From Brachybacterium sp. EE-P12 (lineage in GTDB: Bacteria; Actinomycetota; Actinomycetes; Actinomycetales; Dermabacteraceae), in NCBI RefSeq assembly GCF_003711805.1, contig NZ_QXCP01000010.1, forward strand, positions 125,061-189,060: DNA of 64,000 nucleotides, read 5' to 3'. Under the pieces are notes generated by a model. That model searched no databases. It was given only the letters and a program-made list of their open reading frames with translations, and was not told the origin of the DNA. Of the stretch, positions 1-64,000 are shown piece after piece. Numbering within the stretch: position 1 is the stretch's first letter; each line of letters starts with the position of its first letter. A program made the position numbers and the translations under genes.

Positions 1-51
1 GCGGAGGCCCAGTCCGAGTACGACCGCATCCTCACGCAGACCCAGCTCTAG
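1..51 (+). CDS. C-terminal end of a solute-binding protein (partial)
   Basis: Only the last 16 codons and a TAG stop lie in the window; the visible tail ends in RILTQTQL. It ends 9 bp before a sugar ABC permease on the same strand. A helix-rich tail just before two MalF/MalG-type permeases is what the C-terminus of an extracellular sugar-binding lipoprotein looks like in such operons. Identity is inferred from position and the short tail only. Confidence 0.5.
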   Translation, partial: AEAQSEYDRILTQTQL

Positions 52-60
52 GAGCACGTC

Positions 61-1023
61 ATGACCGCACTCGACGCGACGACGCGTCCCGGCCCCCTGG
101 GGAGCCGTCACGAGGCGGGCGTCTCCTCGCCCGCACCGCGACGCCGCTCCCGCTCGCTCACCCACCGCCCCGCCACCGGGGTGCTGCTGATCGCCCCTGC
201 CCTCTTGCTCGTCGCCTTCTTCGCGCTGGTCCCGTTGCTTCTCGCGGTGTACATCTCCTTCACGAACTGGCCGCTGATCGGCGACTACCGCTTCGTGGGG
301 CTGGACAACTACATCCAGGCCGTGCAGGACCCGGGCATGTGGAAAGCGCTGCGGTACACCCTGCTCTACACAGGCATCGTCACCGGTCCGATCCTGCTGC
401 TCGGCTACGGGCTGGCGGTCCTGGTGCGCTCCAACCGTCGCGGCGCGACCGTGCTGCGCACCATCTTCTTCCTCCCCTACGTCATCGGTCTCACGACGCT
501 GAGCTACATGCTCGTCCTCGAGGCGCAGCCTGACTCCGGGGCGCTGAACCGTATCCTCGCGGGCCTCGGCCTGACCGACGGCAGCACGGCGTGGCTGCTC
601 GACGGCGTGCTCGGGACGATCGTGCTCTCGGCGCTCGTGATCTGGGCGGTGCCGGGGCTGACCATGATCCTGCTGCTCTCCGCGATGCAGGGCGTGCCCA
701 CCGAGGTCTACGAGGCGGCGGACATCGACGGCGCGAGCTGGCGGCGTCGCGAGTGGTCGATCACGGTGCCGATCATCCGCCCGGCGATCGGGATGTCGCT
801 GATCATCTCCGTGATCGGCTCGTTCCTGGCGTTCAACCAGTTCTTCATCCTCACCAAGGGCGGGCCCGGCACCGACACCACCACGATCGTCGGCTTCGTC
901 TACAACCGCGCCTTCGTCGAGCTGCAGCTCGGCTCGGCCACCGCGATCTCGCTGATCCTCGTCGTGTTCACGGCGCTGGTCACGATCGCCCAGTTCGTCC
1001 TGCTCCGAGGAAGTGATGAGTGA
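61..1023 (+). CDS. Sugar ABC importer permease, MalF/UgpA type
   Basis: A 320-residue inner-membrane permease of a carbohydrate ABC importer. After a roughly 40-residue basic cytoplasmic tail there are about six membrane segments. The EAA loop that contacts the ATPase is visible near residues 218-240 (EAADIDGASWRRREWSITVP). The opening FTNWPLIGDYRFVGLDNY is typical of MalF/UgpA-like subunits. ATG follows GGAGCACGTC, an acceptable Shine-Dalgarno. It overlaps the next permease by one base, so the two are translationally coupled. The operon has a binding protein and two permeases but no ATPase, so it probably borrows a shared MsiK-type ATPase encoded elsewhere. The substrate cannot be read from the sequence; nearby genes suggest a galactose-like sugar or oligosaccharide. 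Confidence 0.9.
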   Translation: MTALDATTRPGPLGSRHEAGVSSPAPRRRSRSLTHRPATGVLLIAPALLLVAFFALVPLLLAVYISFTNWPLIGDYRFVGLDNYIQAVQDPGMWKALRYTLLYTGIVTGPILLLGYGLAVLVRSNRRGATVLRTIFFLPYVIGLTTLSYMLVLEAQPDSGALNRILAGLGLTDGSTAWLLDGVLGTIVLSALVIWAVPGLTMILLLSAMQGVPTEVYEAADIDGASWRRREWSITVPIIRPAIGMSLIISVIGSFLAFNQFFILTKGGPGTDTTTIVGFVYNRAFVELQLGSATAISLILVVFTALVTIAQFVLLRGSDE

Positions 1024-1871
1024 TGAGCCGTCCCGTCGTCAAGGACCGTCGTGCCGTGCCATATGCCGTGCTCGGCGTCTTGTTCGCACTGATCTTCAGT
1101 CTGCCGCTGCTGTGGTCGATCCTCCGCGCCTTCCAGCCCAACGAGACGATCCTGGGGACCCCGGCGCTCCCGGAGCTGTTCGACCTCACCGGGCAGAACT
1201 TCTCCGTCTTCCTCTCCTCCGACGCGGTCATGCTCCGCCCGGTGCTCAACAGCATCGTGGTGTCGCTGTCGACCGCAGCTCTCACCGCCCTCGTCGCGAC
1301 CCTGGCCGGCTACGGCTTCTCGAAGTTCAGCTTCGGCGGCTCGCGCCTCGCCTTCGGCCTCATCCTGCTGTCGATGATGGTGCCCTTCCAGGCGATCCTC
1401 ACCCCGCTGTACCTGCTGATGAACTCGGTGGGGCTCACCGACTCGCTGCTGGGGCTGGTGCTCTTCTCCGCCAACTTCGCGCTCCCCTTCGGGATCTTCC
1501 TCATGAAGAACACCTTCGATACCGTGCCGCAGGCCCTCGAGGACTCCGCCATCATCGACGGCGCGGGCACTCTGCGAATGCTGGCGGAGGTGCTGCGGCC
1601 GATGATCATCCCGGGGATCGCGAGCTCCGCCCTCTATGCCTTCCTCACCTCGTGGACAGAGTTCCTGGGCGCTCTGACCTTCCTGACCACGGAGAAGTAC
1701 TTCACCCTCCCGATCGCCCTGCTGAACATCCAGGTGGGCACGTACGGCGAGGTCGACTTCGGCCAGCTCGTCGCCGGCTCCGTGATCGCGATGATCCCCT
1801 GCGTGATCCTGTACGTCTCGCTGCAGCGGTTCTACGTGCAGGGCCTGGCCGCCGGGGCTGTGAAGGGCTGA
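1023..1871 (+). CDS. Sugar ABC importer permease, MalG/UgpE type
   Basis: Second permease subunit, 282 residues with about six membrane segments. The EAA loop is near residues 175-195 (LEDSAIIDGAGTLRMLAEVL), and the C-terminal half is MalG/UgpE-like (FLTSWTEFLGALTFLTTEKY). ATG at 1023 shares its A with the TGA of the upstream permease, and AGGAAG at 1008-1013 serves as ribosome site. A GTG at 1020 is in frame but less well placed. It is the last gene of the importer operon; the next gene starts 47 bp on with its own promoter. Confidence 0.9.
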   Translation: MSRPVVKDRRAVPYAVLGVLFALIFSLPLLWSILRAFQPNETILGTPALPELFDLTGQNFSVFLSSDAVMLRPVLNSIVVSLSTAALTALVATLAGYGFSKFSFGGSRLAFGLILLSMMVPFQAILTPLYLLMNSVGLTDSLLGLVLFSANFALPFGIFLMKNTFDTVPQALEDSAIIDGAGTLRMLAEVLRPMIIPGIASSALYAFLTSWTEFLGALTFLTTEKYFTLPIALLNIQVGTYGEVDFGQLVAGSVIAMIPCVILYVSLQRFYVQGLAAGAVKG

Positions 1872-1899
1872 GCCGCCCGCCCTGTCTCCGTCCGCACCG

Positions 1900-1911
1900 T
1901 TGTGCCACAAT
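1900..1911 (+). promoter_or_regulatory. Palindrome overlapping the -10 of the XRE gene
   Basis: TTGTGCCACAA (1900-1910) is a perfect 5+1+5 palindrome. It overlaps CACAAT (1906-1911), which lies 7 nt before the ATG at 1919 and would serve as the -10 of a leaderless transcript; no Shine-Dalgarno precedes the ATG. A palindrome on the -10 is the expected place for autorepression by the XRE protein encoded immediately downstream. The -35 is not obvious. Confidence 0.5.
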
Positions 1912-1918
1912 CGCACAC

Positions 1919-3037
1919 ATGGCCGCCATCGATTCCCGAGAGCTCGGGCACCGCATCCAGGAGTCACGCACCCGTCGAGGAATGTCCCAGGACGGACTCG
2001 CCTCCCAGGTAGGGATCGAGCGCTCAGCTGTGAGCAAGATCGAGAGCGGCGCCCGCAAGGTCTCCGCTCTCGAGCTCGCTCACATCGCCGAAGCCCTCGG
2101 GGTGAGGATGGCGCACTTCTTCAAGGAACCTACTCCGGCGCTCGTCTCCCACCGCTCCTCGCAGGGCCTCGACACGGTCGACTCCCGGATCGACGAGCAC
2201 CTCGCCGAGATCGCCGAGGACGTCGAGCTCACACAACGGCTCGGCGCCCTGTCCCTGGCTTCGCCCGGTGATCCGTGGGCTCACCCGCACAGCCGTGCCG
2301 ACGCCGAGGCCATGGCTCGGCGCGCGCGAGAGGGGTTGGGGGTCGGCCAGAGCGAGCCGCTGGTCGGCCTCGCCCGCCGCTTCGCCCACCTGGGACTTCT
2401 CGTCTTCAGCCGCGACATGGGGAATGACGTCGCAGACGCAGGCACTCTGCTCCTGCGCCGAGGCGGAGTCACCCTCGTCAACAGCGCGAACAAGATCGGG
2501 CGCCGTCGACTTGCTGCCGCCCACGAGCTTGGCCACTATCTCGTGGGCGACCAGTACACCGTGGACTACCGCGTCTCGCTTGCGTCGGAGTCCTCGATCG
2601 AATCCCGTCTTGATGACTTCGCCCGTGCGCTGCTCCTCCCAGGACCTGCTGTCGAGGTGCAGTGGAAGCACGTCGACGGCAACGAGGGGCATCGTGCGGC
2701 AGCGGTCATCCTGGCAAGCACCTTCCGCGTCGACATGTCGACACTCGCCCGGCGCCTCCTCGATCTCGATCTCATCGACTCCTCGACGGCGGGCCTGATC
2801 CGGAACACCGTCACCACTGCCGCAGACATGATCGAGTTCGACCTCCACGTCGCCGCCGACGAGCTCGCGGGGACCACACAGGCAGGTCCCTATCAGAAGG
2901 CTGTCATCCAGCTGGTCCGGGAGTCGCAGATCAGCACCGCGCGCGCCTACGATCTGCTCTGGGGAACGGTGGAGGAGGAGGAACTGCCAGCACCGCGGCA
3001 GCGCGATGCCCACGAGATCTGGTCCTTCACCTCATGA
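1919..3037 (+). CDS. XRE-family regulator fused to ImmA/IrrE-type zinc peptidase
   Basis: A 372-residue two-domain protein. Residues 1-65 form a lambda-repressor-like HTH (RIQESRTRRGMSQDGLASQ, SAVSKIESGARK). Residues about 130-260 form a COG2856/ImmA-IrrE peptidase domain with the zinc-binding HELGH at about 202-206 and a downstream ESRLDDFARALLLP helix that would carry the third ligand. Such proteins repress their own operon and are inactivated by, or cleave, partner proteins under stress. The start is set by a likely leaderless promoter. Its stop overlaps the ATG of a PIN-like gene by 4 bp, so the two are co-translated. The arrangement resembles a toxin-antitoxin or mobile-element switch (inference). 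No integrase or phage gene is nearby. Confidence 0.85.
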   Translation: MAAIDSRELGHRIQESRTRRGMSQDGLASQVGIERSAVSKIESGARKVSALELAHIAEALGVRMAHFFKEPTPALVSHRSSQGLDTVDSRIDEHLAEIAEDVELTQRLGALSLASPGDPWAHPHSRADAEAMARRAREGLGVGQSEPLVGLARRFAHLGLLVFSRDMGNDVADAGTLLLRRGGVTLVNSANKIGRRRLAAAHELGHYLVGDQYTVDYRVSLASESSIESRLDDFARALLLPGPAVEVQWKHVDGNEGHRAAAVILASTFRVDMSTLARRLLDLDLIDSSTAGLIRNTVTTAADMIEFDLHVAADELAGTTQAGPYQKAVIQLVRESQISTARAYDLLWGTVEEEELPAPRQRDAHEIWSFTS

Positions 3038-3594
3038 CCGACACGACATCTTCCTGGGCATTCGACACCGGCCCGCTTCGGCACTTCGCGGTCAACGGAT
3101 GGCTCGGAGTCCTCAAGCTCATCGCCGAGAAGAACGCGGCGCGCGTCGTCATCCCGGAGTCCGTCGAAGAGGAGCTGCTGGACCAACGACACTCGATCCC
3201 GGCCCTCTCGCAGATCTTCGATGCCGAGTGGATCTCCGTCGACCGCTCGACGGACCTCGATGTCCTCGCCGCGTTCGCCCAGTACGAGGAAGCCTTCGTC
3301 AGCGGAAGGAAGAACCTCGGCGAGTGCGGGGTCCTTGCCTTGGGCCGGGGGCTGGGGCATACCGTGATCATCGATGATGAGACGCCGCGACGGCGGGGCA
3401 TCGCGGATGGCATCGAAGTTCGCGTATCCCTCCAGCTCCTCTGCGAGGGCATCCGCGAGAAGCTGCTCACCGTCGCCCTCGTCGAGTCCCTGGCCGATGA
3501 CCTCCTGTCGGGCGACTACTACCTGCCGTTCACGCGCGGAGGTTTCCGCCAGTGGGCGCTTGAAGAAGGTGCGTTGGAGTGGGACGAGCTGTAG
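3034..3594 (+). CDS. PIN-like domain protein (probable RNase, toxin candidate)
   Basis: A 186-residue protein with the acidic layout of PIN/VapC-like nucleases: FDTGPL with D11, a glutamate cluster PESVEEELL at 41-49, and LGECGVLALGRGLGHTVIIDD with E97 and D114/D115. The last third (about 130-186) is an extra C-terminal region. PIN domains are Mg-dependent single-strand RNases and the toxic half of many TA pairs. ATG overlaps the stop of the XRE-ImmA/IrrE gene (ATGA), so the regulator is made first and co-translated. Target and toxicity are unknown. It could instead be a housekeeping PIN-like protein of the DUF3368 type. Confidence 0.7.
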   Translation: MTDTTSSWAFDTGPLRHFAVNGWLGVLKLIAEKNAARVVIPESVEEELLDQRHSIPALSQIFDAEWISVDRSTDLDVLAAFAQYEEAFVSGRKNLGECGVLALGRGLGHTVIIDDETPRRRGIADGIEVRVSLQLLCEGIREKLLTVALVESLADDLLSGDYYLPFTRGGFRQWALEEGALEWDEL

Positions 3595-3688
3595 GGCGCT
3601 CTGCTCCGCTCACGAACAGCCTTGTCAGAGACGAGCAGCACCCCCGCGAACACTCCAGCACCCTGACGGCTCACCTCGACGGTTCCGG

Positions 3689-4942
3689 CTACCCGGCAAT
3701 CGACCCGACCCGCCTGCCCGGCGCGCCGGGCCGCGTGACCAGCGCGATCGCCGTCTCCGGAGCAGCGCCCGAGGCGCGGTAGCGGTCCATCCACTCCGCG
3801 GCGAAGCCGTCGGCGTCGGCCGTGGGGACCAGCGCCCAGACGCTGCCGCCGAAGCCCGCGCCGAAGGCGGAGGCGGCACGGGCGCCGAGGTCGATCGCGT
3901 GGCGGACCAGGGCGACCGTCTCGGGGACCTGGTTGCGCAGATGCGTCTCGGCGAGGCTCTGGGAGGCGGCGACCGTCGCCGCGAAGGCGTCGAGATCCCC
4001 GCCCCGCAGGGCGCGATGCGCACGGGGCACGAGCACGGCGGACTCGACCAGGAACTGGTCCAGCCGGTCCCGTTCGGCGCCCTCGTCGGCCAGGCGCCGC
4101 AGCGGTTCCCAGCGCTCCTCGTCCTCGGCGAGCCCGGCCGCGAGGTCCTCCCCCACCAGGGAGCGCAGCGCACCCTGCAGCGAGGCGTCGGCCCGGCCGG
4201 TGGCCCGGTTCCAGCGCTCGAGGATCTGCCCGAGCAGGGCGGGGCCGCGGTTGTAGGAGGCCTGGGCGGCGCCGGTCTTCTCGGCGAGCACGCCGGAGAC
4301 GGCGACGACGAAGGACCAGCCCTCCGGCAGTGCGACCTGGTCGAGGATCTGCATCGGGTCGAACTCGGCGTAGGAGATCATGCCGTCGTGGCCTGCGAGC
4401 ATGCCGGTGTGGTCCAGCGAGCCGCCGCTGGTGCCGACCCCGGGCCGGCCGGCGAGGGCCCCGAAGGTCTTCCCGTTCTCGATCGAGGCGGCGTAGCCGG
4501 CCAGGGCCGCGCGATCGGGGATCTGGGAGGTCCAGGCCTCGGTGGCAGGAAGGCCCGCGAGGTCGGCGAGCGCGAGCGCGCTGGCGGTGAGCAGCGCGGA
4601 GGAGCTGGACATGCCGGAGGCGGGCGGGAGGTCCGAGGTGATCGTGAGCCGCGCGGCGGGCAGCGGGCCGAAGTTCGCCCCCAGCCGCTCGATGACGGTG
4701 TGGACGTAGCGGCCCCAGTGCCCGGCGGGAAGGTCCGGGGCGGTGCCCGCGGCGAGACGGAGCGTGCCCGGGTAGGCGTCTGTGCTCGCCTGAAGGGTTC
4801 CCGTCGGCCCGTCGATTCGCTCGGCGCGCACGGTGACGCCGCGGTCCACGGCGCACACCAGCACGCGTCCGCCCCCGTAGTCGGTGTGCTTGCCGAGCAC
4901 CTCGATGCGGCCCGGCATGGTCCAGGCGGCGCTCCGGGTCAC
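3689..4942 (-). CDS. GHMP sugar kinase, galactokinase-like
   Basis: A 417-residue GHMP kinase. The sugar-binding signature is at residues 11-25 (GRIEVLGKHTDYGGG), the ATP loop at 106-119 (LPPASGMSSSSALL) and the third GHMP motif at 361-366 (GAGFGG). In classical galactokinases the first motif reads GEHTDY; here the Glu is Lys, a variant seen in a galactokinase-like branch, so the sugar may not be galactose. The start is GTG, overlapping the upstream nucleotidyltransferase stop as GTGA; an in-frame ATG at 4918 is the alternative. It is the last gene of a mutase-nucleotidyltransferase-kinase operon, consistent with phosphorylating a free sugar to its 1-phosphate. The symbol is withheld because substrate is uncertain. 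Confidence 0.8.
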   Translation of the reverse strand: MTRSAAWTMPGRIEVLGKHTDYGGGRVLVCAVDRGVTVRAERIDGPTGTLQASTDAYPGTLRLAAGTAPDLPAGHWGRYVHTVIERLGANFGPLPAARLTITSDLPPASGMSSSSALLTASALALADLAGLPATEAWTSQIPDRAALAGYAASIENGKTFGALAGRPGVGTSGGSLDHTGMLAGHDGMISYAEFDPMQILDQVALPEGWSFVVAVSGVLAEKTGAAQASYNRGPALLGQILERWNRATGRADASLQGALRSLVGEDLAAGLAEDEERWEPLRRLADEGAERDRLDQFLVESAVLVPRAHRALRGGDLDAFAATVAASQSLAETHLRNQVPETVALVRHAIDLGARAASAFGAGFGGSVWALVPTADADGFAAEWMDRYRASGAAPETAIALVTRPGAPGRRVGSIAG

Positions 4943-5736
4943 AGGACGACCTCGACGCCGGCCAGGCGGCGCTCGACCCCGTCGACGTCGTCGCGGCGCG
5001 AGAGGTCCAGGACCCCGCCCGCGAAAGGCAGCACGCGCACGTCCGGCAGGGCGCGGACGGCGTCGACGATCTCGAGCTCCCCGCGCTCGGACGGCTCGAT
5101 CCGGTCGCAGGCCTCGAAGATCTCCGTCTGGAAGGCGAAGGCGTTCATGCTGACCAGGGCGTCGGGCCCGGCCTCCTCGAGCTGCTCCGCGGAGGGCTTC
5201 TCGATGATCCGCTCGAGCCGGCCGTCACGGTGCTCGACGATCGCGAACGCCGCGACCCGCTCGGCGGCGATGTTGGAGTGCTCCACGAGCGCGGTCCGCT
5301 CGAAGCCGAGCAGGGTGGTGCACTCCTGCTCGAGCAGGGCCGCGATCCCCTCACGGGGGTAGAGGTTGTCGCCGTTGACCATCACGAAGGGACGCTCGCC
5401 CACGGCCTCGCGGGCCGAGGCGACGGCGTCGGCCGTGCCCTTCGGCTCGGCCTGGACGGCGAGGTCGATCGTGAGCCGGCGCGGCGCGAGCTGCTCGATG
5501 TGCCGGGCGAACTCCTCGTGCTCGGGGGCGACGACGAGCACGGCGCGACGGACGCCCGTGTCGGCCAGGGCCGAGAGGGAGTAGTCGATCAGGCGGTGCT
5601 CGCCGATGGGCATGAGGGCCTTGTGGCCGGAGGCGGCGGCCTCGGCCTGCTCCGGGGTGAGGTCGCCGGTGCCCTCCTTGCGCATGCGGGAGCCGAGTCC
5701 TCGAGCCAGGACCACTGCGGTGTCGATCACGCTCAT
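4939..5736 (-). CDS. Sugar-1-phosphate nucleotidyltransferase
   Basis: A 265-residue nucleotidyltransferase with a GT-A-like fold. The nucleotide-binding signature ARGLGSRMRKEG lies at residues 11-22, followed by an Ala/Glu-rich insertion and GHKALMPIG, where the Lys would contact the sugar phosphate. A metal-site MVNGDNLYP lies near residue 120, and IIEKPS follows later. The protein is shorter than GlmU or GalU and has no left-handed beta-helix. It would transfer NMP from an NTP to a hexose-1-phosphate made by the kinase or mutase beside it. It overlaps both neighbours by 4 bp (ATGA and GTGA). Nucleotide and sugar specificity are not readable from sequence. Confidence 0.8.
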   Translation of the reverse strand: MSVIDTAVVLARGLGSRMRKEGTGDLTPEQAEAAASGHKALMPIGEHRLIDYSLSALADTGVRRAVLVVAPEHEEFARHIEQLAPRRLTIDLAVQAEPKGTADAVASAREAVGERPFVMVNGDNLYPREGIAALLEQECTTLLGFERTALVEHSNIAAERVAAFAIVEHRDGRLERIIEKPSAEQLEEAGPDALVSMNAFAFQTEIFEACDRIEPSERGELEIVDAVRALPDVRVLPFAGGVLDLSRRDDVDGVERRLAGVEVVL

Positions 5737-7151
5737 GCCTCCAGACCGTAGTGCTCGGCGACGGTGCGGGAGAGCCGCTGGGCCTCCTCGGCGGTCTCCG
5801 CCTCGGAGAACACGCGGATCACCGGCTCCGTGCCGGAGAAGCGGATGGTGAGCCAGGAGCCGTCGGCGAAGTAGACCTTGCCGCCGTCGGTCCAGGAGAT
5901 CCGCTCGACCTCCCGGTCGAAGGCGGGCAGCTCGTGCTCCTCGAAGATCCTCCGCTGCAGCTCCTCGCGCCGCTCGGGGGTGTACTCGTAGGCGGCCTCC
6001 TCCATCACCAGGGAGCCGTAGCGCTCGACGATCTCCGCGTAGATCTCCGAGAGCGGCTTGCCGGCGCGGGCGACCATCTCCACCAGCAGCCCGGCGGCCT
6101 GGATGCCGTCCTTGCCGGGGATGTGGCCGCGCACGGTGAGCCCGCCGGAGGACTCCCCGCCGATCACGGCGTCTGTCTCGGCCATCTTCGCGCTGATCCA
6201 CTTGAAGCCGACGGGCACCTCATGGCACTGCTGGCCGTGCGCCTCGGCGACCCGGTCCAGCAGGTGGGTGGTGGACATGTTCCGCACGACGGGGCCGGTC
6301 CAGCCCTTGCCGGTCAGCAGGTACTCGTACAGCAGCACGAGCACCTGGTTGGGGCTGATGTAGGCGCCGGTGTCGTCGATGATGCCGAGCCGGTCCGCGT
6401 CGCCGTCGGTGGCGATGCCGAGGTCGGCGCCGCGCTCGAGCACGGCCTGGCGCAGCGGGGACATCGACCCCTCGGCCGGGGAGGGCATGCGCCCGCCGAA
6501 CAGCGGATCGTGACGGGCGTTGATCACCTCGACCTCGCAGCGGGCGCTGACCAGCACCGTCTGCAGAGAGGTCTGGGAGACGCCGAACATCGGATCGAGC
6601 ACGATCTTCAGGTGCGCATGGCGGATCACGTCGAGGTCGAGCTGCTCGATGATCGAGTCGAGATACCAGTTGATCGAGGACTGCTCGGTGACCAGCTCGC
6701 TGCCGCGCACCTCGTGCCGCGGCAGGGAGCGGACGTCGTCGGCGGTGAGGGTCTCGGTGTGTGCGGCGAGCTCGTCGGTCACCTCGAGCTCGGCGTCCCG
6801 CCCGCCCTCGGTGAAGATCTTCAGCCCGTTGTACAGGGCCGGGTTGTGCGAGGCGGTGACCGCGATGCCGTACGCGGCACCGGTCTGCCGAACCGTCCAC
6901 ATGCACATCGGCGTGGGCACGGGGCGGGTGATCACCCGGACCGGGATGCCGTTGCCGGCGAGCACCTCGATCGCCCACCACGCGGCGACGTCCGAGAGGA
7001 AACGGCGGTCATAGCTGATCACGAGACCGCGGTCGACGACGCCCTCGTCGTGCATGCGGTCGGCGAGGCCCTGCGCGAGCAGGCGCACGTTCTCGCGGGT
7101 GAACTCGTCGCCGATGATGGCCCTCCAGCCACCGGTGCCGAACCTGATCAT
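5733..7151 (-). CDS. Phosphoglucomutase/phosphomannomutase family protein
   Basis: A 472-residue alpha-D-phosphohexomutase interconverting hexose 1- and 6-phosphates. Four landmarks are visible: the phosphoserine loop TASHNP (S101), the Mg site TDGDADR (249-253), the sugar-specificity loop GGESSGG (332-337) and the phosphate-binding RFSGTEPVIRVF near the C-terminus. The start is the ATG at 7151, preceded by GGAGGAGCGAGA; a longer in-frame extension to 7217 lacks a ribosome site and covers the operator region. It is the first gene of the operon, followed by the nucleotidyltransferase (ATGA overlap) and the GHMP kinase, and probably feeds sugar-1-phosphate into glycolysis. Confidence 0.9.
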   Translation of the reverse strand: MIRFGTGGWRAIIGDEFTRENVRLLAQGLADRMHDEGVVDRGLVISYDRRFLSDVAAWWAIEVLAGNGIPVRVITRPVPTPMCMWTVRQTGAAYGIAVTASHNPALYNGLKIFTEGGRDAELEVTDELAAHTETLTADDVRSLPRHEVRGSELVTEQSSINWYLDSIIEQLDLDVIRHAHLKIVLDPMFGVSQTSLQTVLVSARCEVEVINARHDPLFGGRMPSPAEGSMSPLRQAVLERGADLGIATDGDADRLGIIDDTGAYISPNQVLVLLYEYLLTGKGWTGPVVRNMSTTHLLDRVAEAHGQQCHEVPVGFKWISAKMAETDAVIGGESSGGLTVRGHIPGKDGIQAAGLLVEMVARAGKPLSEIYAEIVERYGSLVMEEAAYEYTPERREELQRRIFEEHELPAFDREVERISWTDGGKVYFADGSWLTIRFSGTEPVIRVFSEAETAEEAQRLSRTVAEHYGLEA

Positions 7152-7211
7152 TCTCGCTCCTCCTTGCGCGGGCGGGGCGCAGTCGGCCGAGGTCGGCCGC
7201 GACACCCAAAC

Positions 7212-7226
7212 GTTCACATCGCGAAC
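7212..7226. promoter_or_regulatory. Operator-like palindrome upstream of the mutase operon
   Basis: GTTCACATCGCGAAC is an imperfect palindrome (5 of 7 pairs, with perfect outer GTTC/GAAC) about 60 bp upstream of the mutase ATG. It sits in an AT-richer stretch that could hold the promoter. The ROK repressor encoded immediately upstream is the natural candidate binder; this is inference from position. Confidence 0.4.
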
Positions 7227-7320
7227 AAACTAGGGGCGTGATGGCCGACATGTCAACCGTCGGGCCGGTCCAGCTCGGGCCGGGCGGGGCGGGACCGCAG
7301 CACCCCGCCAGGACTGCAGG

Positions 7321-8589
7321 TCAGGCGCGGGCCGCGCCGGCCGGAAGGGGCGGGGCGAGCAGCGGGTCCGCGAGCACGCGCTCGAGGGCGACGGCCGCAC
7401 CGCCGGCGGCCGCGGCGTCGAGGCCGAGCACGGAGGCGCTCACCTCGACCCGGCCGTCCTGCGCGAGCAGGCGCAGGTCCAGCGCCTCCTGCACCGGCCG
7501 CACGAGCCGATCGGCGAAGGCGCCGAAGTATCCGCCCAGCACGATGGCCTGCGGGTTCAGCACATCGACGAGCACCCCGGCCCCGCGCACGAGGTCTTCC
7601 GGCAGACGGGCGAAGCGGTCCTCGAGCCGCGCATCCCCGGCGTCGAGCAGGGTGCGGATACGTCGCAGCCGCTCCTGCATCGGGAGCCGGCCCGAGCGGG
7701 CGGGGTCCTCGGCATCGAGCACGGCGAGGACGGTGTCGAAGCCGACGAGGGTCTCCCAGCAGCCGCGCCTGCCGCAGCGGCAGCGGGGCCCGGCAGGGTC
7801 CAGGCCGATGTGCCCCACCTCGCCGGAGAATCCGGACCAGCCGCGGATCAGGTTCCCGTCCGCGATGATGCCGGCCCCCACGCCGATGTCGCCGGTGAGA
7901 TAGACGAGGTCCGTGATGCCCTGCCGCGCCAGCCGGGGCGCCTCGGCGAGCGCGGAGAGCTTCGCGTCGTTCTCGAGGGAGAGCGGGGGCAGGTCGGTGC
8001 CGAGCCGCTGCTCGAGCGCGCGGCCCAGCGGGACGTCGGACCAGCCGAGGTTCGAGGCGAAGCGGACGCTCGCCCCCTCGTAGTCCACGGGGCCGGGCGG
8101 GGCGATCGTGGCGCCGGCGACCCAGAGACCCTCGGCCCCGGCGGCCGCGAGCGCCTCGCGCAGCTGCTGGGCGGCGAGGTCGAGGACGGGCCCGGGCGGG
8201 TAGCTGCGGCCGTCCGGCCCGTCGACCAGCGGCATCGGGACCGAGGAGCGGAAGCGCACCTGCCCGCCGAGGTCCCGCAGGCTCACGGCCAGATAGTCGA
8301 CGTTGAGCTCGAGGCCGATGCCGGCCGCGTGCCCGGGGTCGATGCGCACCTCCGTCCCGGGCCGGCCGACGGTGCCGCGTCGGTCGATCTTCCCCTCCTG
8401 CACCAGGCCGCGCTCGGCGAGGTCCGCGATCAGCGAGGTCACCGCCGCCTTCGACAGGCCCGTCTCCTGGGAGAGCGCGGCACGGGTGCGCCCGCCATGG
8501 TCGTGCAGGTGGCGCAGCAGCAGGCTCAGGTTCGCCGAGCGCATCGCGCTGTGGCCGACGGGAGCGGCCCCGTGGCGGGGTGAGGTCAT
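7321..8589 (-). CDS. ROK-family transcriptional repressor
   Basis: A 422-residue NagC/XylR-type ROK protein. A winged HTH lies at about 20-68 (SLLLRHLHDHG, LSKAAVTSLIADLAERGLV), followed by the sugar-kinase-like ROK domain with GVGAGI (236-241), the effector-contact GEVGHIGLD, and the zinc motif CRCGRRGCWE (C270, C272, C277). Such proteins repress sugar operons until a sugar or sugar phosphate binds. It lies on the same strand directly upstream of the mutase-nucleotidyltransferase-kinase operon, with a palindrome in the 169 bp between them. The chosen start ATG 8589 could be displaced by ATG 8598 or 8544; the HTH is intact in all cases. Confidence 0.9.
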   Translation of the reverse strand: MTSPRHGAAPVGHSAMRSANLSLLLRHLHDHGGRTRAALSQETGLSKAAVTSLIADLAERGLVQEGKIDRRGTVGRPGTEVRIDPGHAAGIGLELNVDYLAVSLRDLGGQVRFRSSVPMPLVDGPDGRSYPPGPVLDLAAQQLREALAAAGAEGLWVAGATIAPPGPVDYEGASVRFASNLGWSDVPLGRALEQRLGTDLPPLSLENDAKLSALAEAPRLARQGITDLVYLTGDIGVGAGIIADGNLIRGWSGFSGEVGHIGLDPAGPRCRCGRRGCWETLVGFDTVLAVLDAEDPARSGRLPMQERLRRIRTLLDAGDARLEDRFARLPEDLVRGAGVLVDVLNPQAIVLGGYFGAFADRLVRPVQEALDLRLLAQDGRVEVSASVLGLDAAAAGGAAVALERVLADPLLAPPLPAGAARA

Positions 8590-8683
8590 GCAGGTCATGG
8601 TAGACGGGCGCCGACAGGGCGCCGCCATCGGCCGTTCCGTCGGCGTCGTGGCGCACGGAGCGGAACCCGCCCGGTCACCGCGG

Positions 8684-8711
8684 TTGCATCGCCGCCGAGC
8701 GGTGGCATGAT
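8684..8711 (+). promoter_or_regulatory. Promoter of kup, probably leaderless
   Basis: TTGCAT (8684-8689), a 16-bp spacer and CATGAT (8706-8711) lie 6 nt before the GTG start at 8718. No Shine-Dalgarno precedes the GTG, so the transcript would begin at or next to the start codon. Confidence 0.5.
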
Positions 8712-8717
8712 CCTCTC

Positions 8718-10874
8718 GTGCACGAGGACACCTCGAGCTCGCCCAGCTCCGACGAGCCCACGACCCCACACTCCGAGCAGACCCCGCAGGCCGACGAGAC
8801 CACCTCGCAGGCCGCTCCCCCGCCGGACGGGGCGACGCCCACGGCAGCCAGGGCGACATCCCCACGGGCAGCGCCCCCGGCCGCGTCGTCGGCGTCGCCC
8901 CGTCACCACGGCCACCAGCACCTCGACCACCGCGGGATGCCCCGGGCCCGCACCCCGCTCGCCGCGGCCTCCCTCGGCGCGCTCGGCGTGGTCTTCGGCG
9001 ACATCGGCACGAGCCCCCTGTACGCGCTGCAGACCGTCTTCAGCCTCCGCCACAACGCCGTCGCCCCCACCGAGGCCGACGTGCTCGGGGTGACCTCCAT
9101 GGTGGTGTGGTGCCTGCTGATCATCGTCTCCGTCACCTACATCGGCCTGATCATGCGGGCAGACAACCAGGGCGAGGGCGGCATCCTCGCGCTCACCGCG
9201 CTCGTGCTGCGCAAGCTGCGCAGCCCCGGCGGGGTCGGGCCGCGCGAGGCGTCCGTCGCGCTCGTGCTCGGCGTGATCGGGGCGGCACTCTTCTTCGGCG
9301 ACTCCGTCATCACCCCGGCGATCTCCGTGCTCTCCGCCTTCGAGGGCATCGAGGTCGCGGCCGCCGTGCCCAACGCCGTGATCGTGCCCGGTGCGCTGAT
9401 CGTGCTCACCGCGCTGTTCGCCGTGCAGCACCGCGGCACCGGCGGCATCGGCCGGCTCTTCGGCCCGGTGATGGCGCTGTGGTTCCTGACCCTCGCCGCG
9501 ATCGGACTGCCGCACCTGCTCGCCGGCCCCTCGATCCTGCGCGCCCTGTCCCCGCACCACGCGATCGCCTTCATGGTGGAGCGACCGGTGGTCGCGTTCA
9601 TCGCGCTCGGCGCCGTGGTCCTCGCGATCACCGGCGCGGAGGCGCTGTACGCCGACATGGGCCACTTCGGGCACCGACCGATCGCGGTCGCCTGGCTCGC
9701 GCTGGTGCTCCCGTCGCTGCTGATCAACTACCTCGGCCAGGGCGCGCTGATCCTCGCCGACCCCTCCACCATCGTGAACCCCTTCTTCACCCTGGTGCCC
9801 GAGGTGCTGAGGGTCCCGCTGGTCGCGCTGGCCGCGGTCGCGACGGTCATCGCCTCCCAGGCGGTGATCTCGGGGGCGTTCTCCGTGGCACGGCAGGCGA
9901 CGCGGCTCTCGCTGCTGCCGCGGCTGAAGGTCACCCAGACGTCCCTCGAGCACGGCGGCCAGGTCTACCTCCCCGCCATCAACCTGCTGCTGTTCGCGAG
10001 CGTGGTCACGCTGGTGCTCGTCTTCCGCCGCTCCGAGGCGCTCGCGGCGGCCTACGGCCTGGCCGTCACCGCGACGATCCTGCTGGTGCTCGCGCTGTAC
10101 CTGCTCTACGCGCGGCGGATCCTGCGCCGGCCCCTGTGGCAGGTGGTCCCGCTCGCGGCAGTCGTCGGCGGGCTCGAGCTGCTGCTCCTGGCCGCGAACA
10201 TCGTCAAGGTCCCGGCGGGCGGCTGGATCTCGCTGGTCATCGCCGCCGTGCTCTCCACGATCATGCTGGTGTGGCATCGCGGGGCGCGGATCCTCTTCGG
10301 CCGCAGACGGGAGCTCGAGGGGTCGCTGACGGACTTCGTCGCCGGACCCGAGTGCGCGGTGCGGCGGGTGCCGGGACTGGTCGTCTACCCGCACGGCGAC
10401 CCGACCACCGTGCCGCTCGCGCTGCGCACCGGGGTGGAGATGAACCAGGTGCTCCACGAGCACGTCGTCATCATCACGATGAAGCACATCGGAGTGCCCC
10501 ACGCGCACCGGGACGACCGGGTCCATGCCCGCGAGATCGGGCCGGGGGTCGTGCAGCTGACGTACCTGGTCGGTTTCCACGACTCGCAGGACGTGCCCGC
10601 CGCGCTGCGCACCGCGGTGGAGCTGCTCGGCCACGAGCACGCGGCGGACTGCCCGGCCGGCTGCGCACGGCACCTGCCCGCGCTCGCAGTCGACCCCGAG
10701 GAGGCGATGTACGTGCTCTCGGTCTTCCGCATCGAGGCCGGGCAGGAGGCCGTGATGCCGCGCTGGCAGAAGGTGCTCGTGCGCGCCCTCGAGCGCGGCT
10801 CCGCGAACCGCACCCAGGTGCTGCACCTGCCGCCGACGCGCACCGTGGTGATGGGCGCCGAGACGGTGCTCTAG
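8718..10874 (+). CDS. kup: KUP-family potassium uptake transporter
   Basis: A 718-residue KUP/HAK/KT potassium:proton symporter of the inner membrane. The family signature GVVFGDIGTSPLYALQ is at 90-105, followed by about 12 membrane segments and a roughly 180-residue cytoplasmic C-terminus. Residues 1-75 form an unusual Ser/Thr/Pro/Ala-rich, His-containing N-terminal extension absent from typical homologues of about 630 residues; it uses a GTG start. An internal ATG at codon 74 would give a protein without it, but the promoter supports the GTG. Its 3' end overlaps the convergent PRC-barrel gene by 4 bp. Confidence 0.93.
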   Translation: MHEDTSSSPSSDEPTTPHSEQTPQADETTSQAAPPPDGATPTAARATSPRAAPPAASSASPRHHGHQHLDHRGMPRARTPLAAASLGALGVVFGDIGTSPLYALQTVFSLRHNAVAPTEADVLGVTSMVVWCLLIIVSVTYIGLIMRADNQGEGGILALTALVLRKLRSPGGVGPREASVALVLGVIGAALFFGDSVITPAISVLSAFEGIEVAAAVPNAVIVPGALIVLTALFAVQHRGTGGIGRLFGPVMALWFLTLAAIGLPHLLAGPSILRALSPHHAIAFMVERPVVAFIALGAVVLAITGAEALYADMGHFGHRPIAVAWLALVLPSLLINYLGQGALILADPSTIVNPFFTLVPEVLRVPLVALAAVATVIASQAVISGAFSVARQATRLSLLPRLKVTQTSLEHGGQVYLPAINLLLFASVVTLVLVFRRSEALAAAYGLAVTATILLVLALYLLYARRILRRPLWQVVPLAAVVGGLELLLLAANIVKVPAGGWISLVIAAVLSTIMLVWHRGARILFGRRRELEGSLTDFVAGPECAVRRVPGLVVYPHGDPTTVPLALRTGVEMNQVLHEHVVIITMKHIGVPHAHRDDRVHAREIGPGVVQLTYLVGFHDSQDVPAALRTAVELLGHEHAADCPAGCARHLPALAVDPEEAMYVLSVFRIEAGQEAVMPRWQKVLVRALERGSANRTQVLHLPPTRTVVMGAETVL

Positions 10875-11473
10875 CGGGACCCGCCGTCGGGGTCGTCCAG
10901 CCCCAGGGCCTCGGCGGCCTCGCGCAGATCCTGCGGGGCGACGTGGGCGATCGCCGGTGGGCGCCTCCCGGCCCGGGCCGTCGCGGCGTCGACGCGGAGC
11001 CGGATCACGTCGTCCTTCCCGGTGGCGTCCTCCGCACGGGCGTCCTCGGAGGGGACGTCCATCGCGGGGGCGCGTCGGCCCGGCGCCTGCCGCGCGGTTG
11101 CATGCGGCGCCGTCGTCTCCCGCCCGGGCGCCTCCGGCGCAGGGGCGCACTTGTCGGACCGCGGGCCCGCGCGATCCTCGTCGAGCGGCGGCAGGGCCTC
11201 GATCGCGACCGCCGGGATCAGCACGGTGCGGGCGCTCAACTGACGCGGCATCACGGTGATCGCGGCGAGCGCGCCGCTCGCATCCTGCTGGTAGATGTCG
11301 CGCACTCGGCCGACGGTCTTGCCGTCGCTGCCGCGCACGGTCAGGCCGGCGAGGGCCTGCAGACGCGGGAGACGTCGGCCCGAGCCGAGGTCGGTCCCGG
11401 GCCCGGCTTCACGGGGCTGCGGGCCGCCGGTGAGACCGGAGGTGCGGTCCTCCGGGACACGCTCGGCGCTCAT
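10871..11473 (-). CDS. PRC-barrel domain protein
   Basis: A 200-residue soluble protein. Residues about 38-95 match a PRC-barrel (LAGLTVRGSDGKTVGRVRDIYQQDA, then ALAAITVMPRQLSARTVLIP). Around and after it are Pro/Ala/Glu-rich disordered stretches. PRC-barrels occur in RimM and photosystem H subunits and in many stress-related actinobacterial proteins of unknown function. ATG 11473 has GGAG 8 nt upstream, and a TAGACT box lies about 35 nt further up. The 3' end overlaps kup tail-to-tail, so the two transcripts run into each other. No specific role can be assigned. Confidence 0.7.
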   Translation of the reverse strand: MSAERVPEDRTSGLTGGPQPREAGPGTDLGSGRRLPRLQALAGLTVRGSDGKTVGRVRDIYQQDASGALAAITVMPRQLSARTVLIPAVAIEALPPLDEDRAGPRSDKCAPAPEAPGRETTAPHATARQAPGRRAPAMDVPSEDARAEDATGKDDVIRLRVDAATARAGRRPPAIAHVAPQDLREAAEALGLDDPDGGSR

Positions 11474-11541
11474 CGGGAATCTCCGCGAGGGGTCACGGCC
11501 GCGAGTCTATCGAGGACGGGCGGCGCTCAGGCAGGCGGCGC

Positions 11542-12366
11542 TCATTCTCCTGCGCAGCAGAGCTGCACGAACTCCTGCACGTCGTCGATCGGGTCGGCGT
11601 CGGACGTGTTCTGCAGCTCCCGGACCGTGTGCTCCCGCACGGTCAGGCTCAGCAGCAGGGAGAACAGCGAGCGCGCGAGGAACCTCGGCGATGCGCCCTC
11701 GACGAGGTGCCCGCCGTCGCCGAGGCCGCTGAACACCTTCTCGAGCACGTGCTCGTGGACCAGCCGCAGGCGGGCGATCCGATAGCGTCCCGGATGCTCC
11801 GGGTTCACGACCTCCGCCGAGAGCGTGGCCAGCAGGGCCATGGAGTGCTTCCGCGGATCCCAGGGCCCGCCGAGCGCCGCGATCAGCATCGTCGGGGAAG
11901 AGGAGAGCGACTCGATGGAGTCCAGGAGCCCCTGCGCATGCGCCTCGAGCCGGTCGATCACCGCGCCGAGCAGCACGTCCTTGGAGGCGAAGTGGTGCAG
12001 CATGCCCGGATGCGAGATCCCCACCCGGCGCGAGATGTCGCGCAGGCTCGCCCCGTGGTAGCCGCGTTCGGCGAACAGGGCGGAGGCCGCATCGAGGATC
12101 GCCTCGCGCCGGGTGGGCTCGGCCGCTGCAGCTGCCTGCGCTCCGTCGGCCGAGGAGCCGCGGGCACCGTGCACGTCCGGGGCGAGGCCCTCCTGGGACT
12201 CGGTGAGCGAGTCCAGGTTGCGCAGGGCCCGACCGAGCGTGCCCTCGACACCCCCGCCGCCGGCGAGCTCCGGGGACTCCTCCCCGGCGCGATCGGAGAA
12301 TGCCGTCGACATCGGGACCGGTCCCGTCCCGGCCCCCGGGGACCCGTTGGTCACCGCACTCGTCAT
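11542..12366 (-). CDS. TetR-family transcriptional regulator with long N-terminal extension
   Basis: A 274-residue protein. A TetR HTH is at about 86-132 (REAILDAASALFAERGYHGASLRDISRRVGISHPGM split over these positions, ending HHFASKDVL), followed by a helical ligand domain to the C-terminus. The first 85 residues are low-complexity, about twice the usual total upstream of a TetR HTH. ATG 12366 is set by AGGAGGAG at 12373-12380; a shorter protein cannot be excluded. It lies 19 bp downstream of asd on the same strand and may be read through from lysC-asd. The ligand and target genes are unknown. Confidence 0.85.
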   Translation of the reverse strand: MTSAVTNGSPGAGTGPVPMSTAFSDRAGEESPELAGGGGVEGTLGRALRNLDSLTESQEGLAPDVHGARGSSADGAQAAAAAEPTRREAILDAASALFAERGYHGASLRDISRRVGISHPGMLHHFASKDVLLGAVIDRLEAHAQGLLDSIESLSSSPTMLIAALGGPWDPRKHSMALLATLSAEVVNPEHPGRYRIARLRLVHEHVLEKVFSGLGDGGHLVEGASPRFLARSLFSLLLSLTVREHTVRELQNTSDADPIDDVQEFVQLCCAGE

Positions 12367-12385
12367 CGGCACTCCTCCTCCATCG

Positions 12386-14889
<2,504 letters not shown>

Positions 14890-15534
14890 GGGCAGGTTCC
14901 TTCGCGGTTGAGAGCAGGCGGGCACTACGGGAGGGCCGGCGGGCGGCAGGCCCTCGGTGGGCGCGACGGGAGACGGGCCCGGCGGCCGGCGACGCCGACG
15001 GGTCCCCGTCGGCCGCTGCGCACGCTGTGGGTGCTCCCGCCCGCGCGGCACCGGATCGGCTCCGGTCGCCCTGCGCACGGGGCACCCTGCGAACGGGCGC
15101 CGGCCGCGGCCAGTCTACGAAGAGGCCTGGTCCTGGCCCCAGCGCCCTCGGCATGCGAGACGGCTCCGCAGGTCAGCGCGGTCCCGTGGAGTGACCGGGG
15201 CAACATCGGCCCGGGCGCGGCGGGCGGCTGGGCGTGGTGGGGCGGGGACGCTCGACTCCGGCCCCAGGGCGGCGCATCTGGTCTCCAGCGCAGCAAAGTT
15301 GGGCCTCTGACGGGGCGAATCGACCAACTTTGCTGACCCGCTCGCCGGTGAGGGCCTGCCCGCCTGCTCCGTCCGCACAGACGGCAGGGATCCCGGCAGA
15401 GGCCGCCCGTGTCGGCGGACGGTGCGGGGGCGTGCGAGACGCCGCACTGAGGAGGAGACGTCCTGACCGAGCCATGACCTCGGCGATGTGGATGGACAGG
15501 ACCGGGGTTCCCCCTCATCCCGAAGCATGCCTCC
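14890..15534. other. Intergenic region between lysC and the nuclease-like gene
   Basis: 645 bp between divergent genes with no gene I can support. Most is GC-rich filler without conserved reading frame. The one clear structure is the hairpin repeat at 15291-15335. A likely ribosome site for lysC (GAAGGAAC) lies at its left end. No riboswitch or leader peptide was recognised. Confidence 0.5.
15291..15335. repeat. Dispersed hairpin repeat, copy 1
   Basis: Perfect 12-bp inverted repeat CAGCAAAGTTGG (15291-15302) / CCAACTTTGCTG (15324-15335) around a 21-nt loop, clearly less GC-rich than its surroundings. Related copies occur at 16746-16794, 21103-21147 and 63948-64000. It lies upstream of both flanking genes, so it is not a simple terminator. 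Confidence 0.85.
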
Positions 15535-16590
15535 ATGGCCCGCAGACCGGCTCCGCTCCCCTCCTCGCTGCCGCACCATGCCTTCACGTCCTCCGAGGCG
15601 CGGAGGCACGGCATCACCATCGATCGGCTGCGCGCAAGCGATCTGGTCCGTCTCGGATACGGGCTGTACGCCCGGAAGGACGTCGAGCTCACCGAACAGG
15701 CAGTCCTCGGCGCCCTGCTGCGCGAGGACCACCAGATCGTGGTGAGCGGGCGGAGTGCCGCCCGGACCTGGCAGTTCCCCCTTCCGTTCGAGATGCAGCA
15801 CTGGTCGGCCACGCCGCAGATGACCGTGATGGACATGGCGCTGCAGGGCAGGGTGCGCAGGAATCGCCCGTACCTCCGCTGGACCCGGAGGTCCGTGAGT
15901 CCGTCAGAGATCGTGGAGATGGACGGGCTGCGTGTCACCGACCGGGTCCGGACATGGACGGATCTCGCGCTCGAGCTCGGAAAGGATGAGCTGGTCTTCA
16001 TCGCCGACCATCTCGTGCGTCACCCCCGGCCGTGGGCGGAGGACAGGCATTCGCCGTACGCCACTCCCGAGGAGCTGGCCGACGCGATCGAGGCCCGCAC
16101 CGGACGCGCACGGACCCTGCTCAGCGAGGCCCTGCAGCTCGCGCGCATCGGCAGCGACTCCCCGGCGGAGACCCAGCTGCGGCTCGCCGCGGGACGTGCC
16201 GGCCTCCCCGAACCCGTCCTCAATCGGCGCCTGCTCGAGGGGCGGGTCGACCTCGGCGAACCGGACCTCGCCTGGACCGACTGGAAGGTGTGCCTCGAGC
16301 ACGACGGAAGAGATCACCGCTCGAAGGCCCAGCAGGAGAAGGACATCGGCCGACGGGAGAGGCGCGAGCAGCACGGGTGGGTCGAGGTGCAGACCGTCGC
16401 CAACGACCTCACCGACGGATGCCGGCGCGGAATCGCACGCCTCACCGATGCTCTCCGTCGACGCGGCTGGGAGCCCGGGCGTCCTGCACCGGCACCCGAG
16501 CTCCGCCCTCTCTCGCACCCTGCAGGGCTCCCGATACTCGGCGGCCGCACGACGCATACGCCCCAGGCCTCGGCGCATCCGGATGGCTGA
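15535..16590 (+). CDS. AbiEi-like HTH protein with Vsr/DUF559-type nuclease domain
   Basis: A 351-residue protein of a type common in actinobacteria. Residues 15-60 resemble the AbiEi-type antitoxin winged helix (EARRHGITIDRLRASDLVRL, then GLYARKD). Residues about 235-310 form a DUF559/Vsr-like PD-(D/E)XK domain: PDLAW (243-247), CLEHDG (253-258), a D-R-R spaced helix and GWVEVQTV. No AbiEii toxin gene is adjacent. The catalytic acidic residues look intact, so it may cut DNA or be a defence or addiction component; the function is not established. ATG 15535 lacks a good ribosome site. The gene is bracketed by two copies of the hairpin repeat (15291 and 16746). Confidence 0.7.
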   Translation: MARRPAPLPSSLPHHAFTSSEARRHGITIDRLRASDLVRLGYGLYARKDVELTEQAVLGALLREDHQIVVSGRSAARTWQFPLPFEMQHWSATPQMTVMDMALQGRVRRNRPYLRWTRRSVSPSEIVEMDGLRVTDRVRTWTDLALELGKDELVFIADHLVRHPRPWAEDRHSPYATPEELADAIEARTGRARTLLSEALQLARIGSDSPAETQLRLAAGRAGLPEPVLNRRLLEGRVDLGEPDLAWTDWKVCLEHDGRDHRSKAQQEKDIGRRERREQHGWVEVQTVANDLTDGCRRGIARLTDALRRRGWEPGRPAPAPELRPLSHPAGLPILGGRTTHTPQASAHPDG

Positions 16591-16610
16591 GATCCCTGAG
16601 CCGGCTCACC

Positions 16611-16655
16611 TCCGGACGCGATCTCTCCGGACGCGATCTCTCCGGACATGGTCTC
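16611..16655. repeat. 15-bp tandem repeat, three units
   Basis: Unit TCCGGACGCGATCTC twice exactly (16611-16640), then a third unit with three changes (16641-16655). It starts 20 bp after the nuclease-like gene stop. Confidence 0.85.
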
Positions 16656-16745
16656 TGCGCAGCAGATCCCTCCGCCCCACCCCGCCCGGTACCGCCCCGC
16701 CCAGCCCCGCTCACCCGGCCCCACCTCGCCCGGCCCCGCCGCTTC

Positions 16746-16794
16746 CGTAGCAAACATGGTGGATAGAGCGGGTCAGAGCCCCAAGTTCGCTACG
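16746..16794. repeat. Dispersed hairpin repeat, copy 2
   Basis: Arms 16746-16759 and 16781-16794 pair at 12 of 14 positions (CGTAGCAAAC with GTTCGCTACG as outer part) around a 21-nt loop, the same loop length as copy 1. The core GCAAAC...GTTCGC resembles the GCAAAG...CTTTGC of copies 1 and 4. Confidence 0.65.
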
Positions 16795-16894
16795 CGGGGA
16801 GGTGCCCGAACGGGTAGGTCGTGGAGGCCCGAGCGACGTGTGGCAGAGCAGAGCCCGGGCGACACGTGGCAGATGAGGTGCTGAGCAGCATCGA

Positions 16895-17010
16895 GGCCCG
16901 GGCCCGGAAGGGGCGCCGGAGAGCGGGCCGGGCCCGGGAGGGGCGCCGGAGAGCGGGCCGGGGCCGGGAGGGGCGCCGGGGAGGGCCGGGGCCGGGAGGG
17001 GCGCCGGGGA
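16895..17010. repeat. G-rich tandem repeat, about 30-bp period, four units
   Basis: The block GGGCGCCGG recurs at 16911, 16941, 16971 and 16999 within near-identical 28-30 bp units of GGGCC and GGGAGG. This is a simple-sequence array between convergent genes. Confidence 0.8.
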
Positions 17011-17085
17011 GGGCCGCGCCCGGGTCAGGAGCGGGCCGAGCCCGGGTCAGAGCACCCCCGGCGCATCACCTCGTCGGCTGATCCT

Positions 17086-19239
17086 TCACTCCCCCGGCAC
17101 GTCCCGCTCGATCTCGGCGAGCCAGGCGGCCGACACGGCGTCCGAGGGCATCCGCCAGTCCCCGCGCGGGGACAGCGAGCCGCCGGCCAGCACCTTCGGG
17201 GCGTTCGGCAGGGCGGAGCGCTTGAACTGGTTGGAGAAGAAGCGTCTGGTGAACACGGTCAGCCAGTGCTTGATCTCGGGGCGGTCGTAGGCGCGCTCGT
17301 CCTCCGCGACGTACCCGGCCGGCCACCGCCCCGCCCCCGCATCGCCCCAGGCCTGATGGGCCAGATAGGCGATCTTCGCAGGCCCGTAGCCGCGTCGCAG
17401 CACGTGGTAGAGCGTGAAGTCGTGCAGGGCGTAGGGGCCGATGGAGTCCTCGGTGGACTGCGCCTTCTCGCCGGGCTTGGTGGGGATCAGCTCCGGGGAG
17501 ATCTCGGTGTCGAGCACGGCGCGCAGGATCTCCGCGGTCGCCGCGTCGAAGATCCCCTCGGAGATGACCCAGCGGATGAGGTGCTGGATGAGGGTCTTCG
17601 GCACGCCCGCGTTCACGCCGTAGTGCGACATCTGGTCGCCCACCCCGTAGGTGCACCAGCCCAGCGCCAGCTCGGAGAGGTCGCCGGTGCCCACCACGAT
17701 CCCGCCGTGGTGGTTCGCGAGGCGGAAGAGGTAGTCGTAGCGCAGTCCCGCCTGCACGTTCTCGAAGGTCACGTCGTACACCTCCTCGCCGCTGCCGGCG
17801 GGGTGTCCCATGTCCTTCAGCATCTGCGTGGAGGCGGGGCGGATGTCGATCGTCTCGAAGCTCGCGCCGATCGCGCGGGAGAGCAGCTCGGCGTTGGAGC
17901 GGGTGTGCTCGGTCGTGGCGAAGCCCGGCATCGTGTAGGCGAGGATCTCGGAGCGGTCGCGGCCCAGACGGTCCATCGCCTGTGCGCAGACGATCAGCGC
18001 GTGGGTGGAGTCCAGCCCGCCGGAGACGCCGATGACGGGGCGTGCCCCTCCCTTCTCTCCGCCGCCGATCTGCCTCAGGCGCCGCACCAGGCCCGCGACC
18101 TGGATGTTGTACGCCTCGTAGCAGTCCTGGGCGAGGCGCGCCGGGTCGTCGGGCACGAAGGGGAAGCGGTGCAGCGGCCGCCGCAGCGGGCCGGTGGCGG
18201 GGCGCGTCCGCTCCGCCTCGCCGCCCTCGAGCTCGCCCTCCGGAGAGTCCTGCCCGCTGCCGAGCAGCTCCGTCGTGCTCCAGGTGCGGAACTTCTCGAG
18301 CGAGGCGGCGTGGGTGCGGCGGTTGTCGTCGAAGGTGTTCTGGCGGCGCCGCTCGGAGACGAGCCGGTCGAGGTCGACGTCGACGATCGTGGAGCGCACC
18401 CCCGCCGGGAACCGCTCGGACTCCCCCAGCAGGTCCCCGCACTCGTACACGAAGGTCTGCCCGTCCCAGGCGAGGTCGGTCGTGGATTCGCCCTCGCCTG
18501 CGGCGGCATAGACGTAGGCGGCCTGCGTGCGGGCGGAGGCGGAGCGGGCCATGAGCTTGCGGTCCTCGGCGCGGCCGACGGTGATCGGCGAGCCCGACAG
18601 GTTCGCGATCACGGTCGCGCCGGCGAGCGCGGCCTCGGCGGACGGCGGGACCGGCACCCACATGTCCTCGCAGATCTCGACGGACAGGCGCAGGCCCGGC
18701 ACGTCCTCGACCGTGATGATGCCGTGCGGGGTCAGCGCCTCCTGCAGGTCGCCGAGGATCACGAGCTCGTCGCCGGCGTCGTCGCCGGGGGCGAACCAGC
18801 GACGCTCGTAGAACTCCCGGTAGGTGGGCAGGTTCTGCTTCGGGGTGATGCCCAGGACGCGGCCGCGATGGATCACGACGGCGCAGTTGAAGATCCGCGA
18901 GCGGTCCTGTGCGCGCAGCGGGGCGCCGACGACGATGATCGGCATCAGGTCCTCGCTCGCCTCGAGCACGGTGAGCACGGCCTGCTCGGCGGCGTCCAGC
19001 AGCGGCTCCTGGAGGACCAGGTCGTCCAGCGAGTACCCGGTCAGGGACAGCTCCGGGAAGACCGCGAGCCCGACCTGCTGCTCGTGCAGCTCGCGCAGCA
19101 CCTCGAGGTGGCGCTCGGCGTTCGTGGTCGCATCGGCGAGCGCGACCGGCAGCGTCACCGCGGCGACGCGCACGAATCCGTGGTCGTAGATGCTGGCGTG
19201 GGGGTCCGTGGCCGCGGGGGCGTCCGTCGCAGAGCTCAT
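17086..19239 (-). CDS. nadE: Glutamine-dependent NAD+ synthetase
   Basis: A 717-residue two-domain enzyme making NAD+ from deamido-NAD+, ATP and glutamine. The N-terminal nitrilase-type glutaminase has its triad E63 (FPELSLTGY), K133 (TPKQNLP) and C189 (VEICEDMW). The C-terminal ammonia-dependent synthetase has the pyrophosphatase loop SGGLDS at 405-410. Between them, residues 322-352 form a variable acidic linker. The ATG at 19239 is 6 nt downstream of TACGCT with no ribosome site, so a leaderless start is likely. It is divergent from the second sugar importer and has no NAD-pathway neighbours. Confidence 0.95.
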
Positions 19240-19245
19240 GGCCAG

Positions 19246-19251
19246 AGCGTA
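19246..19251 (-). promoter_or_regulatory. -10 box of nadE, probably leaderless
   Basis: TACGCT on the minus strand lies 6 nt before the nadE ATG, and no Shine-Dalgarno is present. A convincing -35 was not identified. Confidence 0.4.
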
Positions 19252-19332
19252 GTGGAGCACCCCGGCGCCCGCCCCGCTGCGATAGTTTGAGCCGGTGGAT
19301 CATCGGGACGACGCAGGCGGGAGGACGCAGCG

Positions 19333-20196
19333 ATGAACTCCCGCAGACCTCTGGTCGGCTGGCTGCTGATCGCCCCCAGCCTGATCGGCGTCACCTGCTT
19401 CCTGATCCTGCCCGTCGTGCTCGCGTTCGTGGTCTCGCTGTTCCGCTGGGACCTGTACGGCTCGCGCCGCTTCCTGGGCCTGGACAACTACGTCTCGCTG
19501 CTCAGCGACGGCGCGCTCGTCAACTCCCTGCTGGTCACGGCGATCTTCACGCTGATCTCGGTGCCCGTCTCCCTCGCGATCGGACTGGTGCTGGCCACGC
19601 AGCTGGTGCGGGCGCTGCCGGGCTCGGCGATCGTGCGGGTGATCGTGGTGATCCCGTGGGTGTGCGCGCCGCTGGCGCTGGGCGTGGTGTGGAAGTGGAT
19701 CTTCCAGCCGTCGGTCGGCGCGCTGAACCAGATCCTCGGGGTGCGGATCGAGTGGCTCACCGACCCGTCGCTGGCCCTGCCCGCGGTCGCCTTCGTCGCG
19801 ATCTGGCAGAACGTCGGCTACATCTCGCTGTTCTTCCAGGCCGGGCTCACCCGCATCCCCGGCTCGATCTACGAGGCCGCCCGGATCGACGGCGCCGGCC
19901 CCGCCCAGCAGCTCTGGCACATGACGATCCCGCTGCTGCGGCCGACGACCTTCTTCCTCGCCGTCACGCAGGTGGTCGCGTCCTTCCAGGTGTTCGACAT
20001 GGTCTACGCGCTCACCGGCGGCGGGCCGCAGCATCGCACCGAGGTCATCGCCTCCCTCATCTACAACGAGGCGTTCGGCGCGAGCCGCCTGGGCCGGGCC
20101 AGCGCCGTCGCCGTCATCCTGTTCCTCCTGCTGGTGGTGATCACGGTGATCCAGCAGCGCTGGTTCTCCAAGCGCATCACCTACGACATGAGCTGA
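19333..20196 (+). CDS. Sugar ABC importer permease, MalF/UgpA type
   Basis: A 287-residue permease with about six membrane segments. The EAA loop is EAARIDGAGPAQQLWHMTIP near residues 178-200, and the start region (FRWDLYGSRRFLGLDNYVSL) is typical of UgpA/LacF subunits. CGGGAGGACGCAGCG precedes ATG 19333. It is followed 13 bp later by the second permease, and the binding lipoprotein comes third. Putting the lipoprotein last is less common than putting it first. No ATPase gene is present in the operon. The substrate is unknown. Confidence 0.9.
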   Translation: MNSRRPLVGWLLIAPSLIGVTCFLILPVVLAFVVSLFRWDLYGSRRFLGLDNYVSLLSDGALVNSLLVTAIFTLISVPVSLAIGLVLATQLVRALPGSAIVRVIVVIPWVCAPLALGVVWKWIFQPSVGALNQILGVRIEWLTDPSLALPAVAFVAIWQNVGYISLFFQAGLTRIPGSIYEAARIDGAGPAQQLWHMTIPLLRPTTFFLAVTQVVASFQVFDMVYALTGGGPQHRTEVIASLIYNEAFGASRLGRASAVAVILFLLLVVITVIQQRWFSKRITYDMS

Positions 20197-20209
20197 GAGG
20201 AGGGACGAG

Positions 20210-21082
20210 ATGACTGCCCACACCGCTCGCCGCAGGCCGCTGACGGGCTCGCTGCCGGCGCGCCGCGTGCTCGGCCACGGCGCGACCTATCTCGTGCTGC
20301 TCGCCGCGGCCGTGCTGACGCTCGGCCCGTTCCTGTTCTCGGTGATGACCGCCTTCACCTCCACCACGCAGTTCGCGCAGCAGGGGCCGCTGTCGATCCC
20401 CTCCCCGCCGGTGCTGGACAGCTTCGTCGGCCTGCTGACCTCCGCGGACGGCTTCGTCACCCCCGTCGCGGTCACCGTGCAGATGGTCGCCGTGATCCTC
20501 GTGGGGCAGATGGTGTTCTCGGTGCTGGCCGCCTACGCCTTCGCCCAGCTCCGCTTCCCTGGGCGTGACCTGCTGTTCTGGGTGTACATCGCGACGCTCA
20601 TGGTGCCGCAGGTGGTGGTCGTGGTGCCGCTGTACCTGATGCTCTCGGAGATGGGGCTGCGCAACACCTTCTGGGCGCTGGTGCTCCCCTTCGTGCTCGG
20701 CTCCCCGTATGCGATCTTCCTGCTGCGGGAGAACTTCCGCGGCATCCCCTCCGAGCTCATGGACGCGATGCGGATCGACGGCGCGGGCACCCTGCGCCTG
20801 CTGCGGCACCTGGTGGTGCCGCTGAACCGGCCAATCATCGTCACCCTCGTGCTGATCACGGTGGTCACGCACTGGAACAGCTTCATGTGGCCGATGGTGA
20901 TCACCTCCGGTCCCGAATGGCGGGTGATCACCGTGGCGACCTCGGCGCTGCAATCGCAGTACAACAACAACTGGACCCTGGTCATGGCCGGGACCACGCT
21001 CGCGATGCTGCCGCTGGTGATCCTCATGGTCATCTTCCAGAAGCAGATCACCCGCTCCGTGGGGGAGGCGACGCTGCGCTGA
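20210..21082 (+). CDS. Sugar ABC importer permease, MalG/UgpE type
   Basis: A 290-residue permease with about six membrane segments. The EAA loop is MDAMRIDGAGTLRLLRHLVV near residues 184-203, with HWNSFMWPMVITSGPEWRVI towards the end. GAGAGGAGGGACGAG precedes ATG 20210. It partners the upstream MalF-type protein to form the transmembrane channel of the second carbohydrate importer. A hairpin repeat and 195 bp separate it from the binding-protein gene, which may alter relative expression within the operon. Confidence 0.9.
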   Translation: MTAHTARRRPLTGSLPARRVLGHGATYLVLLAAAVLTLGPFLFSVMTAFTSTTQFAQQGPLSIPSPPVLDSFVGLLTSADGFVTPVAVTVQMVAVILVGQMVFSVLAAYAFAQLRFPGRDLLFWVYIATLMVPQVVVVVPLYLMLSEMGLRNTFWALVLPFVLGSPYAIFLLRENFRGIPSELMDAMRIDGAGTLRLLRHLVVPLNRPIIVTLVLITVVTHWNSFMWPMVITSGPEWRVITVATSALQSQYNNNWTLVMAGTTLAMLPLVILMVIFQKQITRSVGEATLR

Positions 21083-21102
21083 GGCTCGCGGCGATGCTGT
21101 GT

Positions 21103-21147
21103 CAGCGAACCGGGGCTTCTGGGGCGGCCTTGAGCCCCACTTCGCTG
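21103..21147. repeat. Dispersed hairpin repeat, copy 3
   Basis: Arms 21103-21117 and 21133-21147 pair at 13 of 15 positions (CAGCGAA / TTCGCTG outside, GGGGCT / AGCCCC inside) with a 15-nt loop. It lies inside the sugar importer operon, between the second permease and the lipoprotein gene. Confidence 0.7.
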
Positions 21148-21277
21148 CCGGGCACCGACAGGAACGAGCCGCCCCCGGTCGCTCGCGTCCGCCCCGGACA
21201 CAGACGGACATACCACGCCCCGATCCGGCACCGTCGGACGATAATGGACAGAACGCCACTGCTCGGAAGGACCTCCC

Positions 21278-22657
21278 ATGCGCTCCCTGACCTCGCCGCT
21301 GAAGCGTCGCACCCTCCTGTCCTCCTTCGCCGCCGCCGGCCTGCTCGGCGCGGCGGCCGCCTGCTCCCCCTCGGGCGGCGGTGACGGCGGCTCCGGCGAC
21401 GGCGGCAGCGATGCCGGCGGCAGCAGCGGCGGGGACAAGGGCACGTTGACCTTCCGCCTGTGGGACGAGAACGCCGTGGCCGCCTACGAGGAGTCCTTCA
21501 CCGCGTTCACCGAGTCCAGCGGCTGGAACGTGTCGATCGACGTGGTGCCGTGGGACGACTACTGGACCCGTCTGCCCCTGGACATCGCCAGCGGCGACGC
21601 GGCGGACGTGTACTGGGTGAACTCCGCGAACTACATCCAGCTCAAGGGCTCCGAGGCGCTGCTGGACATCAACGAGATCATCCCCGACGGCGCCTCCCAG
21701 TGGGAGCAGGCCGTCGTGGACCTGTACACACGCGACGGCGGGCTCTGGGGCGTGCCGCAGATCTGGGACTCGATCGCGCTGTTCTACAACAAGGACCTGG
21801 TCGAGGAGGCGGGCGTGGACCCGTCGGACCTCGCCTTCGACCCCGCCGCGGAGACCGACACGCTGCGCGAGGCGGGCTCGAAGCTGACAGTGGACGGCGA
21901 AGGCCGTCACCCCGGCGAGGACGGCTTCGACCCCGACTCCCGCGCCCGGTTCGGCTTCAACTCGCAGGCCGACCGGCAGGCGATCATCGGCCCGATGCTC
22001 GCCTCGAACGGCGCGCAGTGGCAGGACGAGGACGTGTACACCTTCGCCTCCCCCGAGGGCATCGAGGCGTTCCAGTACATGGCCGACCTCATCAACGTCG
22101 AGAACATCGCCCCCAGCGCCGCGGACACCAACGAGAACGGCGACTTCACCCGCGACCTGTTCACCCAGGGCAAGCTCGGCCTGTTCCAGTCCGGCCCCTA
22201 CAGCCTGCCCGCGATCTCCGAGGGCGTCGCCGACTCCTTCGAATGGGCGCTCGCCGCACCGGTGGCCGGCCCCGACGGGGCGAAGTCCCTGGTGCACGGC
22301 GTGGTCGCGGTCGGCAACGCGAACGCCGACGACGACCAGCAGGAGGGCATCGCCGAGCTGCTGACCTGGCTCGGCACGAAGGAGGGACAGCTGCCGCTGG
22401 CCGAGCAGGGCGTCTCCTTCCCCGGCCATGTCGACGCGCAGGACGCGTACATCGACTTCTGGCAGGAGAAGGGCGTCGACGTCAGCGTGTTCGTCGAGGC
22501 CGCGAAGAACCCCGCCGAGGCCGACACCGGTGCGCGCGCGAACGCCGGGCTCACCGCCGCGATGCCGATCTTCCAGGAGGTCTTCATCGGCCGCCTCACC
22601 GCCGAGGAGGGCATCCCGCAGGCGCAGGAGGAGGGCAACGCCGCGATGGAGGAGTGA
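21278..22657 (+). CDS. Sugar-binding lipoprotein of ABC importer
   Basis: A 459-residue extracellular solute-binding protein (family 1). The signal has LKRRTLLSS followed by a hydrophobic stretch and cysteine C29 as the lipidation site; the twin arginines suggest Tat export. A Gly/Ser/Asp linker (30-50) precedes the two-lobed domain, which starts GTLTFRLWDENAVAAYEESF and contains aromatic sugar-binding residues. GGAAGGACCTCCC precedes ATG 21278. It delivers a sugar to the permeases encoded just upstream. The nearby fucosidase and secreted multidomain protein suggest a glycan-derived substrate, but this is unproven. Confidence 0.9.
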   Translation: MRSLTSPLKRRTLLSSFAAAGLLGAAAACSPSGGGDGGSGDGGSDAGGSSGGDKGTLTFRLWDENAVAAYEESFTAFTESSGWNVSIDVVPWDDYWTRLPLDIASGDAADVYWVNSANYIQLKGSEALLDINEIIPDGASQWEQAVVDLYTRDGGLWGVPQIWDSIALFYNKDLVEEAGVDPSDLAFDPAAETDTLREAGSKLTVDGEGRHPGEDGFDPDSRARFGFNSQADRQAIIGPMLASNGAQWQDEDVYTFASPEGIEAFQYMADLINVENIAPSAADTNENGDFTRDLFTQGKLGLFQSGPYSLPAISEGVADSFEWALAAPVAGPDGAKSLVHGVVAVGNANADDDQQEGIAELLTWLGTKEGQLPLAEQGVSFPGHVDAQDAYIDFWQEKGVDVSVFVEAAKNPAEADTGARANAGLTAAMPIFQEVFIGRLTAEEGIPQAQEEGNAAMEE

Positions 22658-22820
22658 GCCGGCGAGCCGGCCGCGGCGCGTCCCGACCGCGTCGGGCCGG
22701 TCGGTCGGCCGAACCCGCTGCCCCGTCTTCCCTCCTCTCCACCGCTTCTCCTCTGTTCGTGCCCAGAACGTGCCCAGCTGACTGCTGTCCTCGCTGGTCA
22801 TGGCGTGGGAGCCTAGCGCC

Positions 22821-23816
22821 ATGACGCAGAGCGCACCCCCGGGCCGTCCACCCCACCCCGCACCGCAGGCCCCAGGGATCCTCGCCGAGCACGTCAGCCG
22901 CGCCTTCGGCAGCGTGCAGGCGGTGTCGGATCTGAGCTTCGCCGCGCCGCGCGGGGCGGTCACGGCGCTCGTCGGCCCGAACGGGAGCGGGAAGTCGACC
23001 CTCATGCTCATGCTGTCCTCGCTGCTCGCCCCCGACGCGGGACGCGTGCTCATCGACGGCGTCGACCCCGCGCAGGACTCCGCCGCGGTGCGCGCGAGCG
23101 TCGGCTGGATGCCGGACCAGTTCGGGGCATGGGACTCGCTGCGGGTCACCGAGGTGCTCGAGGTGATGGGACGGGCGTACTACCTTCCCGCCCCGCTGGT
23201 GCGCCGGCGGACGGACGAGCTGCTGGACCTGCTGGATCTCGTGCCGCTGGCGCACCAGCGGGCGCACGTGCTCTCCCGCGGCCAGAAGCAGCGTCTGGGC
23301 CTGGCCCGGGCCCTGATCCACGCGCCGAGCGTGCTGATCCTGGACGAGCCGGCCTCCGGGCTGGATCCCGCCTCCCGGCGCCGGCTGCTGCACGTCATCC
23401 GCTCACGCGCGGCCGACGGGGCGACCGTGCTGGTCTCGAGCCACATCCTCGGCGAGCTCGAGGAGATGGCCGATCACGTGGTGCTCATGGACGGCGGGCG
23501 CGTCGTGGACTCCTCGAGCATCCGCGATCTCGCCTCCCGGCCCAGGCCGTGGCGGATCACCTCCCTGCACCATCAGGCGCTCGCCGAGGCTCTCGGGCAG
23601 CTGGGAGTGCGCCATGAGGAGGTGCTCCCCGGGGACCGCACCGCCTCCGGTCATGCCGAGGTGCTCGTCCCGCTGCCCGACGAGGCGACCGCCGCCCGCT
23701 TGCTCGCAGACCTCACCGCCGCAGGTGCCCAGGTGATCGGGTTCGGACCGGCGACGGGCCGGCTCGAGGCCGCCTATCTCGCCTCGGACGCCGCCCACCG
23801 CGAAGGAGCCCTGTGA
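22821..23816 (+). CDS. ABC exporter ATPase subunit
   Basis: A 331-residue CcmA/YadG-type ATPase. Walker A GPNGSGKST is at 52-60, signature LSRGQKQRLGLARAL near 145-159 and Walker B LILDEPASGLDP near 165-176, followed by a roughly 90-residue C-terminal domain. ATG 22821 is preferred over ATG 22800 because GGGAG precedes it. The last codons overlap the ABC-2 permease gene (TGATG), so both subunits are coupled. The exported substrate is unknown. It is preceded by 163 bp without a gene. Confidence 0.9.
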   Translation: MTQSAPPGRPPHPAPQAPGILAEHVSRAFGSVQAVSDLSFAAPRGAVTALVGPNGSGKSTLMLMLSSLLAPDAGRVLIDGVDPAQDSAAVRASVGWMPDQFGAWDSLRVTEVLEVMGRAYYLPAPLVRRRTDELLDLLDLVPLAHQRAHVLSRGQKQRLGLARALIHAPSVLILDEPASGLDPASRRRLLHVIRSRAADGATVLVSSHILGELEEMADHVVLMDGGRVVDSSSIRDLASRPRPWRITSLHHQALAEALGQLGVRHEEVLPGDRTASGHAEVLVPLPDEATAARLLADLTAAGAQVIGFGPATGRLEAAYLASDAAHREGAL

Positions 23817-24952
23817 TGAGCTCGTCCCCGATCCCCGCCGCTGTCGCGGACGATCAGCCGACCGGGCCGCACCCGCGCGGACGGGGCACCCGCGCCCTCC
23901 GCCCGCGCGGGCTGTGGCTGGTCACCTCGCTCGAGCTGCGCCAGCGCCTGCGCTCGAAGCGCTGGTACGCGGCGCTGGCGGTGTGGACGCTGGCGATGCT
24001 GAGCATCGGCGGACTCGGGCTCGCGCCGACGCTCTCCTCGGCGCAGTGGAGCGACATCCGCCCGGTGGCGGCGATGGTGTTCAGCCTGCAGATGATCCTC
24101 GTGCTGTTCGCGATGCTGCTGGTGGTGCCGGCGCTCTCGGCCGGATCGATCAACGGCGACCGCACCGCCGGGACCCTCGCCACCCTGCAGGTGAGCCTCC
24201 TCAGCCCTTCCGAGATCGTGCTCGGCAAGCTGCTGGCGGGGTTCCTCACCGGGCTCGGCTTCCTCGTCCTCGCCCTGCCCTCGCTCGTGCCGATCGCGCT
24301 GCTGGGCGAGGTGGGGATCCTGTACATGCTGCGGCTGCTGCTGGTGATCGTGCTGCTGACGCTGTGCGTGACCGCCGTGGGGCTGGGGCTCTCGGCGCTG
24401 ACCACCCGTCAGCTCGGCTCGGTGGTGCTCGCCTACGTGATCGTGTTCGGGGTGACGGTGGTGCTGCCGATCGCCTGGGGCTCCAGCGCGGTGGTCCTGA
24501 ACGAGGAGCGCGAGGTCACGCGTTACTACACCGTCTGGGACGACGAGTTCTCGATGGAGAGGAGCAGATGCGCGGAGGAGACCGTGGAGGAGACCGTCCC
24601 GCGGCTGGATCTGTCCCTGCCGCTGCTGTGGGGCAATCCCGTGGTGCTCCTGGCCGAGGCCGCGCCACCCCTTCCCCAGGACCACTGGGCCACCGGCGAC
24701 GACAGCGACCTGCTGTCGCTGCTGAAGTCCGGGATGCGCACCGCCGCGACCTCCACCCACCCCTCGCACGAGGTCCACTGCGACCCTGCGGATCCCGGCT
24801 ACCCGGCGGACCTCGGCGCCCCGCCGAACCGTCCCGTCTGGCCGATGGGGCTGGCTCTGTGGGTGCTGGCCGGGGCGCTCTCGCTCGTCGTCGCGGTGCG
24901 ACGCCTCGCGGTGCCGATCCGGCGGCTCGGAGCGGGCACCCGGATCGCCTGA
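23816..24952 (+). CDS. ABC-2 type exporter permease
   Basis: A 378-residue membrane protein with six or so transmembrane segments, partner of the ATPase just upstream. The N-terminal 40 residues are Pro/Arg-rich and cytoplasmic. A large loop (about 225-325) with two cysteines (RSRCAEETV and EVHCDPAD) lies between membrane segments five and six, probably outside the cell and possibly disulfide-linked. ATG 23816 shares its first base with the ATPase stop; GAAGGAG lies at 23802-23808. It converges on the fucosidase gene. Confidence 0.8.
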   Translation: MSSSPIPAAVADDQPTGPHPRGRGTRALRPRGLWLVTSLELRQRLRSKRWYAALAVWTLAMLSIGGLGLAPTLSSAQWSDIRPVAAMVFSLQMILVLFAMLLVVPALSAGSINGDRTAGTLATLQVSLLSPSEIVLGKLLAGFLTGLGFLVLALPSLVPIALLGEVGILYMLRLLLVIVLLTLCVTAVGLGLSALTTRQLGSVVLAYVIVFGVTVVLPIAWGSSAVVLNEEREVTRYYTVWDDEFSMERSRCAEETVEETVPRLDLSLPLLWGNPVVLLAEAAPPLPQDHWATGDDSDLLSLLKSGMRTAATSTHPSHEVHCDPADPGYPADLGAPPNRPVWPMGLALWVLAGALSLVVAVRRLAVPIRRLGAGTRIA

Positions 24953-24967
24953 CCGGGCCGGGCTCGC

Positions 24968-24985
24968 CCGGGCGCCGGCGCCCGG
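24968..24985. terminator. GC-rich dyad between convergent genes
   Basis: Perfect 18-bp palindrome CCGGGCGCCGGCGCCCGG, 15 bp after the permease stop and 22 bp before the fucosidase stop (minus strand). The position suits a bidirectional terminator, but there is no T-tract and no loop, so Rho-independent action is doubtful. Confidence 0.35.
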
Positions 24986-25007
24986 CAGGGAGGCGGCGGG
25001 GCGACGC

Positions 25008-26420
25008 CTACATCTCCACGGCGAGGCCGACGGCGTGGGCGGTCGGGGACGAGGTCAGGGCCACGGTGACGGCCCCGTCGGCCGCGGTGCGCAGCGGCAG
25101 CCCCTCCCCGCCGAGGAGCCGTGCCGCCCGTGCACCGGCGGGCAGCCTCACCTCGACCGGCCCGCCGCCCGGGGCGTCGGCGGCGCGGTCCCGCTCGGCC
25201 TGCGCCGCGTGCTGCGGCGGGCCGTCCTGGAGGAGAGCGAAGGCGTACAGCGTCTGCCCCTTGCGGGTGTGATGCCACTCGAGTCCGCCGCCGGAGACCT
25301 CGCCCGCATCGGCGCTGCCGCCCCGGGTGCCGTAGATGCCCTCGCCGCAGGCGTGCAGCCAGGTCCCGAGCTCGGACAGTCGCTCCCGCACGGAGGCGGA
25401 GAGCCGACCCTCAGCGTCCGGTCCGATCCCGATGAGGTAGTTGCCGCCCCGGGAGACGATCTGCAGCAGGTTGCCCAGGATCTCCTCGATGGGCTTGGCG
25501 GGATCGTCCCGGCGCAGCGAGCACCAGGACCGGGTCATCGTGATGCACGACTCCCACGGATGCCCCGGATCCTCCGCCGGCAGGGTCTGCTCCGGCGTGC
25601 GGTAGTTCTCGTGCGGGCCGTGGACCTCTCGGTCCACGACGAGGATGTCCGGCTGCAGCTCGCGGGCCCGCTCGGCGATGCGATCGATGCCGATCGGCTC
25701 GTTCGGCTCCCGCACCCATCCTGCATCCAGCCACAGCACGTTCATGGTGCCGTAGCGGGTCAGGAGCTCCTCGATCTGGGCCTGCGTGAAGTCCACGAAC
25801 TGCTGCCAGGCCTGCGGGCGCTCGGCGATGTCGTAGTTGTGGAAGCGGTCCTTCACCGGCAGCGCCCGGTCCCAGTAGCCCGGATGGGCCCAGTCCGCCT
25901 TGGAGAAGTACACCCCGGTCTCCAGGCCCTCGGCTCGGAACGCCTCGACCGTCGCGCCGAAGACGTCGCGGCCCAGCGCGGCGTCCTCGGCCGTGGACTT
26001 CAGGTTCGAGTACGCGGTGTCGTACATCGCGAATCCGTCATGGTGCTTGGCGGTGAACACCAGGTAGCGCATCCCCGCGTCGGCGCAGGCGCGCGCCCAT
26101 TCGACCGGGTCGTACTCGGCGCCGTGGAAGGTGCGCCGCTGGTCGTAGTACCAGTCGTGATACTCGGCGTCCGTGCCCGTGAAATGCTCGGGCGGGTCGG
26201 TGAACTCCCCCAGACGCTCCCGATGCAGGGACCACGACCCACCCTGCCCGATCGAGGAGTACAGGCCCCAGTGGATGATCACCCCCACCTTCAGATCCTG
26301 CCAATGCTCGAGCGCGGCCTGCGTGCGCGGATCCTCAGGACGGATGTACCCGGGATCCGCGGAACCGCCCAGAGCCCCGGCCGCCTCGAGATCGTCTGCG
26401 GTGAAATCATGTGCTGCCAT
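25008..26420 (-). CDS. Alpha-L-fucosidase, GH29 family
   Basis: A 470-residue glycosidase removing terminal alpha-L-fucose. The GH29 barrel shows VGVIIHWGLYS (45-55), the substrate-contact AKHHDGF (124-130) and the nucleophile region NVLWLDAGW, with D232 as predicted nucleophile. A short C-terminal beta domain follows. No signal peptide, so it acts inside the cell on imported oligosaccharides. The ATG at 26420 has GGAG 8 nt upstream; the N-terminal extension in the same frame has no ribosome site. It is divergent from the Tat-exported multidomain gene. Confidence 0.9.
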   Translation of the reverse strand: MAAHDFTADDLEAAGALGGSADPGYIRPEDPRTQAALEHWQDLKVGVIIHWGLYSSIGQGGSWSLHRERLGEFTDPPEHFTGTDAEYHDWYYDQRRTFHGAEYDPVEWARACADAGMRYLVFTAKHHDGFAMYDTAYSNLKSTAEDAALGRDVFGATVEAFRAEGLETGVYFSKADWAHPGYWDRALPVKDRFHNYDIAERPQAWQQFVDFTQAQIEELLTRYGTMNVLWLDAGWVREPNEPIGIDRIAERARELQPDILVVDREVHGPHENYRTPEQTLPAEDPGHPWESCITMTRSWCSLRRDDPAKPIEEILGNLLQIVSRGGNYLIGIGPDAEGRLSASVRERLSELGTWLHACGEGIYGTRGGSADAGEVSGGGLEWHHTRKGQTLYAFALLQDGPPQHAAQAERDRAADAPGGGPVEVRLPAGARAARLLGGEGLPLRTAADGAVTVALTSSPTAHAVGLAVEM

Positions 26421-26580
26421 CAGTACTCCTGTCCTTCCCCGCCGATGCCGGGGGAGAGAGCGCGTCGGGGGATGGTCGGTCCCTGAGCCACGGGCGACCT
26501 CCATGGGTCGGATGTATCAGTGCGGTTCGATGCGCGCCGCACGGCGCAGGCGGCGCTGTGCGACTGCGGCTTGATCACGG

Positions 26581-26590
26581 GAAAGCGTTC
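26581..26590. promoter_or_regulatory. LacI-like operator half-palindrome
   Basis: GAAAGCGTTC pairs at four of five positions and resembles the GAAAGCGCTTTC type of LacI-family site. It is about 160 bp upstream of the fucosidase ATG. No LacI gene is in the window. Confidence 0.25.
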
Positions 26591-26922
26591 AGAAGACCCC
26601 TGAATGCCGAGCGCATGGGCGCTTCGGTAGGCAAGCTACCTCCTGTCGAGTCCCTCCACAAGCCGATGCCCTCCACGTGGTCAGGAGGTCCAGCCCGACC
26701 ACACCTCCGATCTCTGCAGGTCGACGTCGCACCCGAGCGGGCACCGCCGAGGCTGCACCGGAGCGGTCCGCACTCCTCGCGGCCGGGCGAGGAGCGCGGG
26801 CCGCCGGGGCCCCGACGCCCCTCCGTGCGGCATCACCTCCGAGCGCAGCGCCGACACGCACACCACCCACGAGACATCCCATGTATTGGCCGCAGTTCAT
26901 TGCCCGCAGCACGCCATGCCGC

Positions 26923-26928
26923 TACCAT
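26923..26928 (+). promoter_or_regulatory. Possible -10 box upstream of the exported multidomain gene
   Basis: TACCAT in an AT-richer stretch is followed 7 nt later by a GTG, matching the leaderless spacing seen elsewhere in this window. If used, it would give the exported protein gene a leader of about 160 nt. Confidence 0.3.
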
Positions 26929-27095
26929 CGGCGCAGTGGACGAGCAGCGGACCCACCGGTTCCGTCGCCTCGCGCCTCTGCCCGATGACGACGGTCGCCC
27001 GGGCGAGAGGAACTGCACGCCGGAAGTATCGACGATGCCCCCGACGGGGTCGCGACCACAGCCGCTTCAAGCCCTCACCTGCGAAGGAGCACGAG

Positions 27096-30000
27096 ATGGG
27101 ACACTGCATGCCACGCATCGCCGACGGCCCCGCACCCCGCCGCCGCACGGTCGTCGCGGGAGCCGCACTCGCCGGCGGTCTCGCTCTGACGACCCCTCCC
27201 TCGGCCGCCGCGCCGCACCGCCGAACCGCCCCTCCGCAGCCGCGCGCTGCGAGCGGCCTGGCGGACTTGATCCTCGATCAGATCGGACGTCTCGATCCCG
27301 CCTTCGACCCCGACATCACGGAGTACACCGCTACGGCGTATCGCAGCCTGGAGACCGTCACCGTGCGACCGATCACCACGGGGGACGGCGTGACGGTCAC
27401 TGTCGACGGAAGCGCACCGGATCCTGAGGCGCACGACCGCGTCGCCGTGGACCTGGAGCTCGGCGAGAACATCCTCGACATCACCGTCGAGAACGGCGAT
27501 CGCACCTCCGTGTACACCGTGACCATCACGAAGGTGGACACCGACTTCCGCGGCCGCGAGCTGGTCACCGGACTGACCGCCACCTCGCCCGTCGGCGAGG
27601 CGGAGGGCCGCCCGCTCACCGCCATGTTCGACGGGGACGAGAAGACCTCATGGCATCCGGCCGAGCCGCTGACCGCGGGCGAGCCGGACGAGGACGGCGT
27701 CACCACCTTCACCGTCCACCTGCCCGAGGTGCGCACCGTGGGCCGGGTCGCGGGCCACGTCCTCACGCCCGAGGGGCAGTGGTATCCCTCGGAGTGGGAG
27801 AGCTACCTGTCCATCGACGTGTCCGAGGACGGCGACACCTGGGAGCGCGCCGCGCACCACGCCACGCTGCGCCAGGACCAGGACATCCTCTACTGGGAGC
27901 TCGGCGACTACTACGCAGCTCGCCACGTGAGGATCACGCTGGCGGGGAAGGACGATCGACTCCACGAGGAGTTCGGGGTCCAGGAGATCCAGGTGTTCGC
28001 GCTCCCCGTGGGGGCCGAGCCGCCACCACGTCATGAGCCGCCCGCCGATGGAGGACAGGAGTTCGCCTACGTGCCGACCGAGGAATCGGTCAACCGTGCG
28101 CAGGAGCTCGTGCTCGCCCACGGCCTCGTGATCGCGCAGTGGGCCACCTCGGACGGCTACGCCGCCGGATCGCTCGATGCGCGCGAGTTCGAGGACTTCG
28201 CCGAGCCCACCGCGCAGTTCTACGATCCCGACTTCGGCAACCGCGACTTCATGGCCTGCAGCCCGACGGCGACGTGGGGCATCGCGAAAGCCCCCGCCGG
28301 CGGCAACGGGATCCAGGACGCCGGTGAGCCGCACGAGTACATCCCCGAGGCGATGGAGGCATATCGGTCGAGGTTCATCGACGCGCAGTACGGCGACGAG
28401 GGGCCGTATTCGAGCGAGGAGGTCGAGGCGTTCGCGCGGTGGTTCGAGTTCTCGAGGGAGACGTATCCGCAGGCGATCACGCATTCCAACCAGAACAACG
28501 ATCCGACCTGGGCCGAGCTGGAGAACTTCCGCCACTACGTCCGCACGGCGAGACCGGATCTGGTGAGCTTCGACCACTACTACTGGGGAGGTGGGGATGT
28601 CTTCGGCTCCCACGGCCCGGCCGCCTGGGACGCCACGAACCATCTTCTGGGGCTGGCGGCGTGGCGCACGCAGCGCCAGGTCGCCCTGGAGGGACTGACA
28701 GGGGACGGCAGCGAGCCGATCCTGTTCGGCCAGTACCTCGACGCCTTCGACCACAACGGGTCGCAATCCCAGAAGGCCCTGGTCACAAGCCTGTCGCTCG
28801 CGAGCGGGATGAAGTGGCTCTCGCTGTTCCGGATGGAGATCAACCGGTACGACGGCAACAGCTACTTCGACCTCGACGGCGCCCCCACGCGGGCCTACTG
28901 GGAGACCTGCGACATCCTCCATCGCGCAAGGAAGCTGGGAACCTATCTCGCACCGCTGACCAACGACTGGGTCGCCGTCCAGCCGGGCTCCCATCTCGAG
29001 GACGGGAAGACGATCACGAACACGGTGCCGCGCGGGTATCGCACCGACAGCATCGAGGAGAGCCTGCCGACGCTGTCGGAGTACGGGATCTCACGGATCG
29101 AGGTCACGAACACCGGAACCGTCAACGACGGCCTGCCCGGCGACGTGGCGATCGGCTTCTTCACGCCGCTGCCCGGTCTGACGGGAGCGCAGGCCGAGGA
29201 GGTCTTCGGCGCGGAGGACCCCCGCGCGTTCATGGTCGTCAACGGACTGATCGGCACTGCGGAGCTGCCCTCGACGAAGAAGCTGGTGCGCTACGACGAG
29301 GGGCAGTACTGGCAGACCGAGCAGCAGGTCAGACTCGTGCTGGCGCCGCCGCAAGGGGCGGAGCTGATGCGGGTGGACCAGACGACAGGCGAGGCGGAGG
29401 CGGTGGAGATCACCCGCACCCCGGTGGGCGAGAACGGCACGGACCACGAGCTGGAGCACTCGATCACCGCACGTATCGGCGGCGGTCGGAGCGAGCTCTA
29501 CTACTGGACCGCTCCCGCGCTCACGGTGCAGGCCGCCGAGGATCCCACGGTGATCGAGGTGGGCAGTCGCGGCACTGCCGCGGTGACGCTCACCAACACC
29601 AGCGGCAGTCGCACGAAGCCGATCACCATCGACCCGACCGTCCCCGAGGGGTGGGCCCTCCACGGGAGCTGGCCGCAGAGGATCGGGGCGCTCACCCCCG
29701 GCGAGAGCGTCACCGTCGACCTGGAGCTGCAGAACCAGGGCCTGTCCGGCGACGCCGTCATCGATCTGGGTCTGCGGTTCCACAACGTCAGGTCCTCGGC
29801 CGCGATCCGGGTCCGGGGGGAGTGCGCGGGGACACGGATCGTTCCCACCCCGATCGCCGCAGACTCCGAGGAGACCGTCGCCGAGGACGGCGCGATGGGC
29901 AATGTGGCCGACGAGGACCCGAGCACGTTCTGGCACACGCAGTGGCACTCCTCCTCTCCCGGCTACCCGCACTGGATCGTCCTGGACCTGGGGAGCGAGC

Positions 30001-30257
30001 AGGACATCTGCTCACTGGTCTGCCTCCCGCGCCAGGACGCAGCGGTCGGGCAGGTCAAGGACTATGCCGTGTACGTCTCCGACGATCCCGAGTCGTTCCC
30101 CCAGGAGCCTGCGGCCGCCGGCACCCTGGCCTCCGGGCAGGAGGAGAAGGCGATCGGCGTGCAGGTCCGGGGCCGATACCTGAGGTTCGAGGGTTCCAGC
30201 GCCTGGGACGGCAAGCCCTTCATGGTGGTCGCCTCCCTCACCGTCCACGTGAGCTGA
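27096..30257 (+). CDS. Tat-exported multidomain protein, putative glycoside hydrolase
   Basis: A 1053-residue secreted protein. In order: Tat signal (RRRTVVAGAALAGGLAL, cleavage near residue 39); a cadherin-like beta-sandwich at about 55-146; a discoidin (F5/8 type C)-like domain at 155-303; a large central region at 325-810 that looks like a TIM barrel, with segments such as LVIAQWATSDGY, FGNRDFMACSPT, VSFDHYYWGGG, ALEGLTGDG and GMKWLSLFRMEI; a NEW3-like domain at 811-908; and a second discoidin domain at 915-1053. The flanking domains are typical carbohydrate-binding modules. I do not recognise a CAZy family for the centre. GAAGGAG precedes ATG 27096. It is next to GH29, so a glycan substrate is likely (inference). 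Confidence 0.7.
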   Translation: MGHCMPRIADGPAPRRRTVVAGAALAGGLALTTPPSAAAPHRRTAPPQPRAASGLADLILDQIGRLDPAFDPDITEYTATAYRSLETVTVRPITTGDGVTVTVDGSAPDPEAHDRVAVDLELGENILDITVENGDRTSVYTVTITKVDTDFRGRELVTGLTATSPVGEAEGRPLTAMFDGDEKTSWHPAEPLTAGEPDEDGVTTFTVHLPEVRTVGRVAGHVLTPEGQWYPSEWESYLSIDVSEDGDTWERAAHHATLRQDQDILYWELGDYYAARHVRITLAGKDDRLHEEFGVQEIQVFALPVGAEPPPRHEPPADGGQEFAYVPTEESVNRAQELVLAHGLVIAQWATSDGYAAGSLDAREFEDFAEPTAQFYDPDFGNRDFMACSPTATWGIAKAPAGGNGIQDAGEPHEYIPEAMEAYRSRFIDAQYGDEGPYSSEEVEAFARWFEFSRETYPQAITHSNQNNDPTWAELENFRHYVRTARPDLVSFDHYYWGGGDVFGSHGPAAWDATNHLLGLAAWRTQRQVALEGLTGDGSEPILFGQYLDAFDHNGSQSQKALVTSLSLASGMKWLSLFRMEINRYDGNSYFDLDGAPTRAYWETCDILHRARKLGTYLAPLTNDWVAVQPGSHLEDGKTITNTVPRGYRTDSIEESLPTLSEYGISRIEVTNTGTVNDGLPGDVAIGFFTPLPGLTGAQAEEVFGAEDPRAFMVVNGLIGTAELPSTKKLVRYDEGQYWQTEQQVRLVLAPPQGAELMRVDQTTGEAEAVEITRTPVGENGTDHELEHSITARIGGGRSELYYWTAPALTVQAAEDPTVIEVGSRGTAAVTLTNTSGSRTKPITIDPTVPEGWALHGSWPQRIGALTPGESVTVDLELQNQGLSGDAVIDLGLRFHNVRSSAAIRVRGECAGTRIVPTPIAADSEETVAEDGAMGNVADEDPSTFWHTQWHSSSPGYPHWIVLDLGSEQDICSLVCLPRQDAAVGQVKDYAVYVSDDPESFPQEPAAAGTLASGQEEKAIGVQVRGRYLRFEGSSAWDGKPFMVVASLTVHVS

Positions 30258-30346
30258 CGCCGCATCTCCGTCGTCGAGGAGACCGCCGCCTGGTGGCCTC
30301 TGCGAGCACGACGCCACTCCCGCCCACCGCCCGCGACCCGCGACGG

Positions 30347-32047
30347 TCAGCGCTCGCGCAGACCGGTGACGGAGTCGGGGATGTCGTGCAGGGAGGCCGC
30401 CTGCTCGGACCCGTCGGTCCCGCCGCCGGTGAAGGCGGAGCCCTCCCCGCCGAAGTCCGGCAGCACGCCGCGGGCGAGATCGGCCCGGCGCACGGCGGTG
30501 TCGCTCGCGCCGGGGGCGTTCTCGTCCACCCACAGCCGTTCCCCGGAGGCGTCGAGGTCGAAGATCTCCAGCGCGTGGGCGCCGCCCTCGGCCTGGAGCC
30601 GCTTGCGCAGCGCGGCCCGCACCGCGGGGTCCCTCCCCCGGTCGGCGCGGGTCCCGAACTCGGGGGCGACCAGCGCGTACGGGGTCTCGCGGCGCATGAA
30701 GTCCCCGGCCGGTCCGTAGAGCACGTCCCGCAGCCCGTCACGCATCGCCCGGGACGCGCCCACGCCCAGCAGCGGCGCCGCCACGAGCGCGGTGATCACG
30801 AGGAAGGTCCAGGTCACAGCCGTTCCGGCGGAGAGCAGCGGGAGCGCCACGGCCGCGATCACGGTCCCGGCGAGAGCCCATGCCGCGCAGAGCCAGCCGG
30901 TCAGCGCGCACACCCGCGCCTCCCACGGGTTCACCCGGGCGCGGTGGGCCCACTCCGGATAGGTGCGCTGGTCGCGCACCTCGGCGCGCTGCCCGGCCGC
31001 GAGGGCGGTCGCGGCCGCCGGGGCGAGCGCGCAGCCCAGGGCGACGAGCGCGAGCAGCGGGACTCCGACGACCAGGTGCTGCCAGGACAGCGGCGTCGAG
31101 AGCTGCGCGAGGTCCATGGCTGCGATGCCGGTCAGCACGGTGACGAGGTCGGTGATGCCGAAGACGAGCCAGCCGAGACCCGCGAGCGCAGGCAGCACCC
31201 AGGTCAGGGCCGCGCGGGCGATCAGGGCGAGGGCGAGGAGGGCGCCGCGGGGGCTGAGCGCGCCGTCGGCCTCGGGCGTCCCAGGGTTCGGGGGCAGGTG
31301 GCGCCGGTCCTGGGCGAGGTGCTGCCGGGCGGCGGCGCGCCGCTCGTCGGGATCGGCGCCGAGGCGGGCCTCCGTGTGGACGACCTCGTGGCTCGGGATC
31401 CGGAGCAGCCGCGCGGCGGGAACGCTGCGCCGCACGAGCACCCAGGCGAGCTCGAGGGCGAGCAGCGCCGCGCACCACACGGACAGCGGCCCTGCCCCGA
31501 GCCCCGACCAGGGCTGCGGCATCCCGAGCGCCACCGTCAGCGGCAGCGCGAGGACCACCAGCATGGGCAGAGCCATCAGCGCCGCCGCGGTGCGGTCCTC
31601 GACCGCGCGCTGGAACCGGCCCTCGCCGAGGAAGCGGCGCGGCTGCAGCGGTGCGAGCAGGCGCGGCACGAGCAGGGCCCCGAGCAGGCTCAGCACGGTC
31701 GCCGCGGCCGGCAGCAGCAGGTACGCGGTCCACAGCCCTTCGGAGGTGAAGCCCAGCACGCTCATCGCCTGGCGCCAGTAGGCGCCGTCGCCGAGCGCGG
31801 CGAGGAGGGAGAAGAACCAGAAGGTCGGCGAGGCGCCGACGACGTACAGGGTCAGCAGCGCATACCAGAGGCCCAGCAGCACGAGCGCCGGCGCCCAGAG
31901 CCGCCGCAGCAGGCGGCGGAGGATCTCGCGCCGGGAGTCGACCATGATCTCCGCCGGGGCGACCAGGTGCGTCTCCTCCGGCGGGAGCCGGGGAGGGGAC
32001 GGCAGTCCCGTCAGCGGGGGCAGGGTCCTGGCGTGAGGGGAGGTCAT
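30347..32047 (-). CDS. Polytopic membrane protein of unknown function
   Basis: A 566-residue protein with about ten hydrophobic segments between residues 50 and 440 and a charged C-terminal cytoplasmic tail of about 120 residues. A hydrophilic loop near 210-265 contains HEVVHTEARLGADPDERRAAARQH. I see no catalytic motif. Its ATG is 19 bp downstream of the recR stop on the same strand, so it is probably read from the recR transcript. The gene may therefore be conserved with recR in relatives, but no function follows. Confidence 0.6.
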   Translation of the reverse strand: MTSPHARTLPPLTGLPSPPRLPPEETHLVAPAEIMVDSRREILRRLLRRLWAPALVLLGLWYALLTLYVVGASPTFWFFSLLAALGDGAYWRQAMSVLGFTSEGLWTAYLLLPAAATVLSLLGALLVPRLLAPLQPRRFLGEGRFQRAVEDRTAAALMALPMLVVLALPLTVALGMPQPWSGLGAGPLSVWCAALLALELAWVLVRRSVPAARLLRIPSHEVVHTEARLGADPDERRAAARQHLAQDRRHLPPNPGTPEADGALSPRGALLALALIARAALTWVLPALAGLGWLVFGITDLVTVLTGIAAMDLAQLSTPLSWQHLVVGVPLLALVALGCALAPAAATALAAGQRAEVRDQRTYPEWAHRARVNPWEARVCALTGWLCAAWALAGTVIAAVALPLLSAGTAVTWTFLVITALVAAPLLGVGASRAMRDGLRDVLYGPAGDFMRRETPYALVAPEFGTRADRGRDPAVRAALRKRLQAEGGAHALEIFDLDASGERLWVDENAPGASDTAVRRADLARGVLPDFGGEGSAFTGGGTDGSEQAASLHDIPDSVTGLRER

Positions 32048-32066
32048 GGCGGGGTCCGGCAGGCTC

Positions 32067-32660
32067 TCAGACGGTGCGTCGGCCCAGGAAGGCGCGGCCC
32101 AGGGTCATCTCGTCGGCGTAGTCGAGGTCGCCGCCGACGGGGAGCCCCGAGGCCAGGCGGGTGACGGTCAGCTCGAGCGGGCCGAGCAGGCGGGAGAGAT
32201 ACGCGGCGGTGGCCTCCCCCTCGATGTTCGGGTCCAGCGCGAGGATGACCTCCTGGGTCTCGCCGGAGCCGAGGCGGGTCATCAGCTGGGTGATGCGCAG
32301 GTCGTTCGGACCGACGCCCCCGATGGGGTCGATCGCCCCGCCGAGCACGTGATAGCGGCCCTTGAACTCGCGGATCTTCTCGATCGCGACGATGTCCTTG
32401 GACTCCTCGACCACGCAGATCACCTCGTCGCTGCGGCGCGGATCGGTGCAGATGCGGCACGTCTCCTCCGCGGAGACGTTCCCGCAGATCTCGCAGAAGC
32501 GCACGGTGTCCTTGACCTGGACGAGCACCTCGGCGAGCCGGCGCACAGCGGCGTCGTCGGCGTCCAGCAGATGGAATGCGATCCGCTGCGCCGACTTGGG
32601 GCCGATGCCCGGCAGCCTGCCGAGCTCGTCGATGAGGTCCTGGACGATGCCTTCGTACAC
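32067..32660 (-). CDS. recR: Recombination protein RecR
   Basis: A 197-residue DNA-binding protein that works with RecF/RecO in gap repair. The helix-hairpin-helix [17 protein letters not shown] is near 13-29, the four-cysteine zinc motif [16 protein letters not shown] near 57-72 and the Toprim domain from [10 protein letters not shown]. Start GTG 32660 gives the normal [12 protein letters not shown] opening and lies 7 nt after TAGAGT on the minus strand, so a leaderless transcript is possible, although GAGGG also precedes it. The usual partner dnaX lies 2.2 kb upstream with two opposite-strand genes between; no ybaB/ebfC homologue is present. Confidence 0.95.
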
Positions 32661-32810
32661 GACCCTCACTCTAGTTCCCGGGGCCGACGTGCGGCGACGG
32701 CTCCGGGGTGGTGCGGATCGCGCGGCCCTGCACACCTGGCGGACCGCGCTCCGGGCCGCGCCGCGCCTCGATACCCTGGCGTTCCTGACCGACCCCCGAT
32801 GCGGAGGACC

Positions 32811-34178
32811 ATGGCCCGGCTTCCCGACACCCTTATCGACGCCGTGCACGCGCGCGTGCTCGACGGCCTCGCCGATATCACCGGTGAGGGCCCCCTCGCC
32901 CAAGAGATCGCACGACGCGTGATCGCGTACCTGCGCAACACGTCCGAGACCACGGTGGACGTCGAGGAGGACGGCACCACCTTCGTGATCACCGGGGACA
33001 TCCCCGCGATGTGGCTGCGGGACTCGGCCGCGCAGCTGACGCCGCTGCTGCGCCTTGTGGTCGCCGGGATCGGGGCCGACGAGGACCGGGCCGAGCTGGT
33101 CTCCCTGCTCTCCGGACTGCTGCGCCGCCACTGGCAGCATCTCGCCGACGACCCCTACGCCAATGCGTTCAACCGCACCGCGGACTCCTCCCGCTGGGAC
33201 GATGACGAGACCGAGTTCGACAACCCGTGGGCGTGGGAGCGCAAGTTCGAGCTCGACTCCCTCTCCTACGGGCCGGACCTGGCCTGGCGGCTGTGGACCG
33301 CGACCGGGGATGTCTCCTGGGCCGATGAACGCTTCCTGCCCGCGGCCCGCGCGGTCCTCGCCACCGTCGCGACCGAGCAGGATCACGAGCAGCGCTCGTC
33401 GTATTTCTTCCGCCGCGCGGGCGTGCCGACGCAGGACACCCTCGCCCGTGACGGCCGCGGCTCGCTGACCGCACCGAACGGCCTGGTGTGGGCGGGATTC
33501 CGCCCGTCGGACGATGCCTGCGAGCTCGGCTACAACATCCCGGGCAACCACTTCCTCGCCCTCGCCCTGGACCGCCTCGCGGTGCTGCTCGAGCAGGTCG
33601 CGGAGGCCCCCGAGGAAGCGGCCGAGGCACGGGAGCGCGCGGGCGAGATCCGCGCGGCGCTGCGCGAGCACGGCACGATCGAGGGGCCGACGGGCGAGCG
33701 CATCTGGGCGTACGAGATCGACGGGCGCGGGGAGCATCGCTTCCTCGACGACGCGAACGTGCCGAGCCTGCTCGCCCTGCCCTACCTCGGCTGCGTGGCC
33801 GCAGAGGACCCGCTGTACCTCGCCACGCGCGCCGCGGTCCTCTCGCGCAGCAACCCGTACTACTACGCAGGGCTGTACCTCGAGGGCGTCGGCTCCCCGC
33901 ACACCCCGAAGGATCACGTGTGGCCGATCGCGAAGGCGGTCGAGGGCCTGACCAGCCCCGACCGTGAGGACAAGCTGCGTCTGCTCGAGCAGCTGATCCG
34001 CACCGACGGCGGGACGGGGATGATGCACGAGGGCGTGCACGTGGACGAGCCCACCGTGTTCACGAGGGAGTGGTTCTCCTGGTCGAACTCGATGTTCTGC
34101 GAACTGGCGCTGGATCTGGCGGGCGTCTCCCGGGATCTGACAGAGCCGGGCGACGGGCAGGACACGGCGCCGGTCTGA
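32811..34178 (+). CDS. Metal-independent alpha-mannosidase, GH125 family
   Basis: A 455-residue (alpha/alpha)6-barrel enzyme, predicted exo-alpha-1,6-mannosidase acting on mannans or N-glycan cores. The family hallmark [15 protein letters not shown] is at 62-76, and later segments include [41 protein letters not shown] and [13 protein letters not shown]. No signal peptide, so it acts in the cytoplasm on imported glycans. GGAGGA precedes ATG 32811. It is transcribed opposite to recR and dnaX and sits between them, suggesting later insertion. A GyrI-like gene follows on the same strand after 119 bp. Confidence 0.9.
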
Positions 34179-34297
34179 GCTCGGGGCCGGCCGTGTCCGC
34201 GCTGATGGTGGCGGCATCCGGGCTGCCGCGATAGCGTCGTGCCGGGCCGCCGCGCCGTGTCCGGCCCGCCCTCGAGAACGAACAGGACGGACCCCCG

Positions 34298-34825
34298 ATG
34301 TCGCCGATGCCGTATCCCTACGACGCCGTCGAGCCCGCACGCACCTGCCAGGTCGCCGAGGCGCCGGAGGTCCCGACGGCCGTCGTGATCCAGCAGGACT
34401 TCCCGATGTACGACATGCCCAGCCTGATGGACGGCACCTTCGCGCATCTCGCGGAGGCGCTCGCCGCGCGGGGCATCCGCCCGATCGGTCCTGCGTTCTC
34501 GCTGCATCACCGCGCACCGGTGGCGACGGCGGACCTCGAGGTCGGCTTCCCCGTGGACACGCCGCTGACCGTTGATCTCGAGCTGCCCAGCGGCTACGAG
34601 GTGACCGGCTCGGTGATCCCCGGCGGCCGCGTGGGCTGGATCTCGCACATCGGCGGCTACGGCGGTCTCGCGGAGAAGTGGGGCGCGTTCACCGAGGATC
34701 TCGGGGAGCGGAAGGAGCAGATGACCTACCCGTTCTGGGAGCTGTACGTCACCGAGCCCCACCCGGACATGAACCCGGCGACGCTGCGCACGGACCTGTT
34801 CTCGCTGCTCGAGCCGCGGAGCTGA
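34298..34825 (+). CDS. GyrI-like / AraC effector-binding domain protein
   Basis: A 175-residue stand-alone small-molecule-binding (SHS2-type) domain. Typical features include [22 protein letters not shown], the [12 protein letters not shown] strand and the [20 protein letters not shown] ridge, ending in a helix with [14 protein letters not shown]. There is no HTH, so it is not a regulator itself; such proteins bind hydrophobic or toxic compounds, and a few hydrolyse them. It shares a strand with the GH125 gene but with a 119-bp gap, so co-transcription is uncertain. Confidence 0.8.
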
Positions 34826-34865
34826 TCCCGCGCCGAGGACCGGCCCCGGCCGGGAACGCGCATGC

Positions 34866-37800
34866 TCAGCGCGGACCGGTCTCGTCGATGACCTCGAGCA
34901 CCTTGCCGCCGAGCATCTTCTCGATCACCTCGCGGCCGTTGCGGGTCGCGACGACGGCGTCCTCGTCGTCGCGGGTCGCGCCGCCGGTGGGGTCGATGTC
35001 CGCCTCGGGAGCCGCATCGGGCTCCGGGCGGCTGCCGCGCAGACGCTGGCCCGCGTTGCGGGAGGCCATCGCGGCCTCGCGCACGAGCGCTGCACCGCTG
35101 CGGGGCGCCTGTGCCGACGGGCCCGCGGGCGCAGCGGGCGCCGACGGAGCGCTCGAGGCGGACGGCGCGGGAGCCTGCTGCCCCGGCCCCGGGACGGTCC
35201 CGGTGACGGCGGCCGCCGCGCCCCAGGAGGCCGCCGCCCGTGCGGTGGCCGATCCGTGCGGGCCTGAGGGGTGCGGGTCGTGCGGAGCAGAAGCGGCTGC
35301 GCCGTCCGGAGCGACGGCGGACGAGCTGATCGGTCCGGCGGCTGCCGAGCCGTCCGCCTCGGACGCAGCCGAGCCGTCCGCGCCCGGGGCTCCCGGGCCG
35401 GGGGCGGGCTCTGCGGTGCTCCCTCCGGGGGCGGCGCCCTGCTGCTGGCGGTGCGCGGCGGGCAGCGAGCGGACGACGCGGCCTTCGGCCAGTGCACGTT
35501 TGAGCGCGTTCTGTCCGAAGGTCCGCGGCTCCTCCGCCGGCAGGGCGTCACGGCCCTCGTCCTCGACCTCGAGCGGTGCGGCATCGGGCGCGGGGATCGC
35601 CGTCGGAGCGGTCGCGCCGCGCTCCGGCGCAGGGCTGCCATCGTCGTGCGGCACGGGCCGGCCGTGGTCATGGGGCGCGGGCGGCTCGTCCCGGGGGTCC
35701 GGCGGGAAGGGATCGTCCGGCTCGGGCGGGAAGTCGTCGGCAGGCGCATGGGGCGGGGCCGCCGGAGCGTCGCGGGCGGCGCGTGCCGCGGCGGCCATCG
35801 CCCGCTCGGAGGCGCGCTGGCCGACGGAGGGGGCCTGCTCCTCGGAGTCCGCGCGCGAGCGTGCACCGGCGGCGGGTTCACCGGCCGCTGCGTCGCCCCA
35901 GGCCGGGGCCGCAGCGGATGCCGAATCAGCAGAGGGCGCCGGGGGCACGGCGGACGCCTCGGCGGCGGCAGGCGAGCTGGCGGACGGTGCCATCGCTGAG
36001 GCGGCATCGCCCCAGGGCGCGCTGCCGCCCCGCGGCGCCTGACGTCCAGCGGGAGCACCGCCGGGGCCCGCGCTCCCCGGAGCCGCACCGCTGGGGCCTG
36101 CACCACCGGGAGCCGCGCCACCAGGGCCCGCACTCCCAGGAGCCGCACCGCCGGGTCCTCTGCCGCCGGGACCGCCGCTGTTCGGTGCTCCGCCCCCGGG
36201 GCCTGCGCCGGGCCCCGGGCCCTCCCCCACGACGGCCTCGACCGTGATGTCCGTGTGCATGATCCGGCGCACGGCGTCGGCGAGGTTCTCCGCCGCGGTG
36301 CCTCGATGGAAGGCGTTGACGAGGCCGTCCGTGCGGAAGCCCAGCACGAGCGTGGTGCCGTGCATGGCGTTGACGACGGCGTTCTGGGAGATCAGCGCCC
36401 AGCTCGGACGACGGATCTGCTGCAGCTCGTCGAGGATCGCGGACCAGTGTCCGCGCACCGCCTCGGCGTCGAGTCCGCTGCCCGCAGCCGCCCCGGCGCC
36501 CTGGTCCTGCGGAGCGCTGCCCTGGGGCTGCGGCGCACCGCCCTGACCGGTGCCGGCGGTCGCGACGGCGCCCCACGAGGCCGCGGCCTCGTCACGGCGT
36601 GACGACGGCTCCTGCGCGGGGGCGCTGCGCCCGTCGCGCTCCTGCGCGTCCCGCGCGCGCTCCTGCGCGTCCCGCGCGCGCTCCTGTGCGTCCTGCGCGC
36701 GCCCCTGCGGCTCGCCGCCCCTCGTGCCGACGGGCCCTGCCGCTGCGGCTGGGGGCTCCGCAGCGGGGCCGACGGGAGCCGAGGGCTCGGCCGCCGGCGT
36801 CGGCACTGCCTGGCCCGACTGGCCTGCCGGCCCTGACTGCCCGGCCGCCGTGGCCTGACCGGCCGGGGCGGGCGCCTGTCGGCCTCCGCCTCGGGCCTGG
36901 CGGGCCGCCTCGGCGCGCTCCTGGGCGATGCGTCGAGCCTCCTCGCGACCGCCGCCTGCCGGGGCCGCTCCGCCGGGGCGCGCCTGTCCGCCGCCCGTCG
37001 GGGCACCGCCGGCGGACGTCGCACCCGGCGATCCCGCACCGTCGGCCGCGGAGAGCGAGGCGCGCTCGTCTCGCAGCACGAGCCGGGCGGCGAGCAGCTC
37101 GAGGTGGAGGCGGGGCGAGGTCGCCCCGCTCATCGTCGAGAGGGTCTCGTGGGTCAGGTCGCCGCAGAGGGAGAGATCGGCGGGAGCGAACTGGGAGGCC
37201 TGGCTCCGCATGCGCTCGAGCTCGTCGGCCGGGACCTGCGGGAGCAGATCGGCGCCCTTGTCCGGCACGGCGGCGAGCACGATCAGGTCGCGCATCCGCT
37301 CCAGCAGGTCCTCGACGAAGCGGCGCGGCTCGTGCCCGGTGGCCAGCACGTGCTCGACCGCGGCGTAGAGCGCGGCCGCATCCCGCTCGGCGATCGCCGT
37401 GACCGCCTGGTCCAGCAGCGCCGTGTCGGTGAAGCCGAGCAGCGCGATCGCCGTCGGGAAGTCGAGGCCGTCCTCGCCGGCCCCGGCCATCAGCTGGTCC
37501 AGCACCGACATGGAGTCACGGGCGGAGCCGCCGCCGGCACGCACCACCAGCGGCATCACGCCGTCGCCGACCTGCACCCCCTCCGCGGCGCAGACCTCGT
37601 CGAGATACGGGCCGAGCACCTGCGGCGGGATGAGCCGGAAGGGGTAGTGGTGGGTGCGCGAGCGGATGGTGCCGATGACCTTGTCCGGCTCGGTGGTCGC
37701 GAAGACGAACTTCACGTGGTCCGGCGGCTCCTCCACGAGCTTCAGCAGCGCGTTGAAGCCGGCCGAGGTGACCATGTGGGCCTCGTCGATGATGAACACC

Positions 37801-38165
37801 TTGTAGCGGTCGCGCACCGGCGCGAAGGAGGCCCGCTCGCGCAGCTCGCGGGCGTCGTCCACACCGCCGTGGCTGGCCGCGTCGATCTCGACCACGTCGA
37901 GCGATCCGGCACCGCCGCGGGCGAGGTCGCGGCAGGAGTCGCAGGTCCCGCAGGGGGTGTCCGTCGGCCCCTGCTCGCAGTTCAGGCAGCGCGCGAGGAT
38001 GCGGGCGGAGGTCGTCTTGCCGCAGCCGCGGGGGCCCGAGAACAGGTAGGCATGGCCGACGCGGCCCGCGCGCAGCGCACGCCGCAGGGGCGTGGTGACG
38101 TGGTCCTGGCCGATCACCTCGGCGAAGGACTCCGGGCGGTAACGACGGTACAGAGCGGTGGCCAC
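34866..38165 (-). CDS. dnaX: DNA polymerase III subunits gamma/tau
   Basis: A 1099-residue clamp-loader ATPase. Residues 1-370 carry the AAA+ module: Walker A GPRGCGKTT (44-52), zinc cysteines at 60, 63, 72, 75 and 78, Walker B IIDEAHM near 124-130, the TTEPDKV sensor and domain III. Residues about 375-555 are Ala/Pro/Gln linker with a repeated RARDAQE unit. A conserved block at about 560-660 (RGHWSAILDELQQIRRPSWA) is followed by about 400 residues of Gly/Pro/Ala and acidic low-complexity sequence, with a charged C-terminus. The protein is far longer than the 643-residue E. coli tau. GTG start 6 nt after TAGCCT, so leaderless. It faces the GyrI-like gene. Confidence 0.95.
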   Translation of the reverse strand: MATALYRRYRPESFAEVIGQDHVTTPLRRALRAGRVGHAYLFSGPRGCGKTTSARILARCLNCEQGPTDTPCGTCDSCRDLARGGAGSLDVVEIDAASHGGVDDARELRERASFAPVRDRYKVFIIDEAHMVTSAGFNALLKLVEEPPDHVKFVFATTEPDKVIGTIRSRTHHYPFRLIPPQVLGPYLDEVCAAEGVQVGDGVMPLVVRAGGGSARDSMSVLDQLMAGAGEDGLDFPTAIALLGFTDTALLDQAVTAIAERDAAALYAAVEHVLATGHEPRRFVEDLLERMRDLIVLAAVPDKGADLLPQVPADELERMRSQASQFAPADLSLCGDLTHETLSTMSGATSPRLHLELLAARLVLRDERASLSAADGAGSPGATSAGGAPTGGGQARPGGAAPAGGGREEARRIAQERAEAARQARGGGRQAPAPAGQATAAGQSGPAGQSGQAVPTPAAEPSAPVGPAAEPPAAAAGPVGTRGGEPQGRAQDAQERARDAQERARDAQERDGRSAPAQEPSSRRDEAAASWGAVATAGTGQGGAPQPQGSAPQDQGAGAAAGSGLDAEAVRGHWSAILDELQQIRRPSWALISQNAVVNAMHGTTLVLGFRTDGLVNAFHRGTAAENLADAVRRIMHTDITVEAVVGEGPGPGAGPGGGAPNSGGPGGRGPGGAAPGSAGPGGAAPGGAGPSGAAPGSAGPGGAPAGRQAPRGGSAPWGDAASAMAPSASSPAAAEASAVPPAPSADSASAAAPAWGDAAAGEPAAGARSRADSEEQAPSVGQRASERAMAAAARAARDAPAAPPHAPADDFPPEPDDPFPPDPRDEPPAPHDHGRPVPHDDGSPAPERGATAPTAIPAPDAAPLEVEDEGRDALPAEEPRTFGQNALKRALAEGRVVRSLPAAHRQQQGAAPGGSTAEPAPGPGAPGADGSAASEADGSAAAGPISSSAVAPDGAAASAPHDPHPSGPHGSATARAAASWGAAAAVTGTVPGPGQQAPAPSASSAPSAPAAPAGPSAQAPRSGAALVREAAMASRNAGQRLRGSRPEPDAAPEADIDPTGGATRDDEDAVVATRNGREVIEKMLGGKVLEVIDETGPR

Positions 38166-38171
38166 CCCGAC

Positions 38172-38177
38172 AGGCTA
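38172..38177 (-). promoter_or_regulatory. -10 box of dnaX, probably leaderless
   Basis: TAGCCT on the minus strand lies 6 nt before the GTG start codon and there is no Shine-Dalgarno. The -35 is not clear. Confidence 0.45.
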
Positions 38178-38298
38178 GTCGAGGGCGCCCACACGCGCCG
38201 CCCCGCTGGGGACGGCGGCCCGATGGGGAGGAACCGTGCCGCCCATGCGGTCCCCCGCACTCCCCGTCCATCGGTGTCGGCCGTGGCATGCTCATGGC

Positions 38299-39684
38299 AT
38301 GTCGGCGCCCGCGCACCACGCCCCCCGACCGCTCGGCGTCGTGCTGATCGGTCCGGTGCTGATGATCCTCGTGCCGGTGGGCACCTTCGTGGTGGGCGTC
38401 TCCACCTCCTCCCGGGTCGCCGCCCCCTTCGCGGCGGTCGCGCTGCTCCATCTGCTGGTGCTCGCGGCCGCGGCCTGGCTCGCGGTGCGCGCACTGCGCG
38501 GTCGGGAGGCGTGGCGACCCGGCGACCTGGCCGGTCCGGTGACCCTCGCGATCGGTGCCGGGCTCTCCCTGTTCCTGACCCTCGCCCTCGCCCATGCGGT
38601 CGGCATCCGGGGCAGCGCGATCCCGCGCCTGCGACAGGGCATACCGCTGCCGCCGGACCTGCCCTACGTGATCGCCGTCGGCCTCGCGGTCGCGGCACTG
38701 CTGACCGCCGCCCTCGCCGCCCTCGCACCGCCGGCGCGCGGCATCATCGGGCGCCTCCGGGAGCGCGCCGCGCGCAGGGCCGACGCGGGCGCGGGGTCGC
38801 CGCGCCCCGCCCGCGATCCCGCGCCCGCCCCGGTGCACCATGCGACCTCCGAGGCCGACGGGCTCCTCGCCCGGCTCCTCTCCCCGATCACCCGGGTGCT
38901 GATGGTGCTGGGAGGGCTCGGATCCCTGGTCTGCCTGCTGATGTTCTCGCTGACCGCGCAGGACCCGGACACCGCCGAACTGCTGACGATCGGCGTCGTG
39001 CTCCTGCCGGCCCTGCCGATGGTGTGGGCGGTGCTGGAGTCGCTGTGGCGCCTGGATGCGGACCTGGGCCCGGTGATGGGGGCGCTGTGGCGCACGTTGG
39101 TCGGCCCGTTCGTGATCACGATCGTCCTGGTCATCCCGCTGCTGCTGGTGAGCGTGCTGCCTCCGGTGCGGCGCGGGTTCCACGCCCGGCACATGGCCTC
39201 GATCGGCGATGGCGGCCTGGTCGCCGCCGACGCCTCTGTCTTCGCCTTCCTGGGCCTCGGCGCCCTGGTCGCCCTCGGCACGGGGATGGCCGGCGGCCTG
39301 GCGGTGAGCGTCGCCGTGGTGATCCCCGCGGTCGCCCTGCTGCGTCCCCAGCAGATGGTCGCCGAGAACGAGATGAGCACCGACCCCGCCCATCGCCGAC
39401 GCAATGTCGCCGCGGTGCGCGCGATGGCCGCGATGATCGTGATGATCTTCGTGTTCTCGATCCTCATGGTGCGGTACCAGCACGGCGCCGTCCCCGGCTG
39501 GGCGGTCCTGCTCTCGCTGCTCGTGCTGGTGGGGCTGGCCGTCGCCGTGGTCCTGCTGCAGCGAGTGGATCATGAGGCGCGGGCGCGCTCCGGGACCTCG
39601 GCACGGGTGGAGAATCCCGCCGACCCCCGGCCCCGGCGCCTCCGCCCGGCACGGGACGAGGACGGGCCGGGCGGGGACCGCTGA
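38299..39684 (+). CDS. Polytopic membrane protein of unknown function
   Basis: A 461-residue protein with about eleven hydrophobic segments. A Pro/Ala/Arg-rich cytoplasmic stretch (about 160-195) divides two membrane halves, and the last 35 residues are charged. No catalytic or transport signature was recognised. The ATG at 38299 lacks a ribosome site and sits 6 nt after CATGCT, a weak leaderless candidate; an upstream ATG at 38236 is less likely. It is divergent from dnaX. A VOC gene fragment lies just downstream. Confidence 0.55.
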   Translation: MSAPAHHAPRPLGVVLIGPVLMILVPVGTFVVGVSTSSRVAAPFAAVALLHLLVLAAAAWLAVRALRGREAWRPGDLAGPVTLAIGAGLSLFLTLALAHAVGIRGSAIPRLRQGIPLPPDLPYVIAVGLAVAALLTAALAALAPPARGIIGRLRERAARRADAGAGSPRPARDPAPAPVHHATSEADGLLARLLSPITRVLMVLGGLGSLVCLLMFSLTAQDPDTAELLTIGVVLLPALPMVWAVLESLWRLDADLGPVMGALWRTLVGPFVITIVLVIPLLLVSVLPPVRRGFHARHMASIGDGGLVAADASVFAFLGLGALVALGTGMAGGLAVSVAVVIPAVALLRPQQMVAENEMSTDPAHRRRNVAAVRAMAAMIVMIFVFSILMVRYQHGAVPGWAVLLSLLVLVGLAVAVVLLQRVDHEARARSGTSARVENPADPRPRRLRPARDEDGPGGDR

Positions 39685-39700
39685 GCGCCGTCCACGCCCC

Positions 39701-39856
39701 GAGACCGGCCATACCCTGCTCTTCCTCGAGGTCCCCGACGATGACCTGCCGGCCGAGCGGATCCACGTCGATCTGCGCCCGCGCGGCCCGGGCAACGGCC
39801 AGGTCAGCCTCACCGAACCGGAGGGGGATCAGTTCTGCGCGCTGCTCTCACCGGCC
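39701..39856 (+). pseudogene. Decayed VOC/glyoxalase-like gene fragment
   Basis: In one plus-strand frame the DNA reads TGHTLLFLEVPDDDLPAERIHVDLRPRG, then jumps to VSLTEPEGDQFCALL (positions split by about ten residues). The first half matches the 'LLFQ-VPE-K--KNR-HLDL' strand of actinobacterial glyoxalase-like (VOC) proteins and the second the 'DPEGNEFC-L' metal-ligand end; the roughly 30 residues that normally separate them are missing, and no N-terminal half or start is present. The 3' part overlaps the end of the convergent gene. Read as a remnant left by deletion. Confidence 0.6.
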
Positions 39857-40977
39857 GAGCGCGCCTCTTCCCCGGCGGCGCTCGTGTCGCTCGCGGTCGC
39901 GGCCCTCGCGCCGCTCGCGGTCTCCGCCAGCTTCTCCCGCCGGTGCCGCAGCCTGGAGAAGGTCGCCACGAACACGGCGACCACCACGACCACGGGCACC
40001 AGGACGTCCACGAGCCAGTCCGGCACGGAGAAGGGCAGGCCGATGTCCGGCAGCAGGCCCAGCAGCCAGCGCAGCGCCTCGCCGATCGGGCGGAGGATCG
40101 CGGCGATCAGCTCGCGGACCGGGGCCAGCAGCGTGTCGAGGAAGTCCCGCACCGGAGCGGTGACCTCGTCGAGCCAGTCCCGGATCGGCCGGACCACCTG
40201 CCCGATCGCCTCGATCACGGGGCGGATGCGCTCGCCGATCCACTCCTTGACCGGGTCGAGCAGCCCGCTGAACAGGGCACCGAGGCCGAGCAGCGGGATC
40301 AGGAACGTCGCGGCCTTCGTCAGCGCCGCGACCAGGGCGTAGCGGGTGGGATGCGCGGTGCGCTTCTCGTCGCGCGCGGCCGACGGGGATCCCTCCGCGG
40401 GGACGAGCGGGGTGGTCTGCAGCCCGTGGCGGACGTCGACCTCCCCGGCGCCGCCGAGCCCGGCGGTGCGGATCGTGATCACCTCGGCGTCCTCGACCTC
40501 GCCGCCCTCGCCCTCGCGGCCCGAGCCCTCGCCGTCCGCGCGGCGACGCACGGTGCAGCGCAGCGTCGAGAACCCCTCGTCGAGGCCGAACTGCAGGCCG
40601 TCATCGGGGGCGGCGTCGTCCGACGGCTCGGCATCGTCCGACGGGCCCGCCTCGTCGTGCACCACATCGCCCGACGGGCCCGCGCCCTCCCCGGACTTCT
40701 TCCGCGCCTTCTCCTCGGCCTTGGGATCGTGCTCGATCCCGTCGACGGCCACGGTGAAGGTGGTGTCCAGCAGGCGATGGCGCACGCGGACGACGTAGTC
40801 GTGCTCGCCGGCGCGGCCGCGGTACTCGACGTCGGCGGCGAAGCGGGTGGCGGGCTGCTCGCCGAAGGGGCGGGCCGCATCGGACTCCCCCGCGTCGCGG
40901 TCGGGCGTCTGTGCAGGCCCGCTTCCCTCCTCGGCCGAGGAGGGCGGATCGGCGTCATCCACAGGGCTGCGGGTCAT
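39829..40977 (-). CDS. Membrane-anchored protein with repeated amphipathic helices, unknown function
   Basis: A 382-residue protein. Residues 1-50 are acidic low-complexity; 50-90 form a small beta-rich segment (VEYRGRAGEHDYVVRVRH); 90-140 is a very acidic linker with repeated PSDDA units. From about 205 there is a hydrophobic segment (TKAATFLIPLLGLGALFSGL), then about 80 residues of repeated amphipathic helix with the recurring pattern RP-I/VR-WL and AP-VR-FL, and a final membrane segment near 325-345 with a basic then acidic tail. No family recognised. ATG 40977 is chosen at the end of a low-complexity upstream extension. Confidence 0.55.
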   Translation of the reverse strand: MTRSPVDDADPPSSAEEGSGPAQTPDRDAGESDAARPFGEQPATRFAADVEYRGRAGEHDYVVRVRHRLLDTTFTVAVDGIEHDPKAEEKARKKSGEGAGPSGDVVHDEAGPSDDAEPSDDAAPDDGLQFGLDEGFSTLRCTVRRRADGEGSGREGEGGEVEDAEVITIRTAGLGGAGEVDVRHGLQTTPLVPAEGSPSAARDEKRTAHPTRYALVAALTKAATFLIPLLGLGALFSGLLDPVKEWIGERIRPVIEAIGQVVRPIRDWLDEVTAPVRDFLDTLLAPVRELIAAILRPIGEALRWLLGLLPDIGLPFSVPDWLVDVLVPVVVVVAVFVATFSRLRHRREKLAETASGARAATASDTSAAGEEARSAGESSAQN

Positions 40978-41133
40978 GACTCCACCGTGCCAGGCCGCGC
41001 CGCCCTTGCCATCCTCCGGTCGTCGGCTCCCGGATCCCCCGGGTCCGCCGATCGGCCGAGGGCCGCCGGGACCCACACCTGGCGATATCCCTCAACTCCA
41101 TAGCTGCACTAATGTGACCGCATAGCACTATTG

Positions 41134-41162
41134 TTGAACCTGGGAGGACGAGCGCGTAGCGT
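41134..41162 (+). promoter_or_regulatory. Promoter of the dicarboxylate symporter, leaderless
   Basis: TTGAAC (41134-41139), a 17-bp spacer and TAGCGT (41157-41162) lie 8 nt before the GTG start at 41171, so transcription should begin at the start codon. The flanking 41090-41135 is AT-rich for this genome and contains a repeated CATAGC element that could bind a regulator. Confidence 0.6.
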
Positions 41163-41170
41163 CGCCTCCC

Positions 41171-42649
41171 GTGAGCACAACCACCACCCCCTCCTCGGCA
41201 TCGACGCGGTCGCGCAACCCGCTGGCCGCGATCACCCGCATCCCCTTCGGCTGGCAGGTCCTGATAGGCCTCGTCCTCGGCGTGGTCCTCGGCCTCGTCG
41301 CCGCCCAGATGGGTCCGGTCGCCGAGACCGAGGCGAACCCCGACGGCGCGAACTGGCTGACCACGACGCTGGACACCATCGGCACGATCTTCGTGACGCT
41401 GCTGAAGGCGCTGGTCCCGCCGCTGATCTTCCTCGCGATCGTCACCTCGATCGCGAACCTCCGCGGCGTCACGAACGCCGCCCGCCTGGCCGGCAAGACC
41501 CTGCTGTGGTTCGCGATCACCTCCCTCATCGCCGTGTCGATCGGCATCGCGCTCGGTGCCGTCACCAGCCCCGGAGCGAACTCCGGGGTCAGCGCGGATG
41601 ACGCCGAGGCCTCCTCCACCCAGGGCGGCTGGCTCGACTTCCTCACGGGGCTGGTCCCGTCGAACTTCCTGGGTCTCGAGGGCAGCGCCGGTGACGACGG
41701 CACGCTCTCGCTCGGCTTCAACGCCCTGCAGATCCTCGTCATCTCCATCGCGGTCGGCATCGCCGTGCTCTCCGTCGGCGAGAAGGCCGAGCCGTTCCTC
41801 AAGGTCACCGGCTCCGCGCTGGAGATCGTCCAGAAGCTGCTGTGGTGGGTCATCCGCCTGGCCCCGATCGGCACCATCGGCCTGCTCGGCAACGCCGTGG
41901 CCAGCTACGGCTGGGAGGCCATCGGCCAGCTCGGCGTCTTCACCCTCGACGTCTACGTGGGCATGCTGATCGTGCTGCTGATCGTCTACCCGATCCTGCT
42001 GAAGACCAACGGCCTGTCCATCGGCTCCTTCTTCCGCGGCGTGTGGCCGGCGACCTCGCTCGGCTTCGTCTCCCGCTCCTCGCTGGGCACCATGCCGATG
42101 ACCCAGACCGTCACCGAGCGCATGGGCGTGCCCCGCCACTACGCCTCCTTCGCGATCCCCCTGGGCGCGACCACGAAGATGGACGGCTGCGCCGCGATCT
42201 ACCCCTCGCTGGCTGCGATCTTCGTCGCCAACTTCTACGGCGTGCCGCTGGGCGTGACCGACTACCTGCTGATCGTGCTGGTCTCCGTGCTCGGCTCCGC
42301 CGCGACCGCCGGCATGACCGGCGCGACGGTGATGCTCACCCTGACCCTGTCCACCCTGGGCCTGCCGCTCGAGGGCGTGGGCCTGCTGCTCGCGATCGAC
42401 CCGATCCTGGACATGGGCCGCACCGCCCTGAACGTCACCGGCCAGTCGCTGGTGGGCGTGATCGTCGCCAAGCGCGAGAAGATCCTGGACCAGGACACCT
42501 ACGACGCCGCGGCACGGACCTCGTTCTCCGCGATCCAGGCCGAGCAGGCGGCGGAGTCCGATGCGGCCGACGACGCCGAGACGCAGGTGGCCGACGACGC
42601 CGACGAGACCTCGGAGGCCGGGCGCGAGAAGGCCCCCGCCACGGCCTGA
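41171..42649 (+). CDS. Dicarboxylate/amino acid:cation symporter (DAACS family)
   Basis: A 492-residue SLC1/GltPh-type transporter with about eight membrane helices and two re-entrant loops. Family motifs: SRSSLGTMPMT (first hairpin), PLGATTKMDGCA, GMTGATVMLTLTLSTLGLP (second hairpin) and IDPILDMGRTALNVTGQ (helix 8, substrate and cation binding). The last 45 residues are an acidic cytoplasmic tail. Substrate is glutamate/aspartate or C4-dicarboxylates. Start GTG 41171 is supported by a promoter with 8 nt spacing, and the sequence before it is anti-Shine-Dalgarno-like. A MerR gene follows 74 bp downstream with its own apparent start. Confidence 0.9.
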   Translation: MSTTTTPSSASTRSRNPLAAITRIPFGWQVLIGLVLGVVLGLVAAQMGPVAETEANPDGANWLTTTLDTIGTIFVTLLKALVPPLIFLAIVTSIANLRGVTNAARLAGKTLLWFAITSLIAVSIGIALGAVTSPGANSGVSADDAEASSTQGGWLDFLTGLVPSNFLGLEGSAGDDGTLSLGFNALQILVISIAVGIAVLSVGEKAEPFLKVTGSALEIVQKLLWWVIRLAPIGTIGLLGNAVASYGWEAIGQLGVFTLDVYVGMLIVLLIVYPILLKTNGLSIGSFFRGVWPATSLGFVSRSSLGTMPMTQTVTERMGVPRHYASFAIPLGATTKMDGCAAIYPSLAAIFVANFYGVPLGVTDYLLIVLVSVLGSAATAGMTGATVMLTLTLSTLGLPLEGVGLLLAIDPILDMGRTALNVTGQSLVGVIVAKREKILDQDTYDAAARTSFSAIQAEQAAESDAADDAETQVADDADETSEAGREKAPATA

Positions 42650-42723
42650 CCCCCGCCCCGGCAGTCCCGGTCCCGCACCCCGGTCCGTCCCGTCCGGCCT
42701 GCGTCGCATGGCACACTTCACCC

Positions 42724-43080
42724 ATGACCGCCCTCGCCCCCACCGAGGCCGCCGAGCGCACGGGCCTGACCCTCGACACCCTCCGCTACTACGAGCGCGA
42801 GGGGCTGATCGGGCCGATCGATCGCGCCGCGGGCGGCCGACGTCTCTACTCCGAGGACGACGTGGCCTGGATCGGCATCGTCACCTGCCTGCGCGAGGCA
42901 GGACTGGGGATCGAGGATCTGCGTCGCTTCACGACCCTCCTGCGCGGCGGTGCCGAGGCACCGGACCGGGTCACCTTCCTGCGCGAACGCCGCGCCGAGC
43001 TCGAGGAGCGTCGACGCGCGACCGAACGGGCCCTCGCGGTGCTGGACGACAAGATCGCGTACTACGGCGCGTCCCGATGA
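42724..43080 (+). CDS. MerR-family transcriptional regulator
   Basis: A 118-residue protein with the MerR winged HTH at the N-terminus (GLTLDTLRYYEREGLI then AAGGRRLYSEDDVAWIGIVTCLREAG) and a dimerising coiled coil from about 78 (RERRAELEERRRATERALAVL). No C-terminal cysteine cluster, so a metal sensor is unlikely; it resembles the AdhR/NmlR-like small MerR group. The ATG at 42724 follows CACACT by 6 nt without a ribosome site. It converges on an aldo/keto reductase gene whose promoter carries a MerR-type operator, making that reductase the probable target. Confidence 0.88.
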   Translation: MTALAPTEAAERTGLTLDTLRYYEREGLIGPIDRAAGGRRLYSEDDVAWIGIVTCLREAGLGIEDLRRFTTLLRGGAEAPDRVTFLRERRAELEERRRATERALAVLDDKIAYYGASR

Positions 43081-43135
43081 GCGCTCGGCCGGGTTCCGCG
43101 GCCGTGATCGTGGCGGCACCGGGCGGCGGGCCGCT

Positions 43136-44113
43136 CTACGCCGCGGTGTCCAGTCGCTCCCGCTCCTCGGTCGTGAGCACGGTGGTCGCCCCGACCCAGG
43201 CCTGCTCGAGCTGGTCGACCCGACTGCCGCCGATGATCGGCACCAGGGAGGGCGCTCCCCCGGTCAGCCATGCGAGCACGACCTGGCCACGGCTCAGCCC
43301 GCGCGAGTCCGCCACCTCACCGAGCGCCTCGAGCCGTCGCTCGGTGCCGGGATGGTGGTATTCGGGTGCCAGGGGACGGTCGGCGCGGTCGTAGGCGCCG
43401 CGCAGCAGCGGCGTGTACACCCAGCCGCTGAGCTCGGGGGTGCGGCGCAGCAGGTCCACCCCGTCGGCCGAGAGCGTGCCCGGCGCGTCCCGCTGTCCCT
43501 CGAGCTCCGCACCCGGCACGGGCTGCAGATAGGTGTGGCGCTGCTGGTAGGCGCTCGGTGCAGGGAGGCCTGCGTGCGCGGCGAGCAGACGCGCCTCCGC
43601 CATGCGCCAGGACGGATGGTTCGACAGGCCCCAGGCACCGATCCGCCCGTCGGCGACCAGCGAGCCGAAGGTGCCGACCACCTGTGCGAAGGGCTCGTCG
43701 TGGTCCTCGATATGGGCCCAGTACAGGTCGACGCGCTCGACGCCGAGGCGCTCGAGACTGCGCTCGAGCGCGACGCGCACGACGTCCGGCGCGAGCCCCT
43801 CGAGGTCGTCGGGGAAGCCCCCGGGTCGGTTCGGCTCGGCGCCGACCTTGGTGCTGAGCGCGACCGGAGCTCCGGGATTGGCGCGCAGCCAGCGGCCGAT
43901 CAGCGCCTCGCTCTGGCCGCCGAGTCCGGAGGGGTCCTGGGCGAAGTAGTAGTTGTCGGACGTGTCCAGCCAGCGCCCGCCGAGCTCGACGAAGCGGTCC
44001 AGCAGAGCGAAGCTGTCGCGCTCGCCGATGCGGGTGCCCAGGTGCATGGCGCCGAGCGCCGGGAGCGCAGGAGTGGTCGGAAGGGTAGGTGCGGGGGCGT
44101 CGATGCGTGCCAT
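43136..44113 (-). CDS. Aldo/keto reductase
   Basis: A 325-residue NADPH-dependent reductase with a TIM barrel. The catalytic tetrad is visible: D and Y in LDTSDNYYFAQ, K in LSTKVGAEP and H in DLYWAHIEDHD. NADP contacts include GLSNHP and IIGGSRVDQLEQ. It probably reduces reactive carbonyls. ATG 44113 is chosen because the MerR-type promoter places the transcription start at or within a base or two of it; an ATG at 44122 would fall inside the promoter. It converges on the MerR gene across 55 bp. Confidence 0.9.
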   Translation of the reverse strand: MARIDAPAPTLPTTPALPALGAMHLGTRIGERDSFALLDRFVELGGRWLDTSDNYYFAQDPSGLGGQSEALIGRWLRANPGAPVALSTKVGAEPNRPGGFPDDLEGLAPDVVRVALERSLERLGVERVDLYWAHIEDHDEPFAQVVGTFGSLVADGRIGAWGLSNHPSWRMAEARLLAAHAGLPAPSAYQQRHTYLQPVPGAELEGQRDAPGTLSADGVDLLRRTPELSGWVYTPLLRGAYDRADRPLAPEYHHPGTERRLEALGEVADSRGLSRGQVVLAWLTGGAPSLVPIIGGSRVDQLEQAWVGATTVLTTEERERLDTAA

Positions 44114-44120
44114 GACCGGC

Positions 44121-44151
44121 ATCCTGGGTGCTGGAGCGCGCTCCAGGTCAA
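44121..44151 (-). promoter_or_regulatory. MerR-type promoter of the aldo/keto reductase
   Basis: On the minus strand TTGACC (44151-44146), a 19-bp spacer and CAGGAT (44126-44121). The spacer is filled by the perfect 16-bp palindrome CTGGAGCGCGCTCCAG (44131-44146). An over-long 19-bp spacer holding a dyad is the hallmark of promoters that MerR proteins activate by twisting DNA. Transcription would start about 7 nt downstream, at the ATG. Confidence 0.8.
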
Positions 44152-44355
44152 GGCCGAGGCGCGGAGCACCCGGCGGACCCGCCGTCCCGGCGTCTGTGAC
44201 CTCGCTTCCCTCCCCGGCAGCGGCCCCTTGGCGGTGCGCGGCGCGGCCGCTACCGTGGAGGCGTCCCTCGGCCCGTCCCGGGCCATCCCTGCAGTGCATC
44301 TACCTCGGGTCCCGCGCGGGCCGTCCAAGGCGGCACGCCCCGTCCCGGAGGAACG

Positions 44356-45642
44356 ATGAGCACGACCAGGACCGACACCCCGCGGCAGAGCACCGAGCAG
44401 ACCACCACGCTGCGCGCCGCCGCCGGGGCCGCCTACTTCCCCATCGCCTTCATCGCGCGCTTCCCCTTCGCGATGATGGTGGTGGGCACCCTGACCCTGG
44501 TCGTCGCGGCCCGCGACTCGATCGCGCTGGGCGGGATGAACTCCGCCGTGCTCGGCCTCGGCTCCGCGCTCGTCGGCCCGCTGCTGGGCGCCGCCGCGGA
44601 CCGGATCGGCCAGCGCCGCGTGATCCTGCTGGCCGGGATCCTGAACTCGCTCGCGCTGATGGCCCTGGCCTGGGTGGCCTTCAGCCCCCTTCCCGATGTC
44701 GCGGTGCTGGTGGTCGGCTTCGTGATCGGCGCGACCTCCCCGCAGATCGGCCCGTTCTCCCGCACCCGCCTGGTGCACCTGATCCGCACCCGGCTCCCCG
44801 TCGAGCGGCGGGCGAAGAGCCTGAACGCCACGATGGGCTACGAGTCCGCGGCCGACGAGACCGCCTTCGTGTTCGGCCCGGTCGTCGTGGGGCTGCTCGC
44901 CACGACCATGACCGCGGCCGCCCCGATGATCGGGGCGGCGCTGCTGACCCTCGTGTTCGTCACCGCCTTCGCGCTGCACCCCACCGCCTCCCTCGACGTC
45001 CCCACGCCCGAGGCGCCCGCGGTCCAGGCCCCGCCCGCGGAGCTGCGCAGGCCGAGGATCCTCGTGATCGTCGCGGGCGCGCTCGGCGTCGGCCTCTTCT
45101 TCGGCACGGTGCTGACCTCGCTGACCGCCTTCCTCGCCACGACCGGCGAGGCGGATTCCGCGGGCCTGGTCTACGGGGTGATGGGAGTGGGATCCACGAT
45201 CCTGGCGCTGTCGATCTCGCTGTTCCCCGAGCGGTTCCGCCTGACCCATCGCTGGCTGGTGTTCTCCGCGCTGATGCTCGCCTCGATGCTCGGCTTCGGG
45301 CTCGCGGGCGGGCTCGGCGGCCTGGTCGGCGCGATGGCCGTGGCGGGGATCGGGATCGGGCCGACGGTCGTGACCCTCTACAGCCTCGCCGCGGAGCGCG
45401 CCCCGCTGGGACGCTCGGCGACCGTGATGTCGATGCTCGGCTCGGCCACGATCGTCGGCCAGTCCGCGGCCTCGGCGCTGACGGGTGCGGTCGCCGACGG
45501 TGCCGGGGTGCAGGTCGCGATGTGGCTGCCGGCGGGCGCCGCGACCGTGGTCGTGCTCGCAGCGCTGGTCAATGCCGCGCTCGGGGACGCCGAGGCGGTC
45601 AGCGCACGCGCGGCGCGGTCCCGCCGGCGCGTGGGCGCCTGA
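44356..45642 (+). CDS. MFS transporter
   Basis: A 428-residue transporter with about twelve membrane helices. The MFS loop 2-3 motif appears as GPLLGAAADRIGQRRVIL near 75-92. A central cytoplasmic loop (near 215-235) is Pro/Glu-rich. Substrate is unknown; the fold class is that of drug or small-molecule efflux proteins. GGAGGA at 44345-44350 supports ATG 44356. The promoter region is shared with the divergent reductase, so the same MerR protein could in principle affect both. Confidence 0.85.
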   Translation: MSTTRTDTPRQSTEQTTTLRAAAGAAYFPIAFIARFPFAMMVVGTLTLVVAARDSIALGGMNSAVLGLGSALVGPLLGAAADRIGQRRVILLAGILNSLALMALAWVAFSPLPDVAVLVVGFVIGATSPQIGPFSRTRLVHLIRTRLPVERRAKSLNATMGYESAADETAFVFGPVVVGLLATTMTAAAPMIGAALLTLVFVTAFALHPTASLDVPTPEAPAVQAPPAELRRPRILVIVAGALGVGLFFGTVLTSLTAFLATTGEADSAGLVYGVMGVGSTILALSISLFPERFRLTHRWLVFSALMLASMLGFGLAGGLGGLVGAMAVAGIGIGPTVVTLYSLAAERAPLGRSATVMSMLGSATIVGQSAASALTGAVADGAGVQVAMWLPAGAATVVVLAALVNAALGDAEAVSARAARSRRRVGA

Positions 45643-45648
45643 GAGCGT

Positions 45649-46458
45649 TCAGCGCACGCGCGGTGAGCAAAGCGGGCCGACCAGCCGCAGCACCGCCCAC
45701 GCCGCCGCGATCCACAGCGCCCAGGAGGCGATCTCCAGGATCCAGGCGGTGGCGGGGTCGAGGGCACCGAGCACGTTCTGGTCGATCGCGACGCGCAGGC
45801 TGCTGAACAGCCCATGACCGATCACCGCGGCCCAGGCGGTGCCGGAGAGCTCGCGGGCGGCGGCCAGCAGCGGGGCGACCGCGAGGATGGTCGCGAGATA
45901 GCCGACCGCCTCCCGCCCCTGGAGTCCGAGGGCCAGCACGATCGGCAGGTGCCACAGCGCCCACATCAGCCCGGTCAGCAGCGCGGCGGGCCAGAAGCCC
46001 ACCGGTGCGAGCTCGCGATGAAGCCAGCCGCGCCAGCCGGCCTCCTCCCCGATCGCGAAGAGGCTCTGCACGAGCCACACCAGCGGCACCGCGAGCGCGA
46101 GGGAGAGCAGGGGGACCTCTGCCGCGAGCGGCGCGCCGAGAGCGAGTCCGAGCAGCACCCGCAGCACCGGGACCAGCGCGAAGGCCGCGACCATCACCGC
46201 CACGGTGAGGGCGAGCGCACGCCAGGAGGGGATGGTCAGGGCGAGGTCGCGGTACCAGCGCCCCGCACGTCGGCGCACCACGAGCGCGGCCGCGAGCGGG
46301 GCGAGCTGCGCGAGCGGCACGACGAGGCCGACGGCGTCGGCCGGCAGCCAGGAGGCCGCGAAGGGCAGCGCGAGCGCCGTGGAGACGGCGACGGCCAGCA
46401 GCAGGAAGAGCCCGACGCGCAGGGCATCGGGACGGGGCGGGGGCTGGTGCGAGGACAT
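45649..46458 (-). CDS. CPBP-family intramembrane metalloprotease homologue
   Basis: A 269-residue protein with about seven membrane segments. The family motifs are present: GEEAGWRGWLHREL (E138, E139 and R), LMWALWHLPI near 173-183 and AVIGHGLFSSL near 220-230, giving the glutamates and histidines that form the membrane active site. Relatives are CAAX-processing proteases or bacteriocin-immunity proteins. AGGAG precedes ATG 46458. It is tail-to-tail with the MFS gene with 6 bp between stops. The substrate is unknown. Confidence 0.88.
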   Translation of the reverse strand: MSSHQPPPRPDALRVGLFLLLAVAVSTALALPFAASWLPADAVGLVVPLAQLAPLAAALVVRRRAGRWYRDLALTIPSWRALALTVAVMVAAFALVPVLRVLLGLALGAPLAAEVPLLSLALAVPLVWLVQSLFAIGEEAGWRGWLHRELAPVGFWPAALLTGLMWALWHLPIVLALGLQGREAVGYLATILAVAPLLAAARELSGTAWAAVIGHGLFSSLRVAIDQNVLGALDPATAWILEIASWALWIAAAWAVLRLVGPLCSPRVR

Positions 46459-46985
46459 CGTGTGCTCCTGGGCCGGGCGCGTCGCATCCGGGGGCGTCGC
46501 GTCGGTCCCATCCTCGGCCGGGACGCCGGGGCGTCGGCACCCGGATTCCCCTCGCGTTCCCGGGGGCGATCCCCCGCTCGGGACCGCGGCGGCGTCCGGG
46601 CATGAAGCGACCCCTCGCGCACCTGTCAGAGCTCACCTGCCCTTGCTGCCGTCAAGCCCTGGGGGAGTTCAGCAAGATGACACCGCACGAGGGGTCACGC
46701 ACAAGTGTAGCGGCTCCGCAGGGCCCGTCTCGACCCGCTGTGCGCGACTCTGCTCACGACACGCCGTGGCTCGTCGGCCGTCGGCATCCCGCCCGACGAG
46801 GTCGCGGATCCGCTGGCCGGACGCCCTTCTCGACGGCGCGCACCGGGTCACAACCCGGCAACGGGACGCGAAGCGCCTGCGCCGGGCACGCCATGTCCGC
46901 TATGTTCCCTCCCACCAATGGTGACTGCGGTCACCCCTGTCGCGGTGCCAACGGTGTCACCGCCTCCCTATCCCCAGGAGCACTC
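46459..46985. other. Divergent intergenic region upstream of the alanine symporter
   Basis: 527 bp between the CPBP protease and alsT start codons. No gene supported. It contains a short stem-loop (46642-46676, arms CTTGCTG / CAGCAAG, 21-nt loop), a TATGTT box near 46901, and a 16-bp dyad (46920-46935). The ribosome site AGGAG for the symporter is at its right end. Confidence 0.5.
46920..46935. promoter_or_regulatory. Dyad upstream of the alanine/glycine symporter
   Basis: GGTGAC-TGCG-GTCACC, perfect 6-bp arms, 50 bp before the symporter ATG and just downstream of a possible -10 (TATGTT). This is a good position for a repressor. The related half-site GTGTCACC recurs at about 46954-46961. Confidence 0.4.
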
Positions 46986-48557
46986 ATGTTCGCCGACCTC
47001 ATCAGCAGTGCGAATGACTACATCTGGTCGATCCCGCTGATCGTCCTCTGCCTCCTCGCCGGCGTGTACTTCACCATCCGCACCGGCCTCCTCCAGGTGC
47101 GCAACATCCCCGACATGCTGGCCCAGCTGAAGAAGGGCGAGACCTCCCCCGACGGCACCTCCTCCTTCCAGTCGCTGATGATGTCGCTGGCGGGCCGCGT
47201 CGGCATGGGCAACATCGGCGGCGTGGCCACCGCGATCGCCTTCGGCGGCCCGGGCGCGGTGTTCTGGATGTGGGCCTCGGCCTTCCTCGGCGCCTCGACC
47301 TCGTTCATCGAGTGCACCCTCGGCCAGATCTACAAGGAGAAGGACCCGGACACCGGCGAGTACCGCGGCGGCCCGGCGTACTACTTCGAGAAGGCGTACA
47401 AGCACAGGTTCCGCGGCCTGTCCGTCTTCTACGGCATCCTCTTCGCCGCGGTGACCATCGTCGCGATGAGCTACTTCCTCCCCGGCGTGCAGGCCAACGG
47501 CATGGCCTCCGCGATCGACAACGCCTGGGGCATCCCCACCTGGGTCACCGCGATCGGCCTGGTCATCCTGTTGGGCTTCATCGTGCTCGGCGGCGTCAAG
47601 CGCATCGCCCACTTCGCCGTGATCGTGGTGCCCGTGATGGCGATCCTGTACGTCCTCATCGCGATCGTCGTGTTCTTCATGAACTTCACCGAGATCCCCC
47701 GCGTGTTCGGCCTGATCTTCGGCAGCGCCTTCGGCGTCCAGCCGGTCTTCGGCGCGATCCTCGGCCTGGCGATCAAGTGGGGCGTCCAGCGCGGCATCTA
47801 CTCCAACGAGGCAGGCCAGGGCACCGGACCTCATGCGGCCGCCGCCGCCGAGGTCTCCCACCCCGCCAAGCAGGGCTTCGCCCAGTCGTTCTCGGTCTAC
47901 ATCGACACCCTGTTCGTCTGCTCGGCGACCGCGTTCATCATCATCTCCACCGGCATGTTCAACTCGTTCCAGAACGAGGAGTGGCTGGACGGCGCCTCGC
48001 CCGTGATCGACTCCGGCATCGGCGGGCTCCCCGTCGACGTCGAGCCCGGCCCCGGCTACGTCCAGGCCGGCCTGGACTCGGTGTTCCCGGGCGCGGGCCC
48101 GAGCTTCATCGCCATCGCCCTGTCGTTCTTCGTGTTCACCACGATCGTCGCCTACTACTACATGGCCGAGGTGAACCTGAACTACCTCACCCGCAAGATG
48201 AAGAACCGCACCGCGGCCCGCGTCATGCAGCGTCTGCTGCAGGCTCTGGTGCTGGTCTCCGTCGCCTACGGCGCGGTCACCACCGCCGGCGCCGCCTGGG
48301 GCCTCGGCGACATCGGAGTGGGCTCCATGGCGTGGCTGAACATCATCGGGATCCTCTTCCTGCAGGTCCCCGCGCTGAAGGCGCTCAAGGACTACCGCGA
48401 GCAGAAGAAGCGCGGCCTGGATCCGCAGTTCGATCCGCGCAAGCTCGGCATCGAGGGGGCGACCTTCTGGGAGCTGCGGGCCGACGGGCACGAGCTCCAG
48501 GGCCGCTCCGGCGAGGACCTCCCGCCCGAGCATCTGGGCATCGACTCCAAGCGCTGA
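46986..48557 (+). CDS. Alanine/glycine:sodium symporter (AGCS family)
   Basis: A 523-residue transporter with about eleven membrane helices. Family signatures: SLAGRVGMGNIGGVATAIAF near 70-90 (sodium and substrate site), GGPAYYFEKAYKHR near 130-143 and YSNEAGQGTGPHAAAAAEV near 275-293. It imports alanine or glycine with sodium. The C-terminal roughly 50 residues are cytoplasmic. AGGAG at 46976-46980 fixes ATG 46986; longer in-frame starts would run through the promoter. It converges on an aldo/keto reductase with 24 bp between stops. Confidence 0.93.
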   Translation: MFADLISSANDYIWSIPLIVLCLLAGVYFTIRTGLLQVRNIPDMLAQLKKGETSPDGTSSFQSLMMSLAGRVGMGNIGGVATAIAFGGPGAVFWMWASAFLGASTSFIECTLGQIYKEKDPDTGEYRGGPAYYFEKAYKHRFRGLSVFYGILFAAVTIVAMSYFLPGVQANGMASAIDNAWGIPTWVTAIGLVILLGFIVLGGVKRIAHFAVIVVPVMAILYVLIAIVVFFMNFTEIPRVFGLIFGSAFGVQPVFGAILGLAIKWGVQRGIYSNEAGQGTGPHAAAAAEVSHPAKQGFAQSFSVYIDTLFVCSATAFIIISTGMFNSFQNEEWLDGASPVIDSGIGGLPVDVEPGPGYVQAGLDSVFPGAGPSFIAIALSFFVFTTIVAYYYMAEVNLNYLTRKMKNRTAARVMQRLLQALVLVSVAYGAVTTAGAAWGLGDIGVGSMAWLNIIGILFLQVPALKALKDYREQKKRGLDPQFDPRKLGIEGATFWELRADGHELQGRSGEDLPPEHLGIDSKR

Positions 48558-48581
48558 ACCCCGGCGGCGGGGCCGGCGGTG

Positions 48582-49586
48582 TCAGGACAGGCGCTGCGCC
48601 GGGGACCGGGTGAGGTTCGGGTCGGTCTCGGGGATCTCGCCGAGCACCTCGTCGATCCGGGCCTTCACGTCGGCGTCGAGGGTGACGCCCGCGGCCTTGA
48701 CGTTCTCGGTGACCTGCTCGGGACGGGAGGCGCCGATGATGGCGCCGGCGACGTCGTCGTTGCTGAGCACCCAGGCGACGGCGAGCTGCGCCGGGGTCAG
48801 CCCCAGCTCCTCGGCGATCGGCAGCAGGCCCTGCACGGCGGTGAGCACCTCGTCGTCCAGGAAGCGCTTGATCATGTCCGCGCCGCCCTTCTCGTCGCGG
48901 GCGCGGGAGCCCTCGGGTGCTTCGGCGCCGGGCTTGTACTTGCCGGTGAGGATGCCCTGCGCGATGGGGGACCACACGATCTGGGAGATGCCCAGCTCGC
49001 GGGAGGTCGGCACGACGCGCTCCTCGATCACCCGCCACAGCATCGAGTACTGGGGCTGGTTGGAGACCAGCTGGATGCCGAGCTCGCGGGCGAGCTGGTG
49101 ACCGGCGCGCAGCTGGTCCGCGTTCCACTCGGAGACGCCGATGTACAGCGCCTTGCCTGAGCGGACGACGTCGGCGAACGCCTGCATCGTCTCCTCGAGC
49201 GGGGTCGCGTCGTCGTAGCGGTGCGCCTGATAGAGATCGACGTAGTCCGTGCCCAGGCGGCGCAGCGAGGCGTCGATCGACTCGCGGATGTGCTTGCGGG
49301 ACAGGCCGGTGTCGTTGTGCCCCTTCGGGCCGGTGGGGAAGTACACCTTGGTGAGGATCTCGAGCGACTCGCGCCGCTCGCCCTTCAGCGCCTCGCCGAG
49401 GACGACCTCGGCGGCGGTGTTCGCGTAGGTGTCGGCGGTGTCGAAGGTGGAGATGCCGGAGTCGAGCGCGGCGCGCACGCAGGCGCGCGCCCGCTCGTCC
49501 TCGACCTGGGAGGCATGGGTGAGCCAGTTGCCGTAGATGATCTCGCTGATCTTGAGGCCGGAGCGGCCGAGGTGGCGATGTTCCAT
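48582..49586 (-). CDS. Aldo/keto reductase, YghZ/KCNAB-like
   Basis: A 334-residue reductase. It opens MEHRHLGRSGLKISEIIYGNW; the tetrad lies in FDTADTYANT (D, Y), ILTKVYFP (K) and DLYQAHRYDD (H). The C-terminal NADP site is AGAIIGASRPEQVTEN. It resembles the voltage-gated potassium-channel beta-subunit / YghZ group that reduces methylglyoxal and similar carbonyls. The ATG at 49586 is 6 nt after TAGGGT with no ribosome site, so leaderless. It is not related closely to the other reductase at 43136, and has no adjacent regulator. Confidence 0.9.
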   Translation of the reverse strand: MEHRHLGRSGLKISEIIYGNWLTHASQVEDERARACVRAALDSGISTFDTADTYANTAAEVVLGEALKGERRESLEILTKVYFPTGPKGHNDTGLSRKHIRESIDASLRRLGTDYVDLYQAHRYDDATPLEETMQAFADVVRSGKALYIGVSEWNADQLRAGHQLARELGIQLVSNQPQYSMLWRVIEERVVPTSRELGISQIVWSPIAQGILTGKYKPGAEAPEGSRARDEKGGADMIKRFLDDEVLTAVQGLLPIAEELGLTPAQLAVAWVLSNDDVAGAIIGASRPEQVTENVKAAGVTLDADVKARIDEVLGEIPETDPNLTRSPAQRLS

Positions 49587-49815
49587 CAGGACACCCTATG
49601 ACCATCCCGGCACCTCTCATGGTGAACCACGACACGACGTCGGTCTCGCCGCGGGAAGCCTCGCCATGGCCGACCCAGCCCGCGCCGCCTCTCCGCCCGA
49701 GGGGCCGCCGCCACCGCCGGAGCCACCTCCCGGCGTCCGGCCCGGCCACCTCCCGGGCGCGACGAGGGGCGGGCCCGTCCCCGGTCCCGCCCCTCGCGGT
49801 GCGAAGCCTCTGCCG

Positions 49816-51186
49816 TCAGGTGCGCGCGGAATGCTCCCGTGCGCCCTGAGCGGACTCCACGGCGCCGTCGGCGTCCGCGCGGCTGCGGTCATCGACCATC
49901 AGCACCCCGGCCAGCAGCGTGACCACCAGCACCACCCCGCCCATGATCACGTAGGACGAGCTGAAGCCGATCACGTCGTAGGCCGTGCCGAAGACCCACG
50001 AGAACACGACGATGCCCACCTGCTTGGCCATGTTGAAGCCGATCATGTAGGCGGTCGCGGAGATCCGCACGTCGAACATGCGGGTGATGTACTTCATCAC
50101 CGAGACCAGCATCAGCGGCATCTCCACGGCGGCCAGCAGGCGCCAGAAGATCAGCAGAGAGGTGTGGGTGAAGAAGGCCGAGCCGACCACCCGCACCACC
50201 AGGACGAGCGCGAACAGCTGCAGACCCCGCTTGGCGCCGATCCGGTTGATCACGAACGGCATCGCGACCATCACCAGCGCCTCGACGAGGATCTGGGCGA
50301 ACACCACCCGGGAGAACAGCACCTGCGGGTCGACCCCGCCGGTGACGAAGCGTGCGAAGTAGTTCGGGAACTGCTGGTCGAACACGTCGTACAGGGCGGC
50401 GGCACCGAACATCAGCACCATGAAGCCGAGGAACGAACGGTCGCGCAGCAGGGCCAGCACCGTCTCCCGCGAGACCTTGGCCTTGCCGCCGGCACCCTGC
50501 GCACCGCCCTCGGCGGCGTCCGCCGCGACGGCGGCGTACCCGGGATCCCCCGGCTTCGGGGTCCGCGCGACCAGCAGCAGCGTGCCCAGCACGATCGCGG
50601 AGACTGTCGCGGCCCACCAGATGTTGTTCGGGTTCGAGGCCCAGATGAACCCGCCGACCAGCGAGGACAGAGCGCCGGCGATGGAGCCGAACAGACGCAC
50701 GTGGCCGTACTCGAAGCCGTTGGCGCGCGAGCTGCGCTCGTTGAACGCCTCGACGATGCCCACACCGGCGTTCAGGGTGAGCGAGAGGAACACGCCGCCC
50801 ACGATCGCGCCCAGCACCTGGTTCAGCTCGACCAGCGGTGTGAACACGAATGCGAAGAACGGACCCATCAGCGCGCCGACGAGCACCACGAAGGCGAACA
50901 GGTGCTTGCGGAAGCCGAGCTTGTCCTGCAGGAACCCGTACAGCGGCTGCAGGCAGAACGCGGTCAGCGCCATCACGGAGTTCAGCAGTCCGATGTTGCC
51001 ATGCGACATCCCCGCCTCGACCTCGAGCCAGCGGCTGAGGAAGGTGAAGGCGAGCTGCCAGATCGCGAAGTAGAAGAAGAACAGCCCGCCGAAGTTCCAG
51101 AAGGCGGGGTTCCTCAGGCTGGCGCGTACGCTCCCGGCCGACGGAGCGGTCCCGGAGTCCGTGTCGGAGGAGGTGGGGGTGCTCAT
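49816..51186 (-). CDS. MFS oligosaccharide:H+ symporter, LacY/CscB-like
   Basis: A 456-residue transporter with about twelve helices of the OHS type. It opens ASLRNPAFWNFGGLFFFYFAIWQLAFTF (within residues 20-50) and has the helix-4/5 segment YGHVRLFGSIAGALSS, like LacY and CscB, where the equivalent Arg/Glu/His network moves the proton. A Gly/Ala-rich loop (about 225-250) splits the halves. Its ATG overlaps the stop of the GH43 gene (ATGA), so uptake and cleavage of the oligosaccharide are coupled. Confidence 0.88.
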   Translation of the reverse strand: MSTPTSSDTDSGTAPSAGSVRASLRNPAFWNFGGLFFFYFAIWQLAFTFLSRWLEVEAGMSHGNIGLLNSVMALTAFCLQPLYGFLQDKLGFRKHLFAFVVLVGALMGPFFAFVFTPLVELNQVLGAIVGGVFLSLTLNAGVGIVEAFNERSSRANGFEYGHVRLFGSIAGALSSLVGGFIWASNPNNIWWAATVSAIVLGTLLLVARTPKPGDPGYAAVAADAAEGGAQGAGGKAKVSRETVLALLRDRSFLGFMVLMFGAAALYDVFDQQFPNYFARFVTGGVDPQVLFSRVVFAQILVEALVMVAMPFVINRIGAKRGLQLFALVLVVRVVGSAFFTHTSLLIFWRLLAAVEMPLMLVSVMKYITRMFDVRISATAYMIGFNMAKQVGIVVFSWVFGTAYDVIGFSSSYVIMGGVVLVVTLLAGVLMVDDRSRADADGAVESAQGAREHSART

Positions 51187-52208
51187 GACAGCTCTCCCGA
51201 GGGGGCGAGGATCTCGGTGGACGTGGGTGCGGGCCGGGTGCCCGGTGCCGGGGTGCCCCAGAGCGGCCGGCCGGCCTCGTCGAACCGCAGCACCTGCGCG
51301 CACGCATGCCGGTTCGGGTCGCGCAGCGGGTCACCCTCGATGTGCGTGTAGGTGCGGGCGTGGTACACGAGCACCGGCTCCCCGTCGGGCGTGGTGGTGA
51401 ACGAGTTGTGGCCGGGCCCGTACCGCTGCACGCTCGGATCGGAGACGAACACGGGGGTGGGGCTCTTGGTCCAGGACGCGGGGTCGAGCAGATCGGCATC
51501 GGCCGACGCGGTGAGCACCCCCATCGCGTAGTCGATCCCGGTGGCGGCACCCGAGTAGGTGAGGTAGAGGGTGCCCTCGTGCTCGAGGACCGCCGGGCCC
51601 TCGTTGACCCAGAACCCCTTGGTCTCCCAGTCGTGCTCGGGCCGGGTGAGCTCGACGGCGGGACCGGCGAGGGTCCAGGGGTTCTCCATCGGGGCGATGT
51701 AGAGGTTCGAGTGGCCCTTGACCGCGAGGTCCTCCTGCGCCCACACCAGGTACTGCCGCTCACCGTGCACGAAGCTGGTCGCGTCCAGGGCGAACGACTC
51801 CCAGCCGGTGTCGACCTGGCCGCGCTCGACCCACTCGCCCGCGAAGGGGTCCTCCGCGGTGTTCTCGAGGACGAACACCCGATGGTTGAAGGTCTCGTCG
51901 GTGCTGGGGGCGTCCGCGGTGCCGTGCGCGTCCGGCGCGGCCGCGTAGTAGATGTACCAGGCGCCGTGCACGCGATGGATCTCCGGGGCCCAGATCAGCT
52001 CGGACTGCGGGCCCTGGTCATGCTTGCGCCAGATGGTCGCCTCGTCGGCCGCCTGGAGGCCGTCGAGCGTCTCGGCGCGGCGCAGGATGATGCGGTCGTA
52101 CAGCGGGTGGGATGCCGTGAAGTAGTACTGCCCCTCGTGCCGCAGCACGCAGGGATCTGCGCGCTGCAGCACCAGCGGGTTCATGGTCGGTGCGTCACTG
52201 CGGGTCAT
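51183..52208 (-). CDS. GH43 family glycosidase (arabinofuranosidase/xylosidase-like)
   Basis: A 341-residue five-bladed propeller. The three GH43 acids are in place: D18 (QRADPCVL, base), D142 (ALDATSF, modulator) and E203 (VNEGPAV, acid). No signal peptide, so it acts on oligosaccharides imported by the coupled LacY-like permease; arabinan- or xylan-derived substrates are likely. GAAGGAAC precedes ATG 52208; an upstream in-frame extension would cross the AT-rich promoter region and is rejected. Confidence 0.9.
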   Translation of the reverse strand: MTRSDAPTMNPLVLQRADPCVLRHEGQYYFTASHPLYDRIILRRAETLDGLQAADEATIWRKHDQGPQSELIWAPEIHRVHGAWYIYYAAAPDAHGTADAPSTDETFNHRVFVLENTAEDPFAGEWVERGQVDTGWESFALDATSFVHGERQYLVWAQEDLAVKGHSNLYIAPMENPWTLAGPAVELTRPEHDWETKGFWVNEGPAVLEHEGTLYLTYSGAATGIDYAMGVLTASADADLLDPASWTKSPTPVFVSDPSVQRYGPGHNSFTTTPDGEPVLVYHARTYTHIEGDPLRDPNRHACAQVLRFDEAGRPLWGTPAPGTRPAPTSTEILAPSGELS

Positions 52209-52600
52209 GCCGTTCCTTCGTCGGAGGGGGCGGGCGACCGGCCTCCCGGTGCTCGGCGGCAGGGCGTCCGAGCCCTCCGCGACCCGGCCCTCCGGTCGCC
52301 CGCGGCTCGTCTCTCGAGCTGCGATGCACCAGTGACGGTAAACGATGTAAATTACGGACGGCATCGACGCCGCCCTCACCTCCCCCAGGAACGGCAGGAA
52401 TCCGCTCCTGCTCTTTCGGCCTGCCCGAAATCACCCCTGACCTGCGCCCTTCGGTGAGCAACCTCACCGGCTGCCGCCGGTCCGGGGCGGTGCCGTCGGC
52501 GGCCTCCCCCGCCCCTGTCCGCCCCTGCCCGGCGGGCGTAGTCTGGAGGCGAGCGACTCACCGTGCCGTCACCGCCGACGGCTCTTCGGAAGGAACGACG
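52209..52600. other. Divergent promoter region of GH43 and DUF779 genes
   Basis: 392 bp without a gene. It contains an AT-rich element at 52338-52355 upstream of GH43, and on the other side the box TAGTCT near 52540 and the ribosome site GAAGGAAC before the DUF779 gene. Confidence 0.5.
52338..52355. promoter_or_regulatory. AT-rich operator/promoter element upstream of GH43
   Basis: GTAAACGATGTAAATTAC: on the minus strand TTTAC occurs twice 4 nt apart, and the right part GTAAATTAC is a perfect palindrome. It is the most AT-rich stretch for hundreds of bases, 130 bp before the GH43 ATG. A sugar-responsive regulator site is likely; no regulator gene is adjacent. Confidence 0.4.
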
Positions 52601-53107
52601 ATGACCGACCTCTCGAACGCCGCCGCTGCTCCCGGCGCACCGAATTCGACCCCCGGCCCGCAGCCCGGACAGCCGCCCGCCCCGCCGCTTCCCGAGCCGA
52701 CCGATACCGACGACGTGCTGGAGATGGAGCCGACGGTCGAGGGCGAGGACTTCTCCCGCGTCGCGTTCACCGCCGCGGCGGTCGCGCAGATCCAGCGGCT
52801 CATCGACCGCAACGGGCCGCTCATGTTCCACCAGTCCGGCGGCTGCTGCGACGGCTCCTCCCCCATGTGCTACCCCGAGGGCGACTTCATCACCGGCGAT
52901 GCGGACGTGCGCATGGGCCACGTCGAGGTGCCGCTGCCGGACGGCGGGACCTCGCCGCTGGACTTCTGGATGAGCCGGGAGCAGTTCGCCTACTGGCGCC
53001 ACACGCACCTGACCATCGACCTGGTCGACGGGCGCGGCGGCGGGTTCAGCCTCGAGACGCCCGACGGGAAGCGGTTCCTGACCAGGTCGCGGATGCTCGA
53101 GAGCTGA
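52601..53107 (+). CDS. DUF779 domain protein
   Basis: A 168-residue protein whose residues about 60-168 are a DUF779 domain: the conserved MFHQSGGCCDGSSPMCY (cysteines probably binding a metal), HVEVPLPDG and FWMSREQFAYW. The first 55 residues are a Pro/Ala-rich extension. DUF779 genes normally sit next to an acetaldehyde dehydrogenase and are thought to assist it; none is here. GGAAGGAACGACG precedes ATG 52601. It is followed by the ECF41 promoter region, but not clearly part of that operon. Confidence 0.85.
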   Translation: MTDLSNAAAAPGAPNSTPGPQPGQPPAPPLPEPTDTDDVLEMEPTVEGEDFSRVAFTAAAVAQIQRLIDRNGPLMFHQSGGCCDGSSPMCYPEGDFITGDADVRMGHVEVPLPDGGTSPLDFWMSREQFAYWRHTHLTIDLVDGRGGGFSLETPDGKRFLTRSRMLES

Positions 53108-53233
53108 TCGCCCCGCCGGAGCCCGGGAAGGGACCCGACATGACCCGACACCCGCCCGACGCCCCCGGACCCGGTCGCGGTGGCGCGGGGGCTGACACAG
53201 CGCGGCGGCGCTGAGGGCCGGTCTCCCGCGCGA

Positions 53234-53260
53234 TGTCACAGATGCTCGCCGACCGGTGTC
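53234..53260 (+). promoter_or_regulatory. ECF41-type sigma promoter
   Basis: TGTCACA at 53234-53240, a 16-bp spacer, and TGTC at 53257-53260, 43 bp before the ATG of the carboxymuconolactone-decarboxylase-like gene. ECF41 sigma factors are known to use TGTCACA and CGTC elements; here the -10 differs by one base. The cognate sigma gene is the next-but-one gene downstream. Confidence 0.65.
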
Positions 53261-53302
53261 TCCACTGCGACGAGCCATACCGGACCGAGGAGAGGAACCG
53301 AC

Positions 53303-53905
53303 ATGTCCGCGATCACGCCCCTGCACACCGCACCCCCGCACCGCCCCGCCGCACGGGTGCCGATGGATCTGGACGGACCCGTCGAACGCGCCGCGAGCTG
53401 GGCGGCCCGTCGCCTGTACGGGAAGGTGCTGGATCCTCTGCGAGCCTCCTTCCATCATCGCGGCGTGCTGCTCGCCTCGCTCGCGCTCGAGGCCGTCGCC
53501 GGCCGCTGGAGGAAGCTCCCCCGGACGCTGAACGCGCTGGCCGTGATGGCGGTGGCCCGCGAGATCGGCTGCTCCTGGTGCATGGACTTCGGGTACTGGG
53601 AGAACCACCACCGAGGGGTGGAGCCGCGCAAGCTGCACGCGATCGGACAGTGGCGCACCAGCGAGGTCTATACCCCGCTCGAGCGCGCGGTGCTCGAGTA
53701 CGCGGTGGCCGCGACGCAGACCCCGTCGGCCGTCACCGACGAGATGGTGGAGCGCCTTCGGGAGGATCTCAGCGACGCGCAGGTGGTCGAGCTCGCCGCC
53801 CTGGTCTCGCTCGAGAACTACCGCTCGCGCACCAACGCCGGCCTGGGTCTGAGCAGCCAGGGGTTCGCCGACGACTGCGACGTGCCCTGGGCCGTGGACG
53901 GCTGA
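53303..53905 (+). CDS. Carboxymuconolactone decarboxylase (AhpD-like) family protein
   Basis: A 200-residue all-helical protein with the AhpD-type redox motif EIGCSWCMDFG (C90, C93) followed by H102/H103. In this family the two cysteines form a peroxidatic disulfide centre, so a peroxide or thiol oxidoreductase role is more likely than decarboxylation. GAGAGGAACCGAC precedes ATG 53303. It forms a pair with the ECF41 sigma factor gene 29 bp downstream; carboxymuconolactone-decarboxylase-type genes are the known neighbours and targets of ECF41 sigmas. Confidence 0.88.
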   Translation: MSAITPLHTAPPHRPAARVPMDLDGPVERAASWAARRLYGKVLDPLRASFHHRGVLLASLALEAVAGRWRKLPRTLNALAVMAVAREIGCSWCMDFGYWENHHRGVEPRKLHAIGQWRTSEVYTPLERAVLEYAVAATQTPSAVTDEMVERLREDLSDAQVVELAALVSLENYRSRTNAGLGLSSQGFADDCDVPWAVDG

Positions 53906-53934
53906 GACCCGCCGCCGACGATCGCGGGGAGCCC

Positions 53935-54819
53935 ATGGACAGCACGCGCACCGAGCACCAGGACGCCTTCGAGGACCACCGCCGCGCCCTGCTCGGCGCC
54001 GCGTACAGGGTGCTCGGGACCGTGGCCGACAGCGAGGACGCGGTGCAGGAGACCTGGCTGCGCTGGCAGAAGGTCGACCTCGCGGCCGTGCGGGACCCCC
54101 GCGCGTACCTGCTCGCCGCGGTCACGCGCACGGCGCTGAACATCGTGCGCTCCCGCGATCGCCGGCGCGAGGAGTACATCGGCCCGTGGCTGCCCGAACC
54201 GGTCTCCACCGATGTCGCCGCGGACCCGGGCCGCGCGGCGGAGGTCGCCGACGAGATCTCGCTCGCGCTGCTGGTGGTGCTCGAGTCGCTCTCCCCGCTC
54301 GAACGCGCCGCCTTCGTGCTGCGCGAGGTGTTCGCCCTCCCCTACCCGGAGGTGGCGGACACCCTCGAGCGCTCGGAGGTCTCCGTGCGACAGCTGGTCA
54401 GCCGCGCCCGGGCCCACGTCCGCGAGCGCACTCCCCGCCATCCCGCCGACGCGTCGACTCATCGCGCGCTGACCACCGCGTTCCTCGAGGCCGCCGAGGG
54501 CAGGACGCCGCTGGCGGAACTGGTCGAGGTGCTCTCCCCCGAGGTGGTGCTGACCACCGATGCGGGCGGGCGGGCGAAGGCTGCGCTGCGGCCCATCCGA
54601 GGGATCGGGAAGGTGCTGCCCTTCATCGCCGGCGTGCTGGCCAAACCCGAGGTGGAGGCGCTGTCGTGGGCGATCCACGAGGTCAACGGGCGGCCCGCAC
54701 TGGTGGGGCACGAGGGGACGCGGGTCGACTGCGTGGTCTGGATCGAGGCCGACGGCGCCGTTACGACCCGCATCGACATGGTCCGCAATCCCGAGAAGCT
54801 GGGGGCCGTCCGCCTCTGA
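53935..54819 (+). CDS. ECF41-type RNA polymerase sigma factor (SigJ-like)
   Basis: A 294-residue sigma factor. Region 2 is at about 10-75 (AYRVLGTVADSEDAVQETWLRW) and region 4 at 110-165 (SPLERAAFVLREVFALPYPEVADTL). A SnoaL-like C-terminal domain of about 115 residues follows and acts in place of a separate anti-sigma factor. The ECF41 signatures WLPEP (85-89), a DAGGR version of the DGGGK motif (209-213) and NPEKL (285-289) are visible. No anti-sigma gene is present, as expected. GGGGAGCCC precedes ATG 53935. Confidence 0.92.
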   Translation: MDSTRTEHQDAFEDHRRALLGAAYRVLGTVADSEDAVQETWLRWQKVDLAAVRDPRAYLLAAVTRTALNIVRSRDRRREEYIGPWLPEPVSTDVAADPGRAAEVADEISLALLVVLESLSPLERAAFVLREVFALPYPEVADTLERSEVSVRQLVSRARAHVRERTPRHPADASTHRALTTAFLEAAEGRTPLAELVEVLSPEVVLTTDAGGRAKAALRPIRGIGKVLPFIAGVLAKPEVEALSWAIHEVNGRPALVGHEGTRVDCVVWIEADGAVTTRIDMVRNPEKLGAVRL

Positions 54820-54952
54820 TCAGGGTCGCGCCGGTGCAGCGCAAGGCGCGGCCTGGTCCTCCTGGACGGCGATCGCATGCCCATCCGCAGGAAGCGCTCG
54901 GTGACGTCGCTGCAGCGCCGCACCACGGGCCGCACGTCCCGGCGAGGCCCGA

Positions 54953-55663
54953 TCATCCGGTCGATCCCCCGTCCGCAGGATCCACCAGGCCGGTGCGGTA
55001 GGCGATCACCACCGCCTGGGTGCGGTCGCGGGCACCGAGCTTGCCCAGCAGGTTCGCGACGTGGGTGCGCACGGTCTCGACACCGAGGAACAGGGCGCCG
55101 GCGATCTCCGCGTTGGTCATGCCCCGGGCGATGCGTGCCAGCACCTCCCTCTCGCGCTCGGTCAGCGGCGGGCCCGGATACGGCTCGGTGCGGGCTCGGG
55201 GTCGCAGCATGTCCCGCACCGAGTCCGGGAACAGCAGGCTGGTCCCGCGGCCGACAGTGCGCACCGCCTGCACCATCTCAGCGGCGGACGCCCGCTTGAG
55301 CAGGAATCCGGATGCTCCGACCAGCAGGGCGTCGGTGACATGCTCGTCGTGCTCGAAGGTCGTCACCACCAGCACCTTCGGCGGATCGGGTAGGCGCAGC
55401 ACCAGCTCGGTGGCGCGCAATCCGTCGATCCCGGGCATCCGCACGTCCATGCACACGAGATCCGGACAGGCGGTGCGGACGACGTCCACGGCGCGGGAGC
55501 CGTCCCCGGCTTCACCGACGACCTCGATGTCCGGCTCCGCGCCGAGGATCATCGCGAGCCCTCGGCGGACCAGCGGCTCGTCGTCGACGATCACCACGCG
55601 CAGCGGGTTCTCGACGGGCGGGGTCCCGAGGGGCGTGGGCTCCGCGGGCGAGGTGGTCATCAT
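54953..55663 (-). CDS. LuxR-family (NarL-type) response regulator
   Basis: A 236-residue regulator. The receiver has acidic residues D27/D28, phospho-acceptor D73 (CMDVRMPG), T/F switch residues in VVTTFEHDEH and the conserved K in FLLKRAS. A LuxR HTH lies at about 165-225 (LTEREREVLARIARGMTNAEIAGALFL, split at 178). ATG 55663 overlaps the stop of the sensor kinase (ATGA). Targets are unknown; the co-transcribed upstream membrane protein is a candidate partner in sensing. Confidence 0.93.
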   Translation of the reverse strand: MMTTSPAEPTPLGTPPVENPLRVVIVDDEPLVRRGLAMILGAEPDIEVVGEAGDGSRAVDVVRTACPDLVCMDVRMPGIDGLRATELVLRLPDPPKVLVVTTFEHDEHVTDALLVGASGFLLKRASAAEMVQAVRTVGRGTSLLFPDSVRDMLRPRARTEPYPGPPLTEREREVLARIARGMTNAEIAGALFLGVETVRTHVANLLGKLGARDRTQAVVIAYRTGLVDPADGGSTG

Positions 55664-56982
55664 GGGGGTCCTTCTCTCAGCAGGGGCAGATCGAGATGCG
55701 CGCTCCAGTGCCTGCCGTCGGGTCCCGCACGCAGGGTGCCGCCGAGCAGTTCGGCGCGTTCGCGCAGACCGGCGAGTCCGCGGCCGCCCGTGGTCAGCGG
55801 CGCCCCGGCGTCACCGGGATCGGCGGCATCGGGGCGGAGCGCGTTCCTGACGCGCAGACGCAGCCAGCCGTCCTCGCTCGTCAGGGTGAGGTCCACGGGT
55901 CCCGACGCCCCGTGCCGGTGCGCATTGCTGAGCAGCTCGGAGACGCAGCGCAGCAGCTGGGAGCGCTGGAGCTCCGCGAGACCCTCCGGCAGGACGACCC
56001 GGGCGCGCAGGTCCATGCCCGAGGCGCGGTGCGCAGCCAGCAGCTGCTCGAGAGCGGCGGGCGGAGCCGTTCCCCCGTCGGCGAGCGGTGCCGGGCTCCC
56101 TCCTGCGGCACGGTCCCGGCGGCGCGAGCGTCCGTCGGCCACGGCGGCGGTCCGCTCCTCCTCGCGCAGCAGGGCGAGCACGTCGTCGAGCTCGCCGGTC
56201 GCGTCCCGTGCCGTGATCTCGATCGCCTCGAGCGCCTGGGCGACGGCGTGCGGATCCCGATGCCGCAGTCGCCGGGCCGCCGCGGCCTGCACGCTGACGA
56301 TCGTCAGCGCGTGCCCGATGCCGTCGTGCAGCTCGCGGGCGATGCGCGTGCGCTCCGCCTCCCGGGCGACGCGCTGCTGCGCGAGCTCGAGCCGGTCATG
56401 CGTCGTCGGCCCCAGCATGCGCGGCGCGAGCCGTGCGAGCAGCACCCCCGTCGGCCACCACAGCAGGGCGGAGACGGCCCCGACCAGCACAGCGAGAACG
56501 ACGGCGGCCGCGCGGCCGGCGGCGCCGGCGGGCACCGGCACCCCCGAGCCCAGGGAACGGCCCGCCAGGTTCTCGACGATCACGAGCACCGCGGAGGGCA
56601 GGAAGGTCAGCAGCAGCACCGCGACCAGCAGCCCGGCCGTCAGGTGCAGGACCACCCAGGCGCAGCTCGCCAGGTGGTGCGCGAGACGAGGGCGTCGGGG
56701 GACGAGCAGGTCCCCGTCGGCCCCGAGCATGGAGCGGGCTCCGGTCACCTCGAGCTCGCGCACCCCGGGGACGAGGCCGAGCGCCGCACCGAGGAGCAGG
56801 CAGACCGGCACCAGGAGCACGGCGCCGGCCGCCCGGCCGTCCGTCCCGTCCCCCGCCAGCAGCACGGCGCACACCACCACCAGCAGGACCACCGCGAGGC
56901 CGATGGCGGCACCCGCCATCAGCCACGCGAAGCGGCGGCCCTGCCGTCGAACGCTCTCCATCGCTCCATCCTTCTCGATCAT
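55660..56982 (-). CDS. Sensor histidine kinase, HisKA_3 (NarL-partner) type
   Basis: A 440-residue kinase. About five membrane segments fill residues 18-185. The dimerisation and phospho-acceptor box RIARELHDGIGHALT has H219. The ATPase domain has SELLSNAHRHG and GRGLAGLRERAELLGG. A Pro/Ala/Arg linker (about 270-300) separates the two. ATG 56982 overlaps the previous gene (ATGA); MESVRR at 56961 is an alternative start. There is no large extracytoplasmic sensor domain, so the membrane part or the partner protein senses the signal. Confidence 0.92.
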   Translation of the reverse strand: MIEKDGAMESVRRQGRRFAWLMAGAAIGLAVVLLVVVCAVLLAGDGTDGRAAGAVLLVPVCLLLGAALGLVPGVRELEVTGARSMLGADGDLLVPRRPRLAHHLASCAWVVLHLTAGLLVAVLLLTFLPSAVLVIVENLAGRSLGSGVPVPAGAAGRAAAVVLAVLVGAVSALLWWPTGVLLARLAPRMLGPTTHDRLELAQQRVAREAERTRIARELHDGIGHALTIVSVQAAAARRLRHRDPHAVAQALEAIEITARDATGELDDVLALLREEERTAAVADGRSRRRDRAAGGSPAPLADGGTAPPAALEQLLAAHRASGMDLRARVVLPEGLAELQRSQLLRCVSELLSNAHRHGASGPVDLTLTSEDGWLRLRVRNALRPDAADPGDAGAPLTTGGRGLAGLRERAELLGGTLRAGPDGRHWSAHLDLPLLREGPP

Positions 56983-58268
56983 GCCCCTACCGCGCCAGCG
57001 ACATCGGAGGCAGCGCCATCGGAGGAAGCATCGTCGGTGCGGGAGCCGTCCTCGCTCAGGGAACGTCGATGCCCGACGTAGCCCCACACCGCCAGCCCCA
57101 GGGCCGGCCCCCAGAACCAGCAGGGGAACACCAGGGCGAGGACGAGCACGGTGGCCGGGCCCTGCGGGGCGGCTCCGATCAGCAGCGGCACGGCTGCGAA
57201 GGTGAGCAGGGCGGCGACCGCTCCCCCGGGCACGGCGGCCGCGGCGACCGGCACGGGCCGTCCCGCGAGCACCGGCATCCAGCGCGGGAACAGCTCGCCC
57301 CACGGGAGGACCAGCCCGAGGGTCAGGACGATCCCGAGCCAGCCGCCCGAGGAGAGCAGCAGCCCCTGCAGCCGCACGGAGAGGTCCGTGGCGTGCTCAC
57401 CGCCGAGCAGCGGCCACGGGGTGAGCCAGGTCAGGCGCAGCAGCGCGTAGGGAGCCGGCCCGCACGCGGCGAGCACGGTGAGCGGTATCCGGTGGCGGGT
57501 GGCCCAGGCGGTCCCGCGCGCTGCCGCGACCGAGCCGCGCAGGGCGACGGCGGCGATGCCGAGCCACGTCGCGCCCAGCCCCACCAGCAGCAGGCTCAGG
57601 CCGATGGGAGCGAGGTCCGCGATCAGCGCCGGCGCGAGGCGGCCGACGAGCTCACGGGTCGCCGGTCCCAGCAGGACGGCTCCTGCCCCCAGGGCGAGCA
57701 CCGTCACGGCCGAGACCGCGAGACGCGCCCGGGGATAGCGGCGGATGACCTGCACCACCAGCAGCGCCACGATCAGGGGCATGGCGAGGGCGAGCAGGTA
57801 GCCGGCGGTGGCGAGGGTGGACATGCCGCCCATCGCCATCCCGCCCAGGACGCCGAGGACGATCCCGATCCAGGCCAGCGTCGCAGGAGGCAGGACCGCG
57901 GCGTGGGCGGTGAGCGAGGTCGCGACGCCGAGGAGCGCGGCGAGGGTCAGCACGAAGGCGGTCGGGACGGGGCCGACGATGCTCCCCAGCAGGGTCTCGG
58001 CGAGCACCTCGCCGATCGGCCCGCGGCCGGGGAGGAGAAGCTCGAGAAGACCCACAGCAGCAGCGATCACGCTGGTCAGGAGGGCGCTGTGCAGCAGAGG
58101 GCGTGGCACGGGCGGCCGGTCGCGAGCCCCGGGCCGGACGGGGTCGTCGCGCTGGGAGAAGGCAGGGAGCCGGGCGGGACCAGCAGAGCGGGCGAGGCCG
58201 GCGGAGCGGGCGGAGCGATGGGATCGCACGGAGCTCTCAGCGGGTGGAGGGTTCACGGGGTGTTCCAT
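56979..58268 (-). CDS. Polytopic membrane protein linked to a two-component system
   Basis: A 429-residue protein with about ten to eleven membrane segments from residue 55 on and a basic Ser/Ala/Arg-rich N-terminal 50 residues. Its stop overlaps the kinase start, so it is made at a fixed ratio to the kinase. I recognise no transport or enzyme signature. Possible roles are signal input for the kinase or a transporter controlled by it. ATG 58268 is used because the in-frame extension upstream is only a Pro-Trp repeat encoded by a hexamer array. Confidence 0.6.
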   Translation of the reverse strand: MEHPVNPPPAESSVRSHRSARSAGLARSAGPARLPAFSQRDDPVRPGARDRPPVPRPLLHSALLTSVIAAAVGLLELLLPGRGPIGEVLAETLLGSIVGPVPTAFVLTLAALLGVATSLTAHAAVLPPATLAWIGIVLGVLGGMAMGGMSTLATAGYLLALAMPLIVALLVVQVIRRYPRARLAVSAVTVLALGAGAVLLGPATRELVGRLAPALIADLAPIGLSLLLVGLGATWLGIAAVALRGSVAAARGTAWATRHRIPLTVLAACGPAPYALLRLTWLTPWPLLGGEHATDLSVRLQGLLLSSGGWLGIVLTLGLVLPWGELFPRWMPVLAGRPVPVAAAAVPGGAVAALLTFAAVPLLIGAAPQGPATVLVLALVFPCWFWGPALGLAVWGYVGHRRSLSEDGSRTDDASSDGAASDVAGAVGA

Positions 58269-58382
58269 GGCTCGAGCCTCGCCGAGCCGCGGTCGCGTGC
58301 CCTCCCCCGTGCGGGGGAACCCGCTCCCCCGGTCGTGGTGATCGCGTCCCGTCCCCGGGGCAGGGGCCGGGGACGGCCGGAG

Positions 58383-58418
58383 CCAGGGCCAGGGCCAGGG
58401 CCAGGGCCAGGGCCAGGG
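58383..58418. repeat. Hexanucleotide array CCAGGG x6
   Basis: Six perfect tandem copies, about 115 bp upstream of the membrane-protein ATG and 90 bp downstream of the FAD monooxygenase stop (both minus strand). It could vary promoter spacing by slippage. Confidence 0.9.
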
Positions 58419-58508
58419 CTGAAGGATCGAGCGCACGGGGGTCGCGGACGGAGGGACCGCCGTGACCCGGCAGGCGATGCGTGCGGGCCCCGTCAGCGGT
58501 GCCGGGGC

Positions 58509-59672
58509 TCAGCGCGCGAGGAAGCTCCGGGCGGCGAACAGGCTCGCGCCGGGCAGCGTCACCGCACGGCGGGCGATCTGCTGGAACCGCAGCTGGGCCC
58601 GGTTCGCGGGAGCGAAGAAGGAGGCGCTGCGTCGGCCCGCACGTTGCGCGGCGTGGGCCGTCGGCCGCCAGCGGCGCTCGTACTCGACCAGTCCGGTCTC
58701 CACGTGCGGCCCGGCGGCGCGGAGGCTGCGGGCCAGCGCCTCGGCGCCCGCGATGGCCAGGGAGGTGCCCTGTCCGGCCAGCAGCGAGGGGGCATGGGCG
58801 GCGTCCCCGGCGAGCACGACCCGTCCCCGGCTCCAGCGGGGCGCGACGGCCTGCGCGACGAGGTCGTCGTAGAAGCTCTCCGGGGCGTGGGCGAGGGCTC
58901 GGTCGACCTGCGGGTGCAGTCCCGCGAACTCGCGCTGGAGCCGCGCGCGGTCCGGGACCGGTCGCTCGGTGCTCGCGGCATCGGTGCGCTTGGCGAACAT
59001 CGCGCCGACGCGGCCGTCCCCCGCCGCGTACACCCAGCCCACGCGGCCGACGGTGTCGGTCATGAGCATCCGCTCCCCCAGCTCGCCTGCGAGCTGCGGA
59101 TCCGGGTAGAGGTAGCTCGCCACCCGGTATCCCATCGGCACGATCCGGCCGTGTCCCGGCGCGACCCGCTCCCGCACGGCCGAGCGCACGCCGTCGCAGG
59201 CCACGACCAGGTCGGACTCGATGCTCGTCCCGTCGGCGAGCTCGACGAGGGCGCCGCGCGGGGAGCCCCCGCCCTGCAGCCCGATGTCGCGCACCCCGAC
59301 GGCACGGGTGCCGTAACGCAGGTCGACGGAGCCCGGCAGCACCGCGAGGAGCCCGAGCTCGACCTCGGGGCGCAGGATGGAGAAGTAGCGCCCGCCCGCG
59401 GCCGCGACGAGGGGGCCGACGTCGATCCGGCCGGACTCCGCCCCGTCGGGGGTCCCGTAGCGCACTCCCTCGTAGGCGTGCCCGCGGGAGCGGAGCTCGT
59501 CGATGACCCCCATCCGCTCGGCGGCGAGGAAGCCGGGACCGAAGAAGTCGATCATGTACCCGCCGCCGCGCGGGCCCGGGGAGGCCTCGAGCACCGTGAC
59601 GTCGTGATCGGGGGCGAGCTGGTGGGCGAGGGCGAGGCCGGCGATGCCGCCTCCGATGACGGTGACGTCCAT
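58509..59672 (-). CDS. FAD-dependent monooxygenase
   Basis: A 387-residue group A flavoprotein monooxygenase. The FAD dinucleotide fold VIGGGIAGLALAHQL is at 5-19, the DG motif VVACDGVRSAVRE near 155-167 and the GD motif LAGDAAHAPSLLAGQGTSLA near 282-301. It would hydroxylate an aromatic or polyketide-like substrate using NAD(P)H. The ATG at 59672 follows TAGCGT by 7 nt, so leaderless. It is a single gene, 150 bp downstream of the ABC exporter operon. Confidence 0.9.
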   Translation of the reverse strand: MDVTVIGGGIAGLALAHQLAPDHDVTVLEASPGPRGGGYMIDFFGPGFLAAERMGVIDELRSRGHAYEGVRYGTPDGAESGRIDVGPLVAAAGGRYFSILRPEVELGLLAVLPGSVDLRYGTRAVGVRDIGLQGGGSPRGALVELADGTSIESDLVVACDGVRSAVRERVAPGHGRIVPMGYRVASYLYPDPQLAGELGERMLMTDTVGRVGWVYAAGDGRVGAMFAKRTDAASTERPVPDRARLQREFAGLHPQVDRALAHAPESFYDDLVAQAVAPRWSRGRVVLAGDAAHAPSLLAGQGTSLAIAGAEALARSLRAAGPHVETGLVEYERRWRPTAHAAQRAGRRSASFFAPANRAQLRFQQIARRAVTLPGASLFAARSFLAR

Positions 59673-59822
59673 GCCCTCGACGCTACCCGCGCGACGCCGG
59701 CCTGCCCAGGGGGATCTCCCCCGGGCTGGACGACGCCGCGCCAGGGCCGGCGGCCGGCGGCCCGGCGACGGGGCGGGGCCCGGCGGGGGCGATCTCGCGG
59801 GCGGCTCCTCTGCCGCCGCCTG

Positions 59823-61847
59823 CTACTCGAGCTCCGGCTCGGTCGCGGCGACGGCCGGGACCGGGCCGGTCGTGGTGCCCTCCAGCACGGCCTCGTCCTC
59901 GTCGGGATCGACCCCGTCGGCGAACTGCGACCAGTACAGCCGGTGGTAGGCGCCCTCCGCGGCCAGCAGCGCCTCGTGCGAGCCCTGCTCGACGATGTCG
60001 CCGTGCTCCATCACGAGGATCACGTCGGCGTCGCGGATCGTGGAGAGCCGGTGCGCGATCACGAAGGAGGTCCGGTCGGTGCGCAGCGCCGCCATCGCCT
60101 CCTGCACGAGCACCTCGGTGCGGGTGTCCACGGAGCTGGTCGCCTCGTCGAGGATCAGCAGCGCCGGGTCGGCGAGGAAGGCGCGGGCGATCGTGATCAG
60201 CTGCCGCTCGCCGGCGGAGACGTTCGCGCCCTCGTCCTCGATGACGGTGTCGTAGCCGTCGGGGAGGGTGTGCACGAAGCGGTCCACGAAGGTGGCGGTC
60301 GCGGCGGCGACCACCTCCTCGTCGGTCGCGTCCAGCCGGCCGTAGCGGATGTTCTCGCGGATCGTGCCGCCGAAGAGCACCGCGTCCTGGAGCACCATGC
60401 CCACGCGGGAGCGCACCGCGCCGCGGTCCAGGGCGCGGATGTCCACGCCGTCCAGCCGGATCTGCCCGGCGTCGATCTCGTAGAACCGCATGATGAGGTT
60501 CACCAGCGTGGTCTTCCCGGCGCCGGTGGGGCCGACGATCGCGATCGTCTGCCCGGGCTCCGCGGTCAGGGACAGGTCCGTGATCAGCGGCTTCTCCGGG
60601 GTGTAGGAGAAGGCGACGTGGTCGAACTCGATCCGGCCGCGGGTGGGTCCGGTGAGCTCGGCGCGCTCGATGCGCTCGCCGACGGCGGTGATCTGCCCGT
60701 CGGCCTCCTGCTCCTCGGCGTCCAGCAGCTCGAAGATCCGCTCGGCGGAGGCGACGCCGGAGATGAGCATGTTCGCCATGCCCGCCACCTCGCCCAGCGG
60801 CGCGTTGAACTCGCGGGAGTACTGGATGAACGCGGTGACCTGGCCGAGGCTCATCTGCCCGGCCGCGATCCGCAGACCGCCGACCACGGCGATGCCGACG
60901 TAGCCGAGGTAGGTCACCCACTGCATGATCGGCATGATCATGCCGGAGTAGAACTGGGCCTTGAAGGAGGCCTCCCACAGCTCCTCGTTGCGCGCATCGA
61001 ACTGCTCGCGCATCGCGTCCTGGCGGTCGAAGACGGTGACCAGGTCGTGGCCGGTGAAGGACTCCTCGACATGGCCGTTCAGGCGGCCCGTGCCCCGCCA
61101 CTGGGCGGTGAAGAGCTTCTGCGACTTGGAGCCGATGATGCCGATGACCACGCCGGAGATCGGCAGGGCGATCAGGGCGATGAGCGCGAGCTGCCAGGAC
61201 AGCCAGAACATCATCACGGTGATGCCGACGATGGTGAGGACCGCATAGACGAGGGAGGCGAAGGCCTGCTGCAGCGCGGTCTGCACGTTGTCGACGTCGT
61301 TGGTGGTGCGCGAGAGCAGGTCGCCGCGCTGGCGGATGTCGAAGTAGCTCAGCGGCAGTCGGTTCACCTTCGCCTCGATCCGTTCGCGCAGGTCGTAGAC
61401 GATGTCCATCACCACGTCGTTCAGCAGCCGGCCCTGGAGCCAGTCGAACAGCGCCGCGATGACGTACATCCCCAGCACGATCAGCAGCAGGCGTCCGAGC
61501 GCGGGGAAGTCCACGCCGTCGCCGAGGAAGCCGTCGAAGATGACGTCCATCGCATCGCCGAGGATCGAGGGCGCCCACACGGTCAGCACGGTCGAGACGA
61601 TGCCGAAGGCGAGCACGACGGACAGCCCCAGCTCGTGGGTGCGGAAGGTGCCGGCGAGTCGCAGCGCGGAGGGCCAGAAGGCCTTGGCCTTGCGCGGCGC
61701 GCCCTCGCCCCACTCGCTGCTGATCGAGTCCTGCATCTCGAGGATCTCGGACTCGGTGAGCTCGGTGGTCTCGGTGGTGGAGGACGCCCGGCCGGTCGTC
61801 CGCGCCTCGCGCTTCGTGCGCCGGGAGTTCTTCTGCGCCGCGCTCAT
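59823..61847 (-). CDS. ABC exporter half-transporter, subunit with canonical ATP site
   Basis: A 674-residue fused membrane-ATPase half. A 60-residue charged N-terminal tail precedes six helices at about 75-370. The ATPase has Walker A GPTGAGKTT, an altered signature VSAGERQL (normally LSGGQ), and Walker B LLILDEATSSVD with the catalytic Glu intact, then the H-loop IAHRLST. It pairs with the gene upstream, whose Walker B Glu is Asp, to form a heterodimer with one working site. GGAGGAGATGGC precedes ATG 61847, and it overlaps the partner by 4 bp. Confidence 0.93.
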   Translation of the reverse strand: MSAAQKNSRRTKREARTTGRASSTTETTELTESEILEMQDSISSEWGEGAPRKAKAFWPSALRLAGTFRTHELGLSVVLAFGIVSTVLTVWAPSILGDAMDVIFDGFLGDGVDFPALGRLLLIVLGMYVIAALFDWLQGRLLNDVVMDIVYDLRERIEAKVNRLPLSYFDIRQRGDLLSRTTNDVDNVQTALQQAFASLVYAVLTIVGITVMMFWLSWQLALIALIALPISGVVIGIIGSKSQKLFTAQWRGTGRLNGHVEESFTGHDLVTVFDRQDAMREQFDARNEELWEASFKAQFYSGMIMPIMQWVTYLGYVGIAVVGGLRIAAGQMSLGQVTAFIQYSREFNAPLGEVAGMANMLISGVASAERIFELLDAEEQEADGQITAVGERIERAELTGPTRGRIEFDHVAFSYTPEKPLITDLSLTAEPGQTIAIVGPTGAGKTTLVNLIMRFYEIDAGQIRLDGVDIRALDRGAVRSRVGMVLQDAVLFGGTIRENIRYGRLDATDEEVVAAATATFVDRFVHTLPDGYDTVIEDEGANVSAGERQLITIARAFLADPALLILDEATSSVDTRTEVLVQEAMAALRTDRTSFVIAHRLSTIRDADVILVMEHGDIVEQGSHEALLAAEGAYHRLYWSQFADGVDPDEDEAVLEGTTTGPVPAVAATEPELE

Positions 61848-63607
61848 GCCATCTCCTCCGCGGTGATCTGGGAGTCGACGATCTCCCGGTAGGTCTCGGA
61901 GCTCGAAAGGAGCTCCTCGTGGGTGCCGCGGCCGACGATCCGGCCCTCCTCGAGCACGAGGATCTGATCCGCGGAAGTGATGGTGGAGATGCGCTGGGCG
62001 ACGATGATCGTGGTCGCCCCGCGGGTGCGGCGGGCGAGGCCCTCGCGCACCTTCGCATCGGTGGTGACGTCGAGCGCCGAGAACGAGTCGTCGAAGACGT
62101 ACACGCGCGGCGCGGCGACGAGGGTGCGGGCGATGCACAGCCGCTGGCGCTGGCCGCCGGAGACGTTCGTGCCGCCCTGCGAGACGGTGGACTCGAGGCC
62201 CCTGGCGACGTCCTCGCCCTCGCCGGTGGTCCGCTCGCGCACGAAGCCGTCGCCCTGGGCGACCTCGAGCGCCTCCCACAGCTGCGCCTCGTCGGCCGAG
62301 GGGTCGCCGAAGCGGAGGTTGTGGGCGATGGTGCCGGAGAACAGGTACGGCTTCTGCGGCACCAGGCCGACGGTCCGGGAGATGTCCGCACGGGCGAGGT
62401 CGGTGACGGGCACCCCGTCGAGCAGGACCTGGCCGTGCGTCGCGTCGTGCAGGCGCGGGATGAGGCTGACCAGGGTGGTCTTCCCGGATCCGGTCGAGCC
62501 GATGATCGCGGTGGTGCGTCCGGCCTCGGCGGTGAAGGAGATGCCGTCCAGCACCGGCGACTCGGCGCCGGGGTAGGCGAAGGTGACGTCGCGGAACTCG
62601 ACTGTCGCGCCGCCGTCGGCCGCCGGCAGCGGGACGGGGGCGGCGGGCTCGTGGAGGGTGGGGGCGGTCTCGAGCACCTCGCCGATGCGCCGGCCGGAGA
62701 TGATTGCGCGCGGGAACATCATGAACATGAAGGTGCCCATCATGACCGCCATGAGGATCTGCAGCAGGTACTGCATGAAGGCGGTCAGCGCACCGACCTC
62801 GACCAGGCCCGCGTCCACGCGGTGACCGCCGAACCAGAGCACTGCGGCGGTGGCGAGGTGGAGCACGATCGTGATCGCCGGGCCCATGAGCACGAACAGG
62901 CGGCCGATCCGCACGGAGGTGTCGGTCAGGGTCGCGTTCGCGTCGCGGAAGCGGCGCGTCTCGTGCTCCTCGCGCACGAAGGCGCGCACCACGCGGATGC
63001 CCATGATCTGCTCGCGCATGACGCCGTTGATCGCGTCGATGTTGTCCTGCATGCGCTGGAACAGCGGCATCAGGCGGGTGACGAGGAAGCCGACGATCAC
63101 CATCAGCACCGGCACGGAGACCCACACCAGCCAGGACAGACCGGGGTCCTCCTGGATCGCCATGACGATCCCGCCGATGGACATGATCGGCACCATGACC
63201 ATGAAGTTCAGGGTCATCAGCACCAGCATCTGGACCTGCTGGACGTCGTTGGTGGCGCGGGTGATGAGGGTCGGGGCGCCGTAGCGGCCCAGCTCCTCGG
63301 TGGAGAAGCGGTCCACACGGGTGTAGACGGAGCGTCGGATGTCGCGGCCCAGACCCATCGCGGCGCGCGCCCCGAACCAGACCGAGGTGATCGCGGTGAT
63401 GACCTGCACGATGGCGACCAGCAGCATGAGGCCGCCGACGCGCCAGATGTAGTCGGTGTCGCCGGTGGCGACGCCGTTGTCGATGATGTCGGCGTTGAGG
63501 CTGGGCAGGTATAGGGTCGCGAGCACGGTCGCGAGCTGGAGGACGGCGACGGCGGCCACGTGCGGCAGGTAGGGCCGCAGATGTCGCCGGATCAGGGTCC
63601 AGAGCAT
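61844..63607 (-). CDS. ABC exporter half-transporter, subunit with degenerate ATP site
   Basis: A 587-residue half-transporter with six membrane helices (about 15-330) and an ATPase domain with Walker A GSTGSGKTT and signature NVSGGQRQRL. Its Walker B VYVFDDSFSALD carries Asp instead of the catalytic Glu, the known mark of the non-hydrolysing site in heterodimeric exporters. GGGAGACCCCC precedes ATG 63607; the longer upstream frame crosses an operator-like palindrome. The exported compound is unknown; drug or lipid export is typical. Confidence 0.93.
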   Translation of the reverse strand: MLWTLIRRHLRPYLPHVAAVAVLQLATVLATLYLPSLNADIIDNGVATGDTDYIWRVGGLMLLVAIVQVITAITSVWFGARAAMGLGRDIRRSVYTRVDRFSTEELGRYGAPTLITRATNDVQQVQMLVLMTLNFMVMVPIMSIGGIVMAIQEDPGLSWLVWVSVPVLMVIVGFLVTRLMPLFQRMQDNIDAINGVMREQIMGIRVVRAFVREEHETRRFRDANATLTDTSVRIGRLFVLMGPAITIVLHLATAAVLWFGGHRVDAGLVEVGALTAFMQYLLQILMAVMMGTFMFMMFPRAIISGRRIGEVLETAPTLHEPAAPVPLPAADGGATVEFRDVTFAYPGAESPVLDGISFTAEAGRTTAIIGSTGSGKTTLVSLIPRLHDATHGQVLLDGVPVTDLARADISRTVGLVPQKPYLFSGTIAHNLRFGDPSADEAQLWEALEVAQGDGFVRERTTGEGEDVARGLESTVSQGGTNVSGGQRQRLCIARTLVAAPRVYVFDDSFSALDVTTDAKVREGLARRTRGATTIIVAQRISTITSADQILVLEEGRIVGRGTHEELLSSSETYREIVDSQITAEEMA

Positions 63608-63686
63608 GGGGGTCTCCCGGAGCAGGGGTGGTGCGGCCCGGCCGACGGGGTGAGCGGCCGGGGTCTCGTCGGAGCGTAGGAACAAG

Positions 63687-63707
63687 CGCGGACAGATCCT
63701 GTCCGCG
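63687..63707. promoter_or_regulatory. Perfect operator-like palindrome of the ABC exporter operon
   Basis: CGCGGACAG-ATC-CTGTCCGCG, 9-bp perfect arms with a 3-bp centre, 80 bp before the exporter ATG. On the minus strand TACGCT lies about 15 bp downstream as a possible -10, so the palindrome covers the -35 region. The symmetry and size fit a TetR- or MarR-type repressor site. Confidence 0.6.
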
Positions 63708-63840
63708 AGGGGCCCGGTCGGTGCGATGCGGGGCGGGCGCACGCGAGGGCTGACGGTCCATCCTGCCCCGGCAGCCCTCCTCGACGCACCCGACTTTCGG
63801 CCAGGGCGATGCGATACGCGGCACCGCGCGCCGGCACGGC

Positions 63841-63897
63841 CGGGCACCGGGCGGCACGGACGGGCACCGGGCGGCACGGACGGGCACCGGGCGGCAC
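63841..63897. repeat. 20-bp tandem repeat, nearly three units
   Basis: CGGGCACCGGGCGGCACGGA repeated at 63841, 63861 and 63881 (the last lacks its final bases). Confidence 0.9.
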
Positions 63898-63947
63898 CCC
63901 GGTCAGCGCCCCTCCAGCCCTCCAGCCCTCCGGCCCTCCAGCCCTCC

Positions 63948-64000
63948 AGCGCAGCAAAGTTGGGGGTATGCGCCGTTCATAAGCCCCACTTTGCTGCGCT
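63948..64000. repeat. Dispersed hairpin repeat, copy 4
   Basis: Arms AGCGCAGCAAAGTTGGGG (63948-63965) and CCCCACTTTGCTGCGCT (63984-64000) pair along 17 bp with a single bulged T, around an 18-nt loop. The arm reaches the window edge and may continue. It shares CAGCAAAGTTGG with copy 1 and CCCCACTT(T/C)GCTG with copy 3. Confidence 0.85.

Follow-up and report, generated by a model that had tools for sequence, protein, structure and literature searches.

The 64,000-nucleotide stretch of Brachybacterium sp. EE-P12 DNA analyzed here (referred to as the window; its genome is indicated as G000) carries four copies of a dispersed palindrome, two of which frame a gene specifying a nuclease-like protein, and in the genome as a whole this palindrome family has eight copies. 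Many loci of the same protein family are likewise framed by two palindromes, with equal arms to the left and right of the gene and with arms that vary from gene to gene (a gene-typical arm sequence is here named a "dialect"); dialect and nuclease occur together in several genomes, and the arrangement recurs in other genera. We consider it probable that these are REP-like palindromes which an AbiEi/Vsr-type nuclease recognizes and probably disperses, the binding, cutting and movement being putative. The partner gene, the dialects of the family genes and the recurrence in other genera were absent from the original prediction, which concerned the hairpins of the window.

Features of the palindrome family and its associated gene in the window (positions are those of the window)
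Feature	Position	Strand	Description
Palindrome copy 1	15291-15335	.	45-bp core, upstream of the nuclease-like gene
Nuclease-like ORF	15535-16590	+	351 aa; AbiEi-like region and a C-terminal part probably related to Vsr-like nucleases
Palindrome copy 2	16748-16792	.	45-bp core, downstream of the nuclease-like gene
Palindrome copy 3	21103-21147	.	Sole copy; an ABC permease gene (+) on one side, a solute-binding-protein gene (+) on the other
Palindrome copy 4	63952-63996	.	Sole copy between two minus-strand genes, the nearer being an ABC transporter gene

A search of the whole genome (3.96 Mb, 21 contigs) for the arms AGCRAA and TTYGCT, with the gap between them left free at 19-44 bases, retrieved six exact copies versus one for the reversed pattern, and eight versus three when up to one mismatch was allowed, so that the genome-wide count proposed in the original prediction returned an excess. 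In all six exact matches the two arms are spaced by exactly 31 bases, and the element therefore has a fixed frame of 43/45 bp. All four hairpins that had been predicted are present, the wider limits given for the second and the fourth taking in further pairing beyond the 45-bp core (the stem of copy 4 reaches out to 63948-64000, and around copy 1 the pairing runs, in relatives, approximately 6 bp past the core on each side); what had been described as loops of 15-21 nt is instead part of one fixed-frame site with internal mismatches and a constant 31-base arm spacing. A covariance model built from the eight copies, whose outer arms read CAGCRAAG, finds the same eight in the genome, five of them on the contig of the window (C12) and one each on C7, C9 and C10.

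Compensating changes in the stem, from which selection had been suggested, were borne out on two measures, since among the eight copies 17 cells are altered on both sides versus 11.2 in shuffles and the covariation is 0.237 versus 0.161 (7 of 500 shuffles being as high in either case), but not on two others, the number of pairs changed on both sides (10 versus 8.1; 68/500) and of further pair types (16 versus 14.7; 181/500) being unexceptional. Taken by themselves, the eight copies lend moderate support to paired changes; addition of 14 relatives raises the number of cells changed on both sides to 82 versus 29.2 (0/500), a value which is inflated, these relatives having been found with a pairing model. 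When folded as single-stranded DNA of the + strand, copies 1 and 4 are far better than their shuffles (z -3.8 and -6.1) and copies 2 and 3 weakly better (z -0.3 and -1.7). The predicted AT-richness holds for copies 1, 2 and 4, with a G+C content of 0.58, 0.53 and 0.56 versus 0.72 for the window, but not for copy 3 (0.71). Of the kinds of element proposed, a REP-like element and a protein-binding site both fit the present results, while a processed RNA is favored by nothing that was found; Rfam at gathering scores gave no match at the palindromes of the window. The sole Rfam match of the window is a small bacterial SRP RNA (46603-46699, - strand).

The protein encoded between copies 1 and 2 contains an AbiEi-like region (residues 16-155, E 5.5e-7). 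The protein itself has no Pfam match, including none to MTES_1575/DUF559; among 40 aligned relatives, 12 match MTES_1575, 10 match DUF559 (E<=0.01) and two match AbiEi_4, and through these relatives its C-terminal part appears related to the MTES_1575/DUF559 Vsr-like restriction nucleases. Across the 40 aligned sequences E255 never varies, and at least 90% of them have E212 and D244; we take these three to be conserved acidic active-site residues, as in a PD-(D/E)XK nuclease. The best solved structure for the window protein is 3hrl, with an E value of only 0.016, and a single-sequence structure prediction (mean pLDDT 35) was too poor for use. The gene is neighbored by an aspartate-kinase-type gene on the opposite strand and by a convergent gene without a Pfam match, and no AbiEii-type toxin partner was recognized among its scanned neighbors.

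A protein search retrieved relatives of the window protein, some of them distant, in all 38 genomes of the genus, and 70 loci were examined, 30 from the search itself and 40 chosen among its matches, of which 34 are strong and six weak, the selection being made by protein similarity alone with hairpins ignored; one G002 gene was counted twice, and 69 loci were evaluable. Local alignment of the 450-bp flanks reached the cut score of >=20 at 36 of the 69 Brachybacterium loci (about half falling below it) versus 2 of 409 mismatched left/right flanks, at 30 of 40 loci outside the genus (picked from high-scoring matches in 30 genomes of other genera) versus 1 of 235 mismatched flanks, and at 0 of 26 genes of the window. 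A palindrome-based test was positive at 30/69 Brachybacterium loci and 23/40 loci of other genera, versus 2/815 mismatched flanks, 0/26 window genes and 1/138 shuffles; one-flank palindromes under a loose definition are common by chance, being present upstream of 16 of the 26 window genes. The motifs CGA and TCG lie near the hairpin ends in 36 of 60 flank hairpins of Brachybacterium versus 2 of 60 at sites 20 bp further out, and in 15 of 46 versus 0 of 46 in the other genera. The gene at 15535-16590 itself misses the strict flank cuts (arm identity 11/14, flank score 17.5), as do the two relatives closest to it (arm identity 10/14 in L105 and L106); what speaks for it is the membership of both flanking copies in the eight-copy family.

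In a sample drawn from the whole order, 91 of 119 genomes and 44 of 56 genera matched the family. Relatives were also found in six plasmid or phage records; at all five loci that were read the two flanks carry matching repeats, with scores of 24.5 to 43.5, one of these loci being an annotated DUF559 gene on a plasmid of Tsukamurella, of the order Mycobacteriales. At locus L304, in a record named "Bacteriophage sp." from a human faecal sample (MT837503.1), a relative of the nuclease has hairpins whose arms approximately equal those at a G004 nuclease (L163); the record may represent bacterial rather than phage DNA. Nine pattern matches came from viral contigs, none of them being a relative of the nuclease-like protein family.

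G000 has a second nuclease of the family, on contig C17, with two near-identical flanking hairpins and no further copies of its hairpin on that 397-kb contig. The same contig carries another hairpin family with GGCCTATGGCG arms (L266 and L282, C17:44507-44566 and C17:363244-363295), for which no partner gene was recognized. At L169 (C9:177186-180608 of G000) a distant nuclease relative is flanked by near-identical 50-bp direct repeats, which are poorly palindromic and of which several copies follow downstream.

A broader model of the palindrome gave matches at E <= 0.001 in 15 of the 38 genus genomes, and 49 copies from seven genomes were read, those of other genomes being mostly left out. Frame and inner part are alike across the 49 copies (GGGGGAATG...CATTCCCCC in many), and the outer arms are typical of the genome: GTGACGAA in G010 and G014, GGGGCAAAG in G036 and TTGCGCAG in G008, with two of these in G027. 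Among the 41 copies from the other six genomes the stem extends approximately 6 bases past the 45-bp core before pairing drops to background level, for which reason the palindrome unit is taken as approximately 57 bp; in the eight G000 copies the pairing beyond the core is weak. Four of the seven genomes (G000, G008, G010 and G014) possess a nuclease with the dialect of that genome alongside. No nuclease with a matching dialect was found among all five matches read in G036, all three in G027 and the three loci read in G006, nor was a nuclease found within 6-9 kb around the sole copies of these genomes. A locus akin to the G008 nuclease locus (L078, G027:C1:3023791-3032984) has two palindromes 3.1 kb apart with no detectable nuclease between them, the gene possibly having been lost. 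One G036 copy (L085:3001-3045, G036:C29:54594-54638) combines a left arm of the GGGGCAAAG dialect with a right end, TTCGTCACG, resembling the GTGACGAA dialect, and is possibly a chimera of the two, while at L017 (G004:C5:172137-172229) two near-identical palindromes lie in tandem, 47 bp apart from start to start. A scan of 396 genomes of the order with model R2 gave matches in 23, those outside the genus being mostly weak and left uncounted, as several have the appearance of plain perfect hairpins. When named genomes were scanned with the pattern, it matched three Brachybacterium records and another three belonging to bacteria that seem unrelated.

Were each dialect linked to its nuclease, its sole copies should turn up in genomes with that nuclease, and this was found for the one further dialect covered genome-wide. 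This second dialect, GAGCTCTGC...GCAGAGCTC, has 9, 9 and 8 copies in G009, G015 and G024, nuclease-side copies included, one copy in G012 and none in the other 34 genomes, the reversed control giving none in all 38. Arms reading GCTCTGC lie on both sides of a nuclease in G015; beside nucleases of G009 and G024 they were observed only upstream. Of the 26 second-dialect copies 15 were examined, and in these C and G invariably border the searched arms, with conservation going no further. At 16 loci of this dialect the translated flanks match between species at the nuclease loci only, and one copy in G009 agrees at 95% over 62 bp with one in G024, although the two have unrelated surroundings. Two identical copies situated 5.7 kb apart in G015 also share adjoining sequence, which indicates that local duplication happens too. 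Similarity of the arms is 14/14 where the proteins are at least 80% identical (2 pairs), on average 10 at 60-80% and 7-8 below 60%, the overall correlation being weak (Spearman 0.08, p 0.035, 53 genes); this pattern would fit fast co-divergence, part of the signal being given by shared descent of the locus. By protein region, the Spearman values of the middle (0.12), of the whole protein and the N-terminal part (0.08-0.09) and of the C-terminal part (0.06) are too close to decide which of these the arms follow.

Consistent with the original prediction, the four copies of the window lie between divergent (copy 1), convergent (copy 2) and same-strand genes (copies 3 and 4). For the 49 copies of the seven genomes, gene calls made by a simple script placed 22 in convergent, 18 in tandem and one in divergent gaps, four inside called ORFs and four unclassed, with copy 3 of the window miscalled as convergent (it is tandem) and other such errors possible; the lone divergent-gap copy is the nuclease's own upstream copy. 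The remaining gaps of these loci that measure 60 bp or more are 3 convergent, 28 tandem and 14 divergent, the copies being depleted from divergent gaps and in excess in convergent ones. This placement is REP-like and argues against promoter operators, and bears on a regulatory reading in which an AbiEi-like regulator binds the palindromes as operators of itself and of a small gene set, the nuclease domain serving another purpose or being inactive. Such a reading draws on the AbiEi-like region of the window protein, on the similarity in size between the palindromes and the AbiEi site, and on AbiEi of Streptococcus, reported to bind its own promoter at a long inverted repeat and to repress it (PMC3985639). 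It appears unlikely, however, since a copy also lies downstream of the gene, since elsewhere the copies are found mostly at 3' ends (31 of the 40 classed copies with a neighboring 3' end sit within 100 bp of it) and in a divergent gap in only one of 41 classed cases, and since a scan limited to the sigma-70-type consensus revealed no promoter-like site around copies 1 and 2.

Certain intergenic positions are occupied in several species. The gap following one gene of approximately 500 aa contains a hairpin of a known dialect in G000, G009, G010, G014, G015 and G036, the dialects differing between genomes and the G015 copy having the arms of a resident nuclease, and a palindrome with at least 16 of 18 pairs and arms outside the known dialects in G001, G003, G004, G018 and G028; of the 29 genomes possessing this gene, 18 are without a palindrome of this level, some of them at contig ends. 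Two more copy-bearing neighborhoods are common to G000 and other genomes. Such shared slots are either old sites that switched dialect together with the nuclease or places hit repeatedly, both of which suggest a factor that reads the arms, though they also allow old, static sites. The filling of the same slot in several species could also be expected if the palindromes pre-existed with some other function and the nuclease gene were a homing-type invader inserting there, the sole copies being empty sites, and a nuclease gene adjoining lysC, with flanking hairpins whose dialects differ between G000 and G014, agrees with this; yet the gene is flanked by two whole copies instead of the two halves of one, and an independent site function leaves unexplained why dialects vary with the nuclease, which makes homing a decidedly improbable account. 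That the palindromes are bidirectional transcription terminators or insulators between genes is very improbable in spite of the convergent-gap excess and the nearness to stop codons, since no T-tailed intrinsic terminator is present around copies 1 and 2 (window 14900-17200) and terminator function alone, as had already been argued, is too little, leaving the fixed length, the shared arms flanking one gene family and the nuclease-linked dialects unexplained.

According to the favored explanation, recognition and spread by the nuclease, the palindromes of approximately 57 bp would be the cognate recognition sites of a nuclease-like protein composed of an AbiEi-type DNA-binding region and a Vsr/MTES_1575-type domain, the full unit would consist of the gene with its two flanking palindromes, and the sole copies would be non-autonomous offspring or targets of that unit. 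Subunits of the protein would bind the two half-sites, and because the palindromes approximate the AbiEi site in size and their outer arms are the better conserved, we infer that each subunit reads one half-site through its AbiEi-like part, perhaps together with the region following it. Cleavage at or beside a palindrome would then fall to the nuclease part, and repair would copy the palindrome from one place to another, a process by which palindromes may spread in intergenic gaps and become homogenized to the dialect of the resident nuclease. It is quite possible, though put forward more tentatively, that such units are widespread self-spreading elements of actinobacteria, each with an AbiEi/Vsr-type nuclease gene and a private dialect dispersed and homogenized by that nuclease, so that the REP/RAYT strategy would have arisen anew with a nuclease of the restriction type. 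If so, a large and little-studied gene family would gain a concrete, testable substrate, it would be shown that the partner enzyme of REP-like palindromes need not be a Y1 transposase, and the many gene-specific dialects would lend themselves to a study of long-palindrome recognition by AbiEi-type regions.

Among known systems the closest parallel is to REP/RAYT (TnpA-REP, REPtrons), portrayed in two reports as short intergenic palindromes that fall into several sequence classes, the enzyme gene having palindromes of its own class on both sides (PMC8266576, PMC3733652). The present palindromes are likewise intergenic, occur in several classes, lie mostly outside promoter gaps and frame their partner gene, here of another enzyme family (36/69 and 30/40 loci). 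A RAYT association is rejected, as the Y1 (HUH) transposase domain PF01797 was found in none of the 38 genus genomes, the control being positive in 5 of 14 named genomes. RAYT-associated REPs are usually shorter and far more numerous (PMC3733652, PMC2817692), whereas the unit described here measures approximately 57 bp with at most 8-13 copies read per genome (eight in G000; 26 over three genomes for the second dialect). In contrast to the unpaired GTAG (or CGTC) tag of REPs, the ends are paired here (CGA...TCG); GTAG is confined to some of the TA-type copies (in the window, copy 2), where it forms the base of the stem and pairs with CTAC. The CGTC-type REPs share the lack of a tie to the Y1 transposase, but the account given of them in one report is of 8-9 bp stems, of other phyla and of no known partner gene (PMC3733652).

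On the protein side, the N-terminal region resembles AbiEi, the antitoxin of the AbiE type IV toxin-antitoxin system, which also reads long palindromes, the site bound by a characterized AbiEi being two 23-bp inverted repeats 3 bp apart (23-3-23 bp; PMC3985639). The family examined here differs in having a restriction-nuclease-like C-terminal part, no recognized toxin partner, and palindromes that lie on both sides of the gene and are dispersed. In relatives the C-terminal domain matches the Vsr-like domains MTES_1575 and DUF559 (12 and 10 of the 40, respectively), MTES_1575 having been described from a large multidomain HEPN protein in a text whose corresponding passages mention no palindromic partner sites (PMC3710099). 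Within the portions of the open-licence PubMed Central literature that were consulted, no description of a nuclease combined with a private palindrome was found. The system works like REP/RAYT but lacks its defining feature, the Y1 transposase, and looks like a small REP-like DNA element of an undescribed kind, which recurs with other hairpin sequences in other actinobacteria.
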